This document shows, in pieces, positions 1 through 64,000 of a stretch of 64,000 nt of DNA. The notes below the pieces were generated by a model that saw only the letters and a list, made by a program, of their open reading frames with translations, did not search any database and was not told where the DNA came from. Numbering within the stretch: the stretch's first letter is position 1; every line of letters begins with the position of its first letter. A program made the position numbers and the translations under genes. The stretch spans positions 35,089,001-35,153,000 of the forward strand of contig CM074858.1 of NCBI GenBank assembly GCA_037501455.1. The letters run 5' to 3'. Origin of the DNA: Lantana camara. Taxonomy: Eukaryota; Streptophyta; Magnoliopsida; Lamiales; Verbenaceae.

Positions 1-1322
1 TATCCATATCTACTTCAGTGTTGAGCGGGACCCATCATAAGATCTCAATTAAACTTAGTCCGCAGCGACCTAGGACTCGTGAGAAATCGCCCATTCCAAA
101 ATGATTAAGAAATATCAATCACCTATGGTGATCAATCAAGAAACTAAGATTTAATAGGTTGCACTAATTACCCCACGACTCGTAAGACAGCAATTAGCTT
201 ACCTACTAAGCCTTAAATCCTATTGATGGAATGCTAGGAATTTTATTACCGTAATAGAATACCTATTTATTCGAAAGTTGCTCAATATGTAATTAGGGAT
301 TTTCGAATTAACCGGAGAGTTGTCCGGTTTTGACCTCACCAACATGTACAGTTATCCATTTTTAATTGTCTTGATTAATGCAGTTTCACATCAAATGCAT
401 AACAGAAGCAATTAGCAGATAACATGCCCTAGCATGATACTAATATGAGATGATCATGGGTATCCCATCTTATGTGCAATTATGGGAGCCACTACATAAT
501 TACTAGTTCTAAAATACATGCCACATAAACAGATATTTCACATAAGGGTGCAGAATTTAAGGGAAACCCTATTCTATTACATTAATAGAAATAACCCTCC
601 CTAACATTTTGAGGGTCTTCAATTGTGGCACGTTTCTCCTTGATTTGTGGATCCATCTTGCTCCTTCGGTGTTTGTCTCCAAAATGAAAAGAAAACCTCA
701 CTTCCTAACTTCTACACTCTTAACATAAAATAATATGGCTCCATCTTCATATTGACAATAGACAAATACATGGGACATACCTGGGCCCAAAAACAATAAT
801 AATGAAAGCCACATAATAAATCAAGTAACGGTACACACATAAGAAGAGCTCCAACAACAGTTAAAATAACGGACCTATGGGGCTCTGACCCCAATTGAAA
901 TCATCCATGTGCATAAATTAAAACATTCAGAAGACTAACCCATGATCACCTAAACTAGCATAATTCCGCATGAAATTTAAATTTACCGATTAAATTTAAA
1001 ATTCCCTTGACTTCAAGTTACCATAACTTAATTAATTTGAATATAGTTCACTATTGAAGAATTTATTCAAAATGGAACTTCGGATCGTGACAAAACTCAA
1101 GTAATTCCAAAATTAAATTTTGGTCAAAAATATCATTCAAAGTGATATTTATTAATTTTCTCGAAAATTAAAACTTGAGTTTAATTCTTAAAATCCCAAA
1201 TTTTATAATTATTTCAAATAAATAATTTCATAATTTTAAAATAAAATCAAATTCTCATAATTTGGGATTTTCGAAACATGGAAAACATGAAACGAAAACG
1301 AGGATGCCAAGCTCCGGGGATC
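1..1322 (-). mobile_element. Ty1/copia element C1, decayed internal region (3' part of its leader/gag side)
   Basis: AT-rich sequence without a convincing frame. The first ~170 bases match 33617-33767 almost base for base, which ties this stretch to the copia copy whose reverse transcriptase remnant lies at 30562-30777. Read on the minus strand it continues the element that starts at the LTR at 5628-7763, with its primer-binding site at 5614-5625. It is interrupted by solo LTR G0. The short minus-strand frame at 712-894 shows no recognisable Gag motif. The rest of the element lies left of the window. The link to C1 is an inference from orientation and shared sequence. Confidence 0.6.
1107..1271. 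repeat. Cluster of short hairpins in C1 internal region
   Basis: Successive palindromes: CCAAAAT/ATTTTGG (1107-1123), AAATATCA/TGATATTT (1128-1150), TTAATTTT/AAAATTAA with loop CTCG (1152-1171), and a 13-bp perfect pair AAAATCCCAAATT/AATTTGGGATTTT (1190-1202 with 1259-1271) enclosing AATTATTT/AAATAATT. The arms are different sequences. The style matches the hairpin array in the C1 LTR. Confidence 0.65.
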
Positions 1323-1327
1323 AACCC
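1323..1327. repeat. Target-site duplication AACCC, left of solo LTR G0
   Basis: AACCC directly precedes the TGTAACA terminus and is repeated exactly at 5068-5072 after the TGTTACA terminus. Five base pairs is the usual gypsy integration footprint. Confidence 0.9.
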
Positions 1328-1884
1328 TGTAACATCCCGCTCGTCCAACTTATAAGGTATGCCGCGTTCCAACCGTTTTATGGTTTTAATTATGTGATTT
1401 TATGTTTTGTTTGGCCCTATTTTCAACTCTTTTAGAGTTTAGGGGCCTGTTTGTAATTTTCTCTTTTTAGGGGTTTTTCGGTAACTGCTCGTTTGATCGA
1501 GATTTTAACCATTTTGACCTCTTCAAGGTGTTCGGGGCATCGAAATGAGTCCGTAGACTCTGAGTTTGCCCTATTCTGACGTCGTTTACCCCTTCTACCG
1601 TCCGTTTTTCGCGTGAGGATCTGGGATAAAACACTCGAACCCTCTTTTTTCGAGCAAACGGATCAGGCTTCTCTCTCTCTCCCTCTCCCGCGATTCACGT
1701 CTTTCACACACACTCGAGGTGTGATTTCACACATAACTCCAACTTCCTTGTTTCTCGACGGATTTCGACGATCCAATAGTCCATTTCGGAGAGCTCGACG
1801 TCGCGGTCAGAACCGTACCAAGATCTCGACCAACCGACGAGCGGTGGCGAAGATATGGCGAAATTTCAGTCACGCAGGTAGAGG

Positions 1885-2619
1885 GTGGCGGAGCCGCCAC
1901 TTCGCCGCCCATTCGCGGCGGCTTCCGGCCGTCTTTCGGCGATACGCGCCCTGGGCCCGACAAGGGGACTTCCCGGTGTTTCTTTCTGTGCAGGCGGCGC
2001 CGCCATCGGGGCGGTGAGGGGGCCGCACGCGCCGGTCAAAGCTCGCGACGCTGCGCCCGTCACTGTCATTTTCGGACGAAGGTTAGTGCTTTCCAAGGAT
2101 TTCCGACCTCCTGAGTTCATTTTCGGCATCGATTTCATCCAATTTTGGTCGTAGGTGGTTCCGGAGACGTGCGCGATGGTAGAAACTTTGGCGGCCAACG
2201 GGACCCTTTTCCGGAGATCTTTTGGCCTCGGGCTCTTCAGGAAAGTTATTCGGAATGACGAGAAGTATCGGCCATTGATCACACGACTCCTGATTCGACC
2301 AATTGGCGGAGGATCGCGGTGGAACAGTGGCGGCGTTACTGCGGGACTAGCTCTGGGGATTTTTCCCGGTAAATGGCTTGGGGCTTTCGAAGAGCTCATC
2401 ATGGGTAAGCCGATGCTTCTTTCGGATTTGATTTTGGTTCACCGGTTTGGAAGTAATTTGAGTTTGAAGATTTTAAGGTTTTCGTGTTCTTAGATCTGAA
2501 ATTGGAGGAGATTGACTTGGAATTTCCAGAAATTGATCGAGGATTCGGAACGGGCACGAAGACTTCATTCAGGACTGTTTTTTCTGGATTTTTCCGGCGA
2601 CCTTCGGCGGCGGTCCGCC
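1885..2619. repeat. GC-rich palindromes in G0 LTR
   Basis: GTGGCGG/CCGCCAC (1885-1900), a perfect 12-bp GGCGGCGCCGCC (1995-2006) and GGCGG-CGGT-CCGCC (2606-2619), with a looser one at about 1903-1921. They are more scattered than the arrays in the other LTR families, and part may simply reflect GC-rich composition. Confidence 0.45.
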
Positions 2620-2970
2620 GGTGGTCCGGCCAAATTTCGGCAGCTACAGTGGTTGCATTCCGACGGCGTCCGATCAGAATGTTCTTCTCATTGTGGTGAG
2701 TTCAACGCCACTTTCCGTTCGTCAATCGGATTTCCGATTGATTTATTGTGATTTATTCTGTGTAATTTGAATATTTGAAATGTATTGTCTTAATTGCAAT
2801 AAATTGTTAATTGCTTGATTTGTCGATCTATATGAATTCTAATGTATACGAAATTATATATGAAATGAATTATAATATATGTGGATGCTTTGATTTGCAA
2901 TTTGAATCCCCTTTTTGTCTAATTGAGCTAATTGTCTAACTTGAAGGGGTGTATGTGTAATTTTGAAAAC

Positions 2971-3345
2971 GTTATGAATTTGCTTGATTTAAATTAAGTA
3001 AACTTTGTCAAATTGAATCCGTTATGTGATATATGAATTGGGTATGCCATGAATGAATTATATGAACTTAGCATGGTTAGAATTTAATATGTAATTTCGT
3101 GAGATTTAAATGAAATTCGAAACATGCTATTATATGATTTGGTTGTTCTCGTACTACGTGCTTTTATATGAAATGTGATATGTGAACTTGAATGATTTGA
3201 ATTAATTAAACTTTGTCACTTGGTAAATAAATATGTTAATTACGTAAATTGGAATTTGATATGTAACTTCGTGATCTTTAAATAGAATTTGTAGCATGTT
3301 ATTATATGATTTGTTTGGCTTTGTCATACGTATAAATTTATGAAA
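2971..3345. repeat. Diverged tandem duplication in G0 LTR
   Basis: Two successive blocks share phrases in order: 'aaactttgtca', 'atatgtaa[t/c]ttcgtga', 'catg[c/t]tattatatgattt'. They start near 2971 and 3190. The region is AT-rich and holds no frame. Confidence 0.5.
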
Positions 3346-3926
3346 TGTTATATGTGAATTTAATTTGATTACTTTGTAAATGTGAAATATATGAATTGAT
3401 ATGAAATAATGTGAATTTCGTTACCTTTCGAGTTCCCTTAATTGCATTAATTGTGCTTATGGACATGCCTTAATGTTTTGTTTTGCTTGAAATTAATATG
3501 AATTTGAATCCTGCTTATGTGATTGCATTTACCGTGCGTCCTTGTGTGGTTGTATGTCTAAGTCTGAGCTTTGTGGTCTGTTTTGTGTGTTCAGTTGGTC
3601 CAGGTGCACCCGGGGTGGTGACAAGTGAGTCGTGCAGGTTCCGGGGTGAACTATTTGCTGTGTCTTCGGTTGTGTTTGGTTCCAGGTGAGGTTAGGATAT
3701 AGTTATACCCTATTGCAATGTGCCGGTTTTCGAATGCATGCAACTTGTACGCCTTTATGTATATGTAGATATGTGCAAGATACGTATTTTCTTGGCTTTG
3801 CTATAAGTTTGAAAGTATGAAGTTATGTATAAGCTTATGTAAGCTTAGCTTTGATTTTTGTTATGATTTTGAGGTCAGTTTGCGTGATATGTACGTACGA
3901 TAGCTAAGTACGATATGCATGAAATA

Positions 3927-3945
3927 TATCTGTCTGTCTGTCTGT
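3927..3945. repeat. (CTGT)n microsatellite
   Basis: About four CTGT units in the G0 LTR. Confidence 0.8.
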
Positions 3946-5067
3946 TGCGGGTTAAACTTCTGATTTTTGTGATCTGTGTAAGTGATAAGTGTAAGTGTAA
4001 GTTGGGGCCCCATATTTCCGTGTAAGGGATGTATCGGAACCCACCTGAGCATAGGTTGGGTGATGGAGTCGGAGGGTTGGAGAAGCATTGAGCACTCCCC
4101 TCTTCCGCTTTTGGAGTCGCGCAACCCTTCCATCACACCTACCTGGTATGTTTTGTTTTGTTTAGTCTGTCTGTGCGCTCATACCAGCCGAGTTTCGTTA
4201 TGTTTGTCGGTTATAAGTTCGTAAAACGGGAGTAGACTCTTAAGTAAGATAAAATTTGCTTTGCTATTAACCTAATAATTTATGTTCTGATATGTGTGCT
4301 AAGTCTGCTTGGGTTTGTACATATGCTTTGAGTTATGTATAAGTTAAGCTTTGTTCCTTCTGTTTTGATAAGTCACCCCGTATATATATTATCACGAGAT
4401 AAATGTTTTGGTGTGCAAAAACTAGTCCCAGGTTCACGAACAGTTTAACTTTGTATGTGCTGTGCTCTGTATATATACGTATAGTGTGCGTGTGTCAGCC
4501 CCTCGCTCAGTCTTTGGACTGACCCCTCCCTTTTTATGTTTTAGTCTACTGGTTTTGTTTCGGAAGTCTTTGGAGTTCGAGCTAGGCGGGTGTGTGTCGG
4601 GTCTGTCGAGTCTGTGTCTTTCTGTTTAACTTTGTTAAGTCCTGGCTCTGGTTTATGATTTGTAAATGTTATAGAAGATATGTTTGTGCAGGTTTGCATC
4701 TATGATTTGAATGTATGGAATTCGGGACAGGTTAGTACAGGTGCTCGGATTAGATGAACCCGTTGTAAATATATGATCGCTTCAGGAGAGGTTACTGAAC
4801 TAGTTGAACCCGTATATTTGATTCTAATGTATATACTGCGTTGTAGGCTTGATGTGATGAAGTTTTTGAAAGTTGGCATTTTGTACTATTTCTGCTGTCA
4901 TGTTTTGCATTCTTTCATTTGTACAGGGTTAGGTACCGCCTAGCTTAGGTTGGATTTTCGTTTTTGTCACCCGTTCGCTGTGACTTGGTGCGTGTGCGGA
5001 CCCTCCATTTCGTACACGTGTCGGGTCATAGTGCGGGGTGTGATGCCCCATCGATTGGGGTGTTACA

Positions 5068-5072
5068 AACCC
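5068..5072. repeat. Target-site duplication AACCC, right of solo LTR G0
   Basis: Exact copy of 1323-1327, immediately after TGTTACA. Confidence 0.9.
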
Positions 5073-5613
5073 CGCAAGGTGCGCGGTCCTTGCCCGCAAG
5101 CGCGCGCGAGGCACCGCACAGAGCTCGCGAAGGTTCCCGAAGGAGTGCGGCAACGATGCGGGAGTTCCCGTATGCACGCGAGCGGCCACGCGCTACTGCG
5201 CCTCGCGCACAGATGCACGTGCTATGTGCGGGCACGACCGGCGTCTCTCGGAACTTCGCACAGGAGTGCATAGGCTCGCCCGGCAATTGCGCGCAGTAGG
5301 CTTGCGGCGTTGCGGGTGATGCGAGCAATCCCGCACGCGATCACGTGTGAGTGAACCCGTTCCGAATTTCGCTTCGTAATTTTAGTAAATTCAAGCAATC
5401 CAATTTCGAATTAAAACGGTTCAAAACAAATCCGATTAAAAAAGCTTAAATCCAGATATTTACAAAAATAGTTTTTCAAAATTTTCAAGAAACAGTTTTG
5501 ATCCGATAGATTTGTTTTTAAACAAAAACTAAGAATACATAGCCAATATACAAATTCAAGAATTTCTCTCAAAATTCAATAAAGTAACGTTTCAAAACGA
5601 AAGTTGCAAGGTG
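5073..5613 (-). mobile_element. C1 copia 5' leader with GC-rich island
   Basis: Lies between the C1 primer-binding site and the point where G0 inserted. About 5073-5345 is very GC-rich and CpG-rich, unlike the AT-rich flanks, with local inverted repeats such as TGCGGG/CCCGCA (about 5307-5335) and CGGGA/TCCCG (about 5159-5170). About 5346-5613 is AT-rich. Frames here overlap on both strands and match no known protein by eye. It may be a structured leader; coding use is unlikely. Confidence 0.55.
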
Positions 5614-5625
5614 GCTCTGATACCA
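5614..5625 (-). other. C1 primer-binding site (initiator-Met tRNA)
   Basis: GCTCTGATACCA on the + strand, i.e. TGGTATCAGAGC on the element strand, perfectly complementary to the 3' end of plant initiator-Met tRNA. It lies two bases inside the LTR end, as expected for first-strand priming. Confidence 0.92.
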
Positions 5626-5627
5626 CT

Positions 5628-7763
5628 TGTTGGAACACAGCAGAGTCAAAGCAACGGAAGTTTAAAAAAAAAATCCAAAAGGGATCGTGATCTTGCAATG
5701 TTCGTTTCAAAACTTAAGGGATATCAAGAAACTTACATGAATTGAAGATTTCTTGAAACGTATTGAGCCGCCCTCAAACGTTCTTCATGCGGCATGAAAA
5801 TCCCCATTTCTTGATTCTTTCTTCGAGATTCCAAAGTAGAAATCCTCTGGAGTATTAATCCACACCAACCTAGATTCAAATCATGTCAGTGAGTATGCTA
5901 GTACTGTAACATGCATATTAAAAAAATAGAAATGAGAAAAGAGAGCAAGAGAATTATCCCCAAAATTCCATGAAGGTTGGACGTGATCTCAAATCACGTG
6001 TAAGCCAAAAAACTCGAACCCTTAGTCCCTTTTATAGGGTGGGGTTCGAACCTTAAATTCTTGTAGGAGATGGTCTCCTACTTTGACTTTTCTTCTACTG
6101 TTTCTTTCTCTCCAAGTAAATAATATCTTATCTCAAATAAGATATTTTTTTTATACAAAAAGAGCTCCAAACTGATTTAGGAATATTTAATTATTCTAGT
6201 AATAATTAAATATCTTTATCCTGATAATATTTATTCTAATCATATTAGAATAAATACTTTCTTAGAATAACAAAATAGAAGATATTTATTTATTTCTTTA
6301 TTCTAATCAAATTAGAATAAGCAAATAATTAAATACTTAGAATTAATTCTCCAATCAATTCTTTCAAGGGCTTTAGAATTAATTCACTAATTAATTCTAA
6401 CATGATAAAATTAATTCTCCAATTAATTTTATTTGGCTATACAATTAATTCTCCAATTAATCATATTTAGTGATTTATAATTAATTCTCCAATTAATTAT
6501 ATCCTGACTTTATAATTAATTCTCCAATTAATTATATTAGGACTTAATAATTAATTCTAAAATTAATTAACACATGATCCAATTCTGTAATTGGAGCCAC
6601 TCGTCCAAACACGCTCTTGACTCCCGCACGTTTACCATACACATGTGGTCTCGTTTCGATCAATTACTTGATCTTTCTAACAATACCGTTTGAACCCGGT
6701 ATTTGTGTGTGACCCTGTAGGTTCAATTTCAGTTAGCAGTGAGCCTAATTAATTAATACTCTTTAGTAATTAATTACCACACAGATCACATGACTATAGT
6801 CTAGCAACAGGTGTGTGACCCCTACCCAAAATGTGAATGTATATTCAAAAGAACCTTTCAGTCAATGACATCATGTGGGATATGATCCTCCTACCATCCT
6901 ATCTCTCGATTAAGATCTAGGGTATGGGATGATGGAGAGCCCTATTAATCTTAATCTTAAAACAAAGTTCCCTTCATATTGCATTTGATCTCAATCCAAG
7001 AAAACCCCATTTTCTTGATGCCTTGATCTAACCACCTTGCGCAAGGATTTTAGGATGGAACATGAATGACTTGTGTAATAAGAGATCATCTCGCCTACAA
7101 CAAGTATAGGTCCTTTATTGATTCCAACAATTTCCCAACACAGGCCGTGGTTCAGGTGTCTATACGACGACACCCTTTTGAGTATATATAAAAAATTACA
7201 GAGTTAACTCATATGAGACATTGTGGAATCTCAAGTCTAAGGATTAATTCCCCACGTCATTGACATGTGAGATATTTCCTAATCTGGAAGTTCTAGTAAC
7301 GTCCTTTCCCATTTAGGAATCTTCTCACGTGGGGCACTCTCAGTGAACTTGTTCTTACAACAAGCACCCTTGTGTTTTGTGTACGCATCAACTTATGCAC
7401 TTTACACCCCATGAAACAGGATGATCCTTCTTAGGGATAGAATTACACAAGCAAGTCTCAACAGAGGCAAAGTCGACACTCCCACTGTCCGTCAGCCTCA
7501 TTGACTTGGATAAGTTTCTAATCCTCGCCTATAGTGTTAAGAACTTGTTTCATGTGTCATTCCCATATTGACAAAGTTCTTAACGGCCTCATCGGATTAG
7601 GGGAGTTCTAGACATACACACGTAATGGAAACACACAAAACACGTATTGACACATAAGATGTGTTCGTTTGTGATTGCAATCATTCGTATATTATTCAAA
7701 GATTGTCTGTGATATAGGGAAAGTCCCAAAGCATAACAACTTTCTAGGGTACTATTCCCAACA
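5628..7763 (-). mobile_element. C1 copia 5' LTR, 2136 bp
   Basis: Bounded by TGTTGG next to the primer-binding site and by CCCAACA at 7763. Read on the minus strand it begins TGTTGGGAATAG and ends CCAACA. The start matches the 3' LTR fragment at 29659-29840, which sits next to a polypurine tract, confirming the outer boundary. A long hairpin array occupies 6063-6569. No frame of note. The flanking duplication cannot be checked because the other end of the element is outside the window. Confidence 0.85.
6063..6569. repeat. Array of about 12 perfect or near-perfect hairpins in the C1 LTR
   Basis: Arms, with positions: GTAGGAGA/TCTCCTAC (6063-6081); AATATCTTAT/ATAAGATATT (6122-6146); ATATTTAATTATT with its 13-bp complement (6183-6213); TATTTATTCTAAT, 13 bp (6228-6256); TTATTCTAAT, 10 bp (6298-6320); GAATTAATT (6340-6361, one mismatch); TTAGAATTAATT, 12 bp (6373-6400); ATAAAATTAATT, 12 bp (6405-6432); AATTAATT (6443-6461); TATAATTAATT, 11 bp (6476-6501 and 6511-6536); TAATTAATT (6548-6569). 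Most late units share the 4-base loop CTCC and a period near 35. Outer arm bases differ between units yet stay complementary. Confidence 0.92.
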
Positions 7764-9989
7764 AAGTCCATATACAAAATTTACAATGCCTATCCGGGCC
7801 CAAAATGATCAAGTGTCCAGGGCTAGAAAGTATCATAATACATATTTTGAAAAGTTCATAAGTATGTAAAGCAGAAATAAACCACTATAATGTGAAATGA
7901 AGACTCGAGCTATGCCACAAGTAAGACACTACGACCGAGTTTCCACCTACCACACTCTCCAACTGTACCTACAACTCAAGGAAAAGGGGAAAAGAGAAAC
8001 AGCAGCGAGGGTTAGTTCTAACGACTGGTGAGGTGGCTAACACACGCACGCATAATATATATAGAGCACATCACTTATCAAAAATCATAAAAACCAATGA
8101 TTCGGGGATGGTTTTTGCAAGCTAAAGCGTTTTCTGTGATAATAGATATACGTACTTAAAAGGAGTTAAAGGTCATAGGCCAAAATAGAAAGTTTTAGGT
8201 AGTTAGAAATCCATTCCCGTTTCATAGATCATGTAAAGCCACCCTAACTCGGCCAGTACGAGTTCTCCTTCCCAAAGACATAGGCATACTCAAAACAAAA
8301 TTCATAAACCATCCTTTCTCCGGGTGATAGAAGGGTTGACGGCCCTATCTATCAGCAAATGCACACGAGAGAAGGCTTAATTATGTCCTTGAAAGCTTCC
8401 GCCGGCTCAAGAGAAACACGCTTCCTCAACCTCCTAAGGTTGGGTTAGACTCTCAAAGGAAAGTGTTGATGGGAGAGCTCGGCGACCACACGGTCGTCCC
8501 GAGATACCCAAAGCAAAGTTCAAAGTTCACATTTCCAACAACGCTTATCTTTCGAAGTTCAAAGCTCGCTTACACACAAACACACTTATCAAAGGTTTTC
8601 AAATCAAACGAAAAATAGCTTATATACGTATACAAATCATTTTCAAAGTCTTATAGCGAACGCGACAAGCCCTCAAAGTACATATCATACACGTATTTAA
8701 CATATAATATACATATTTCGTATGCAACCTTCAAATCACATAGGGGAGTAGGTCATTATAGCTAAAAGAGCAAAACCTCACCTTCAATATGTGTAGTGGT
8801 GACAAAAGAGTGTAGATCGGACGCCTAAGGAGCAACCTCGTCGTCAACGGGAAGGTCCTCTGCGCAAAACAAATAATAAAAGACACTCTTAGACTCAAAA
8901 TGAACCAAATAGACAGTCGAAAAATACATATGAATGCGACTGGTATGTATGAAATGCAACAAGGTAACATGTAGGGCATAAATGAACATATCTTGCACGT
9001 TTCATATCAAAACGGTCCATAAATTTAATACAATGCTCATAACACATAATACAACATGTTCACGATACATATAAGTCGTATACAAAACAAGGAACGAAGT
9101 AAAGAAAGCAAGGAAAGAAACGAACAACACGAACACACACAAGAGAGGGGCTAAGGTCGTTAGCCCCGTACCCTTCTTCTTGGCCCTAACGGCTGTTAGC
9201 CAGGTTAGAAGCTCAGACCTGGACTAATTGTCATTAATATTGAAAACAACTAAGGGGGACTAACCCCCGTTAGGAGGGTCAGAGACCCAGGCCAAGGCCT
9301 AACGCCCATTACCATCCTCAACCAAGGAATACGCTAACAGGGCGTTAGGGCTACGCAGGCTAAGGGAGAGACATACAGAATCTACTTGGTGGATGGTGGG
9401 TCTAAGAATTGGTTAAAAAGGTGCTCAAATGAAAAAGTTATTGCTATTTTAGTAAAAGGTGGTACTTTCGGTACGAGATGCTCGTTCCGGTCAAATTTTG
9501 GAAGTTAAAACGAGCTTAGAAAATAGTGAGGCTTATTCCTTCGGCTCTAAATCATCAAAATGAGCCCATTGGAGGTGATTGAATTCGAATCCAAATTCCC
9601 GAGCCCAAGTTACGCTGCTCGGAACCCAAGGTACGCAAAATGCTTTTTAGCCCCCTTTAGGTCCCCGTTAAACAAAACGAGCCAAATCTAAACCAAATAA
9701 ATTCAAACTCACATAAAGAGTATATATTCATATTCATAACTCATGCATTTCACATATATCATAATTTCATAAAAATCAAAATTTAAATCAGATACATATA
9801 GATCAAGTTCAGAGTCATGTAGTCATAAACGTTCAAAACTCAAATTCAAAGCTAAAATCTAATTCATATAAGTTCATATAACATCAAAACATCACTATTA
9901 GCAAATAAGTGCATTATTAAAGAATTAAATTGTGCACGTATCACACCCATGATGTCATACCTGTAAGTACGAACGATCGGGATGTTACA
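7764..9989 (-). mobile_element. G6 gypsy 3' LTR, truncated
   Basis: The outer end is exact: GATGTTACA at 9981-9989, i.e. TGTAACATCCCG on the element strand, preceded by a polypurine tract and by a chromodomain remnant. The body resembles the G3 LTR (shared 'gactggtgag..ggctaacacacgcac' near 8022, compare 47685; 'ggtcataggccaaa' near 8171). Its 3' end is missing where the C1 LTR begins, so C1 either inserted here or was joined by deletion. Short frames inside are on both strands and look like chance. Confidence 0.7.
9147..9348. repeat. Palindrome array in G6 LTR
   Basis: Core pattern CTAAC-NNNN-GTTAG: GGGGCTAA/TTAGCCCC (9147-9167), CTAAC-GGCT-GTTAG with outer TGGC/GCCA (9181-9202), CTAAC-CCCC-GTTAG (9260-9273), a decayed unit (9299-9312), and CTAAC-AGGGC-GTTAG (9334-9348). 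Outer bases are unit-specific. Confidence 0.85.
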
Positions 9990-10003
9990 AACTCCCCTCT
10001 TTC
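9990..10003 (-). other. G6 polypurine tract
   Basis: On the minus strand AAAGAGGGGAGTT abuts the TGTAACA LTR start, the normal plus-strand priming site. Confidence 0.8.
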
Positions 10004-10017
10004 AAGAGGACCCGTCC

Positions 10018-10790
10018 TCAGGTCCGAAGCGAGGTCTTGAATAGGTCCGGGTACAACTGTTTCATCTTCTCCTCGGTCTCCCACGTGGCTTCTTTGGACT
10101 TCTGATCACGCCACAAGACTTTCACCAAAGGAATCTGCCGGTTTCTCAACTCTTGCATCTTTAGGTCCAAGATCTTAACCGGGTGCTTTGTTATTGTTAA
10201 ATCCAGCTCAAGTTGTACCTCTTCAACTGGTAGAATAGAAGACTCATTGGGATAATACTTCCTTAGTTGTGAGACATGGAAGACATTATGAATACTGATC
10301 AAACTCGGTGGTAGGTCAAGTCGGTAGGCTACTTCCCCAACTCGTTCAAGAATCGCTGTTTAAGCTTCCCGCCTTACCAATTAGAGCAAACCCTTTTCTA
10401 AGATGTGCCTTTCAAAATGCCTTATCTCCCACTTCGAACTCTAGGAGTTGTCTTCTCTTGTCCCCATAACTTTTCTGTCGGTCCTGAGCCGCCGTCAACC
10501 TTTTTTGAATCACTTTCACTTTCTCAGTGGTATCCTGAATCTCCGCTGGTTTCTTAGTTTGTCGAGCTAACCATCCTTGGTCCACCTCCATTCATCAATG
10601 TCCCAAGACAGAGGTGACCGGCACTTTCTCCCATATATTACTTCATACGAAGCCATACTAATTGATGATTGAAAACTATTATTGTAGGCGAGCTCGACCA
10701 AGTCCAAATACTCATCCCACGTATCTTGATAATCCAAGGCACAGGCACGAAGTATGTCCTCGAGATACTTTATCAGTATCTCGGATTGAT
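10018..10790 (-). pseudogene. Chromovirus integrase C-terminus and chromodomain, broken
   Basis: In an intact element this is the 3' end of pol: the integrase inserts cDNA and the chromodomain guides target choice. Minus-strand pieces, in order: the end of the catalytic core (frame at about 10567-10790, with motifs RACALDYQDTWDEYL, AYNNSF and YGRKCRSP), a linker (DTTEKVKVIQKRL, KSYGDKRRQLLEF, FEVGDKAF at about 10410-10560), then HNVFHVSQLRKYYP and the chromodomain end RNRQIPLVKVLWRDQ...ATWE..EKMKQLYPDLF (10018-10302). Stops and indels between 10303 and 10566 break the frame. The core stops at 10790 where the G2 LTR begins, so the upstream catalytic residues are absent. The family call as Tekay/Del-like is from motif memory. 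Confidence 0.9.
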
Positions 10791-11160
10791 TATACCACCC
10801 CAACCGGAAAGGCGCCACTTCCCCCGCACTATGAGCCCGATCCACACATGAAATGGAAAATCCGTACATGAACCCAGCTCATAGCGAACGGGGACTCACT
10901 CACTCGTTAGGCTAGGCGGGAACTAAACCTTCGTAACCGAATAATAAAGGACAAGGATAAACGACAAATGCGGAAGTAAAGCATATAATCCAGTACAAAT
11001 TCAAGTAAAACAACGTGTTCAACTAAAACAATGACCTGTTCCCGAAAATTCACATGTAAACATAAATCATAATGTACGGGTTCAAACGATCCCTAGAAGC
11101 CTGTCCCGGGTTCTTAGAAATATAACATTTCCATATATACATTCTTGTATAAGTTAACTT
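10791..11160 (-). mobile_element. G2 3' LTR remnant (last ~370 bp)
   Basis: Matches 26064-26430 nearly base for base ('caccccaaccggaaaggcgcca', 'gaacggggactcactcactcg'). Its terminus reads TATACCACCCC where the intact copy has TGTAGCACCCC, two substitutions. It abuts the G6 integrase, so G2 inserted into G6. The remainder of this LTR is deleted. Confidence 0.85.
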
Positions 11161-11744
11161 GATTCAGCTTCCGCTTGTCAACACTGATTTAGGAGTTCAC
11201 CGAAGCTCCTGCATAATTCCATCATCTCTAAAATCGGAATTCCATATGTAGAATTATTCAATGAACCCTCTCCTTTATACCCCGTGGTAATCTTCAACCC
11301 GAATTTAGTAACTTAGCTTCTCTCTTAACAACTTAACCATTAAAGCCATCTTATTCATTTTCGATCACCACCATTAGGACTTCCAGGTCTTCCTTAATTT
11401 GCATCCCCATTGTTCCGACTAAAATATTTCTTCGGGCACAACTTTAATCTTCCAATGTGTCTCTCGGTCGTGCTCTCCCCCTTAAAATTTCTGCCTTTAC
11501 ATGCTGAACCCCATCTATCCTTCCTTCATTGGAATTCTTGATGTGAAATTTTTCATTAGGGAGGGTTTTAGCTAGAATAGCAACCTAAAGATTTTGCCTT
11601 TCAACTTCTCTTCTAATTCTGTTGATGTCCGAAACCCCTTTCCTACTCTTATCCGATCTGAACACCCCGAAGCCAACTCTAGCCTTGCTTCTCTTTCTGA
11701 AATCCCATTTCCATCAACCTATCCCTTACCTGAAGTTCTTTATT

Positions 11745-11764
11745 CCCCCCCCCCCCCCCCCCCC
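11745..11764 (+). repeat. Poly-C tract, 20 C
   Basis: An uninterrupted run of 20 C. The G4 homologue at about 59140 reads 'tttattttccgaagtc', so the run is an expansion here or an assembly or base-calling artefact. Confidence 0.85.
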
Positions 11765-12225
11765 GACGTCATCTCCCTTGTAATGAGCAACCCCATTGTT
11801 TCTTTTCATCTAAATTCGGATGTGTCTCGATTAAGATGATACTGGACAGATGAGGTAAAGGAACTTCCTATCAATTAAACAGTAAAATGCATGATGGGTT
11901 AAGATGACAATACACGTGGTACACTTGCAACAATTAAATATGCAACACATTAAAGCAATGGAATTAAATAAGGATGCACGCACAAACGTAAGTAAAGAAA
12001 ATTAAATAATTTGATATGAAGTATGATGCACGTGCCATGAATGCATTGAACCTGTCACCAAGATGGTAAGTTGTTAGCTCGGTAGCTTTTCCTCGTTTCT
12101 CTAATCACGGGCTTACTTTGACTTGCCGATCATTCCTTGTCTTTCCCACGGTCTTCAAGATTTCCATGAGTCTTTCTGCATCAACTTGTATCTTCCACCG
12201 TCCGGGATTGCAGTTTCTTGATCCC

Positions 12226-12230
12226 AAAAT
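12226..12230. repeat. Target-site duplication AAAAT, left of G1 complex
   Basis: AAAAT before the LTR A start, repeated at 24854-24858 after LTR C and at 43675-43679 after LTR E. Confidence 0.88.
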
Positions 12231-12754
12231 TGTGATGCCCCGTCCGATAAATCGTACAAGTATGCGTCACGAGAGAGTTTATCGTACGCATTTATGTGAT
12301 TTAATTCACTTTTTATGTGTTTAATTCCAACTTTGATTGAAAATGTGACTTAATTGACAAAAAATCCAAAATGGTAAAATATGAATTCTTACATGACAAC
12401 TTAAGAACGGAACTTATGTGAATTTATATTAATTGTTAGAGTTGGATTTAAATAGGACTTGGACCTATTTGTGTGTTTTGGGCCTAACTCATATTAGGTA
12501 AGTTTGGGTCGTTCGAGACCAATATGAGCTCGGGAATTCGAATTAGAATTTTGACACCACATTGGACTTGATTCGGCGATTCGGGTCTAATGGAATTTAC
12601 TTTATATTTTTTGAAAACCGTTTAGACCTTGAACCTTTTTAATTTTGACCTATTGGGCCGAAAGTCATTTAGTTGAGCCCAAATCCTAATAAAGCTTCTA
12701 GCCTCATATTATATCTTGGAAACCCTAACCTTGACCTAGAATTATTATCCACCG

Positions 12755-12763
12755 TATATATAG
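12755..12763 (+). promoter_or_regulatory. TATA box, LTR A
   Basis: TATATATAG, about 520 bp into the LTR, followed by a pyrimidine-rich leader. The same spot reads TATAAATA in LTRs C and E, and is decayed in B (AAATAAATA) and D (TATGAATA). Confidence 0.65.
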
Positions 12764-12910
12764 CCTTATCCCTTCTCATTTCATTTCAAACCTCACTTCA
12801 CACAAATCATATCATCCATGGAAGAGCTACAAGAGAGGATGAAGATCTAAGACTTTCCTATACCTTCAAGAGCTCATATCTCCCTCGTTTCTTCATCATT
12901 TCAAGAGCCA

Positions 12911-12918
12911 AGGTAAGC
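12911..12918 (+). other. Predicted 5' splice site in LTR A leader
   Basis: AG|GTAAGC at 12911-12917, conserved in all five G1 LTRs (GT also at 16871, 22399, 35984 and 41213). It lies about 150 nt after the TATA box. Confidence 0.6.
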
Positions 12919-13370
12919 TACGGATTTCCCTTGATGTGTATTTCATTTCTATCTATGAATCCTAGCATGAAACTGAATGTATGAGCTTGTATGAGGAAGT
13001 CTTGTGAAAATGGTGATTTATGCCCAACTTGAAGAATATGGTTTATATGATGAGATCTTCAATTCCTTGAGCAAGCATTGATGATTGGAATGCTCCTTAT
13101 GTGTCTCAGTTGCTGGAAATTCGTGTATGGAAGACTAGAGATTAATATCTTCATGTTTAAACTTGAAATTCATGAAAATGGGTTTTTGAGATTTTGGGCA
13201 AAACCTTCTTAAACTTGGATTAATTGATGTTTTGATGCTAAGCATGAGTTATATGATGATCTACTTGAATTTCGTGATGTTTTATGGTAGATTTCGTGTT
13301 GGTTTGATGATTTTTCGTGTTCCCCTTCTTCTTCCCGAAACTGTTAAGTTTCTGCTCCAGATCTATGGCC

Positions 13371-13561
13371 GGAATGGCCGTTCCTGTTTGTGCTTTGAGC
13401 CGGGAACGACACTTTCGGGCTAGGGTTTGGTTTTGGCAGCGAACATGGGAATGCCCAGTCCCATGTATGCTTGGACTGGGAACGGCCGTTCCTAGTCTCG
13501 CTGCCTTTGGGTGTGGGAAGGCCCGTTCCCATGCAAGGCTATGCATGGGAATGGTCGTTCC
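13371..13561. repeat. Palindrome array, LTR A
   Basis: Six units around GGAACGGCCGTTCC with varied outer arms. Here several are decayed, for example CATGGGAATGCCCAGTCCCATG split by mismatches at 13445-13466, and GGGAACGGCCGTTCC at 13480-13494. See LTR B for the best-preserved units. Confidence 0.9.
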
Positions 13562-15406
13562 CAACCCCCTATTCTCCTTTTATGCATGTTCTTTTGTGTT
13601 TACCTGATCCGTTTGAGATGCTTTATGAATTATAGGTTATGATATGACTTCGATTCCATTCTTAGATGATAATACGTCATTTTAATTGAAGAACTTCGTA
13701 TGAAAGTTTGTCCTATGTTATGCTACTTGACCTATGTGATTCATATCATTCCATAATGCATTGCTGAACCTTAATACTTCGTTAATTGCATGATTTGGTG
13801 GAATATGTGAACTATGCTACGTGACCTATGTGTACACTTCATTCCATATTACATATCATTCATGTCTTGACACGCCGTGCGTCTTACTTGGTTCATATAG
13901 AGTTTAAGTCTGGGCTTCTGTATGTCTTGTCACAGAGTTTGGTGGTGCGGGTGGGCCCGTGGTTTAGAGTGTTTGGCCCTTCATACTCTCAGACTCTACT
14001 TGCACAAGTTGAGGTTTAGGATTTTGTATAGTTATGCGACCTATGGCCTTTACATGCTGATTTCGACCCTTGCATGCGAGTATACCCTACTATAAATATG
14101 TATGTGTTGGATATGATATGTTTATGAACTTCGCGTGTGTCCTGCTTGGGAGGGAGCCTTCGTGACTTAAACTCCATCGCGTAGGGATAAAATATATAAA
14201 CCAGTTTCTGAAGCATATGTAAGCTATTTTGGAAAAACAGTTGTGTTGTGATTATGTAGCGAGATTGCCATGAAAGATTGGCATATGTTATATTCTGTTG
14301 TCATCCGTTGTGATTTGTTCTGTTGTAATCCGTTGTGGATCTGATCCTGGAGAGCTGCGGGTAATGGATCCGCCGGAATGGTTAGGGCCGTCGGGGTATT
14401 CATCTATTTCGTAGTTCCATTTGAGATATCTTCACGCGACCCGTGCTGTAGGGAAGGTGTGGTATCTTAAGCCTTCGGCTAAGGCCGGGGAGGACTCTTG
14501 TGGGTTCGCCACCCCTTGAGGGTGAGTCTATTTTTAGACGGTTTATTATAGATGGTTATGGCCAACGCGTGGCTCTTCCATCGTTGGAGTAGAGGTTGGA
14601 TTGATTTTGATTTATGTTATGAGGATTTGAGGTTGGAAGCTCGTATTCGCCGAGCAGTTGATTATGTTATGTTATGGAATTATGAATCAGGATAGAGTCT
14701 TTCTGAAAAATGGTTTCTAAAACTTATATCTCTATTTCTTTGGGTTATTTTGAAATGTTTTGGTATGCAACACCTATCCTCGGTTCATGAGTCCATCATT
14801 TTATTCTGTGCTGTGCTCTTTATATATATATATTGTGGGTGTGCGTTAGCCCCCTCACTTAGTCAGTTGACTGACACCTTATTTTATCTTTTAGTTTACC
14901 GGTTTCCTTTTTGGCTCGAGCTAGGCGGAAGTGAGTCTTCGGAGTCACTCTTGTCAGTCTAGAAGGTGTTAGGATTCATTTTTCTCATACTTTGCCTATG
15001 TTATGTATCTATGTTTCACACTTACAGATTATGTTTACATTCTACCTAGATTTAAACCCATGTGGGGTTAGTAAGTTAGTATTTGGATGTTATTGGATAT
15101 TGATGATATTTATGTTGTTTATTATGTTGGATTACGGATTGATATTCGGGACTAGGTATCTATGCTAGTTGAACCTGTCACCTGTTTTGTATGTTTTGTT
15201 TTAAATGCTTCCGCTATCTAATGTTGTTGGTTTTAATTGCTTCCGCACTCTGAGTTTATCAAGTTAAATCCGCCTAGCCTAGTGTGTGAGTTGGTCTCCC
15301 GTTCGCTATGATTCGGATTCGGGCATTGACTTCCTATTTCACGACCGAGTCTGAGTCCTAGTGCGGGGGATGTGGTATCCTCAGTCTGGGGTGCTACATC
15401 CTTAAG

Positions 15407-15418
15407 TGGTATCTGAGC
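15407..15418 (+). other. G1 primer-binding site, unit A
   Basis: TGGTATCTGAGC, one mismatch from the initiator-Met complement TGGTATCAGAGC, eight bases after the LTR. Confidence 0.85.
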
Positions 15419-15650
15419 TCTAGGTTGTAAAACCGAGCTCTAGTGTCGTGTTGAGTCTGTCTAGGTTGCACGGCATAGGACAACTTGGTTATGTATGCAT
15501 GTACATCACAGTTTGATAGTCAATGCATTTGAATTTCCATCACTTTGCCAAACTTACATTACATGAAGTATTACATTTTTTTGGTGGTTTGCTTGATTTA
15601 TTAAGTGACATGAGCATTTACTAACCAACATGCATACACATGTGCTGTAG

Positions 15651-15666
15651 TTGTTGATATTTCAGG
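15651..15666 (+). other. Predicted 3' splice site before gag A
   Basis: TTGTTGATATTTCAG|G. The AG at 15664-15665 lies one base before the gag ATG at 15667. The same arrangement is found before gag B (AG 19608-19609) and gag D (AG 38732-38733). Confidence 0.55.
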
Positions 15667-16217
15667 ATGATACCCTACGGTCAGTCTTCTCAACTTAATC
15701 TGTATGATCAAGCGCAACCTTCAACCGACTTAGTGCCTATGAACCCCATGGCGAGGTTGTATATGGAGTTCAAGTCTTTCAACCCTGCCCTATTCGAAGG
15801 AGGTGATGAAATTTGTGCTAGTCAGTGGCTTTCGGGGATAGAGGGCTTATTTGAAGCGTGGCCATGCAGCACTCTCAATATGGCACGACTTACCTCACCA
15901 TTTTTACGTAGGCCTGCAAAACAATGGTGGGTAGAAGTTGTTCAGAGTTCTAGGGCAAGGGGTGAGGGATTGACATGGGAAGTGTTCGTCCTGGACTTTA
16001 GGAAGAGGTTCACACCGGCCACCCTACAGAAGCAGAAATTGGAAGCCTTTTTCACGTTGAAGCAAGGGGATAAGACCGTTGAGGGCTAGAGGGAGGAGTT
16101 TGAGAGATTCGGTATGTTTGTACCCCACATCATGGGAAGTGATTGGATGAACGCTAGGCATTTCTTGGAAGGTCTTCGGGATGAGTTCAAGGAAGCCTTA
16201 ATCGCAGAGGATACAAG
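15667..16217 (+). pseudogene. gag A, truncated
   Basis: Gag N-terminal half starting MIPYGQSSQ, ATG at 15667. The retrotransposon-gag core is clear (AKQWWVEVVQS, FVLDFRKRFTPATLQKQKLEAFFTLKQGDKTVEG). A TAG at 16087-16089 interrupts where gag B has TAT (Tyr). The frame then continues (REEFERFGMFVPHIMGSDW...EALIAEDT) until it runs straight into LTR B sequence at 16217, so knuckles and everything downstream are lost. The TAG is shared with gag C and gag D. It cannot make capsid as it stands. Confidence 0.92.
16212..16217. other. Recombination junction gag A / LTR B
   Basis: TACAAG belongs to both partners: gag reads 'gaggatacaagcacttgg' (gag B, 20153), the LTR reads 'cgtacaagtatacgtca' (LTR C, 21739). 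The join therefore sits in 6 bp of microhomology and removed the first ~25 bp of LTR B. Confidence 0.85.
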
Positions 16218-19200
16218 TATACGTCATGAGAGAGTTTACCGTACACACTTATGTTATTTAATTCCCTTTTTATGTGTTTTATTCCAACTTTGATTGAAAA
16301 TGTGACTTAATTGACAAAAAATCCAAAATGGTAAAATATGAATTCTTGCATGACAACTTAAGAACGGAACTTATGTGAATTTAAATTAATTGTTAGAGTT
16401 GGGTTTAAATAGGACTTGGACCTATTTGTGTGTTTTGGCCCTAACTCATGTTAGGTAAGTTTGGGTCATTCGAGACCAATATGAGCTCGGGAATTCGAAT
16501 TCAAATTTCGACACCACCATTGGACTTGATTCGGCGATTCGGCTATAATGGAATTTACTTTATATTTTTCGGAAACCGTTTAGACCTTGAACCTTTTTAA
16601 TTTTGACCTATTGGGCCGAAAGTCATTTATTTGAGCCCAAATCCTAATAAAACCTCTAGCCTCATATTATATCTTGGAAACCCTAACCTTGACCTAGAAT
16701 TATTAGCCACCAAATAAATAGCCTTATCACTTCTCATTTCATTTCAAACCTCTCTTCACACAAATCATATCATCCATGGAGGAGCTTCGAGAGAGGATAA
16801 AGATCTAAGACTTTCCTACACCTTCAAGAGCTCATATCTCCCTCGTTTCTTCATCATTTCAAGAGCCAAGGTAAGCTACGGATTTCCCTTGATGTGTATT
16901 TCATTTCTATCTATGAATCATAGCATGAAATTGAATATATGAGCTTGTATGAGGAAGTCTTGTTAAAATGGTGATTTATGCCCAACTTGAAGAATATGGT
17001 TTATATGGTGAGATCTTGAATTCCTTGAGCAAGCTTTGATGATATGTGTCTTAGTTGCTGGAAATTCGTGTATGGAAGACTAGGGATTCATATCTTCATG
17101 TTTAAGCTTGAAATTCATGGAAATGGGTGTTTGAGATTTTGGGCAAAACCTTCTTAAACTTGGATTAATTGATGTTTTGATGCTAAGCATGAGTTATATG
17201 ATGATATACTTGAATTTCGTGATGTTTTATGGTAGATTTCGTGTTGGTTTGATGATTTTTGGTGTTTCCCTTCTTCTTCCCGAAACTGTCAAGTTTTTAC
17301 TCCAGATCTATGGCTGGAACGGCCATTCCCGTTTGTGCTTTGAGCCCGGAACGGCCCTTCCGGGCTAGGGTTTGGTTTTGGCGGGTAACATCGGAACGCC
17401 CGTTCCCATGTATGCTTGGACTGGGAACGGCCGTTCCCAGTCTCGCTGGCTTAGGGTGTGGGAAGGCCCGTTCCCATGGAAGGCTATGCATGGGAATGGC
17501 CGTTCCCAACCCCCAGTTCCCCTTTTATGCATGTTCATTTCTGTTTACGTGATCCGTTTGAGATGCTTTATGAATTATAGGTTATGATATGACTTCGATT
17601 CCATTCTTAGATGATAATACGTCATTTTAATTGAATAACTTCATATGAAAGTGTGTCCTATGTTATGCTACTTGACCTATGTGATTCATATCATTCCATA
17701 ACGCATTGTTGAACCTTAATACTTCGTTAATTGTATGATTTGGTGGAATATGTGAACTATGCTACGTGACCTATGTGTACACTTCATTCCATATTACATA
17801 TCATTCATCTCTTGATACGCCGTGCGTCTTACTTGGTTCATATAGAGTTTAAGTCTGGGCTTCTGTATGTCTTGTCACAGAGTTTGGTGGTGCGGGTGGG
17901 CCCGTGGTTTAGAGTGTTTGGCCCTTCACACTCTCAGACTCTACTTGCACAAGGTGAGGTTTAGGATTTTGTATAGTTATGCGACCTATGGCCTTTACAT
18001 GCTGATTTCTACCCTTACATGCGAGTATGCCCTACTATAAATATGTATTTGTTGGATATGATATGTTTACAAACTTCGCGTGTGTCCTGCGTGGGAGGTA
18101 GTCTTTGTCGCTTAAACTCCATCGTTTAGGGATAAAATATATAAACCAGTTTCTGAAGCATATGTAAGCTATTTTGGAAGAACAGTTGTGTTGCGATTAT
18201 GTAGCGAGATTGCCATGAAAGATTAGCGTATGTTATATTCTATTGTGATCCGTTGTAACCTGTTCTGTTGTGATCCGTTGTGGATCTGATCCTGGAGAGC
18301 TGCGGGTAATGGATCCCCCGGAATGGGTAGGGCCGTCGGGGTATTCATCTATTTCGTAGTTCCATTTGAGATATCTTCATGCGACCCGTACTGTAGGGAA
18401 GGTGTGGTATCTTGATCCTTCGGCTAAGGCCGGGGAGGACTCTTGTGGGTTCGCTACCCCTTGAGGGTGAGTTTATTTTTAGACGGTTTATTATAGATGG
18501 TTAGGGCCAACACGTGGCTCTTCCATCATTGGAGTAGAGGTTGGATTGATTTTGATTTATGTTATGAGGAGTTGAGGTTGGAAGCTCGTACTCGCCGAGC
18601 AGTTGATTATGTTATGTTATGGAATTCTGAATCGGGCTAGAGTCTTTCTAAAAAATGGTTTCTAAAACTTATATCTATATTTCTATGGGTTATTTTGAAA
18701 TGTTTTGGTATGCAACACCTATCCTCGGTTCATGAGTCCATCCTTTTATTTTGTGCTGTGCTCTTTGTATATATATATTGTGGGTGTGCGTTAGCCCCCT
18801 CACTCAGTCAGTTGACTGACACCTCATTTTATCTTTTAGTTTGCAGGTTTTCTTTTTAGCTCGAGCTAGGCGGAAGTGAGTCTTCGGAGTCACTCTTGTC
18901 AGTCTAGTAGGTGTTAGGATGCATTTATCACATACTTTGCCTATGTTATGTATCTATGTTTCACACTTGCAGATTATGTTTACATTCTACCTAGATTTAA
19001 ACCCGCGTGGGGTTAGTAAGCCAGTATTTAGATGTTACTGGATATTGATGATATTTATGTTGTTTATTATGTTGGATTACGGATTGATATTCGGGACGAG
19101 GTATCTATGCTAGTTGAACCCGTCACCTGCTTTGCATGTTTTGTTTTAAATGCTTCCGCTATCTATTGTTGTTGGTTTTTATTGCTTCCGCACTCTGAGT

Positions 19201-19343
19201 TTGTCAAGTTAAATCCGCCTAACCTAGTGTGTGAGTTGGTCTCCCGTTTGCTACGATTCGGATTCGGGCATGGACTTCCTATTTCATGACCGAGTCTGAG
19301 TCTTAGTGCGGGGGATGTGGTATCCTCCGTTTGGGGTGCTACA
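16218..19343 (+). mobile_element. G1 LTR B, 5' end missing
   Basis: Matches the other G1 LTRs from about base 25 onward and ends GGGGTGCTACA at 19343, followed by a perfect primer-binding site. Its TATA position is degraded (16712-16720). It differs from A/D and C/E ('cccccagttcccc'), so it is a third LTR lineage inside one insertion. The splice donor GTAAGC at 16871 is intact. Confidence 0.92.
17312..17500. repeat. Palindrome array, LTR B (best-preserved units)
   Basis: Units: GGAACGGCCATTCC (about 17315); GCCCGGAA/TTCCGGGC around CGGCCC (about 17344-17365); a unit with outer CAT/ATG (about 17388-17410); a perfect 24-bp palindrome at 17419-17442 centred on CGGCCG; GGGAAGGCCCGTTCCC (about 17461); GGGAATGGCCGTTCCC (about 17493). 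The inner arms are constant while the outer arms (GCCC/GGGC, CAT/ATG, GACT/AGTC) are unit-specific and self-complementary. Confidence 0.93.
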
Positions 19344-19351
19344 TCCTTAAG

Positions 19352-19363
19352 TGGTATCAGAGC
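19352..19363 (+). other. G1 primer-binding site, unit B
   Basis: TGGTATCAGAGC, perfect complement to the initiator-Met tRNA 3' end, eight bases after LTR B. Confidence 0.92.
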
Positions 19364-19610
19364 TTTAGGTTGCAAAACCGAGCTCTAGTGTCATGTTGAG
19401 TCTGTCTAGGTTGTACGGCTTAGGACAACTTGGTTATGTGTGCATGTACATCACAGTTTGATAGTCTATGCATTTGAATTTCCAACACTTTGCCAAACTT
19501 ACATTACATGAAGTATTACATTTCTTTGGTGCTTTGCTTGATTTATTAAGTGACATGAGCATTTACTAACCTACATCATATACATGTGCTGTAGTTGTTG
19601 ATATTTCAGG

Positions 19611-20369
19611 ATGATACCCTACGGTCAGTCTTCTCAACCTAATCTGTATGATCAAGGGAAACCTTCAACCGACTTACCGCCTATGAACCCCGTGGCGAGG
19701 TTGTATCTGGAGTTCAAGTCTTTCAACCCTGCCCTATTCGAAGGACGTGATAAAATTTGTGCCAGTCAGTGGCTTTCGGGGATAGAGGGCTTATTTGAAG
19801 CGTGGCCATGCAACACTCTCAATATGGCACGACTTACCTCACTACTTTTATGTGGGCCGGCAAAACAATGGTGGGTAGAAGTTGTTCAGAGTTCTGGGGC
19901 AAGGGGTGAGGGATTCACATGGGATGTGTTCGTCCTGGACTTTAGGAAGAGGTTCACACCGGCCACCCTACAGAAGCAGAAATTGGAAGCCTTTTTCACG
20001 TTGAAGCAAGGGGAAAAGACCGTTGAGGGCTATAGGGAGGAGTTTGAGAGATTGGGTATGTTTGTACCCCACATCATGGGAAGTGATTGGATGAAGGCTA
20101 GGCATTTCTTGGAAGGTCTTCGGGATGAGTTCAAGGAAGCCTTAATCTCAGAGGATACAAGCACTTGGGATAAAGCCACGGAGAAAGCATTACAAGTTGA
20201 AAAGAGGTGGTTGATAAAAAGTAAGGAATCCGATCAACAAGGAACTCGAACCAAGAAGATTCGTGAAAAGAAGCATAAGAACAGAGACCCTCGAAAGTTG
20301 AAGAAAGAAATCCAACCGTGTACCCATTGTGGAGGAATCAACCATCCTTATGACGCATGTTGGGATTGA
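19611..20369 (+). CDS. Gag B, Ty3/gypsy capsid protein, 252 aa (best frame in the window)
   Basis: Gag forms the cytoplasmic virus-like particle that packages element RNA. Start at ATG 19611, just after the predicted splice acceptor, shared by copies A and D. Residues ~1-80: variable N-terminus (MIPYGQSSQPNLYDQGKPS). Residues ~80-195: retrotransposon-gag domain (PAKQWWVEVVQ, FVLDFRKRFTPATLQ, LKQGEKTVEGYREEFERLG, ARHFLEGLRDEFKEAL). Residues ~215-235 are a basic stretch. The C-terminus has a CCHC knuckle CTHCGGINHPYDACW. The TGA after Trp-Asp also ends copies C and D. It lies between knuckle 1 and knuckle 2, so a longer ancestral Gag is likely. Only this copy has Tyr instead of TAG in the middle. 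Whether it is expressed is unknown. Confidence 0.85.
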   Translation: MIPYGQSSQPNLYDQGKPSTDLPPMNPVARLYLEFKSFNPALFEGRDKICASQWLSGIEGLFEAWPCNTLNMARLTSLLLCGPAKQWWVEVVQSSGARGEGFTWDVFVLDFRKRFTPATLQKQKLEAFFTLKQGEKTVEGYREEFERLGMFVPHIMGSDWMKARHFLEGLRDEFKEALISEDTSTWDKATEKALQVEKRWLIKSKESDQQGTRTKKIREKKHKNRDPRKLKKEIQPCTHCGGINHPYDACWD

Positions 20370-20824
20370 TTGAAGAGGTGCTATGCTTACGGGTCAATGG
20401 ACCACAAGGTTTTCGATTGTGACCAATCGAGAGCTAAGAAACGACGAGTACGAGAGGGGTGTATTCAAATAAAGAACCAACAAGGACCCGATGTTTCCGA
20501 TACCCCCATCGTACCACAAGACTTTGTCAACAAGAAGCCCCGAACTACTACTCCCGTAACACCTCAAGTTTTACCGGCCCCAGCTCAGGCCCGATGCTCT
20601 CACTGTCAGGGTTTTCATCAATTGGAGAAGTGTTGGAGGTATTTGGGTAGATGCTTGGTATGTTGGTTCTGCTGAAGGACACCTGTTCAAAGAAGAGGCA
20701 AGCTATTCAGGCACGTGCATACGCCCTTGATGGAAAGGAGGAAGCATCAGAGGTTAATCAGAATGCCGCAGTGGAAGGTACAATAAACATTCATAGCACG
20801 AGCATACATACATCGTTTATTTGA
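20370..20824 (+). pseudogene. Gag C-terminus and start of aspartic protease, broken
   Basis: Continues in frame after the TGA. A second knuckle, CYAYGSMDHKVFDC, has its second Cys changed to Tyr (Cys in copies C and D), and a third is CSHCQGFHQLEKCW. A +1 shift near 20650-20665 then leads to QAIQARAYALDGKEEASEV and VEGTINIHSTSI, the usual gag-protease junction of chromoviruses. The frame ends at 20822-20824 before any D-T/S-G-A catalytic motif, so the protease is only a stub. Pol is deleted from here to the chromodomain remnant at 21470. Confidence 0.75.
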
Positions 20825-20943
20825 CTCTTATTATTATGTGATATACTTGCTAATTATGATATGCGTTGATTGTTGTAATTTTCAACTATGCTACTTCGAT
20901 GTGCGTAGGCACAAGTGCTTCGAATAATTGTATTTATGTGCCA

Positions 20944-21406
20944 GAGAGATGTCAGAATCTCTCGTTCTTAGTGTGAGGAAGATTTAATTCTCTCTATTTA
21001 CGTGCTTGGGAGATGTTAATCCTCTCGATTTATGTGTTAGAGCGTCGCAGGATTCTCTACTTATGTGATGGAAAGATGTTGGATTCTTTCTAAGCGTTGT
21101 GCACGAGAGATGTTGGATTCTCTTGTACTTAGATATTCAGGAGATGCTGGATTCTCTTGAATATAAGGGTTTGAGAAATGCTGGAACTTCTTAAACTAGA
21201 ATGTTGGAAGATGCTCAAATCTATCCAACATAGGCTGTGAGACGGGGGTTCTCTAAATTTTCTGCTCGAGAGACGGGGCTCTCTCTTATGTGATCGAGAG
21301 ACGGGGTTCTCCCGCTTTCTGTGTTCGGGAGACGGGGTGCTCTCGCTTTCTGTGTTCGAGAGACGGGGTTCTCTCACCTTTTGTGCCGAGAGATGGGATT
21401 CTCTCT
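20944..21406 (+). repeat. Tail hairpin array, unit B (about 15 units)
   Basis: Period about 30-45 nt. Each unit pairs GAGAGA-like with TCTCTC-like arms around a short loop, first GTCAGA/TGTTGGAT type, later CGGGGT. Examples: GAGAGAT/ATCTCTC (about 20944), GAAAGA/TCTTTC (about 21071), CGAGAGA/TCTCTTG, CGGGAGA/GCTCTCG (about 21326), CGAGAGA/TCTCTC (about 21356). It lies where protease-RT-RNase H-integrase would be. Some units here are more decayed than in copies C and D. Confidence 0.9.
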
Positions 21407-21469
21407 GTCTGTCTTGGTTGCGATGCACGACGACAACTGCGGACTACAAGAAGTAAAAACGGGACATCC

Positions 21470-21655
21470 TTGAAGAAACGTTGGTTCTACAATGAAGAGC
21501 CGATTAATCTTACGATAGAAGAATTACAATTTACTTCGGACTTGATGATTGTGAAGTATCCGGACGAGAGTCAAGATCGGGTTGTGGAAAGGACGAAAGG
21601 ACAGAAGCCAGAGGAACCAACTTGGGAGATAAATGTGGCAATGAAGAAGTTGTGA
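21470..21655 (+). pseudogene. Chromodomain / integrase C-terminal remnant, unit B
   Basis: The frame carries KKRWFYNEEPINLTIEEL and ends GQKPEEPTWEINVAMKKL then TGA. The end resembles the chromovirus chromodomain tail (compare ATWETEEKMKQLYPDLF in G6), and the position just before the polypurine tract fits. The catalytic core is absent. The deletion thus runs from early protease to late integrase. Confidence 0.6.
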
Positions 21656-21702
21656 CCGAGTTTGTTTGAAGCCGAGCAGAGAACCTGGGACCAGGTTCTC
21701 CT

Positions 21703-21715
21703 AAGGGGGGGAGAT
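21703..21715 (+). other. G1 polypurine tract before LTR C
   Basis: AAGGGGGGGAGAT abuts TGTGACG. Confidence 0.88.
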
Positions 21716-22240
21716 TGTGACGCCCCGTCCGATAAATCGTACAAGTATACGTCACGAGAGAGTTTACCATAGGCACTTATGTTATTTAATTCCCTTTTTA
21801 TGTGTTTAATTCCAACTTTGATTGAAAATGTGACTTAATTGACAAAAAATCCAAAATGGTAAAATATGAATTCTTGCATGACAACTTAAGAACGGAACTT
21901 ATATGAATTTAAATTAATTGTTAGAGTTTGATTTAAATAGGACATGGACCTATTTGTGTGTTTTGGGCCTAACTCATGTTAGGAAAGTTTGGGTCATTCG
22001 AGAGCAATATGAGCTCGGGAATTCGAATTCGAATTTTGACACCACCATTGGATTTGATTCGGCGATTCGGGTCTAATGGAATTTACTTTATACTTTTCGA
22101 AAACCGTTTAGACCTTGAACCTTTTTAATTTTGACCTATTGGGCCGAAAGTCATTTATTTGAGCCCGAATCCTAATAAAGCCTCTAGCCTCATATTATAT
22201 CTTGGAAACCCTAACCTTCACCTAGAATTATTAGGCACCA

Positions 22241-22248
22241 TATAAATA
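22241..22248 (+). promoter_or_regulatory. TATA box, LTR C
   Basis: TATAAATA, about 525 bp into the LTR. Confidence 0.65.
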
Positions 22249-22852
22249 GCCTTATCCCTTCTCATTTCATTTCAAACCTCACTTCACACAAATCATATCA
22301 TCCATGGAAGAGCTTCAAGAGAGGATGAAGATCTAAGACTTTCCTACACCTTCAAGAGCTCATATCTCCCTCGTTTCTTCATCATTTCAAGAGCCAAGGT
22401 AAGCTACGGATTTCCCTTGATGTGTATTTCATTTCTATCTATGAATACTAGCATGAAATTGAATGTATGAGCTTGTATGAGGAAGTCTTGTGAAAATGGT
22501 GATTTATGCCCAACTTGAAGAATGTGGTTTATATGATGAGATCTTGAATTCCTTGAGAAAGCTTTGATGACTTGAATGGTCCTTATGTGTCTTAGGTGCC
22601 GGAAATTCGTGTATGGAAGACTAGGGATTCATATCTTCATGTTTAAGCTTGAAATTCATGAAAATGGTTGTTTGAGATTTTGGGCAAAACCTTCTTAAAC
22701 TTGGAGTAATTGATGTTTTGATGCTAAGCATGAGTTATATGATGATATACTTGAATTTCGTGATGTTTTAAGGTAGATTTCGTGTTGGTTTAATGCTTTT
22801 TGGTGTTCCCCTTCTTCTTCCCGAAACTGTCAAGTTTATGCTCCAGATCTAT

Positions 22853-23047
22853 GGCCGGAACGTCCGTTCACGTTTGTGCTTTGAGCCCGGAATGGCCCTT
22901 CCGGGCTAGGGTTTGGTTTTGGCGGCGAACATGGGAACGCCCGTTCCCGTGTATGCTTGGACTGGGAACGGCCTTTCCCAGTCTCGCTGGCTTTGGGTAT
23001 GGGAAGGCCCATTCCCATGCAAGGCTATGCATGGGAATGACCGTTCC
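22853..23047. repeat. Palindrome array, LTR C
   Basis: Six units including CCGGAATGGCCCTTCCGG, GGGAACGCCCGTTCCC (about 22932), GGGAACGGCCTTTCCC, GGGAAGGCCCATTCCC and GGGAATGACCGTTCCC. Most mismatches against the other copies look like C-to-T or G-to-A changes. Confidence 0.9.
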
Positions 23048-24853
23048 CAACCACATGTTCCCCTTTTATGCATGTTCTTTTGTGTTAACTTGATCCGTTT
23101 GAGATGCTTTATGAATTATAGGTTATGATATGACTTCGATTCCATTCTTAGAAGATAATACGTCATTTTAATTGAATAACTTCGTATGAAAATGTGTCCT
23201 ATGTTATTCTACTTGATCTATGTGATTCATATCATTCCATAATGCATTGTTGAACCTTAATACTTCGTTAATTGCATGATTTGGTGGAATATGTGAACTA
23301 TGCTACGTGACCTATGTGTACACTTCATTCCATATTACATATCATTCATCTCTTGATAAGCCGTGCGTCTTACTTGGTTCATATAGAGTTTAAGTCTGCG
23401 CTTCTGTATGTCTTGTCACAGAGTTTGGTGGTGCGGGTGGGCCCGTGGTTTAGAGTGTTTGGCCCTTCACACTCTCAAACTCTACTTGCACAAGGTGAGG
23501 TTTAGGATTTTGTATAGTTATGCGACCTATGACCTTTACATGCTGATTTCTACCCTTGCATGCGAGTATACCCTACTATAAATATGTAAATATGTATGTG
23601 TTGGATATGATATGTTTATGAACTTCGCGTGTGTCCTGCGTGGGAGGGAGCCTTCGTGGCTTAAACTCCATCGCGTAGGGATAAAATATATAAACCAGTT
23701 TCTGAAGCATATGTAAGCTATTTTGGAAAAACAGTTGTGTTGTGATTATGTAGCGAGATTACCATGAAGGATTAGCATATGTTATATTCTGTTGTGATCC
23801 GTTGTGGATCTGATCCTGGAGAGCTACGGGTAATGGATCCCCAGGAATGGTTAGGGCCGTCGGGGTATTCATCTATTTCGTAGTTCCATTTGAGATATCT
23901 TCACGCGACCCATGCTGTAGGGAAGGTGTGGTATCTTGAGCTTTCAGCTAAGGCCGGGGAGGACTCTTGTGGGTTCGCTACCCCTTGAGGATGAGTCTAT
24001 TTTTAGACGATTTATTATAGATGGTTAGGGCCAACGCCTGGCTCTTCCATCATTAGAGTAGAGGTTGGATTGATTTTGATTTCTGTTATGAGGAGTTGAG
24101 GTTGGAAGCTCGTACTCGCCGAGCAGTTGATTATGTTATGTTATGGAATTCTGAATCGGGATAGAGTCTTTATGAAAAATGGTTTCTAAAACTTAAATCT
24201 ATATTTCTTTGGGTTATTTTGAAATGTTTTGGTATGCAACACCTATCCTAGGTTCATGAGTCCATCCTTTTATTTTGTGCTGTGCTCTTTATATACATAT
24301 ATATTGTGGGCGTGCGTTAGCCCCCTCACTCAGTCAGTTGACTGACACCTCATTTTATCTTTTGGTTTGCAGGTTTCCTTTTTGGCTCGAGCTAGGCGGA
24401 AGTGAGTCTTCGGAGTCACTCTTGTCAGTCTAGTAGGTGTTGGGATGCATTTGTCGCATACTTTGCCTATGTTATGTATCTATGTTTCACACTTGCAGAT
24501 TATGTTTACATTCTACCTAGATTTAAACCCGTGTGGGGTTAGTAAGTTAGTATTTGGATGTTATGGATATTGATGATATTTATGTTGTTTATTATGTTGG
24601 ATTACGAATTGATATTCGGGACGAGGTATCTATGCTAGTTGAACCCGTCACCTGCTTTGCATGTTTTGTTTTAAATGCTTCCGCTATCTATTGTTGTTGG
24701 TTTTAATTGCTTCCGCACTCTGAGTTTGTCAAGTTAGATCCGCCTAGCCTAGTGTGTGAGTTGGTCTCCTCCGTCTGGCATAGACTTTCTATTTCATGAC
24801 CGAGTCTGAGTCCTAGTGCGGGGGATGTGGTATCCTCCGTCTAGGGTGCTACA

Positions 24854-24858
24854 AAAAT
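24854..24858. repeat. Target-site duplication AAAAT, right of G1 complex
   Basis: Matches 12226-12230. Sequence then resumes 'tcttcttcatccacggg', collinear with the G4 copy at about 59605. Confidence 0.88.
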
Positions 24859-26043
24859 TCTTCTTCATCCACGGGATTAGCATCCGAACTTCATCTCGGA
24901 AATCAACCCTTCAACATTGCCCGAACCCTCTTACAAAATCAACCCCTAATCTCGTCCCGAAATCTACTTCTAATCACCACCTTGATCAAGATTCCGTGCT
25001 TATCCTTAATGAGTTTAAATTGGTGAATTGAACCTGTTTTCCAATTGCCTACACGTGAGCGTATAATTTCCTTCCAAAGAGTCTTTGCCTTTCTTTATCG
25101 TTTCCATTTGTTGCTCCATATTTTCCAATTCAACATTACAATACGACAATTCAGCTTGGATTTGGGAAATGAACTCAAATCCTGTCCTTAGCATTGTCAC
25201 CTTCCATGAACATGTATTTACCACGTTACTTGGCTCCTTCTAATCCCTTCCCGACTCATTTCTATCTTAGTCGAAATCTAGAGCACCCGAATTCAAACTC
25301 TTCCCGATCTTGACTTCTACAAACTCGATTTCTAATCACTAGGTTTATTTAGAAATCCTTCTTTGTCTACCCTTGGTGCATAACTCCCACCAGACCCATT
25401 TTACCTTGACTCCTCTTAATTATCAATTCCTTTTCAATGATCTGAACCCTGAACCAAAATACCTTCAAGGTTCATTCACTTCATTCCTTAGGTTAAATGA
25501 TCCTGTTGAATCTCATTAAGGCAACCTATATAGTAGAGGCACATATGTCGATCTTCTAAGTCACCACCATCCCTCGATCAACGCTTATTTCACCAAGTAT
25601 TCCTCTACCGCTGCATCTCCAAAGTCGAACCTCCCATTCCGTTCCCTAACACTTGAACTCTAGCTCCATCTAGGAAGGCCATACATCTCGAATTCTCTAT
25701 ATTCTTCCCAAATGCATCCTTCCTATCTTCCATGCTTAAGAAAGAACTTGCAATAGATTACTGTGATCGTAGAACTTGGCCGTGGTTTGATGTTATCTTC
25801 AAAACCTATAAATCGTAACTCATTTCAAGGATATATGCATGCGATTAGTGCATGCTCATGGAACGTATTTAAAACGAAAGGCACGGATCTATATAATAAT
25901 GTAACAGGTAATTCAAAAAAATTCAAAAGGAAAGAAGATTTCATGCTCAAAATCGATGCAATGCACACATTATCATGTAGTTCCTAAGCCGTACGACCTA
26001 GACTGACTCAATCACGACACGAGAGCACCAGTTTTGCAACAGG
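24859..26043 (-). mobile_element. G2 internal region, piece right of the G1 insertion
   Basis: Collinear with the G4 internal region (about 59605-60770) and near-identical to 43680-44864. It leads to the G2 primer-binding site. Apart from the coiled-coil-like frame at 25015-25224 there is no supported coding sequence; the + strand frame at 25763-25987 is not conserved in G4. Confidence 0.8.
25015..25224 (-). pseudogene. Coiled-coil-like frame conserved in three copies (G2, G2', G4)
   Basis: 69 aa containing LRTGFEFISQIQAELSYC, ELENMEQQMETIKKGKDSLEG. The charged, Leu/Met/Gln-rich spacing suggests a short coiled coil. The same words recur at 43836-44021 and, with changes, at 59665-59853 (MEDMEQQMGTLKKGKDWL). 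Position after the primer-binding site would fit a Gag N-terminal region, but no gag core is recognisable. It could also be an unrelated accessory frame. Confidence 0.4.
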
Positions 26044-26055
26044 GCTCTGATACCA
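26044..26055 (-). other. G2 primer-binding site
   Basis: GCTCTGATACCA, complement TGGTATCAGAGC, eight bases from the LTR. Confidence 0.92.
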
Positions 26056-26063
26056 CTTAAGGA

Positions 26064-28404
26064 TGTAGCACCCCAACCGGAAAGGCGCCACATCCCCCGC
26101 ACTATGAGCCCGATCCACACATGAAATGGAAAATCCATACACGAACCCAGCTCACAGCGAACGGGGACTCACTCACTCGTTAGGCTAGACGGGAACTAAA
26201 CCTTCGTAACTGAATATTAAAGGACAAGGATAAATGACAAATGTGGAAGCAAAGCATATAATCCACAACCAATTCAAGTAAAATAACGGGTTCAACTAAA
26301 ACAATGACATATTCCCGAAAATTCACATGTAAACATAAATCATAATGTACGGGTTCAAACTATCCCTAGAAGCCTGTCCCGGATTCTTATAAATATAACA
26401 TTTCCATATATACATTATTGTATAAGTTAACTTATATACAAAATACGTATGAAGTGACTTAGACTTAAATATGAGACTTGACAGACTCCGAACCCCGCCT
26501 AGCACTCCAAAACCTGCAAAAGAACTGAAAACAAAGCCGGGTTCAGTCTATAGGAGACTGATGGGTATAAACAGGGCATAGGTATAATATAAGACAATAT
26601 TTAAACATTCACATGCAAGTTATAATCCCATTTGAGGTTTTTGAAGTATTTCCCAAGTGGGTGAGATAAACAAATCATCAAAGGGGATTATAACAACCAA
26701 TTTCCATTAGGTCTTCCGTGGCCCGAAGAGTGGGCGTGCATTATCTCCAACCAACATCTTGTGTAATTTATTAAACATTCTTTCTTTCTTTCTTTTCATG
26801 CATTACATTCTTTCTTTGACATTCACGATCACTTACACCTTTTTCCTCCTGTTGGTGGACGGGTTAGCAAGGCCCGGCCACCTCCTTCATTGACCAAAAG
26901 GGGTTACATAAGTCCCCAGATGGCGCTCAGCGTCCATTCCTCGCTAACTCCTAACAAAGTCCGGTTACGTCGTACATTGGTTGGAACTAATGTAAGGGAT
27001 CACCGTCGGCCCATGCCTCCCCGGATAGCCACTCACACTAATTCCCTGGGTCCCATTCAGTGCATTCATTCATTCATTCTCACCAAAACATTTGGTAGGG
27101 TTCATAAAATAAAGGCTTTACGTTGCAATCATTTACTCTTAAAACGACTCTATATACATATAATAAATTTTGGGCCGAAATCTTTACACATTGGAGGTAT
27201 ATAGGGTCATTTAACTAAATAGTAGAGAAACCCACCTGCTACACCTTACCGAACAATACCAAGAAGAAGAAAATACTTGAGGTGTCTTATGAACCCGGCA
27301 TCTCCGCCCTGGAGAAAACTGTACAAAGGACAATATAACGTGCTCGTGAGGCTCAAGACTCCAAATGAACCACATATGACGCACGGCAATACTATTCATG
27401 TGATATGAGATGCATGAGAAGTAAAATGACGTTGGGAAGTCATGAAATCAAGCCATTCACTCAATATGTTCAAATACGTTCAACATATGAAGGTTTCATA
27501 TTCATTCTTTCTATAATTTTCACGAATCAATTCAACTCGAGCCATATATTCCATGTAATAATCCCAAACACATACAATGCTAAGCTTAATTTGGTAATTA
27601 GATAAAACAAAGTTATCCAAGTTATTTACATAAATATGAACATGAAGTGTTATCAATTTATTTCTATAATTTCATTTAGGGCAAATAAATCATGATATAT
27701 TACTCATTAACCTATTAATATGTAAATATAATTGAGAAGTAATAATTAGTACTTAATATTTACATACACTATATGCATGTATTAAAATCATGCAATACTC
27801 ATTCGATTCATGCATGCATTATAGGATATATATACACGTACACCAACTACATCCATTCTATATAATATATACTCATCACATGCACCCACACTACTTAATA
27901 CACAATTATATACATATATATAATATACAACCCCTTAGGATCGGATAATAAACATAGATCAACAAGGACGGCCATGCAAAATAAAATTTAAAAGGGAAAA
28001 AAAAAGATAAGTCAGGTAGCAACAAACAGCTAGGGTCGAAACTCCCCAAAATTAGTTCAAATAGGGTCGCGGCCGCTACTCTCTCTCTCCAGCAGCAGCA
28101 CAGGTGAAAACAAGTCGAAACTGAGGCAAATTAGGGTTGCGGGAGCGACCCAAAACGGCCTTCTCGCGGTCATGCCCGCGACTGCGTGTTGCAGTCGCAT
28201 AGCAGGGCTTCCAGCCCCTGTTTCGTCTCCATTTTTGCAGCAACAATAGGGGCCATTCCAGGACATCAAGGGCAGGGAAGTAGCAGCAAAATATTGCAGA
28301 TAAGGCAGCACAACAACTATAATAACAGCAGCAATCACACAGCCACGAAAGAGATTCAAATGGTGGAGTTAAAATTCATTCCTTCAAGCTTTCATGAAAG
28401 TTCA
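26064..28404 (-). mobile_element. G2 5' LTR, 3' part (interrupted by G3)
   Basis: Begins TGTAGCACCCCAACC beside the primer-binding site and runs until a G3 LTR terminus at 28405. It contains the usual reverse-strand module (GCGGGGGATGTGG near the end) and a palindrome array at 28134-28217. Frames such as 26890-27204 and 28057-28359 recur in copy 2 only because the whole block is duplicated. Confidence 0.85.
28134..28217. repeat. Palindrome array, G2 LTR
   Basis: GGGTTGC-GGGA-GCGACCC (28134-28151, one G:T pair), CGCGG/CCGCG (28165-28180), GCGACTGC-GTGTT-GCAGTCGC perfect (28178-28198), GGGCT-TCC-AGCCC (28205-28217). It lies about 2.1 kb from the LTR 3' end. Confidence 0.85.
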
Positions 28405-29658
28405 TGTAACACCCCGGAGCGAAGGGCGTCACATCCACCGCACCATAACCCACCACGTGAAACGAAATGGGCCTCCCTCCACGCATCAACTCATGGCGAA
28501 CGGGTGACAGATAAAAATCCAACCTAAGCTAGGCGGTCTAGACCCTACTCAGAGCGCGCAACAAAACAAAATAACGAATGCGGAAGCACCAGAACACCAA
28601 AAACAAACAAACATACTCGAGAGATTAAAAAAATATAACGAATGAAGTTATACAAACCTTTAGAAATCGAAATAAAGACATAACTTATACATATTTCAAA
28701 ACTAACAAAATGCGTAAAATAAACGAAAAACAATGCATGAGACTCAAGCTCTCCAAAACCAAGACTCAAAGACAACCGCCTAGCTCCAACTCCCAAACGG
28801 AAACCTGCAAACTCAGATCAAAAGGGGAAAAAGAGAGAAATAACGAGGGATACATAAGAGCAAGGCTTATTCAAAGCTAAAAATGTTCATGAACCGGGCG
28901 CGGTTTTTGTTTTTTTTGCATTCTAAAACATTTAACCCATGGTAATATATATAAAGAAAGAAGTTTGGGGTCGTAGGCCAAATTCAGTCAAGTTTTAGAG
29001 TTTAGAAATTCGCCCCCATTTCTCAACCATAAACGAAACATAACTTACCGAAAGCTTAACTCCAACTCACTTACTCCAAGCAAGGCGAAACGAAAACAAA
29101 AGAATTCATAAATCAATCCCACCCTTACACTGTTTTGGGGAGAGAGGTGCCCCTCTCAAAACCCCACTTATAAACTTAATGAGACGGGGGATCCACCCGC
29201 TCCTTCGAAGGGTCACGTAGCACGTGGTCGGCTCAAGAAGACCCGCCTTCCACTCGACCTCCCGAGGATGGGCCAAGTCTCCCTTTTGTGGAGAAGTATA
29301 TAGGGGTTGCAACCGGCGACCCCATGGTCGACCCGGGTCTCCCATTACATACAACTCCAGGGCCCAAACTTACACTTACACATATAAAGCTTACACTTAT
29401 CACACTTACCATACGAAGCTTATCCACAAGCCATATCAGGCTTACACACACACACTTATCAAAGCTTGTCAAAGCAAACAAAAATAGAGCTTATGTACTT
29501 ACAAAAGCGTTTTCATAGTCTCAAGACAAACGGGATAAATCCCACAAAATATGTATCCAAACACATATCTACATATATACATATATAAGTCGCATGCGGG
29601 TTCGAAATACAAATAGGGTTTTAGGTCATAATAACCAAAAGAAAAGAAAACCTCACCT
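28405..29658 (-). mobile_element. G3 LTR, truncated copy 1
   Basis: Terminus TGTAACACCCCGGAGCG, then sequence near-identical to 47229-48535 up to 'aaaacctcacct', where copia sequence begins. Compared with copy 2 about 46 bp are missing near 28850, between repeated ATACATA words. It is probably an LTR inserted in the G2 LTR; its other end is not present. Confidence 0.8.
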
Positions 29659-29840
29659 AATGGCCTCATCGGATTAGGGGAGTTCTAGACATGAACATGT
29701 AATGGAAACGCACAAAACACGTATTGGCATATAAGTAGTGTTCGCCTACGATTACAATCATTCGTATATTATTCAAAGATTGTCTGTGATATAGGGAAAG
29801 TCCCAAAGCATAACAACTTTCTAGGGCACTTTTCCCAACA
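29659..29840 (-). mobile_element. C1' copia 3' LTR fragment
   Basis: Matches 7580-7763 closely and ends CCCAACA at 29840 next to a polypurine tract. Only the LTR start (element sense) remains; the join to G3 falls in 1-2 bp of shared sequence. Confidence 0.85.
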
Positions 29841-29854
29841 ATCTCCTACTATTG
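29841..29854 (-). other. C1' polypurine tract
   Basis: AATAGTAGGAGAT on the minus strand, directly before TGTTGGG. Confidence 0.75.
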
Positions 29855-30561
29855 TCTGTAAAAGACTTTTAGGTCTATTCCAGGTTCCATCTTCCCAAGA
29901 TGTACTTTTAGAGCCATATTGACTTTGGGCATTTCCAAAGTGGATCTGCTATATTCTCTGCTGATGAGAATGTTTCTAATTTGCACATCATTAAGGAATA
30001 ACTATTTTCTTATTCACGTGATTCATAATCAAGTGCTGGTCCCTTGGTTAGGTCTCGGTTCTCTTGCTCGAGCAACCATCCATTTCATCATACAATATGG
30101 TAATGGTGTTGTTTCATGCTAGGAACTTCATCCACACATTAGATGGGGTTTCTTACCCAAACACTTAGCTTAACGGCATTCAATACGGCTAAGTATTCAA
30201 CCTTATAGTCGAATCTATAGTGTTTCTCGATTGGAACTCTTTCCAAAGCATTGTTTTGCCATCTAGGCAGAACTCGTAGCCTCTCATAGATCAATAATTA
30301 TCTATGTTTTTGATGCAATGATTACATCAAACAATCCTTTAGTGACAAGATCTTGTTGGACTCTTAATATATATCCTCATTTCTTCTAAAGTACTTAGAG
30401 GGTATTTTTACAACAATCCAGTGACCTTCTGTAAGGTTACATTTAGAATTGGCCCATTACGTTATATGCTGCGCCAAATTTTGTGGCGTACATAATTTTA
30501 CATACATTATGCTCTATTTTCACAAAAGGGTTTTGAACATTCTAACTTTCTAAGAGCTGTT

Positions 30562-30777
30562 TTAGGACAAATCCTCTTCAAATGAGATGTTCCATTGCCC
30601 ATTGAAAATTCGGTAGGAATCTTCCATACCAAAACATTTTAGTACAACGTTTATGTACCTTGATTGTGATAATCCTATTATTCTCTTAAATTTATTTCCA
30701 TAGATATTTGTCTCGAGAATATAGGATCTTTCACCAAGATCTTTCATCTCAAAATGGTTTCTAACCTGGCTTTGCAA
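30562..30777 (-). pseudogene. Ty1/copia reverse transcriptase C-terminal remnant
   Basis: 71-aa frame with the copia signature FEMKDLGERSYILETNIY then IGLSQSRYINVVLKCFGMED, the conserved region downstream of the YVDD catalytic box. It ends in MED...FNGQWNISFEEDLS. The catalytic box and RNase H frame are not intact around it. It lies about 700 bp from the polypurine tract, as expected for copia gene order, where RT-RNase H is last. Confidence 0.88.
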
Positions 30778-31454
30778 AGTACCAAATGAGAAGGATCTTT
30801 CACCAAGACCTTTATGTCATCTTCTACAATCCCAATGAGAAGGATGTCATCTTTGCAAAGTACCAAAAGTTGAACTTTAAGTCTCTAACACTTTCGTTTA
30901 CACGCTATGCTCGAATTTTAAGTCAAACAACTTTGGCTATTTCACTAATTTGAACACTCTAATTCCTAGAAGCCTGATCCAATTTCATAAATTGACCATT
31001 TGGAGTCTGCAAACCTTTTGCTTACTCCCACTAAATGAGAAATCCATGGATGTTCCATATTTATGTCTTCATCAATCTCATATTGATAAGATAAGCTTGA
31101 TTCTGTCAAGTAGTTCAACTAAGGTCCAAACGTAGTTTGCCTATATGGAATCCATTTCAGATTTCATAATTATTTTCACTGCTCAGATTCCAAATCTGAC
31201 AACGCCTCCTCATGGGTAAATAGATCAATATCCACTTAAGAAGATTTTATGGAGTAAACCATATTATCTTGTGGGCTATCTAGGAATACGTTCTGAACGC
31301 ATTGACAGAGGAGTGTTCACACGTGTGCTATCTCTTTGATTTGGCTAAGTTTTATCAGCACGGTTCATCTCTTCCTAATTATGGCGTGGCTTTTGTCCTC
31401 AAACCTTTTGAAGTCATTAGACTTACCTTTCTTCTCTCTTAGGAACGATTCCTC

Positions 31455-31692
31455 AAGAAAGGTATATTCTTTAAAACAAACAACATTTGTTCAAAAGAAC
31501 CGTAGAAACAATATTCTATATTGTTTGCATAGACTTGAACTAGTTTCAATCTCATCTCTCAAATTCTTCTTCAATTATGGAGACTCAAGAGAGATACTTT
31601 CTTTAGAACAAACAAGATTTGATTAAAAGAATTGCAAAAGCAATACTATATATTGTTCATATAAACTTGAACTTGTTTCAAGTTTATCTCCC
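31455..31692. repeat. Two diverged tandem repeats, ~133 bp period, in C1'
   Basis: Blocks from about 31455 and 31588 share 'tttctttaga/ttctttaaaa', 'caaacaa.attt', 'caatactatatattgtt/caatattctatattgtt' and 'aaacttgaactagtttcaa'-like words in order. Confidence 0.65.
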
Positions 31693-32961
31693 ACTGTCTT
31701 CTTCTCTCAAGAAGACTCCCACAGTCCTCTTCATATAAGAAGACAATCACAAAATTCTAAGATACGAATTATTAGGGAATTTTGAAAGCCACAATTCATA
31801 GTGCATTCAAGGGACTGATTTGGAATTTACAAGATTCAAAATCCCAACTGCATTTTTCTGAAGCGTAAGTTTAGAACGAAGGTATGTCAGTAACTCTTAA
31901 CAAGGAACGAACCATATCCTATAGGGTTTTGTTCCTTCATTCAAAAAATACTAAGTTATTCTTGAATGAGCTTACTGAGGGATAATCCTATTATCCCTGA
32001 GATGACTAAGGAATTAGTCAATTAGGTATTTGCCACCTTGATCCGATCAAGTTGCTAATATCTTATGACCACTAAGGTTCCTAACCTCCCATTTTGAAAT
32101 TCTAGTAATTTCACAAAAGTTTCAAATTCGTACTTCATTAAGCATTCTCATTCATAATGATTAAACTAATGATTTTGTCTAGCGCTTACATTAAGCAATT
32201 TAAAATCACTAGTATGGATCGAAATCCATACATACTTTGGGACATTCTTTCGTTTCATATAAATTAGGATTCAGGAACGTTTCCCTCAAAATAGGATTCT
32301 TAGGAAGTTAAGTCTTTGAGTTCATTTTCATAAAATGATCTTAAGATGATTAACTTGCGAATCCTATTTATGACGTTCCAAAGTTATTCGAAACTTTGTC
32401 ATCTTACTTGTGTTATCTCTTTGTATGTTCAAAACATCAATGCTTTGAGTTTTGTACAACAATTTGTGTAAAATTAACTCAAAACTAGTGAATTCTGATC
32501 CTATCGGAATTACCACAACGAGAGACGCACATAGTATCCTTATACTCTATACAGTTTCTTTCCAAGGCCCTAGTTTGCCCCTGTGGAAGTTAAAGTCTGA
32601 TCTTTCTCTCTTTTAGGCTTTCCCTTCTCTCATCCCTCTATCGGGTTTTAAAGGTTTCTTCTTCTTTGGCCTTGATGCCTTTACCTCAATAGGTTTAGAA
32701 GAAGAACTAATCATCATTACCTTTTAGTCCTTTATAAGGATGCTCTCTTAAGTTATCAACTAACTTGATCAACTAAACTACAATAACATCATCTAAGATT
32801 GAGCAAAAGGGTCTAAAATGATGATAAAAGTAATTCAAGCAATCAGTGGACTAAGAACTCATTTCTTAGTTTGTGTACATGGCTGCAAGGTTCTCCTTAG
32901 TGAGGACTTTCAGTCCATGTTACACGTGTATTCCTTCATACAAATATGAAACAATTCCTTC

Positions 32962-33080
32962 AATGTCTTATACGTTGTAACACGTTCGTAAGAGAGTACA
33001 ATTGATCTTAAGTGTTCCTATCATGTGCTATACTTTGTAACACATCTATGAGGGAGTACAATGTCTCTTAAGTATTTGGA
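32962..33080. repeat. Two diverged tandem repeats, ~64 bp period, in C1'
   Basis: 'tatac.ttgtaacac', 'gag.gagtacaat' and 'cttaagt' recur in order at about 32968 and 33031. Confidence 0.6.
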
Positions 33081-33767
33081 GAATTTCCATTCACTTTTCA
33101 ATTGCCTCTCTTTAGGCCTAGGTCGAATTTTCACAGTAATTGAAAAGTCTGCCTTGTAGAGAACACTATTCTCTTTTCGGAATCTAAAACGAATTTAAGG
33201 ATTCCTTGCCAACCAGAGTGGTTAGGACTTTAGTCAACTTGTTTGAGTCAAGGATGGATACTAAGGGGTCGCATTTCAACTTGTAGACAATTCACAGAAC
33301 TACAACCTAAATGCTAAGCAGAGAAAATGTGAGCATATTGAATAATAACGAAAAAAATAGGATTACGCCGTTTATCGTATGTGGCTCCCACTATTTTTAG
33401 AAGGTCTATAAATCCCAAACGACCTTAGAAGAAAACTTGTTTTCGCAGTAGGTACTAGGATCCCAAGCATTCTTAGTTTTGGACCCACGACTCGTGAGAC
33501 ATCCAAAGGTCTAAGAATCTTTAGGTAGGTACAAAATTGCCAATTCCATCTCCATGGAATTCCTAGTAATGTTTTTGCATCACTGATCTTTCAATCATGG
33601 ACCCACGACTCGTGAGATATCCATATCTAGTTCAGTGTTGAGCGGGACCCATCAATCATAAGATATCAATCAAACTTAGTCCGCAGCGACCTAGGACTCG
33701 TGAGACATCGCCCATTCCAAAATGATTAAGAAATATCAATCACCTATGGTGATCAATCAAGAAACTA

Positions 33768-34345
33768 ATGGGAAGGGGTTCAGAGTTCTAGGGCAAGGGG
33801 TGAGGGATTAACATGGGAAGTGTTCGTCCTGGACTTTAGGAAGAGGTTCACACCGGCAACCCTACAGAAGCATAAATTGGAAGCCTTTTTCACTTTGAAG
33901 CAAGGGGATAAGACCGTTGAGGGCTAGAGGGAGGAGTTTGAGAGATTCGGTATGTTTGTACACCACATCATGGGAAGTGATTGGATGAACGCTAGGCATT
34001 TCTTGGAAGGTCTTCGGGATGAGTTCAAGGAAGCCTTAATCGCAGAGGATACAAGCACTTGGGATAAAGCCACGGAGAAATCATTACAAGTTGAAAAGAG
34101 GTGGTTGATAAAAAGTAAGGAATCCGATCAACAAGGAACTCGAACCAAGAAGATTCGTGAAAAGAAGCATAAGAACAGAGACCCTCAAAAGTTGAAGAAA
34201 GAAATCTAACCGTGTACCCATTATAGAGGAATCAACCATGCTTATGATGCGTGTTGGGATTGATTGAAGAGGTGCTATGCTTGCGGGTCAAAGGACCACA
34301 AGGTTTTCGATTGTGACCGATCGAGAGCTAAGAAGCGACAGAGGT
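33768..34345 (+). pseudogene. gag C, 5'-truncated
   Basis: Starts inside the gag core (QSSRARGEGLTWEVFVLDF) right after copia sequence. It has the same TAG as copies A and D (about 33925), an extra TAA at 34207 and the TGA after Trp-Asp. Knuckle 1 reads CTHYRGINHAYDAC with Cys lost to Tyr, while knuckle 2 CYACGSKDHKVFDC is intact. A deletion after AKKR (about 34341) removes knuckle 3. It matches gag D almost exactly with an offset of 5229 bp, so it is the truncated end of a tandem G1 unit. Confidence 0.9.
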
Positions 34346-34537
34346 TAATCAGAATGCCGCAGTGGAAGGTACAATAAACATTCATAGCACGAGCATACAT
34401 ACTTCGTTTATTTGACTCTTATTATTATGTGATATACTTGCTAATTATGATATGCGTTGATTGTTGTAATTTTCAACTATGCTACTTCGATGTGCGTAGG
34501 CACAAGTGCTTCGAATAATTGTATTTATGTGCTAGAG

Positions 34538-35000
34538 AGATGTCAGAATCTTTCGTTCTTAGTGTGAGGAAGATTTAATTCTCTCTATTTACGTGCTTGG
34601 GAGATGTTAATCCTCTCGATTTATGTGTTAGAGCGTCGCAGGATTCTCTACTTATGTGATGGAAAGATGCTGGATTCTTTCTAAGCTTTGTGCACGAGAG
34701 ATGTTGGATTCTCTTGAACTTAGATATTCAGGAGATGCTGGATTCTCTTGAATATAAGGGTTTGAGAAATGCTGGAATTTCTCAAACTAGAATGTTGGAA
34801 GATGCTGAAATCTGTCCAACTTAGGCTGTGAGACGGGGGTTCTCTAAATTTTCTGCTCGAGAGACGGGGCTCTCTCTTATGTGATCGAGAGACGGGGTTC
34901 TCCCGCTTTCTGTGTTCGGGAGACGGGGTTCTCTCGCTTTCTATGTTCGAGAGACGGGGTTCTCTCACCTTTTGTTCCGAGAGATGGGATTCTCTATGTC
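34538..35000 (+). repeat. Tail hairpin array, unit C
   Basis: Same array as 20944-21406. A perfect 11-bp pair GTTTGAGAAAT/ATTTCTCAAAC is at 34760-34787; GTTGGA..AGAT/ATCT..TCCAAC follows. Confidence 0.9.
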
Positions 35001-35081
35001 TCTCTTGGTTGCGATGCATGTCGACGACTGCGGACTACAAGAAGCAAAAACGGGACATCCTTAAAGAAACGTTGGTTCTAC

Positions 35082-35237
35082 AACGAAGAGCCGACTAATC
35101 TTACGATAGAAGAATTATAATTTACTTCGCACTTGATGATTGTGAAGTATCTGGACGAGAGTCAAGATCGGGTTGTGGAAAGGACAGAAGCCAGAGGAAC
35201 CAACTTGGGAGATAAATGTGGCAATGAAGAAGTTGTG
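35082..35237 (+). pseudogene. Chromodomain remnant, unit C
   Basis: KKRWFYNEEPTNLTIEEL then a TAA at about 35119. It lacks 8 bp found in unit B (one GGACGAAA-type repeat), shifting the GQKPEEPTWE part out of frame. Confidence 0.55.
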
Positions 35238-35286
35238 ACCGAGTTTGTTTGAAGCCGAGCAGCGAACCTGGGGACCAGGTTCTCCT

Positions 35287-35300
35287 AAGGGGGGGGAGAT
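35287..35300 (+). other. G1 polypurine tract before LTR D
   Basis: AAGGGGGGGGAGAT directly before TGTGACG. Confidence 0.88.
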
Positions 35301-38300
35301 TGTGACGCCCCGTCCGATAAATCGTACAAGTATACGTCACGAAAGAGTTTACCGTACGCACTTATGTTATTTAATTCCCTTTTTATGTGTTTAATTCCAA
35401 CTTTGATTGAAAATGTGACTTAATTGACAAAAAATCCAAAATGGTAAAATATGAATTCTTGCATGACAACTTAAGAACGGAACTTATGTGAATTTAAATT
35501 AATTGTTAGAGTTTGATTTAAATAGGACATGGACCTATTTGTGTGTTTTGAGCCTAACTCAGGTTAGGAAAGTTTGGGTCATTCGAGAGCAATATGAGCT
35601 CGGGAATTCGAATTCGAATTTTGACACCACCATTGGATTTGATTCGGCGATTCGGGTCTAATGGAATTTACTTTATACTTTTCGAAAACCGTTTAGACCT
35701 TGAACCTTTTTAATTTTGACCTATTGGGCCGAAAGTCATTTATTTGAGCCCAAATCCTATTAAAGCTTCAAGCCTCATATTATATCTTGGAAACCCTAAC
35801 CTTGACCTAGAATTATTAGCCACCATATGAATAGCCTTATCCTTTCTCATTTCATTTCAAACCTCACTTCACACAAATCATATCATCCATGGAAGAGCTT
35901 CAAGAGAGGATGAAGATCTAAGATTTTCCTATACCTTCAAGAGCTCATATCTCCCTCGTTTCTTCATCATTTCAAGAGCCAAGGTAAGCTACGGATTTTC
36001 CTTGATGTGTATTTCATTTCCATCTATGAATCCTAGCATGAAATTGAATGTATGAGCTTGTATGAGGAAGTCTTGTGAAAATGGTGATTTATGCCTAACT
36101 TGAAGAATATGGTTTATATGATGAGATCTTCAATTCCTTGAGCAAGCTTTGATGATTGGAATGCTCCTTATGTGTCTCAGTTTCTGAAAATTCGTGTATG
36201 GAAGACTAGAGATTCATATCTTCATGTTTAAACTTGAAATTCATGAAAATGGGTTTTTGAGATTTTGGGCAAAACCTTCTTAAACTTGGATTAATTGATG
36301 TTTTGATGCTAAGCATGAGTTATATGATGATATACTTGAATTTCGTGATGTTTTATGGTAGATTTCGTGTTGGTTTGATGATTTTTGGTGTTCCCCTTCT
36401 TCTTCCCGAAACTGTTAAGTTTCTGCTCCAGATCTATGGCCAGAACGGCCGTTCTTGTTTGTGCTTTGAGCCCGGAACGGCACTTCCGGGCTAGGGTTTG
36501 GTTTTGGCTGCGAACATGGGAACGCCCATTCCCATGTATGCTTGGACTGGGAACGGCCGTTCCTAGTCTCGCTGCCTTTGGGTGTGGGAAGGCCCGTTCC
36601 CATGCAAGGCTATGCATGGGAATGGTCGTTCCCAACCCCCTATTCTCCTTTTATGCATGTTCTTTTGTGTTTACCTGATCCGTTTGAGATGCTTTATGAA
36701 TTATAGGTTATGATATGACTTCGATTCCATTCTTAGATGATAATACGTCATTTTAATTGAATAACTTCGTATGAAAGTTTGTCCTATGTTATGCTACTTG
36801 ACCTATGTGATAAATATCATTCCATAATGCATTGCTGAACCTTAATACTTCGTTAATTGCATGATTTGGTGGAATATGTGAACTATGCTACGTGACCTAT
36901 GTGTACACTTCATTCCATATTACATATCATTCATGTCTTGATACGCCGTGCATCTTACTTGGTTCATATAGAGTTTAAGTCTGGGCTTCTGTATGTCTTG
37001 TCACAGAGTTTGGTGGTGCGGGTGGGCCCGTGGTTTAGAGTGTTTGGCCCTTCACACTCTCAGACTCTACTTGTACAAGTTGAGGTTTAGGATTTTGTAT
37101 AGTTATGCGACCTATGGCCTTTACATGCTGATTTCTACCCTTACATGCTAGTATACCCTACTATAAATATGTATGTGTTGGATATGAAATGTTTATGAAC
37201 TTCGCGTGTGTCCTGCGTGAGAGGGAGCCTTCGTGGCTTAAACTCCATCGCGTAGGGATAAAATATACAAACCAGTTTCTGAAGCATATGTAAGCTATTT
37301 TGGAAAAACAGTTGTGTTGTGATTATGTAGCGAGATTGCCATGAAAGATTGGCATATGTTATATTCTGTTGTCATCCGTTGTGATTTGTTTTGTTGTAAT
37401 CCGTTGTGGATCTGATCCTGGAGAGCTGCGGGTAATGGATCCCCCGAAATGGTTAGGGTCGTCGGGGTATTCATCTATTTCATAGTTCCATTTGAGATAT
37501 CTTCACGCGACCCGTGTTGTAGGGAAGGTGTGGTATCTTGAGCCTTCGGCTAAGGCCGGGGAGGACTCTTGTGGGTTCGCTACCCCTTGAGGGTGAGTCT
37601 ATTTTTAGACGGTTTATTATAGATGGTTATGGCCAACGCGTGGCTCTTCCATCGTTGGAGTAGACGTTGGATTGATTTTGATTTATGTTATGAGGAGTTG
37701 AGGTTGGAAGCTCGTATTCGCCGAGCAGTTCATTATGTTATGTTATGGAATTATGAATCAGGATAGAGTCTTTCTGAAAAATGGTTTCTAAAACTTATAT
37801 CTATATTTCTTTGGGTTATTTTGAAATGTTTTGGTATGCAACACCTATCCTCGGTTCATGAGTCCATCCTTTTATTCTGTGCTGTGCTCTTTATATATAT
37901 ATATTGTGGGTGTGCGTTAGCCCCCACACTCAGTCAGTTGACTGACACCTTATTTTATCTTCTAGTTTACCGGTTTCCTTTTTGGCTTGAGCTAGGCGGA
38001 AGTGAGTCTTCGGAGTCACTCTTGTCAGTCTAGTAGGTGTTAGGATGCATTTGTCTCATACTTTGCCTATGTTATGTATCTATGTTTCACACTTACAGAT
38101 TATGTTTACATTCTACCTAGATTTAAACCCGTGTGGGGTTAGTAAGTTAGTATTTGGATGTTATTGGATATTGATGATATTTATGTTGTTTATTATGTTG
38201 GATTACGGATTGATATTCGGGACTAGGTATCTATGCTAGTTGAACCCGTCACCTGCTTTGTATGTTTTGTTTTAAATGCTTCCGCTATCTAATGTTGGTT

Positions 38301-38466
38301 TTAATTGCTTCCGCACTCTGAGTTTATCAAGTTAAATCCGCCTAGCCTAGTGTGTGAGTTGGTCTCCCGTTCGCTATGATTCGGATTCGGGCATGGACTT
38401 CCTATTTCACGACGGAGTCTGAGTCCTAGTGCGGGGGATGTGGTATCCTCCGTCTGGGGTGCTACA
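35301..38466 (+). mobile_element. G1 LTR D, 3166 bp (shared middle LTR)
   Basis: TGTGACGCCCCGTCC to GGGGTGCTACA. It has a polypurine tract before it and a primer-binding site after it, so it serves as 3' LTR of unit C and 5' LTR of unit D. Closest to LTR A. The TATA position reads TATGAATA, probably weakened. Donor GTAAGC at 35984. Confidence 0.94.
36434..36632. repeat. Palindrome array, LTR D
   Basis: Six units, for example GCCCGGAACGGCACTTCCGGGC split by one mismatch (about 36468), CATGGGAACGCCCATTCCCA (about 36516) and GGGAACGGCCGTTCC (about 36548). Confidence 0.9.
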
Positions 38467-38474
38467 TCCTTAAG

Positions 38475-38486
38475 TGGTATCTGAGC
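38475..38486 (+). other. G1 primer-binding site, unit D
   Basis: TGGTATCTGAGC, the same single mismatch as unit A, supporting A-D common descent. Confidence 0.85.
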
Positions 38487-38734
38487 TCTAGGTTGTAAAA
38501 CCGAGCTCTAGTGTCGTGTTGAGTCTGTCTAGGTTGTACGGCATAGGACAACTTGGTTATGTGTGCATGTACATCACAGTTTGATAGTCAATGCATTTGA
38601 ATTTCCATCACTTTGCCAAACTTACATTACATGAAGTATTACAATTCTTTGGTGGTTTGCTTGATTTATTAAGTGACATGAGCATTTACTAACCAACATG
38701 CATACACATGTGCTGTAGTTGTTGATATTTCAGG

Positions 38735-39580
38735 ATGATACCCTACGGTCAGTCTTCTCAACCTAATCTGTATGATCAAGGCCAACCTTCAACCGACTTA
38801 GTGCCTATGAACCCCATGGCGAGGTTGTATATGGAGTTCAAGTCTTTCAACCCTGCCCTATTCGAAGGAGGTGATGATATTTGTGCTAGTCAGTGGCTTT
38901 CGGGGATAGAGGGCTTATTTGAAGCGTGGCCATGCAGCACTCTCAATATGGCACGACTTACCTCACCACTTTTACGTGGGCCTGCAAAACAATGGTGGGT
39001 AGAAGTTGTTCAGAGTTCTAGGGCAAGGGGTGAGGGATTGACATGGGAAGTGTTCGTCCTGGACTTTAGGAAGAGGTTCACACCGGCCACCCTACAGAAG
39101 CATAAATTGGAAGCCTTTTTCACTTTGAAGCAAGGGGATAAGACCGTTGAGGGCTAGAGGGAGGAGTTTGAGAGATTCGGTATGTTTGTACACCACATCA
39201 TGGGAAGTGATTGGATGAACGCTAGGCATTTCTTGGAAGGTCTTCGGGATGAGTTCAAGGAAGCCTTAATCGCAGAGGATACAAGCACTTGGGATAAAGC
39301 CACGGAGAAATCATTACAAGTTGAAAAGAGGTGGTTGATAAAAAGTAAGGAATCCGATCAACAAGGAACTCGAACCAAGAAGATTCGTGAAAAGAAGCAT
39401 AAGAACAGAGACCCTCGAAAGTTGAAGAAAGAAATCCAACCGTGTACCCATTATAGAGGAATCAACCATGCTTATGATGCGTGTTGGGATTGATTGAAGA
39501 GGTGCTATGCTTGCGGGTCAAAGGACCACAAGGTTTTCGATTGTGACCGATCGAGAGCTAAGAAGCGACAAAGGTTAATC
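38735..39580 (+). pseudogene. gag D
   Basis: Full-length relative of gag B: ATG 38735 behind the splice acceptor (AG 38732-38733), gag core intact (PAKQWWVEVVQSS, VLDFRKRFTPATLQKHKL), TAG at 39155-39157, core resumes at 39182 (MFVHHIMGSDWMNARHF). Knuckle 1 has Cys to Tyr (CTHYRGINHAYDAC), TGA follows after Trp-Asp at about 39491, and knuckle 2 CYACGSKDHKVFDC is intact. The same deletion as gag C (AKKRQ) removes knuckle 3. Defective as it stands. Confidence 0.92.
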
Positions 39581-39766
39581 AGAATGCCGCAATGGAAGGT
39601 ACAATAAACATTCATAGCACGAGCATACATACATCGTTTATTTGACTCTTATTATTATGTGATATACTTGCTAATTATGATATGCGTTGATTGTTGTAAT
39701 TTTCAACTATGCTACTTCGATGTGCGTAGGCACAAGTGCTTCGAATAATTGTATTTATGTGCTAGA

Positions 39767-40230
39767 GAGATGTCAGAATCTTTCGTTCTTAGTGTGAGGA
39801 AGATTTAATTCTCTCTATTTACGTGCTTGGGAGATGTTAATCCTCTCGATTTATGTGTTAGAGCGTCGCAGAATTCTCTACTTATGTGATGGAAAGATGC
39901 TGGATTCTTTCTAAGCTTTGTGCACGAGAGATGTTAGATTCTCTTGTACTTAGATATTCAGGAGATGCTGGATTCTCTTGAATATAAGGGTTTGAGAAAT
40001 GCTGGAATTTCTCAAACTAGAATGTTGGAAGATGCTGAAATCTGTCCAACTTAGGCTGTGAGACGGGGGTTCTCTAAATTTTCTGCTCGAGAGACGGGGC
40101 TCTCTCTTATGTGATCGAGAGACGGGGTTCTCCCGCTTTCTGTGTTCGGGAGACGGGGTTCTCTCGCTTTCTATGTTCGAGAGACGGGGTTCTCTCACCT
40201 TTTGTGCCGAGAGATGGGATTCTCTATGTC
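39767..40230 (+). repeat. Tail hairpin array, unit D
   Basis: About 15 units. Best stems: GTTTGAGAAAT/ATTTCTCAAAC, 11 bp perfect (39990-40017), and GTTGGA/TCCAAC with inner AGAT/ATCT (40024-40050). The later units have CGGGGT loops. Confidence 0.92.
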
Positions 40231-40310
40231 TCTCTTGGTTGCGATGCATGTCGACGACTGCGGACTACAAGAAGCAAAAACGGGACATCCTTAAAGAAAC
40301 GTTGGTTCTA

Positions 40311-40468
40311 CAACGAAGAGCCGATTAATCTTACGATAGAAGAATTATAATTTACTTCGGACTTGATGATTGTGAAGTATCCGGACGAGAGTCAAGATCG
40401 GGTTGTGGAAAGGACAGAAGCCAGAGGAACCAACTTGGGAGATAAATGTGGCAATGAAGAAGTTGTGA
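40311..40468 (+). pseudogene. Chromodomain remnant, unit D
   Basis: As unit C: stop after TIEEL (about 40349) and the same 8-bp difference from unit B near 40413. Confidence 0.55.
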
Positions 40469-41054
40469 CCGAGTTTGTTTGAAGCTGAGCAGCGAACCTG
40501 GGGACCAGGTTCTCCTAAGGGGGGGAGATTGTGACGCCCCGTCCGATAAATCGTACAAGTATACGTCACGAGAGAGTTTACCGTACGCACTTATGTTATT
40601 TAATTCCCTTTTTATGTGCTTAATTCCAACTTTGATTAAAAATGTGACTTAATTGACAAAAAATCCAAAATGGTAAAATATGAATTCTTGCATGACAACT
40701 TAAGAACGGAACTTATGTGAATTTAAATTAATTATTAGAGTTTGATTTAAATAGGACATGGACCTATTTGTGTGTTTTGGGCCTAACTCATGTTAGGAAA
40801 GTTTGGGTCATTCGAGAGCAATATGAGCTCGGGAATTCGAATTCGAATTTTGACACCACCATTGGATTTGATTCGGCGATTCGGGTCTAATGGAATTTAC
40901 TTTATATTTTTCGAAAACTGTTTAGACCTTGAACCTTTTTAATTTTGACCTATTGAGCCGAAAGTCATTCATTTGAGCCCAAATCCTAATAAAGCCTCTA
41001 GCCTCATATTGTATCTTGGAAACCCTAACCTTCACCTAGAATTATTAGGCACCA

Positions 41055-41062
41055 TATAAATA
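41055..41062 (+). promoter_or_regulatory. TATA box, LTR E
   Basis: TATAAATA at the same LTR position as in LTR C. Confidence 0.65.
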
Positions 41063-41667
41063 GCCTTATCCCTTCTCATTTCATTTCAAAACTCACTTCA
41101 CACAAATCATATCATCCATGGAAGAGCTTCAAGAGAGGATGAAGATCTAAGACTTTCCTACACCTTGAAGAGCTCATATCTCCCTCGTTTCTTCATCATT
41201 TCAAGAGCCAAGGTAAGCTACGGATTTCCCTTGATGTGTATTTCATTTCTATCTATGAATCCTAGCATGAAATTGACTGTATGAGCTTTGATGACTAGTC
41301 TTGTGAAAATGGTGATTTATGCCCAACTTCAAGAATATGGTTTATATGATGAGATCCTGAATTCCTTGAGAAAGCTTTGATGACTTGAATGGTCCTTATG
41401 TGTCTTAGTTGCCGAAAATTCGTGTATGGAAGACTAGGGATTCATATGTTCATGTTTAAGCTTGAAATTCATGAAAATGGTTGTTTGAGATTTTGGGCAA
41501 AACCTTCTTAAACTTGGAGTAATTGATGTTTTGATGCTAAGCATGAGTTATATGATGATATACTTGAATTTCGTGATGTTTTACGGTAGATTTCGTGTTG
41601 GTTTGATGCTTTTTGGTGTTCCCCTTCTTCTTCCTGAAACTGTCAAGTTTGTGCTCCAGATCTATGG

Positions 41668-41863
41668 TCGGAACGTCCGTTCACGTTTGTGCTTTGAGCC
41701 CAGAACGGCCCTTCCGGGCTAGGGTTTGGTTTTGGCGGCGAACTTGGGAACGCCCGTTCCCATGTATGCTTAGACTGGGAACGGCCGTTCCCAGTCTCGC
41801 TGGCTTTAGGTATGGGAAGGCCCATTCCCATGCAAGGCTATGCATGGGAATGACCGTTCCCAA
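41668..41863. repeat. Palindrome array, LTR E
   Basis: Includes the same perfect 24-bp palindrome as LTR B (41773-41796), GGGAACGCCCGTTCCC (about 41746) and GGGAATGACCGTTCCC (41846-41861). Confidence 0.92.
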
Positions 41864-43674
41864 CCACATGTTCCCCTTTTATGCATGTTCTTTTGTGTTT
41901 ACTTGATCCGTTTGAGACGCTTTATGAATTATAGGTTATGATATGACTTCGATTCCATTCTTAGATGATAATACGTCATTTTAATTGAATAACTTCGTAT
42001 GAAAGTGTGTCCTATGTTATGCTACTTGACCTATGTGATTCATATCATTCCATAATGCATTGCTGAACCTTAATACTTCGTTAATTGCATGATTTGGTGG
42101 AATATGTGAACTATGCTACGTGACCTATGCGTACACTTCATTCCATATTACATATCATTCATCTCATGATAGGCCGTGCGTCTTACTTGGTTCATATAGA
42201 GTTTAAGTCTGGGCTTCTGTATGTCTTGTCACAGATTTTGGTGGTGCAGGTGGGCCCGTGGTTTAGAGTGTTTGGCCCTTCACACTCTTAAACTCTACTT
42301 GCACAAGGTGAGGTTTAGGATTTTATATAGTTATGCGACCTATGACCTTTACATGCTGATTTCTACCCTTGCATGTGGGTATACGCTACTATAAATATGT
42401 ATGTGTTGGATATGATATGTTTATGAACTTCGCGTGTGTCCTGCGTGGGAGGGAGCCTTCGTGGCTTAAACTCCATCGCTTAGGGATAAAATATATAAAC
42501 CAGTTTCTGAAGCATATGTAAGCTATTTTGGAAAAACAGTTGTGTTGTGATTATGTAGCGAGATTGCCATGAAGGATTAGCGTATGTTATATTCTGTTGT
42601 GATCTGTTGTGGATCTGATCCTGGAGAGCTGCGGGTAATGGATCCCCCGGAATGGTTAGGGCCGTCGGGGTATTCATCTATTTCGTAGTTCCATTTGAGA
42701 TATCTTCACGCGACCCATACTATAGGGAAGGTGTGGTATCTTGAGCTTTCGGCTAAGGCCGGGGAGGACTCTTGTGGGTTCGCTACCCCTTGAGGGTGAG
42801 TCTATTTTTAGACGGTTTATTATAGATGGTTAGGGCCAACGCCTGGCTCTTCCATCATTAGAGTAGAGGTTGGATTGAATTTGATTTCTGTTATGAGGAG
42901 TTGAGGTTGGAAGCTCGTACTCGCCGAGCAGTTGATTATGTTATGTTATGGAATTCTGAATCGGGATAGAGTCTTTCTGAAAAATGGTTTCTAAAACTTA
43001 TATCTATATTTCTTTGGGTTATTTTGAAATGTTTTGGTATGCAACACCTATCCTAGGTTCATGAGTCTATCCTTTTATTTTGTGTTGTGCTCTTTATATA
43101 CATATATATTGTGGGTGTGCGTTAGCCCCCTCACTCAGTCAGTTGACTGACACCTCATTTTATCTTTTCGTTTGCAGGTTTCCTTTTTGGCTCGAGCTAG
43201 GCGGAAGTGAGTCTTCGGAGTCACTCTTGTCAGTCTAGTAGGTGTTGGGATGCATTTGTCGCATACTTTGCCTATGTTATGTATCTATGTTTCACACTTG
43301 CAGATTATGTTTACATTCTACCTAGATTTAAACCCGTGTGGGGTTAGTAAGTTAGTATTTGGATGTTATTGGATATTGATGATATTTATGTTGTTTATTA
43401 TGTTGGATTACGAATTGATATTCGGTACTAGGTATCTATGCTAATTGAACCCGTCACCTGCTTTGCATGTTTTGTTTTAAATGCTTCCGCTATCTATTGT
43501 TGTTGGTTTTAATTGCTTCCGCACTCTGAGTTTGTCAAGTTAGATCCGCCTAGCCTAGTGTGTGAGTTGGTCTCCCGTTCACTATGATTCGGATTCGGGC
43601 ATAGACTTTCTATTTCATGACCGAGTCTGAGTCCTAGTGCGGGGGATTTGGTATCCTCCGTCTAGGGTGCTACA

Positions 43675-44864
43675 AAAATTCTTCTTCATCCACGGGATTA
43701 GCATCCGAACTTCATCTCGGAAATCAACCCTTCAACATTGCCCGAACCCTCTTACAAAATCAACCCCTAATGTCGTCCCGAAATCTACTTCTAATCACCA
43801 CCTTGATCAAGATTCCGTGCTTATCCTTAATGAGTTTAAATTGTTAAATTGAACCTGTTTTCCAATTGCCTACACGTGAGCGTATAATTTCCTTCCAAAG
43901 AGTCTTTGCCTTTCTTTATCGTTTCCATTTGTTGCTCCATATTTTCCAATTCAACATTACAATACGACAATTCAGCTTGGATTTGGGAAATGAACTCAAA
44001 TCCTGTCCTTAGCATTGTCACCTTCCATGATCATGTATTTACCATGTTACTTGGCTCCTTCTAATCCCTTCCCGACTCGTTTCTATCTTAGTCGAAATCT
44101 AGAGCACCTGACTTCAAACTCTTCCCGATCTTGACTTCTACAAACTCGATTTCTAATCACTAGGTTTATTTAGAAATCCTTCTTTGTCTACCCTTGGTGC
44201 ATAACTCCCACCAGACCCATTTTACCTTGACTCCTCTTAATTATCAATTCCTTTTCAATGATCCGAACCCTGAACCAAAATACCTTCAAGGTTCATTCAC
44301 TTCATTCCTTAGGTTAAATGATCCTGTTGAATCTCATTAAGGCAACCTATGTAGTAGAGGCACATATGTCGATCTTCTAAGTCACCACTATCCCTCGATC
44401 AACCCTTATTTCACCAAGTATTCCTCTACCACTGCATCTCCAACGTCGAACCTCCCATTCCGTTCCCTAACCCTTGAACTCTAGCTCCATCTAGGAAGGC
44501 CATACATCTCGAATTCTCTATATTCTTCCCAAATGCATCCTTCCTATCTTCCATGCTTAAGAAAGAACTTGCAATAGATTGCTGTGATCGTAGAACTTGG
44601 CCGTGGTTTGATGTTATCTTCAAAACCTATAAATCATAACTCATTTCAAGGATATATCCATGCGATTAGTGTATGCTCATGGAACGTATTTAACACGAAA
44701 GGCACGGATCTATATAATAATGCAACAGGTAATTCAACAAAATTCAAAAGGAAAGACAATTTCATGCTCAAAATCGATGCAATGCACACATTATCATGTA
44801 GTTCCTAAGCCGTACGACCTAGACTGACTCAATCACGACACGAGAACACCAGTTTTGCAACAGG
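43675..44864 (-). mobile_element. G2' internal region (duplicate of 24854-26043)
   Basis: Begins with AAAAT and is near-identical to copy 1. It includes the coiled-coil-like frame at 43836-44021 (minus). The minus frame 44426-44623 contains MEDRKDAFGKNIENSRCMAF but has no recognised domain; copy 1 has the same words. Confidence 0.88.
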
Positions 44865-44876
44865 GCTCTGATACCA
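44865..44876 (-). other. G2' primer-binding site
   Basis: GCTCTGATACCA, as at 26044. Confidence 0.92.
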
Positions 44877-44884
44877 CTTAAGGA

Positions 44885-47228
44885 TGTAGCACCCCAACCG
44901 GAAAGGCGCCACATCCCCCGCACTATGAGCCCGATCCACACATGAAATGGAAAATCCATACACGAACCTAGCTCACAGCGAACGGGGACTCAATCACTCG
45001 TTAGGCTAGATGGGAACTAAACCTTCGTAACCGAATAATAAAGGACAAGGATAAATGACAAATGTGGAAGCAAAGCATATAATCCACAACCAATTCAAGT
45101 AAAATAACGGGTTCAACTAAAACAATGACATATTCCCGAAAATTCACATGTAAACATAAATCATAATGTACGGGTTCAAACTATCCCTAGAAGCCTGTCC
45201 CTGATTCTTATAAATGTAACATTTCCATATATACATTATTGTATAAGTTAACTTATGTACAAAATGCGTATGAAGTGACTTAGACTTAAATATGAGACTT
45301 GACAGACTCCGAACCCCGCCTAGCACTCCAAAACCTGCAAAAGAACTGAAAACAAAGCCGGGTTCAGTCTATAGGAGACTGGTGGGTATAAACAGGGCAT
45401 AGGTATAATATAAGACAATATTTAAACATTCACATGCAAGTTATAATCCCATTTGAGGTTTTTGAAGTATTTCCCAAGTGGGTGAGATAAACAAATCATC
45501 AAAGGGGATTATAACAACCAATTTCCATTAGGTCTTCCGTGGCCCGAAGAGTGGGCGTGCATTATCTCCAACCAACATCTTGTGTAATTTATTAAACATT
45601 CTTTCTTTCTTTCTTTTCATGCATTACATTCTTTCTTTGACATTCACCATCACTTACACCTTTTTCCTCCCGTTGGTGGACGAGTTAGCAAGACCCGGCC
45701 ACCTCCTTCATTGACCAAAAGGGGTTACATAACTCCCCAGATGGCGCTCAGCATCCATTCCTCGCTAACTCCTAACAAAGTCCGGTTACGCCGTACATTG
45801 GTTGGAACTAATGTAAGGGATCACCGTCGGCCCATACCTCCCCGGATAGCCACTCACACTAATTCCCTGGGTCCCATTCTGTGCATTCATTCATTCATTC
45901 TCACCAAAACATTTGGTAGGGTTCATAAAATAAAGGCTTTACGTTGCAATCATTTACTCTTAAAACGACTCTATATACATATAATAAATTTTGGGCCGAA
46001 ATCTTTACACATTGGAGGTATATAGGGTCATTTAACTAAATAGTAGAGAAACCCACCTGTTACACCTTACCGAACAATACCAAGAAGAAGAAAATACTTG
46101 AGGTGTCCTATGAACCCGGCATCTCCGCCCTGGAGAAAACTGTACAAAGGACAATATAACGTGCTCGTGAGGCTCAAGACTCCAAATGAACCACATATGA
46201 CGCACGTCAATACTATTCACGTGATATGAGATGCATGAGAAGTAAAATGACGTTGGGAAGTCATGAAATCAAGCAATTCACTCAATATGTTCAAATACGT
46301 TCAACATATGAAGGTTTCATATTCATTCTTTCTATAATTTTCACGAATCAATTCAACTCGAGCCATATATTCCATGTAATAATCCCAAACACACACAATG
46401 CTAAGCTTAATTTGGTAATTAGATAAAACAAAGTTATCCAAGTTATTTACATAAATATGAACATGAAGTGGTATCAATTTATTTCTATAATTTCATTTAG
46501 GGCAAATAAATCATGATACATTACTCATTAACCTATTAATATGTAAATATAATTGAGAAGTAATAATTAGTACTTAATATTTACATACACTATATGCATG
46601 TATTAAAATCATGCAATACTCATTCGATTCATGCATGCATTATAGGATATATATATACACGTACACCAACTACATCCATTCTATATAATATATACTCATC
46701 ACATGCACCCACACTACTTAATACACAATTATATACATATATATAATATACAACCCCTTAGGATCGGATAATAAACATAGATCAACAAGGACGGCCATGC
46801 AAAATAAAATTTAAAAGGGAAAAAAAAAAGATAAGTCAGGCAGCAACAAACAGCTAGGGTCGAAACTCCCCAAAATCAGTTCAAATAGGGTCGCGACCGC
46901 TACTCTCTCTCTCCAGCAGTAGCACAGGTGAAAACAAGTTGAAACTGAGGCAAATTAGGGTTGCGGGAGCTACCCAAAACGGCCTTCTCGCGGTCGTGCC
47001 CGCGACTGCGTGTTGCAGTCGCGTAGCAGGGCTTCCAGCCCCTGTTTCGTCTCCATTTTTGCAGCAACAATAGGGGCCATTCCAGGACATCAAGGGCAGG
47101 GAAGTAGCAGCAAAATATTGCAGATAAGGCAGCACAACAACTATAATAACAGCAGCAATCACACAGCCACGAAAGAGATTCAAATGGTGGAGTTAAAATT
47201 CATTCCTTCAAGCTTTCATGAAGGTTCA
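44885..47228 (-). mobile_element. G2' 5' LTR part (duplicate of 26064-28404)
   Basis: TGTAGCACCCCAACC start, same interruption by a G3 terminus. Confidence 0.87.
46958..47041. repeat. Palindrome array, G2' LTR
   Basis: As copy 1. The main stem is 9 bp here (CGCGACTGC/GCAGTCGCG, about 47001-47023), one pair longer than in copy 1, where the right arm has decayed. Confidence 0.85.
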
Positions 47229-49532
47229 TGTAACACCCCGGAGCGAAGGGCATCACATCCCCCGCACCATAACCCAACACGTGAAACGAAATGGGCCTCC
47301 CTCCACGCATCAACTCATGGCGAACGGGTGACAGATAAAAATCCAACCTAAGCTAGACGGTCTAGACCCTACTCAAAGAGCGCAACAAAACCAAATAACG
47401 AATGCGGAAGCACCAGAACACCAAAAACAAACAAACATACTCGAGAGATATAAAAAATATAACGAATGAAGTTATATAAACCTTTACAAATCGAAATAAA
47501 GACATAACTTATACATATTTCAAAACTAACAAAATGCGTAAAGTAAACGAAAGACAATGCATGAGACTCAAGCTCTCCAAAACCAAGACTCAAAGACAAC
47601 CGCCTAGCTCCAACTCCCAAATGGAAACCTGCAAACTCAGCTCAAAAGGGGAAAAAGAGAGAAATAACGAGGGCCAGTCCTAGAGACTGGTGAGGGGGCT
47701 AACACACGCACCCATACATATACATAAGAGCAAGGCTTATTCAAAGCTAAAAATGTTCATGAACCGGGCGCGGTTTTTTTTTTTTTGCATTCTAAAACAT
47801 TTAACCCATGGTAATATATATAAAGAAAGAAGTTTGGGGTCGTAGGCCAAATTCAGTCAAGTTTTAGAGTTTAGAAATCCGCCCCCATTTCTCAACCATA
47901 AACGAAACATAACTTACCGAAAGCTTAACTCCAACTCACTTACTCCAAGCAAGGCGAAACGAAAACAAAAGAATTCATAAATCAATCCCACCCTTACACT
48001 GTTTTGGGGAGAGAGGTGCCCCTCTCAAAACCCCACTTATAAACTTAATGAGACGGGGGATCCACCCGCTCCTTCAAAGGGTCACGTAGCACGTGGTCGG
48101 CTCAAGAAGACCCGCCTTCCGCTCGACCTCCCGAGGATGGGCCAAGTCTCCCTTTTGTGGAGAAGTATATAGGGGTTGCAACCGGCGGCCCCATGGTCGA
48201 GCCGGGTCTCCCATTACATACAACTCCGGGGCCCAAACTTACACTTACACATATAAAGCTTACACTTATCACACTTACCATACGAAGCTTATCCACAAGC
48301 CATATCAGGCTTACACACACACAGTTATCAAAGCTTGTCAAAGCAAACAAAAATAGAGCTTATGTACTTACAAAAGCGTTTTCATAGTCTCAAGACAAAC
48401 GGGACAAATCCCACAAAATATATATCTAAACACATATCTACATATATACATATATAAGTCGCATGCGGGTTCGAAATACAAATAGGGTTTTAGGTCATAA
48501 TAACTAAAAGAAAAGAAAACCTCACCTTACCGACCAAGCGAACCAAAGGAACCACCTCTACAACCTCGAGACAAACCTAAGAAGAAAAACAAAGAGCAAA
48601 GGACAAGCATAAACTCAGCATGATCCAATTAGATGCTCGGCATATGCATATAGGTGAAAATGATGCATATAAAATGCAATAAGTTAACACTTATGTGACA
48701 TGACATCCTATCGAGAGATATTGGGGCATAACTCACATATTTCACGTTCATGAACATCATGCAATGTTATATAACAAATTAAGAATGCATACAACTCATA
48801 CCAAGGCAAAGGAAAAGCATGCCAGGCAAGAAAATAAGTCATAAAGTCATACGTGCCCATAAAAGGGTATTTAGATTACATAAGGTACGTTTCACGCTCA
48901 ATGAATTCATAAACTTAACACAACGCATACAACACATAATTCTAACATACAACATACCAAATTCAAGAAATGACAAGCCATAGCATCTAATATCATACAT
49001 ATAAACAAGCATTCAACACCTTAGGAACAAGGTAGGGGAGGGAAACAAACAAAACGGACAAAGAAACAAAGTTCGGGCAAGAAAACTTAAGTTTTTCCAG
49101 ATCCAGGGTCGTGGATATTTTCAAAAGGGGAGATCCATGTCCGTGGATCTGGGGACAGAAACATACCTGTTGTTGGACTCCTATCCACGGCCGTAGATTT
49201 GATCAAAGCCAAAAATCCTCGCCCGTGGATCTGCTTCCAGTGACCAAAACTCGGTTTTTAGCCCTCAAACTCACCAAGAACCAAAACCAAACCATACTAA
49301 CATCAAATTAACACAATAGACAAGATATATGCATCAAAGATTCTAGGTTTATGCCCTAATTCATCCAAGAACCAAAGCTAAAGTGAGGAGAGGGAAGAGA
49401 TGCATCACATATTCATGCTCAAGCAAATTCATCAGTGGCATGCTCATAACTTCTAAACCAAAGCTCAAACCAAGTTCATGGATTCAACACCAAAACATCA
49501 CAATATCAAACCCTAACACGCAGCAACAAAAC
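47229..49532 (-). mobile_element. G3 LTR, longer copy 2
   Basis: TGTAACACCCCGGAGCG terminus. It extends about 1 kb further than copy 1 before G4 begins at 49533. It contains a palindrome array at 49101-49230. Remaining G3 sequence is expected beyond the right end of G4, outside the window. Frames here (for example 48093-48356) are on both strands and look like chance. Confidence 0.8.
49101..49230. repeat. Palindrome array, G3 LTR
   Basis: ATCCA/TGGAT (49101-49116), AGATCCA-TGTCCG-TGGATCT (49131-49150), ATCCAC-GGCC-GTAGAT (49183-49198), ATCCTC-GCCC-GTGGAT (49215-49230). About 1.9-2.0 kb from the LTR 3' end. Confidence 0.85.
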
Positions 49533-49560
49533 TGTAACACCCCACACGTGAGACACTACA
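49533..49560 (-). mobile_element. G4 3' LTR, terminal 28 bp (outer piece)
   Basis: TGTAACACCCCACACG...CACTACA matches the start of the G4 5' LTR at 60791 with a few substitutions. The LTR continues at 53545 after solo LTR G5. Confidence 0.88.
49556..49560. repeat. Target-site duplication CTACA, left of solo LTR G5
   Basis: Exact repeat at 53540-53544. Confidence 0.92.
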
Positions 49561-52500
49561 TGTAACACCCCGTATTTTCGGAGCAAGATACGATGTCATT
49601 TTCGTACGATTAGAACGTTATTTATTTAACTTTGCACGTGCTTTAATTGATTTATATCATGCTTTAATTGTTTAATTGACTCAATTGCAATCTTATGCAA
49701 ATATGTGGACTTAATTGAAATATGTATTTAGTGCCTAATTGCTCTTTAATTTAAATTATATGGGTTAAGTTGTAATTATCAGACGTTGGGGATCGTTTTC
49801 TAATTATGAGAAATCAAATTGGACTTAAACGTATACTACTTTAAAACCTTGGGGATGCTTTTATAATTATCGAAACTTTAATTGGGCTTGATCTAAATCT
49901 TACTTAAAATTTGTGGACTCAATTGCATAATTAAATTTCTTGTGGGACTGTTTTTATAATTTTAAATACTTTAATTGGACTTAATTGACTTTGTATGGAA
50001 ACATGGGGACTCAGTCGAACGATTTAAATTCTTGAGGGACCTGATCGCAATTTATAAAGGTTGGGGCTGATATATCGTGGAACCCTAGCTGCTCTTCATA
50101 GTTCATTCTTTCTCCTTTCCCTTCGGCTTTGAGCAGCAGCAGCCCTTCTTCTTCCCTTTCACCCAACAAGCAGCAACAGCGGCGGCCCCTCCCCCATCTC
50201 AGCCCTACAAGCTCAACAGCTCCACCGCGCCGCCATCATCGCCAGCGAACCACCACAAGCACACCACGGCTTCGGTTCTTTCGGATCCGGCGAGTTCTCT
50301 TTCCGCCACCACCACGACCCTCCGCCATTATCTCGCCACCTTCTAGATCTGAGGAGGGAAGCACCTGCATCGCTGTCCCAGCAACGGTGCAACAACCACC
50401 GCCTTCCACACCAACGCCGCCGTGCCGTCTCCACCGTTGGTCACCATTTCAGGCGACCACCGCTACCACCACCACACTAGCTAAGCTCTGCCGTTATCTC
50501 TCTCGGTTGTAGAACCAGAGACGCCACCGAACCACCACCACCCTCACTTCTGCCTCAACCGAAGGAGAAGCCACAGAACACAGCGACTTCAGCCCTGTTC
50601 CTTGGCTGCGACGACAACCGTAGTGATTCCCACATATCTGGGTACGAGACCGGCACGCGACCACCGCCGCAATGGGGTCCAGGTCCAGCAACCCCAACTC
50701 GGTTCTGCCAGCCCTGCTCTACCGTCGTTGCGAGAATTCCCTTTTCCTTATTTCCGGAAATGTGAGCCTAACTGATTTCATTTGTTTCTTGATTAACTGT
50801 AAATTATCTTCAAAGTTATATACTGTATTTATGTAATTCAGTTTTGTTAAGTGATTTTTAAAGTTTGTTTTATATAATTATGAATCGCATCTCATATTGA
50901 GTGTTTAAGCTTGGAACCGAAAACATTTTTGTGGTATTTGATGGTGCAGATTTAGTCTGCTAGGCTATGTTTATGTGTTGACGGTAATGGGAATGATAGA
51001 TTTTGGGTTAATTTTGACTCAGTGAACTTGATAACTATGGTGTAATCGAACTGATCTTTAATAACCGTAAAGTTGGGATGAATTGGAGATTTGCAACTGT
51101 GATTTAAGCGAGATGGTTTAATTAGATGTGTATTTTAAATGATCTAATCGTGTATGGTAATTTAGTCTAGTTATTGAATAAAATAGATAAAAATACGTTT
51201 TAAGCGTGATGCTGCTGAATTTCAAAATCTGTTGCTGCAATGAACTGGTTTAATAACTTGTGAATTTGTGTGTGTGGTGTCGTGTGGGTGCGTGAGAGTT
51301 GGTATATATATATATATATGTATGTACAAATAAATCTGAATACATATATTAAATATATGTTATAATTGAATTTGTGAGATTGTATTGAATTAGGATTTTG
51401 TGCGTGTGTGTGTTGTATGTCATGTGAAATTCATAAGATCCTTAATTGAATTGGATGTTGGTAATTAATGTGCTGATAACAAATGAATTGTTTGAGAAAC
51501 ACTTGTTTTGTAATTTTCTAAAATGGGCTAAGCAAGAATTGTAATATCTTTATAACTAATTCTGGAGTTAGTGTGTTGTGCATGTGAATCTGCGTGCTGT
51601 TGTGTGTATGCGTGAGTGATATTATATCTATATATATATATATATATAAATATAAAATTTTGTAATGTCAGCTACTAATGCATCTAATTTTTTTTTTAAA
51701 TAGGATTTAGTACTGACCTTGAGTAATATTATTAGTTAGTGGATTAAAACTTCAATTAAGAAACTCTTGAATTAATTATTGATCCGTTGGAATTGTGATC
51801 AAGTATGAATTGTATGTAGTGATTAGTATGTACCATAATGATCCACCCTTGAGGAATTAGACGACATACATGTATTAATCCAAATTAAACCGAGTGTTTG
51901 AGCATAAGTTTACTTAATATGATTTGATTGATCCTTAAATTGCTAGAACATTTTATTGCCATCGATCATGCATTTATGTCTCGTATATGATCTAGTTACT
52001 TGTTTACTGATTGTGGAATATTAATTGTATGCATGAACATTTTCATGACATCCTTGTAAACTCTGTGTACATATCATATCAATGCTTGTCCTCTCATAAT
52101 CATCGTCGTGCGTCTATGTGGTTTATGTTTGAGTCGTGTCTCATGAGTACGCTGTACTTCCTTTTCTGTACAGTGATCTCCAGGGCGGAGATAACCCGAT
52201 CAAGTTTGCATTCGTCTTGTCAGTTCTCGTTACTCGTCGCTTTTCAGGTGAGGTTGAGGATTTTGTATAGTTAAACGACCTATGACCCCAAAATGATGAT
52301 TTCAATCCCCGCATGCGATTATATACTATATATACGATTAAATATGTGTTGGATATGATATGATTATGACCTTATGATACAACTTCAGTTTTGGAAATTA
52401 AGTATGAAGGCATATGTAAGCTATTTCGGAAAGTTAAGTTATGTTATGCTTATGTAGCGAGATTGCCATGAAAGTTGGTATATGTTATGTTCTGTTCTGT

Positions 52501-53539
52501 TATAGGGCCCAGGAGCTACGGGTAAGGAGCCCCCCGGAACGGTATCGGGCCGTCGGGGATATACCTGTGCGTAGTCTCCATCTGTATGAAAAGGATCTAC
52601 CGGGACCCACCAGGAGGTTTGGTTAGGAAACGGAGTCCTGAGGGTATGAGTAGCAATCAGCACTCCCCTCGACCGTATGGATGGTTAGGGTCGCGCAACC
52701 CTACCATCACCCGGAGTTGAGGTTGGTATGTTATTTCTATTTTGTTATGATATGAGGAGTTGAGGTTGGAAGCTCGTACTCGCCGAGCATATGATATGAC
52801 ATGTTATGAGAATCATGAATCGGAATAGAGTTTCTGAAAATGTTTTCTAAGTATATATATGTATATATATTTGGGTTTTGCTTTGAAACGCTTTGGTATG
52901 CAACACCTATTCCCGGTTCATGAGTCCACCCTTTTGATATGTGCTGTGCTCTGTATATATATATTGTGGGTGTGCGTTAGCCCCCTCACTCAGTCAGTTG
53001 ACTGACACCTCATTTTATCTTTTAGTTTGCAGGTTTCTTTTGGCTTGAGCTAGGCGGAAGTGAGTCTTCTGAGTCACACTTGTGAGTCTAGTTGGTATTA
53101 GAATGCATTCGTCGCATACTTTATTTATGTTATGTATTTATGTTTCACACTTGAAGGTTATGTTTATGTTTATGTTTATGTTCTACTTAGACTTAAACCC
53201 GTGTGGGGTTAGTAAGCTAGTATTTGGATGTTAGTAGATATTATGATGACGCTTATGTTGTTTATTATGTTGGATTATGAATTGATTCGGGACTAGGTAT
53301 TTATGCTAGTTGAACCCGTCACCTGCTTTGCATGTTTTGTTTTAAATGCTTCCGCTATCTATTGTTGTTGGTTTTAATTGCTTCCGCACTTTGAGTTTGT
53401 CAAGTTAGATCCGCCTAGCCTAGTGTGTGAGTTGGTCTCCCGTTCGCTATGATTCGGATTCGGGCATGGACTTTCCATTTCGTGACCGGGTCTGGGTCAT
53501 AGTGCGGGGGATGTGGCATCCTCCGTTTGGGGTGTTACA
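49561..53539 (+). mobile_element. Solo LTR G5, 3979 bp
   Basis: TGTAACACCCCG to GGGGTGTTACA with a perfect CTACA duplication inside the G4 LTR. The 5' part (to about 52.1 kb) is unlike G1, with AT-rich U3, a low-complexity CAG/CCA-rich leader near 50090-50520 and (TA)n tracts. From about 52247 to the end it follows the G1 LTR 3' half closely ('ggtatgcaacacctat', 'agtcagttgactgacacct', 'gagctaggcggaagtgagtctt'). It shows no palindrome array. The 127-aa frame at 50129-50512 is low-complexity and probably not coding. Confidence 0.92.
51303..51320. repeat. (TA)n microsatellite in G5
   Basis: Nine TA units; a second tract lies at about 51629-51648. Confidence 0.85.
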
Positions 53540-53544
53540 CTACA
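53540..53544. repeat. Target-site duplication CTACA, right of solo LTR G5
   Basis: Matches 49556-49560. Confidence 0.92.
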
Positions 53545-54342
53545 TCCCCCGCACCATGGCTCAACACGAGTAACGAAATGGGAAGTCCGCCCCCGTATCA
53601 AACCATAGCGAACGGGAGACAAACAAAATAACCTTCCTAAACTAGGCGGAACTTAGACCCTGCAATTAAAACTATTCAACAAAACATAATGCAGCGGAAA
53701 ACTAAATCCAAACACAGGCAGACTTGGGCTCCTCAGGCCTCTTTTAAATCATAGTAAAGCCCAAAAAGGCAATTCAATAACAATTACATAAAGGTTTACG
53801 TTCATAATAATATAAAATCAGATCATACACAATTAAGATACATATGTGCGTGCAGAGACTCTTCTAACTTAGCTTTACCGACTTAAAGACTCAACCAAAA
53901 CTCCGCCTAGCCCGAAACTCCAAAGCCAAACCTGTGCACTAAAAGTTGGGGAAGGGAGAGGGTCAGTCTCTATAAGATTGAGTGAGCAGGAGCAATATAC
54001 GTATGTATAAAAACAAGCACATGCAAGTCATAAATCCCGAGCAAGGTTTTATTTAAAATTAAATCACAAAAAGGCCAAGAGAATAACTAAGCAATGCTCG
54101 GATTTTATGACTAATCATTTTACTTCATTACGTTCATAATTCATACATAAACATATAGGCTCGGCGAGTGAGCGTGCATCATCTCCAACCAAACTCCGAC
54201 CGTGTACGACAAATATCATTAATACATTAAATAGGTGATCATGAAATATATCATAATACACAAATCATATATCATATCCTAAAACATATTCATTTGGGCA
54301 ATCCGTGTCCCGGCCTTCCCGCATGGTGCCTGTCAATCATAA

Positions 54343-54376
54343 CATAATCATAATCATAATCATAATCATAATCATA
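54343..54376. repeat. (ATAATC)n hexamer repeat
   Basis: About 5-6 units; the 5' LTR copy (about 61617-61640) has fewer, so length has changed since insertion. Confidence 0.85.
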
Positions 54377-55829
54377 AAATAAGTTCCAACCTTCTTCCTC
54401 CGGGTGGTGGACGGGTTAGCAAGACCCGACCACCTCATACATAGGCCAATGGGGTTTCATGACTCCCCCAAGGGCACTCAGCTCCCATTCCCCGCTAAAC
54501 CTCCTAGCGAGGGCCGGTATCACCGTAACATAGTGGGACTAGCACATGGGATCACCGTCGGCCCATGCCTCCCCGGATAGCCACATGTACTAAGTCCCTG
54601 GGCCCGTGAACATATCATAGATACATAATCTCGCCAAAACATATCAGTTCATGTGAAACATATCATATTTCATAATTCATTTGAAAAGGGTTTACTCCGT
54701 CAATGTTTAAACGATAACTTTACTTTAAAAGTAACGTATATATATATACATAAGGTTTTGGCCAAAGCTGATCACACAAGGTTGTAGGGTTAATATGTAA
54801 CTAAAACGAAAACACCCTCACCTGGATGACCACGAGACATAAAACATGTGCAATACGGGTGCCTATTCAATCCGGAAGTCTCCGCCCTGGAAACGAACTG
54901 TACAAGAGAATGAACAAGGTGTACCAGTGAGAGGAGACTCAATACGAACCAAATAGGACGCTCGGCAATGTAATGATCATGATATGAATATGTGAAAGAT
55001 AAGATTATGTTATGAGAATGTTCATGTGCACAATTAATACATTTAAATCATATAAAAAATCCTTTCAGTCGACATAGAAGCGTTCATATTCATTCAAGTC
55101 ATAAATTCACATTTCAATCAATTCAATTCAAGAATTCAAATAAGGGCATAACACGTATTAAATCACATTTAAAATTAGAACATAAACAACTAAACACATT
55201 CAATCGCATTTAAAATTAGAAATTAAACAATTAAATACATTCAATTAAATTTAGGAAATTAAATTAAACATGAAATAGATAACAATTAAATTCTATAATT
55301 CAATTAAATCAAATAAAAATTAATATTTAATAAACATATATAAATAAATATATGAATATATAATATATATATATATATATATATACATTCATGCTACGTA
55401 CAACAAATGCATGTAATATGCATGAAATTTTCATGCATTTAAACTAATACATGCATGCAATTACTTATACAAAACAACATTAATGCCATCCATGCAATTA
55501 CTTATACAAAACAACCCATGCATTTCATGCATAAACAACTAATTCATGCCAGAAAGAAAAGAAAACCATCAGCAGCAGTTTAATAACAACACAACAGCAG
55601 TTTCAGTCCAGAACTAATCACTTTTCCATGCCTGAAACATTTAATTCCAACCTATGCTTACATGAAACTCAATCACGTACTGCAATTACACCTACATTAC
55701 ATACATTAAAGCATCACATGCAATTACAAGCAAAGAGAAAGAAAGGAATCAAAGCAACAAGGAAGAAAGGGAAAGCATACTGTAGCAGTTTCACGTACGC
55801 ACAACACAACCATGCAGGGGAAATTACAA

Positions 55830-55953
55830 GGTGACACGCCCGTGTCACCCCTAAAGAACAAACCGAGACACCCCCGTGTCTCGGTACAGAGATTACAGAC
55901 TCTCGTGCACCCCCGTTACATGCTGAAAAAGGAAGGATTGACACCCCCGTGTC
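55830..55953. repeat. Palindrome array, G4 3' LTR
   Basis: GGTGACACG-CC-CGTGTCACC, 9-bp arms (55830-55849); CCGAGACAC-CCCC-GTGTCTCGG, 9-bp arms (55863-55884); a weak unit near 55904-55918; GACAC-CCCC-GTGTC (55940-55953). The inner GACAC/GTGTC is constant, while outer GGT/ACC and CCGA/TCGG are unit-specific and complementary. Confidence 0.92.
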
Positions 55954-57554
55954 GGACAGCAGCAGCTCCATCAAAAACGTAGGTTTATACCCTGTTTTCT
56001 GGGCATAAAATGCAGCACCAACTAAAGCGACAAACAACCAGGAAACGCAGCAATAAAAGGCACGAAATGCAGCAACAAATCAACCTTAACAATGCATAAA
56101 ACTGACAGCAACAACAAGGGAAGAACGCAGCCGTTTTACAGCATAATTTCAGGCCAAAAAATAGGGTAAAAGTCACGAAAAAATAGGGCAGGACTGATCC
56201 ACTTCATTTCCACATATTCAAGTCAGTTTAGGCTATCAAATATGCAGTAAAAGGACACTAATTCAATGTATAAATCAGTTCTAAAGAAGCTCAAACGTGT
56301 AAGGCAGTATACGTGACCCTTTCATGAAAATTTCTCAACATGCCATAACTGATATCTCGTAAATACCTCAACTACCAAGTAATAAATGATCATAAATGAG
56401 AAGAGGATGTTAAAAAAATCATTTTGAGGCTTGGAATCATTCAAAAAGCTCAAGAATTGAAAGAGATCAACCAAAATGCTCAAAACCTAATATATATACA
56501 TCTCTGTCAAAACCTCATAAAACCATGCTTAAATTTAGGGATGAATAGATGAAATGACTCATATGGAATGTACATAACATATCTAAGCTTACCTTGTGGA
56601 TTAATGGAGGTTTGGAAGGAGATTTGAGCTTTAATCTCTTGGTAAAGCTTGAATTACAGGAGAGACTGGGAAGCAGAAGATGTTTGGGATATTTTCAGCA
56701 AGTGGGAAGGGTTCGTTCGGTTTGAGCATGGTATGGAAGGTGAGGTGGTTGAGTTAGGTTTCCATAGCATCCAACCATAGTTAATTTGGTCAACAAATGA
56801 ATAAGTTATGGTCATTTTAGTGCAACAAGGTCAGTTTTATCGCCGTTTTATTTTTCGGTTGGATTTCGGAGGTTAAAATGACGTTAGAAAAATATAAGGC
56901 TAAGGTCACTAAACTCGAATTTTCGTTACGAGTTCAGCGGAGTTGACGGAACTCGAATCCGAGTTCCCGAGCTCAAGATATTAAATACGGAACCAAGGGT
57001 GCGCTAAGTGCTCGTTAGCCCCCGACTTGGATTCCAAAGTTAAAATAAATCCGAAGCACATACAAATGAATCCGAAAATATGAAACGAACAAATATTCAT
57101 ATACAAGACACGTATAAGTTCAACATATTAAATTTGCACGAAATTTCGGTATCAATTCATACAGAAACGAAGCACGTAAATGTCACTCATACGCAATAAA
57201 ACAATAAAATTCATAATATTATAAATAATATAACAATCCCATACGTATATATATATAATTTATAATACATGCATGCATAATCAATTTATAAATATAAAAT
57301 GCATGCGTTACAATATTCATGCACACGTACACAATTAACATATATATTTATGTTATATAAATATATTTAATATTAGTATCATTAAAAAGATATATATATA
57401 TATATTTAATATTAATATTATTAAAATAAAATAATTAACATTTAATACATTTAAAGTAAAACTAAATATGTAAAACACGTATAATTAATTATTCGCGCAA
57501 TTTGATAAACACATACGTCATGCTGTACAAAATAAGAAAAACGGGGGCGTTACA

Positions 57555-57572
57555 ACCTCTCCCCCTTAAAAG
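57555..57572 (-). other. G4 polypurine tract
   Basis: TTTTAAGGGGGAGAGGT on the minus strand, adjacent to TGTAACGCCCCC. Confidence 0.88.
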
Positions 57573-57612
57573 AATCCGTCCTCGGATTCACTATCTGCTT
57601 GAAACAATTAAT

Positions 57613-57722
57613 GAAGGAACCCCGTTCCTCACAAACAACAAAGAGAGAATCCCCGTCTCTCAAACACAACAAAGAGAGAACCCCCTCTCTCAAAAACAAC
57701 AACGAGAGAACCCCGTCTCTCG
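57613..57722. repeat. Tail hairpin array, G4 (4 units)
   Basis: AGGAAC/GTTCCT (57615-57629), GAGAGA/TCTCTC (57643-57661 and 57674-57691), CGAGAGA/TCTCTCG (57703-57722), loops ACCCCG-like. In element sense this is the same motif and the same place (just upstream of the polypurine tract) as in G1. Confidence 0.9.
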
Positions 57723-57996
57723 TGAAGAAGTAACGAAATTGAAAATACCAAAAACAGTCACAACGAAGAACCAACATCAAGGAGAAAACATCAAAATATC
57801 CAATTACAGCAACTTAGTCAAACAATCACATAAAGCCATGGAACAATCATCACTTACTTACATCCAACATCAATTGTACAACCATAATTAATAAATCAAA
57901 GAGTCAAAGCGCAAATTAGCAAGATTATTTAAATTAACAATGTGTGTATGCGTATGCCGTGGATGTCTGAGGTACCGTTCACCGTAGTCACAAAAT

Positions 57997-58182
57997 TTAA
58001 AATTGTGAGTTATCGTTGTCCAGTATATGAGCTGCCCCGAAGATAAACTCAGTGCTCAGTTTGTCTTTAACCTCTTCAGGTATCCCGGTGAAGCAATTGA
58101 TGAATACTTTAAGGATTATACTCTTAGATCCCTTCTGACTTTTATTGCTACTCAACTTCTTCAGTCCTTCCTCAACCCCCAT
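57997..58182 (-). pseudogene. Possible gag scrap in G4
   Basis: 61 aa with ILKVFINCFTGIPEEVKDKL, which loosely resembles the gag segment 'F..GL..E.+..L'. The stretch is short and could be chance. Confidence 0.25.
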
Positions 58183-59664
58183 TATATTCTTTCAGTCGGA
58201 CTAACTCTTCCAAGTAATCCAATTGACATTCACTTTTGCGTTTAGAATACTTGTTTCGACGTCCAGTCCATATCTTCCATCCTTACCCATATCGGTGCTT
58301 AACATATCCCCGAGGATAACCACTCTGGACAACCTTGATGATTCAATCCCGAGCTTAAGATGTTTATTCTTATGGCCTCTTTCAACACAAATCCTTTCCC
58401 ATCTTCCATTCCTATTATCCGTTCATTCCCTTTTGACCCCCTGAAGGTTATATTCGATAATTGGTCCCATATTTCTTAAATCGAAGACAGAAGGTTCTTG
58501 ATGATTCTTGAAGTTTGATGTCAATCCTCCAATCATTATCCATTTCTATTTGGTCCCTTCTTAAGTTTCCTCCTGGATTACTATTGATATAACCAATAAC
58601 TCAATAATATTGTCTTGGACCCCTTTGTACTTCATTGAACTACTCTTTATTGATACCATTCCATTATATGCTAGCTTGATCCGATTTTTCCCTTGTTAAT
58701 TCTGACTTAGGAGTTCACAGAAAATCCCTTATAATTCCATCACCTCCGGATCGGAATTCCATACGTAGAAATGTTCAATGAGCCATTTCCCTTATATCCC
58801 GTAAAGTCTTCACCCAAATTTAGTAACGTAGCTTCTCTCTTAACAACTTACCCATTACATCCGTCTTATTCATTTCCAATCGCCACCAGTAAGATTTCCA
58901 AATTCTCCTTAATTTGCATCCTCGGTGTTACTACTAACATATTCATTCGAGCATCTCTTCCATCCCCCCACTTATCTCTCGGTCATGCTCTCTCCCCCTT
59001 AAAATTTTGCTCTTACATGTTGAATTCCCTTAATCCTTCTTCTCTATTCTTATTCGATCCGAACACTCCGAAGCCAAATCTAATCTCACTTTCCTTCGGA
59101 GTTCCTTTCCACCGACCTACCCCTTACTTGAAGTTCTTTATTTTCCGAAGTCATCTTCCTTATCATGTGCCATCCTGTTATTGCTTTTCCTCATCATCCC
59201 GATGTAGCCAGTCGAAATGATACTTGATGAGTGAGGTGAAAGAACTTCCTACCAAATAAACACTAAAATGCATGTCGGGTAAAGATGTCAATGCATGAGT
59301 CACGTTAACCCCAAGCCATCATTCAGCACATTACGCAACGAAACCAAACAGAAATGCACGGATAAACATAAGGCCGAAAGAATAAATAATTGATGCGATG
59401 TATGATGCACGTGCTATGAATGTTTTGAAACCTGTCACCAATGTGGTAAGTTGTTAGCTCAATAACTTTTCCTCGTTCCTCCAATCCTGAGGTTACTTGA
59501 CTTGGTGATTATTCCTTGCCTTTCCCACGGTCTTCGAGGTTTCCATGTATCTTTATAAATCAACTTGTATCTTCCACTATCTGAGATTGCAATTTCTTGA
59601 TCCCTAATTCTTCCACGTCCAAGGAGTTAGCATTCAAACTTCTCCTCGAACTTCGACTCCTATC

Positions 59665-59853
59665 CTAATCATCACCTTGATCAAGATGCCCTTGATTATC
59701 GTTTATGAGTTTCAATTGGCACATTGAACATGTTTTCCAATTGCTTCTACTTAAGCGCATGATTTCCTTGCAATGAGTCTCTCCCCGAGAATAATCCTTC
59801 AACCAATCTTTGCCTTTCTTTAGCGTTCCCATTTGTTGCTCCATATCTTCCAA
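59665..59853 (-). pseudogene. Coiled-coil-like frame, G4 copy
   Basis: MEDMEQQMGTLKKGKDWLKD matches the G2 frames at 25015 and 43836. The rest of the frame diverges. Confidence 0.4.
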
Positions 59854-60770
59854 TTCAACTTCTCAACATGACAATTCAGCTTGGATTTGGAAAAACGAAC
59901 TCAAATCCCGTTCTCAATATCGCCACCTTCCCTATATTTGTATTTACCCAGGTACTTGCCTCTCTCTACTCTTCCAGACTCGTTTCCCATCTTAATCAAA
60001 ATCCAAAGCACCCAAATCCGACTCTTCCCGGTCTTAACTTCAACAAACTTGATTTCAAATCACTAGGCTTAGTCAGAAATCCTTCTTTGTCGACCCTTGG
60101 TGCACAACTCCTACCGGACCCATTTTATCTTAACTCCCCTAAATTATTGATACCTCTTCAATGATCCAAATCCGGGACCAAATTACCTTCAAGGTTTTGT
60201 TCACTCCATTCCTTAGGTTGAATGATCCCGTTGAATCCAATTAAAGCACCCTACATAGTGGATTCACATAAATTGATCTTCTGAGTCACAACCATCCCGT
60301 GATTAACTCCTATTCCTATTTCACCTAATGTCCCTCTGCCTTCGCATCGCCAAAGTCGAACCTCCCATTCTGAATCCTAATCCTTGAACTCTAGCTCCAT
60401 CTAGAAAGCCTCACATCTTGAATTCTCTACATTCTTCCCGGTGTATCCTTCCTATCTTCCATGTCTCAGAAAAAGCTTGCAATCGATCGTCTTTATCATA
60501 GAACTTGGTCGTGGTTTGATATCATCTTCATAACCTATAAATAATAACTTGCTTCGAAAATATATGCATGCGATTAGTGCATGCTCATGACACATATTCA
60601 ACATTAGAGGCAAGGATCCATTTGTTAATGCAGCAGATAATTCGATAAGATTAAAAGAAAGACAATTTCATGTTCAAGATCGATGCAATGCACACATTAT
60701 CACGTAGTTCCTATGCCGAACGACCTAGACTGACCTACACGACACGAGAACTCCAATTTTACAACCTGGA

Positions 60771-60782
60771 GCTCTGATACCA
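60771..60782 (-). other. G4 primer-binding site
   Basis: GCTCTGATACCA, perfect, eight bases from the LTR. Confidence 0.93.
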
Positions 60783-60790
60783 CTTAAGGA

Positions 60791-62625
60791 TGTAACACAC
60801 CGCACGGGAGGCACTACATCCCCCGCACCATGGCTCAACATGAGTAAGGAAATGGGAAGTCCGCCCCCGTATCAAACCATAGCGAACGGGAGACAAACAA
60901 AATAACCTTCCTAAACTAGGCGGAACTTAGACCCTGTAATTAAAACTATTCAACAAAACATAATGCAGCGGAAAACTAAATCCAAACAGAGGCAGGCTTG
61001 GGCTCCTCAGGCCTCTTTTAAGTCATAGTAAAGCCCAAAAAGGAAATTCAATAACAATTACATAAAGGTTTACGTTCATAATAATATAAAATCAGGTCAT
61101 ACACAATTAAGATACATATGTGCGTGCAGAGACTCTTCTAACTTAGCTTGACCGACTCAAAGACTCAACCAAAACTCCGCCTAGCCAGAAACTCCAAAGC
61201 CAAACCTGCGCACTAAAAGTTGGGGAAGGGAGAGGGTCAGTCTCTAGAAGACTGAGTGAGCAGGAGCAATATACGTATGTATAAAAACAAGCACATTCAA
61301 GTCATAAATCCCGAGCAAGGTTTTATTTAAAATTAAATCACAAAAAGGGCAAGAGAATAACTAAGCAATGCTCGGATTTTATGACTAATCATTTTTCTTT
61401 ATTACGTTCATAATTCATACATAAACATATAGGCTCGGCGAGTGAGCGTGCATCATGTCCAACCAAACTCCGACCATGTAGGACAAACATCATTAATACA
61501 TTAAGTAGGTGATCATGCAATATATCATAATACACACAAATCATATATCATATCCTAAAACATATTCGTTTGGGCAATCCGTGTCCCGGACTTCCCGCAC
61601 GGTGGCTATCAATCATAACATAATCATAATCATAATCATAAAATAAGTTCCAACCTTCTTCCTCCGGGTGATGGACGGGTCAGCAAGACCCGACCACCTC
61701 ATACATAGGCCGAGGGGGTTTCATGACTCCCCCAAGGGAACTCAGCCCCCATTCCCCGCTAAACCTCCTAGCGAGTGCCGTTATCACCGTAACATAGTGG
61801 GACTAGCACATGGGATCACCCTCGGCCCATGCCTCCCCAGATAGCCACATGTACTAAGTCCCTGGGCCCGTTAACATATCATACATACATAATCTCGCCA
61901 AAACATATCAGTTCATGTGGAACATATCATATTTTATAATTCATTTGAAAAGGGTTTACTCGGTCAATATTTACTCGATAACTTTACTTTAAAAGTAACG
62001 TATATATATATATACATAAGGTTTTGGCCAAAGCTGGTCACATAAGGTTGTAGGGTTAATATGTAACTAAAACGAAAACACCCTCACCTGGATGACCACG
62101 AGACATAAAACATGAGCAATACGGGTGCCTATTCAATCCGGAAGTCTCCGCCCTGGAAACGAACTGTACAAGAGAATGAACAAGGTGTACCACTGAGAGA
62201 ACACTCAATATGAACCAAATAGGATGCTCGGCAATGTAATGATCATGATATGAATATGTGAAAGATAAGATTATGTTATGAGAATGTTCATGTGCACGAT
62301 TAATACATTTAAATCATATAAACGATCCTTTCATTCGACATAGAAGCGTTCATATTCATTCAAGTCATAAATTCACATTTCAATCAATTCAATTCAAGAA
62401 TTCAAATAGGGGCATAACACGTATTAAATCACATTTAAAATTAGAACATAAACAATTAAACACATTCAATCGCATTTACAATTAGAAATTAAACAATTAA
62501 ATACATTCAATTAAATTTAGGAAATTAAATTAAACATGAAATAGATAACAATTAAATTCTATAATTCAATTAAATAAAACAACAATTAATATTTAAAAAA
62601 CATATATAAATAAATATATAAATAT

Positions 62626-62660
<35 letters not shown>

Positions 62661-64000
62661 CATGCATGCTACGTACAACACATGAATGCAATATGCATGA
62701 AATATTTATGCATTTAAACTAATACATGCATACAATTACTTATACAAGACAACATTAATGCCATGCATGCATTTACTTATACAAAACAACACATGCATTT
62801 CATGCATAAACAACTAATTCATGCCAGAAAGAAAATAAAACCATCAGCAGCAGTTTAATAACAACACAACAGCAGTTTTAGTCCAGAACTAATCACTTTT
62901 CCATGCCTGAAACATTTAATTCCAACCTATGCTTACATGAAACTCAATCACGTACTGCAATTACACCTATATTACATACATTAAAGCATCACATGCAATT
63001 ACAAGCAAAGAGAAAGAAAGGAATCAAAGCAGCAAGGAAGAAAGGGAAAGCATGCTGTAGCAGTTTCACGTACGCACAACACAACCATGCAGGGGAAATT
63101 ACAAGGTGACACCCCCGTGTCACCCCTGAAGAACAAACCGAGACACCCTCGTGTCTCAGTACAGAGATTACAGACTCTCGTGCACCCCCGTTACAAGCTG
63201 AAAAAGGAAGGATTGACACCCCCGTGTCGGACAGCAACAGCTCCATCAAAAACGCAGGCTTATACCCTGTTTTCTGGGCATAAAATGCAGCAACAACTAA
63301 AGCCACAAACAAGAAGGAAACGTAGCCATAAAAGGCACGAAATCCAGCAACAAATCAACCTTAACAATGCACAAAACTGACAGCAACAACAAGGGAAGAA
63401 CGCAGCAGTTTGACAGCACAATTTCAGGCCAAAAAACAGGGTAAAAGTCACGAAAAAACAGGGCAGGACTGATCCGCTTCATCTCCACATATTCAAGTCA
63501 GTTTAGGCTATCAAATATGCAGTAAAAGGACACTAATTCAATGTATAAATCAGTTGTAAAGAAGCTCAAACGTGTAAGGCAGTATACGTGACCCTTTCAT
63601 GATAATTTCTCAACATGCCATAACTGATATCTCATAAATACCTCAACTACCAAGTAATCAATGATCATAAATGAGAAGAGGATGTTAAAAAAATCATTTT
63701 GAGGCTTGGAATCATTCAAAAAGCTCAAGAATTGAAAAATATCAACCAAAATGCTCAAAACCTAATATATATACATCTCTGTCAAAACCTCATAAAACCA
63801 TGCTTAAATTTAGGGATGAATAGATGAAAATGACTCATATCTAATGTACATAACATATCTAAGCTTACCTTGTGGATTAATGGAGGTTTGGATGGAGATT
63901 TGAGCTTTAATCTCTTGGTAAAGCTTGAATTACGGGAGAGACTGGGAAGCAGAAGATGTTTGGGATATTTTCAGCAATTGGGAAGGGTTCGTTCGGTTTG
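60791..64000 (-). mobile_element. G4 5' LTR, cut by the window end
   Basis: TGTAACACACCGCACG start, collinear with the 3' LTR over about 3.2 kb. Differences are scattered substitutions and microsatellite length changes ((TA)n at about 62630-62660). Confidence 0.92.
63105..63233. repeat. Palindrome array, G4 5' LTR
   Basis: GGTGACAC-CCCC-GTGTCACC (63105-63124), a CCGAGACAC unit with two changes (about 63138-63159), and GACAC-CCCC-GTGTC (about 63215-63228). Confidence 0.9.

Follow-up and report, generated by a model that had tools for sequence, protein, structure and literature searches.

Palindrome arrays in copia-like and gypsy LTRs

The window, by which we mean the entire stretch of 64,000 nucleotides of Lantana camara DNA that was analysed, contains LTRs of several retrotransposon lineages, most of which carry rows of short palindromes. 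G1 encodes a Gag with matches to Retrotrans_gag and Ty3_capsid; in its ORF, a CX2CX4HX4C knuckle can be read at the end of the protein. The other gypsy lineages were assigned by partial LTR similarity alone. Membership in the chromovirus/Tekay clade is a guess from LTR length and ends; a query of the G1 Gag against viral and prokaryote contigs confirmed no relative. The features are as follows.

6030..6040, minus strand: TATA box CCTATAAAAGGG of C1, located by eye; the last hairpin (6063-6081) lies about 27 bp upstream of it
6050..6585, minus strand: palindrome chain in the U3 of C1, which is copia-like by its LTR ends and PBS, read by eye
9145..9350, minus strand: G6 LTR array, with units around CTAACGSSCGTTAG
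13366..13562, plus strand: G1 LTR array, copy a, from the hairpin scan against shuffles
17311..17508, plus strand: G1 LTR array, copy b, from the same scan
20940..21408, plus strand: second, non-LTR array of G1 (G1 UTR array), first copy, ending about 300 nt before the G1 3' LTR
22397..22403, plus strand: donor-like AAG/GTAAGC (break after AAG) upstream of the array in G1 copy c; putative splice site
22852..23050, plus strand: G1 LTR array, copy c, with core GGGAACGGCCGTTCCC and unit-specific arms
23413..23500, plus strand: exon-like block of G1 copy c, from an acceptor-like motif to donor-like AG/GTGAGG (break after AG); putatively spliced
28130..28220, minus strand: G2 LTR segment with one 8-bp hairpin and a weaker one, barely above chance
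34530..35000, plus strand: G1 UTR array, second copy, a repeat of the array at 20940..21408
36436..36634, plus strand: G1 LTR array, copy d, from the hairpin scan against shuffles
39760..40230, plus strand: G1 UTR array, third copy, a repeat of the array at 20940..21408
41665..41863, plus strand: G1 LTR array, copy e, from the hairpin scan against shuffles
46955..47045, minus strand: second copy of the G2 LTR segment at 28130..28220
49100..49235, minus strand: G3 LTR array with four units of ATCCACGGSCGTGGAT, all imperfect
55828..55955, minus strand: G4 LTR array, copy a, in which GACACGGGSGTGTC is flanked by the outer arms ACCGA/TCGGT and GGT/ACC
57612..57725, minus strand: G4 UTR array, just upstream of the G4 3' LTR, of the GAGAGA-CGGGGT-TCTCTC kind as in G1
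63102..63235, minus strand: G4 LTR array, copy b, from the hairpin scan against shuffles

The chain in C1 is built of AATTAATT-GGAG-AATTAATT units (sense) with unit-specific outer arms, followed by further hairpins (TATTTATTCTAAT-atg-, ATATTTAATTATT-actag-, AATATCTTAT-ttgag- and GTAGGAGA-cca-); seven of its 16 stems of at least five contiguous pairs are AATTAATT units, and some of the shortest may be due to chance. In copy c of G1, the arms around GGGAACGGCCGTTCCC are AGCCC/GGGCT, ACAT/GTGT (one mismatch), and GACT/AGTC. The G1 UTR array comprises 15 units, of the GAGAGA-CGGGGT-TCTCTC type and more diverged, with arms of up to 12 bp and a motif that is related to, yet different from, that of the LTR; G1 and G4 both have such an additional array ahead of the 3' LTR, its core related to that of the LTR array. 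In G6, three stems have a CTAAC arm and one has CTAA. The initial annotation had ascribed 4-12 consecutive hairpins to each lineage, which agrees with C1 (16 stems), G1 (up to six units) and, roughly, G6 (six stems) but overstates G4 (three good units and a degenerate one), G3 (four imperfect units, two of them with at least five contiguous pairs), and G2 (two hairpins without the centre common to the other gypsy arrays).

Comparison with shuffled sequence, a control proposed in the same annotation, bears out an elevated density of palindromes within the window. In 200 shuffles of 500-base blocks, the 256 hairpins of the whole window compare with 135 ± 10, and the 116 hairpins with at least three G/C in the arm with 44 ± 6. 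Clusters of at least four of these G+C-containing hairpins per 250 nt number seven against 0.035 in shuffles (maximum 1), and clusters of at least six hairpins of any composition four against 0.05 (maximum 1). Among the hand-chosen regions (100 shuffles each; score of at least 7 unless stated), hairpin numbers are clearly raised in C1 (7 versus 0.94), the five copies of G1 (3-4 each versus 0.08-0.24), and both copies of G4 (2 versus 0.01 in copy a, 2 versus 0.07 in copy b). G6 has one hairpin versus 0.14 (equalled by 14 of 100 shuffles) and six versus 1.8 at a score of at least 5; the single hairpins of G3 (versus 0.08) and G2 (versus 0.07) are equalled by eight and six of 100 shuffles, respectively. 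Palindrome arrays are thus real in most of the named lineages: strong in C1 and G1, moderate in G4 and G6, imperfect in G3, and little above chance in G2.

Several LTR stretches outside the arrays also exceed their shuffles, namely the remainder of C1, G3 (8 versus 2.6 at a score of at least 6), G4 copy b (6 versus 1.5) and G2 (5 versus 1.3; both at a score of at least 7), and the solo LTR at 49563-53537 (38 versus 27 at a score of at least 5). This solo LTR had been regarded as the only one that lacks an array, but a second LTR (1330-5067) lacks one as well.

Common centre, position, and arm pairing

A centre close to ACGGSCGT is common to four gypsy lineages. With patterns picked after inspection of the sequence, exact ACGGSCGT yields 16 strand-matches at 10 sites (both strands; 0.87 expected), all inside the arrays of G1, G3, and G4, and ACGGSSKT yields 41 matches (5.9 expected), 39 of them within LTR or UTR array segments, including two in G2 that are not at a hairpin centre. 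When a core matrix built from 18 G1 units of three of the five copies was scanned outside the G1 LTRs, G3 and G4 ranked first; array segments, which make up 4.9% of the bases, received nine of the 33 matches that rank above the last tie, and 16 of the 40 best. The earlier statement that arm sequences are unrelated between lineages is therefore true of the arms but overlooked this centre. The LTRs of the gypsy lineages align only in parts (59-86% identity), yet their arrays repeat a similar centre at a comparable position; because the lineages have in common both the core and the same conserved block downstream, their arrays are not independent inventions.

The distance from the array to the 3' end of the LTR, with ends placed by BLAST and by eye, is 1.81-2.00 kb in G1, 2.07-2.15 kb in G2, 1.87-2.00 kb in G3, and 2.32-2.45 kb in G4, which matches the 1.8-2.4 kb originally given for these four lineages; the G6 LTR is truncated, leaving no measurable distance. 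A conserved exon-like block follows the gypsy arrays; equivalents of it occur in the seven gypsy LTR lineages by acceptor-like patterns drawn up after reading each LTR, with a shuffle test limited to AGGTGAGG. In G1 and G4, the arrays also follow a donor-like site (AAG/GTAAGC in all five G1 copies; position 56594 on the minus strand in G4), whereas none was found in G6 with the patterns used. Because the arrays of G1 and G4 sit between a donor-like site and the exon-like block, the gypsy arrays are perhaps located in a leader intron. In G1, one good TATA precedes the array by about 610 bp, and further TATA-like sites lie downstream. The array of C1, in U3 upstream of the TATA box, differs in kind from this arrangement; it contains no CpG and has neither core nor base composition in common with the gypsy arrays. 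The latter have a G+C content of 49-67% versus 35-40% in the remaining LTR and a length of about 200 bases or less, with a CpG observed/expected ratio that is not raised throughout (three of the five G1 copies considered).

The arms are complementary within units. Among 45 units of seven arrays, with hand-set inner cores, without G2 and restricted in C1 to the AATTAATT stems, matched outer arms score 102 versus 74.9 ± 6.5 for swapped arms (runs, 75 versus 34.6 ± 7.1), and none of 20,000 permutations is as good. The signal is carried by C1 (P = 0.003), G1 (P = 0.02; runs, 0.05), and the G1 UTR array (P < 0.0001); it is not significant in G4 (P = 0.17; runs, 0.08) and absent from G3, G6, and the G4 UTR array. 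This test supersedes an earlier one in which matched arms exceeded swapped arms in G1 and G4 and fared worse in G3. In a chosen set of 18 units (G1 consensus, six; G4, three of four; G3, all four; G6, three of five; UTR arrays, two), 92% of the stem cells are paired versus 56% in shuffles, and stem covariation is 0.894 versus 0.184, in agreement with the proposal of a common plan with differing arms; the set omits unit 2 of G4 and units 1 and 5 of G6, which differ in loop length or have no stem, along with G2, C1, and the majority of the UTR units. The flanks of the palindromes look as if they had been repeatedly rebuilt so as to remain mirror-image, and the matched arms lend support to the original suggestion that the structure is under selection or that the arrays have a birth mechanism in common.

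Among copies, stem columns are as variable as the rest (G1 LTR, 16/98 versus 26/142; G1 UTR, 3/128 versus 14/402; G4, 2/48 versus 6/153), so that no constraint within the arrays after insertion is apparent from this comparison. Six of the 14 distinct pairing departures in G1 LTR stems are plain mismatches. Three G1 LTR pairs altered on both sides were considered as compensation and rejected: one arose as an artefact from taking the majority consensus, and two fit C-to-T changes on both strands.

Regulatory, mutational, and RNA-based readings

The arrays may represent a Ty3/gypsy variant of the RM-box type, that is, dyad cis-regulatory sites in repeated form, with template switching as the process that renews their arms, a reading to which we give tentative preference, at a little under an even chance. 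A dimeric DNA-binding factor of the host would make contact at the centre, and several such sites in a row would form an enhancer, located in the leader intron of gypsy LTRs and directly upstream of the TATA box in C1. Short template switches in the course of reverse transcription or replication would turn imperfect arms into perfect ones, so that symmetry would persist even as the arms diverge from unit to unit and from lineage to lineage. A hypothesis of a tug-of-war between regulation and small RNAs, put forward in PMC10760457, is in line with this reading. Among the roles suggested at the outset, a putative dimeric protein-binding platform fits best, and an architecture of similar kind is on record for Sirevirus LTRs (PMC2829016). 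Several observations sit poorly with cis-regulation: G2 does not fit, two LTR lineages manage without an array, hairpins are in excess outside the arrays, G6 has no donor-like site, and C1 has no shared core.

The same symmetry might arise as a mutational by-product if, at a seed prone to form hairpins, reverse transcription or replication repeatedly copied one arm onto the other and the palindromes persisted without function, an account that is unlikely but deserves serious weight. Unit-specific complementary arms, the prevalence of Watson-Crick pairs (458 of about 484 stem cells; 227/245, 185/192, and 46/48), stems no less variable than their surroundings, arrays outside the LTR, and the general hairpin excess of the window and of several LTR stretches outside the arrays would all be expected, and the mechanism is documented elsewhere (PMC8794818, PMC3820800). 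The recurrence of a similar centre at a comparable place in lineages that align only in parts argues against it. Ordinary tandem repeats that are palindromic by chance are highly improbable: TRF does report periods of 35 bp in C1 and of 30-31 bp in the UTR arrays, but the gypsy LTR arrays go undetected at its default score, and plain duplication would not yield unit-specific complementary arms.

RNA packaging or dimerisation, another of the suggested roles, is possible but not favoured, because the antisense strand is the more structured one relative to shuffles in 15 of 17 array segments (the exceptions being G1 copy b and part of C1) and because the C1 array precedes its TATA box. Hairpins in the unspliced genomic RNA would bind the zinc knuckles of Gag via G-containing loops, and splicing would strip the array from the gag mRNA. 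This is doubtful, despite the position of the array after a donor-like site in G1 and G4 and, in G1, also after a TATA, the terminal knuckle of the G1 Gag, sense loops that often contain GG, an absolute energy that is lower in sense RNA for 14 of the 17 segments, and a non-significant surplus of G.T over A.C among distinct departures (9 versus 4). The fold z-scores of sense versus antisense strands are -2.4 versus -4.2 in G4 copy a, -1.6 versus -4.0 in G3, and -2.6 versus -6.5 in the G4 UTR array. Moreover, the predicted sense fold often pairs separate units with each other, and G-U pairs account for one of 83 paired cells in the 18 chosen, partly consensus units. The strand comparison and the pair counts lowered RNA packaging from the leading reading. 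The palindromes are visible on both strands, including the antisense, and Rfam gave no match at gathering scores.

Inverted repeats might also feed or evade host small RNAs, with arms that change in an arms race, which is very unlikely. Arms of 5-13 bp are short for Dicer, and an element would be expected to shed such structure unless it were otherwise useful. In favour of a link to silencing, palindrome-rich LTR regions of maize Sireviruses are hot spots of small RNAs (PMC5311732, PMC10760457).

Comparison with known systems

The BII boxes in the U3 of Tnt1 are cis elements that belong to the promoter region of a copia element and to which defence-induced factors bind, but they are not described as palindromic in the available part of PMC3316501. 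The 3' tandem repeats of Retand resemble the UTR arrays in lying between the coding region and the 3' LTR; here, too, the accessible text (PMC11963269) does not describe them as palindromic. Template switching can create and repair stems, and the resulting RNA hairpins have the perfect stems and sudden multi-base compensatory differences also encountered here (PMC8794818); those cases, however, concern RNA genes, whereas in the retrotransposon LTRs only the outcome is seen.

The closest parallel is the Sireviruses, Ty1/copia elements whose LTRs carry an array of palindromic RM boxes with a CGG-CCG core upstream of the promoter (PMC2829016). The two systems are alike in short palindromes clustered in the LTR (weakly so in G2 and G3) and in extra copies outside the LTR in some elements; they may also have in common a G+C-rich centre of CGG..CCG type in most families, with arms that differ by family, and a G+C-rich LTR island (PMC2829016). 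CGG-CCG in the form ACGGCCGT occurs in some G1 units and one G3 unit, G4 and the UTR arrays have mostly CGGGGG or CGGGGT, and C1 has none. By contrast, the present arrays reside in Ty3/gypsy LTRs, the Retrotrans_gag and Ty3_capsid matches of the G1 Gag placing it outside the Ty1/copia Sireviruses, and comprise 3-6 units per LTR array (six in G1, five in G6, four each in G3 and G4) instead of at least eight motif copies per element (PMC2829016). Sirevirus RM boxes lie just upstream of the TATA box and the extra copies before env, whereas the arrays of G1 and G4 lie downstream of a donor-like site and the extra array near the 3' LTR (PMC2829016). The Tnd-1-type RM box (ACAATCGATTGT), from an element in which no TATA box was found, lacks CGG-CCG, as do the LTR palindromes of C1; those of C1, however, are several unrelated stems in a row without CpG, directly upstream of a TATA box (PMC2829016).

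We read the gypsy arrays as working like CGG-CCG RM boxes without belonging to the Sirevirus family. In a maize survey, Ty3 elements gave no obvious hairpin peak (PMC10760457), and no gypsy version of a palindrome array was found among the matches listed in the open-licence literature. Palindrome arrays in plant LTRs have been tied to copia Sireviruses, and the gypsy version is apparently new; its similar centre would point to one host factor serving both superfamilies. More speculatively, and improbable as a whole, plant Ty3/gypsy and Ty1/copia LTRs may have convergently built one device: rows of palindromes whose CGG..CCG-type centre is recognised by a single family of host factors. In gypsy elements, these rows would occupy a spliced leader intron; template switching would constantly restore the arms to perfect symmetry, leaving host silencing no fixed sequence while the short core is kept. 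Arms that are symmetric yet differ from unit to unit offer a natural way to test whether template switching creates LTR palindromes.

Elements of the window and palindrome excess

Self-comparison showed that the window is made up of nested plant LTR retrotransposons, with LTR ends set from this comparison and by eye:

1330-5067, plus strand: solo LTR S1, with the target site duplication AACCC (5 bp, by eye) and no palindrome array
5631-7144, minus strand: LTR of the copia-like lineage C1
7766-9989, minus strand: LTR of the gypsy lineage G6, truncated
five copies (a-e), plus strand: LTRs of the gypsy lineage G1
26064-28403 and 44885-47227, minus strand: LTRs of the gypsy lineage G2, 5' part missing
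28405-29658 and 47228-49538, minus strand: LTRs of the gypsy lineage G3, 5' part missing
49563-53537, plus strand: solo LTR S2 inside G4, with the target site duplication CTACA (5 bp, by eye) and no palindrome array
sense starts at 57556 and past the window end, minus strand: LTRs of the gypsy lineage G4

The same comparison revealed G1 LTR-gag-LTR chains in tandem (12229-24859) and a 9-kb duplication of 97% identity (20741-29658 vs 39562-48527). The G1 internal region contains gag (PF03732, PF19259). Judging from the short internal regions of G4 (3.2 kb, 57557-60787) and G1 (2.4 kb, 19344-21713), both elements look non-autonomous.

Relative to 200 shuffles in 500-base blocks, palindromes are in excess: 256 hairpins vs 135 ± 10 in the whole window, and 116 vs 44 ± 6 with at least three G or C in the arm. 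Clusters of at least four of the latter within 250 nt number 7 vs 0.035: four coincide with G1 LTR arrays (of five), two with non-LTR G1 arrays (of three), and one with the non-LTR G4 array. Of the four clusters of at least six hairpins of any composition (0.05 expected), two begin in C1 (6183 and 6444), one in G1 (36408), and one at about 970. The cluster at 970-1250 is A+T-rich, lies in another element fragment, and equals C1 in density by simple count. By region, the excess is strong in C1 and G1, moderate in G4 and G6, and weak in G3 and G2; some non-array stretches (C1, G2, G3, G4b, S2) also exceed their shuffles at one score or another. Among the best 20 of 799 plus-strand windows of 160 nt scanned for folding, 13 represent arrays, 5 LTR 3' ends, and 2 neither; G4 and G2 follow lower, with best ranks of 48 and 64. 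The strongly folding LTR 3' ends (53441-53600, which additionally covers two facing LTR ends, 4961-5120, 19201-19440, and 15281-15440) are similar across lineages by self-comparison and possibly represent a U5 hairpin beside the primer-binding site.

The shared centre of the gypsy arrays

The initial annotation had described arms unrelated between lineages, which holds apart from the centres: read in element sense, these are alike. The units below are idealised, and single units vary:

G1: GGGA-ACGGCCGT-TCCC
G3: ATCC-ACGGSCGT-GGAT
G4: GAC-ACGGGSGT-GTC
G6: CTA-ACGSSCGT-TAG

Exact ACGGSCGT has 16 matches over both strands of the 64 kb (0.87 expected), all within arrays and falling at 10 sites (8 G1, 1 G3, 1 G4), and ACGGSSKT has 41 (5.9 expected), 39 of them in LTR or UTR array segments, including two in G2 off any hairpin centre; both patterns were picked after viewing the sequence, and same-family copies are non-independent. 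A fairer test is a matrix scan outside G1 LTRs, the matrix being derived from 18 units in three G1 copies out of five. The G3 and G4 arrays take ranks 1 and 2. Of the 33 hits that score above the last tie, 9 are in array segments, which make up 4.9% of scanned bases; of the best 40, 16 fall in array segments and 24 outside (including ranks 3-5 and 7).

G1 (three copies) and G4 possess a further array between the coding region and the 3' LTR (UTR array). Its unit is GAGAGA-CGGGGT-TCTCTC, joined in G1 by units that have diverged further, for example ATATTCAGGAGA-..-TCTCTTGAATAT, and its centre, ACGGGGTT, is similar to that of the LTR arrays.

Arm pairing and strand

In a chosen set of 18 units, drawn from the UTR arrays and four LTR lineages, 92% of stem cells are paired vs 56% with partners redealt, and the covariation score is 0.894 vs 0.184, dropping to at most 0.25 when the partner is shifted by one column. 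G-U occurs in 1 of 83 paired cells, a count flattered by the six consensus units in this set. In individual copies, 458 of 485 stem cells are Watson-Crick (G1 LTR, 227/245; G1 UTR, 185/192; G4, 46/48) and few are G.T (8/245, 6/192, and 1/48, respectively); the remainder are A.C or plain mismatches.

Inside individual arrays, bases beyond the shared stem vary between units yet still pair. Across 45 units of seven arrays, outer arms form 102 pairs vs 74.9 ± 6.5 after arms are exchanged among units; the summed contiguous runs are 75 vs 34.6 ± 7.1, and none of 20,000 permutations matched either value. The signal resides in C1 (P = 0.003), G1 (0.02; runs, 0.05), and the G1 UTR array (<0.0001); it is not significant in G4 (0.17; runs, 0.08) and absent from G3, G6, and the G4 UTR array. 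Plain duplication does not yield such unit-specific pairing arms, whereas compensatory selection or copying of one arm onto the other does. No lower variation in stems was found among the copies in the window; because stems vary like non-stem positions, selection cannot be demonstrated from these copies. Selection for RNA hairpins would predict a sense strand that exceeds its shuffles more than the antisense strand does and that tolerates G-U. Absolute folding energy is indeed lower for sense in 14 of 17 array segments, and distinct departures from pairing (9 G.T vs 4 A.C) lean towards RNA, although not significantly. Relative to shuffles, however, antisense is the more structured strand in 15 of the 17, all but G1b and the part of C1 close to TATA. 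On balance, DNA-level palindromes or a copying process fit the pattern better than RNA hairpins.

Placement in the LTR and comparison with Sirevirus RM boxes

The gypsy LTR arrays lie upstream of an internal-exon-like block present in all seven lineages:

22397-24376 and equivalents in the seven gypsy LTR lineages: exon-like block with a later TTGCAG/GTTT

An acceptor-like AG is followed 56 to 98 nt on by a donor-like AG/GTGAGG (exact in six of seven lineages; AG/GTGGGT in G2); another acceptor-like site comes after a further 718 to 893 nt. The acceptor-like patterns were written after reading the LTRs, and S1 has a poor acceptor. AGGTGAGG occurs in six of seven sense LTRs (antisense once) vs a mean of 0.19 and a maximum of 3 lineages in 300 shuffles; of the five G1 copies, b, c, and e have it intact. 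Its distance from the LTR 3' end is 1.17-1.38 kb wherever that end is present (six lineages), a constancy that fits the similar placing of the arrays (1.8-2.4 kb from that end). AAG/GTAAGC precedes the array in G1 (5/5 copies, with a TATA box further upstream) and G4. Donor-like sites are present also in the array-less S1 and S2; none was detected in G6 by the patterns used, and G2 and G3 are without that LTR part. These motifs suggest a putatively spliced LTR leader of several exons, an arrangement that would be unusual for plant LTR elements. A recent review describes such elements as generally without introns (PMC12786077). In three G1 copies (15660, 19604, 38728), the start codon of gag coincides with TTTCAG/GATGATACC, an acceptor-like motif and possible 3' end of a leader intron. 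The C1 stem chain stops about 27 bp before TATAAAA and is therefore placed in U3, unlike the gypsy arrays.

Palindromic repeated motifs (RM boxes) are known from the LTRs of Sirevirus (Ty1/copia), where each element has 8 to 32 copies, mostly with a CGG-CCG core and with family-specific arms, situated in CpG islands close to the promoter (PMC2829016); in maize, they are small-RNA hot spots (PMC5311732). By analogy, the present arrays may work alike, but they fall short of the copy number of RM boxes, and G1 at least, having a Ty3-like Gag, belongs to a different family; they are therefore classed as a variant of the RM-box kind.
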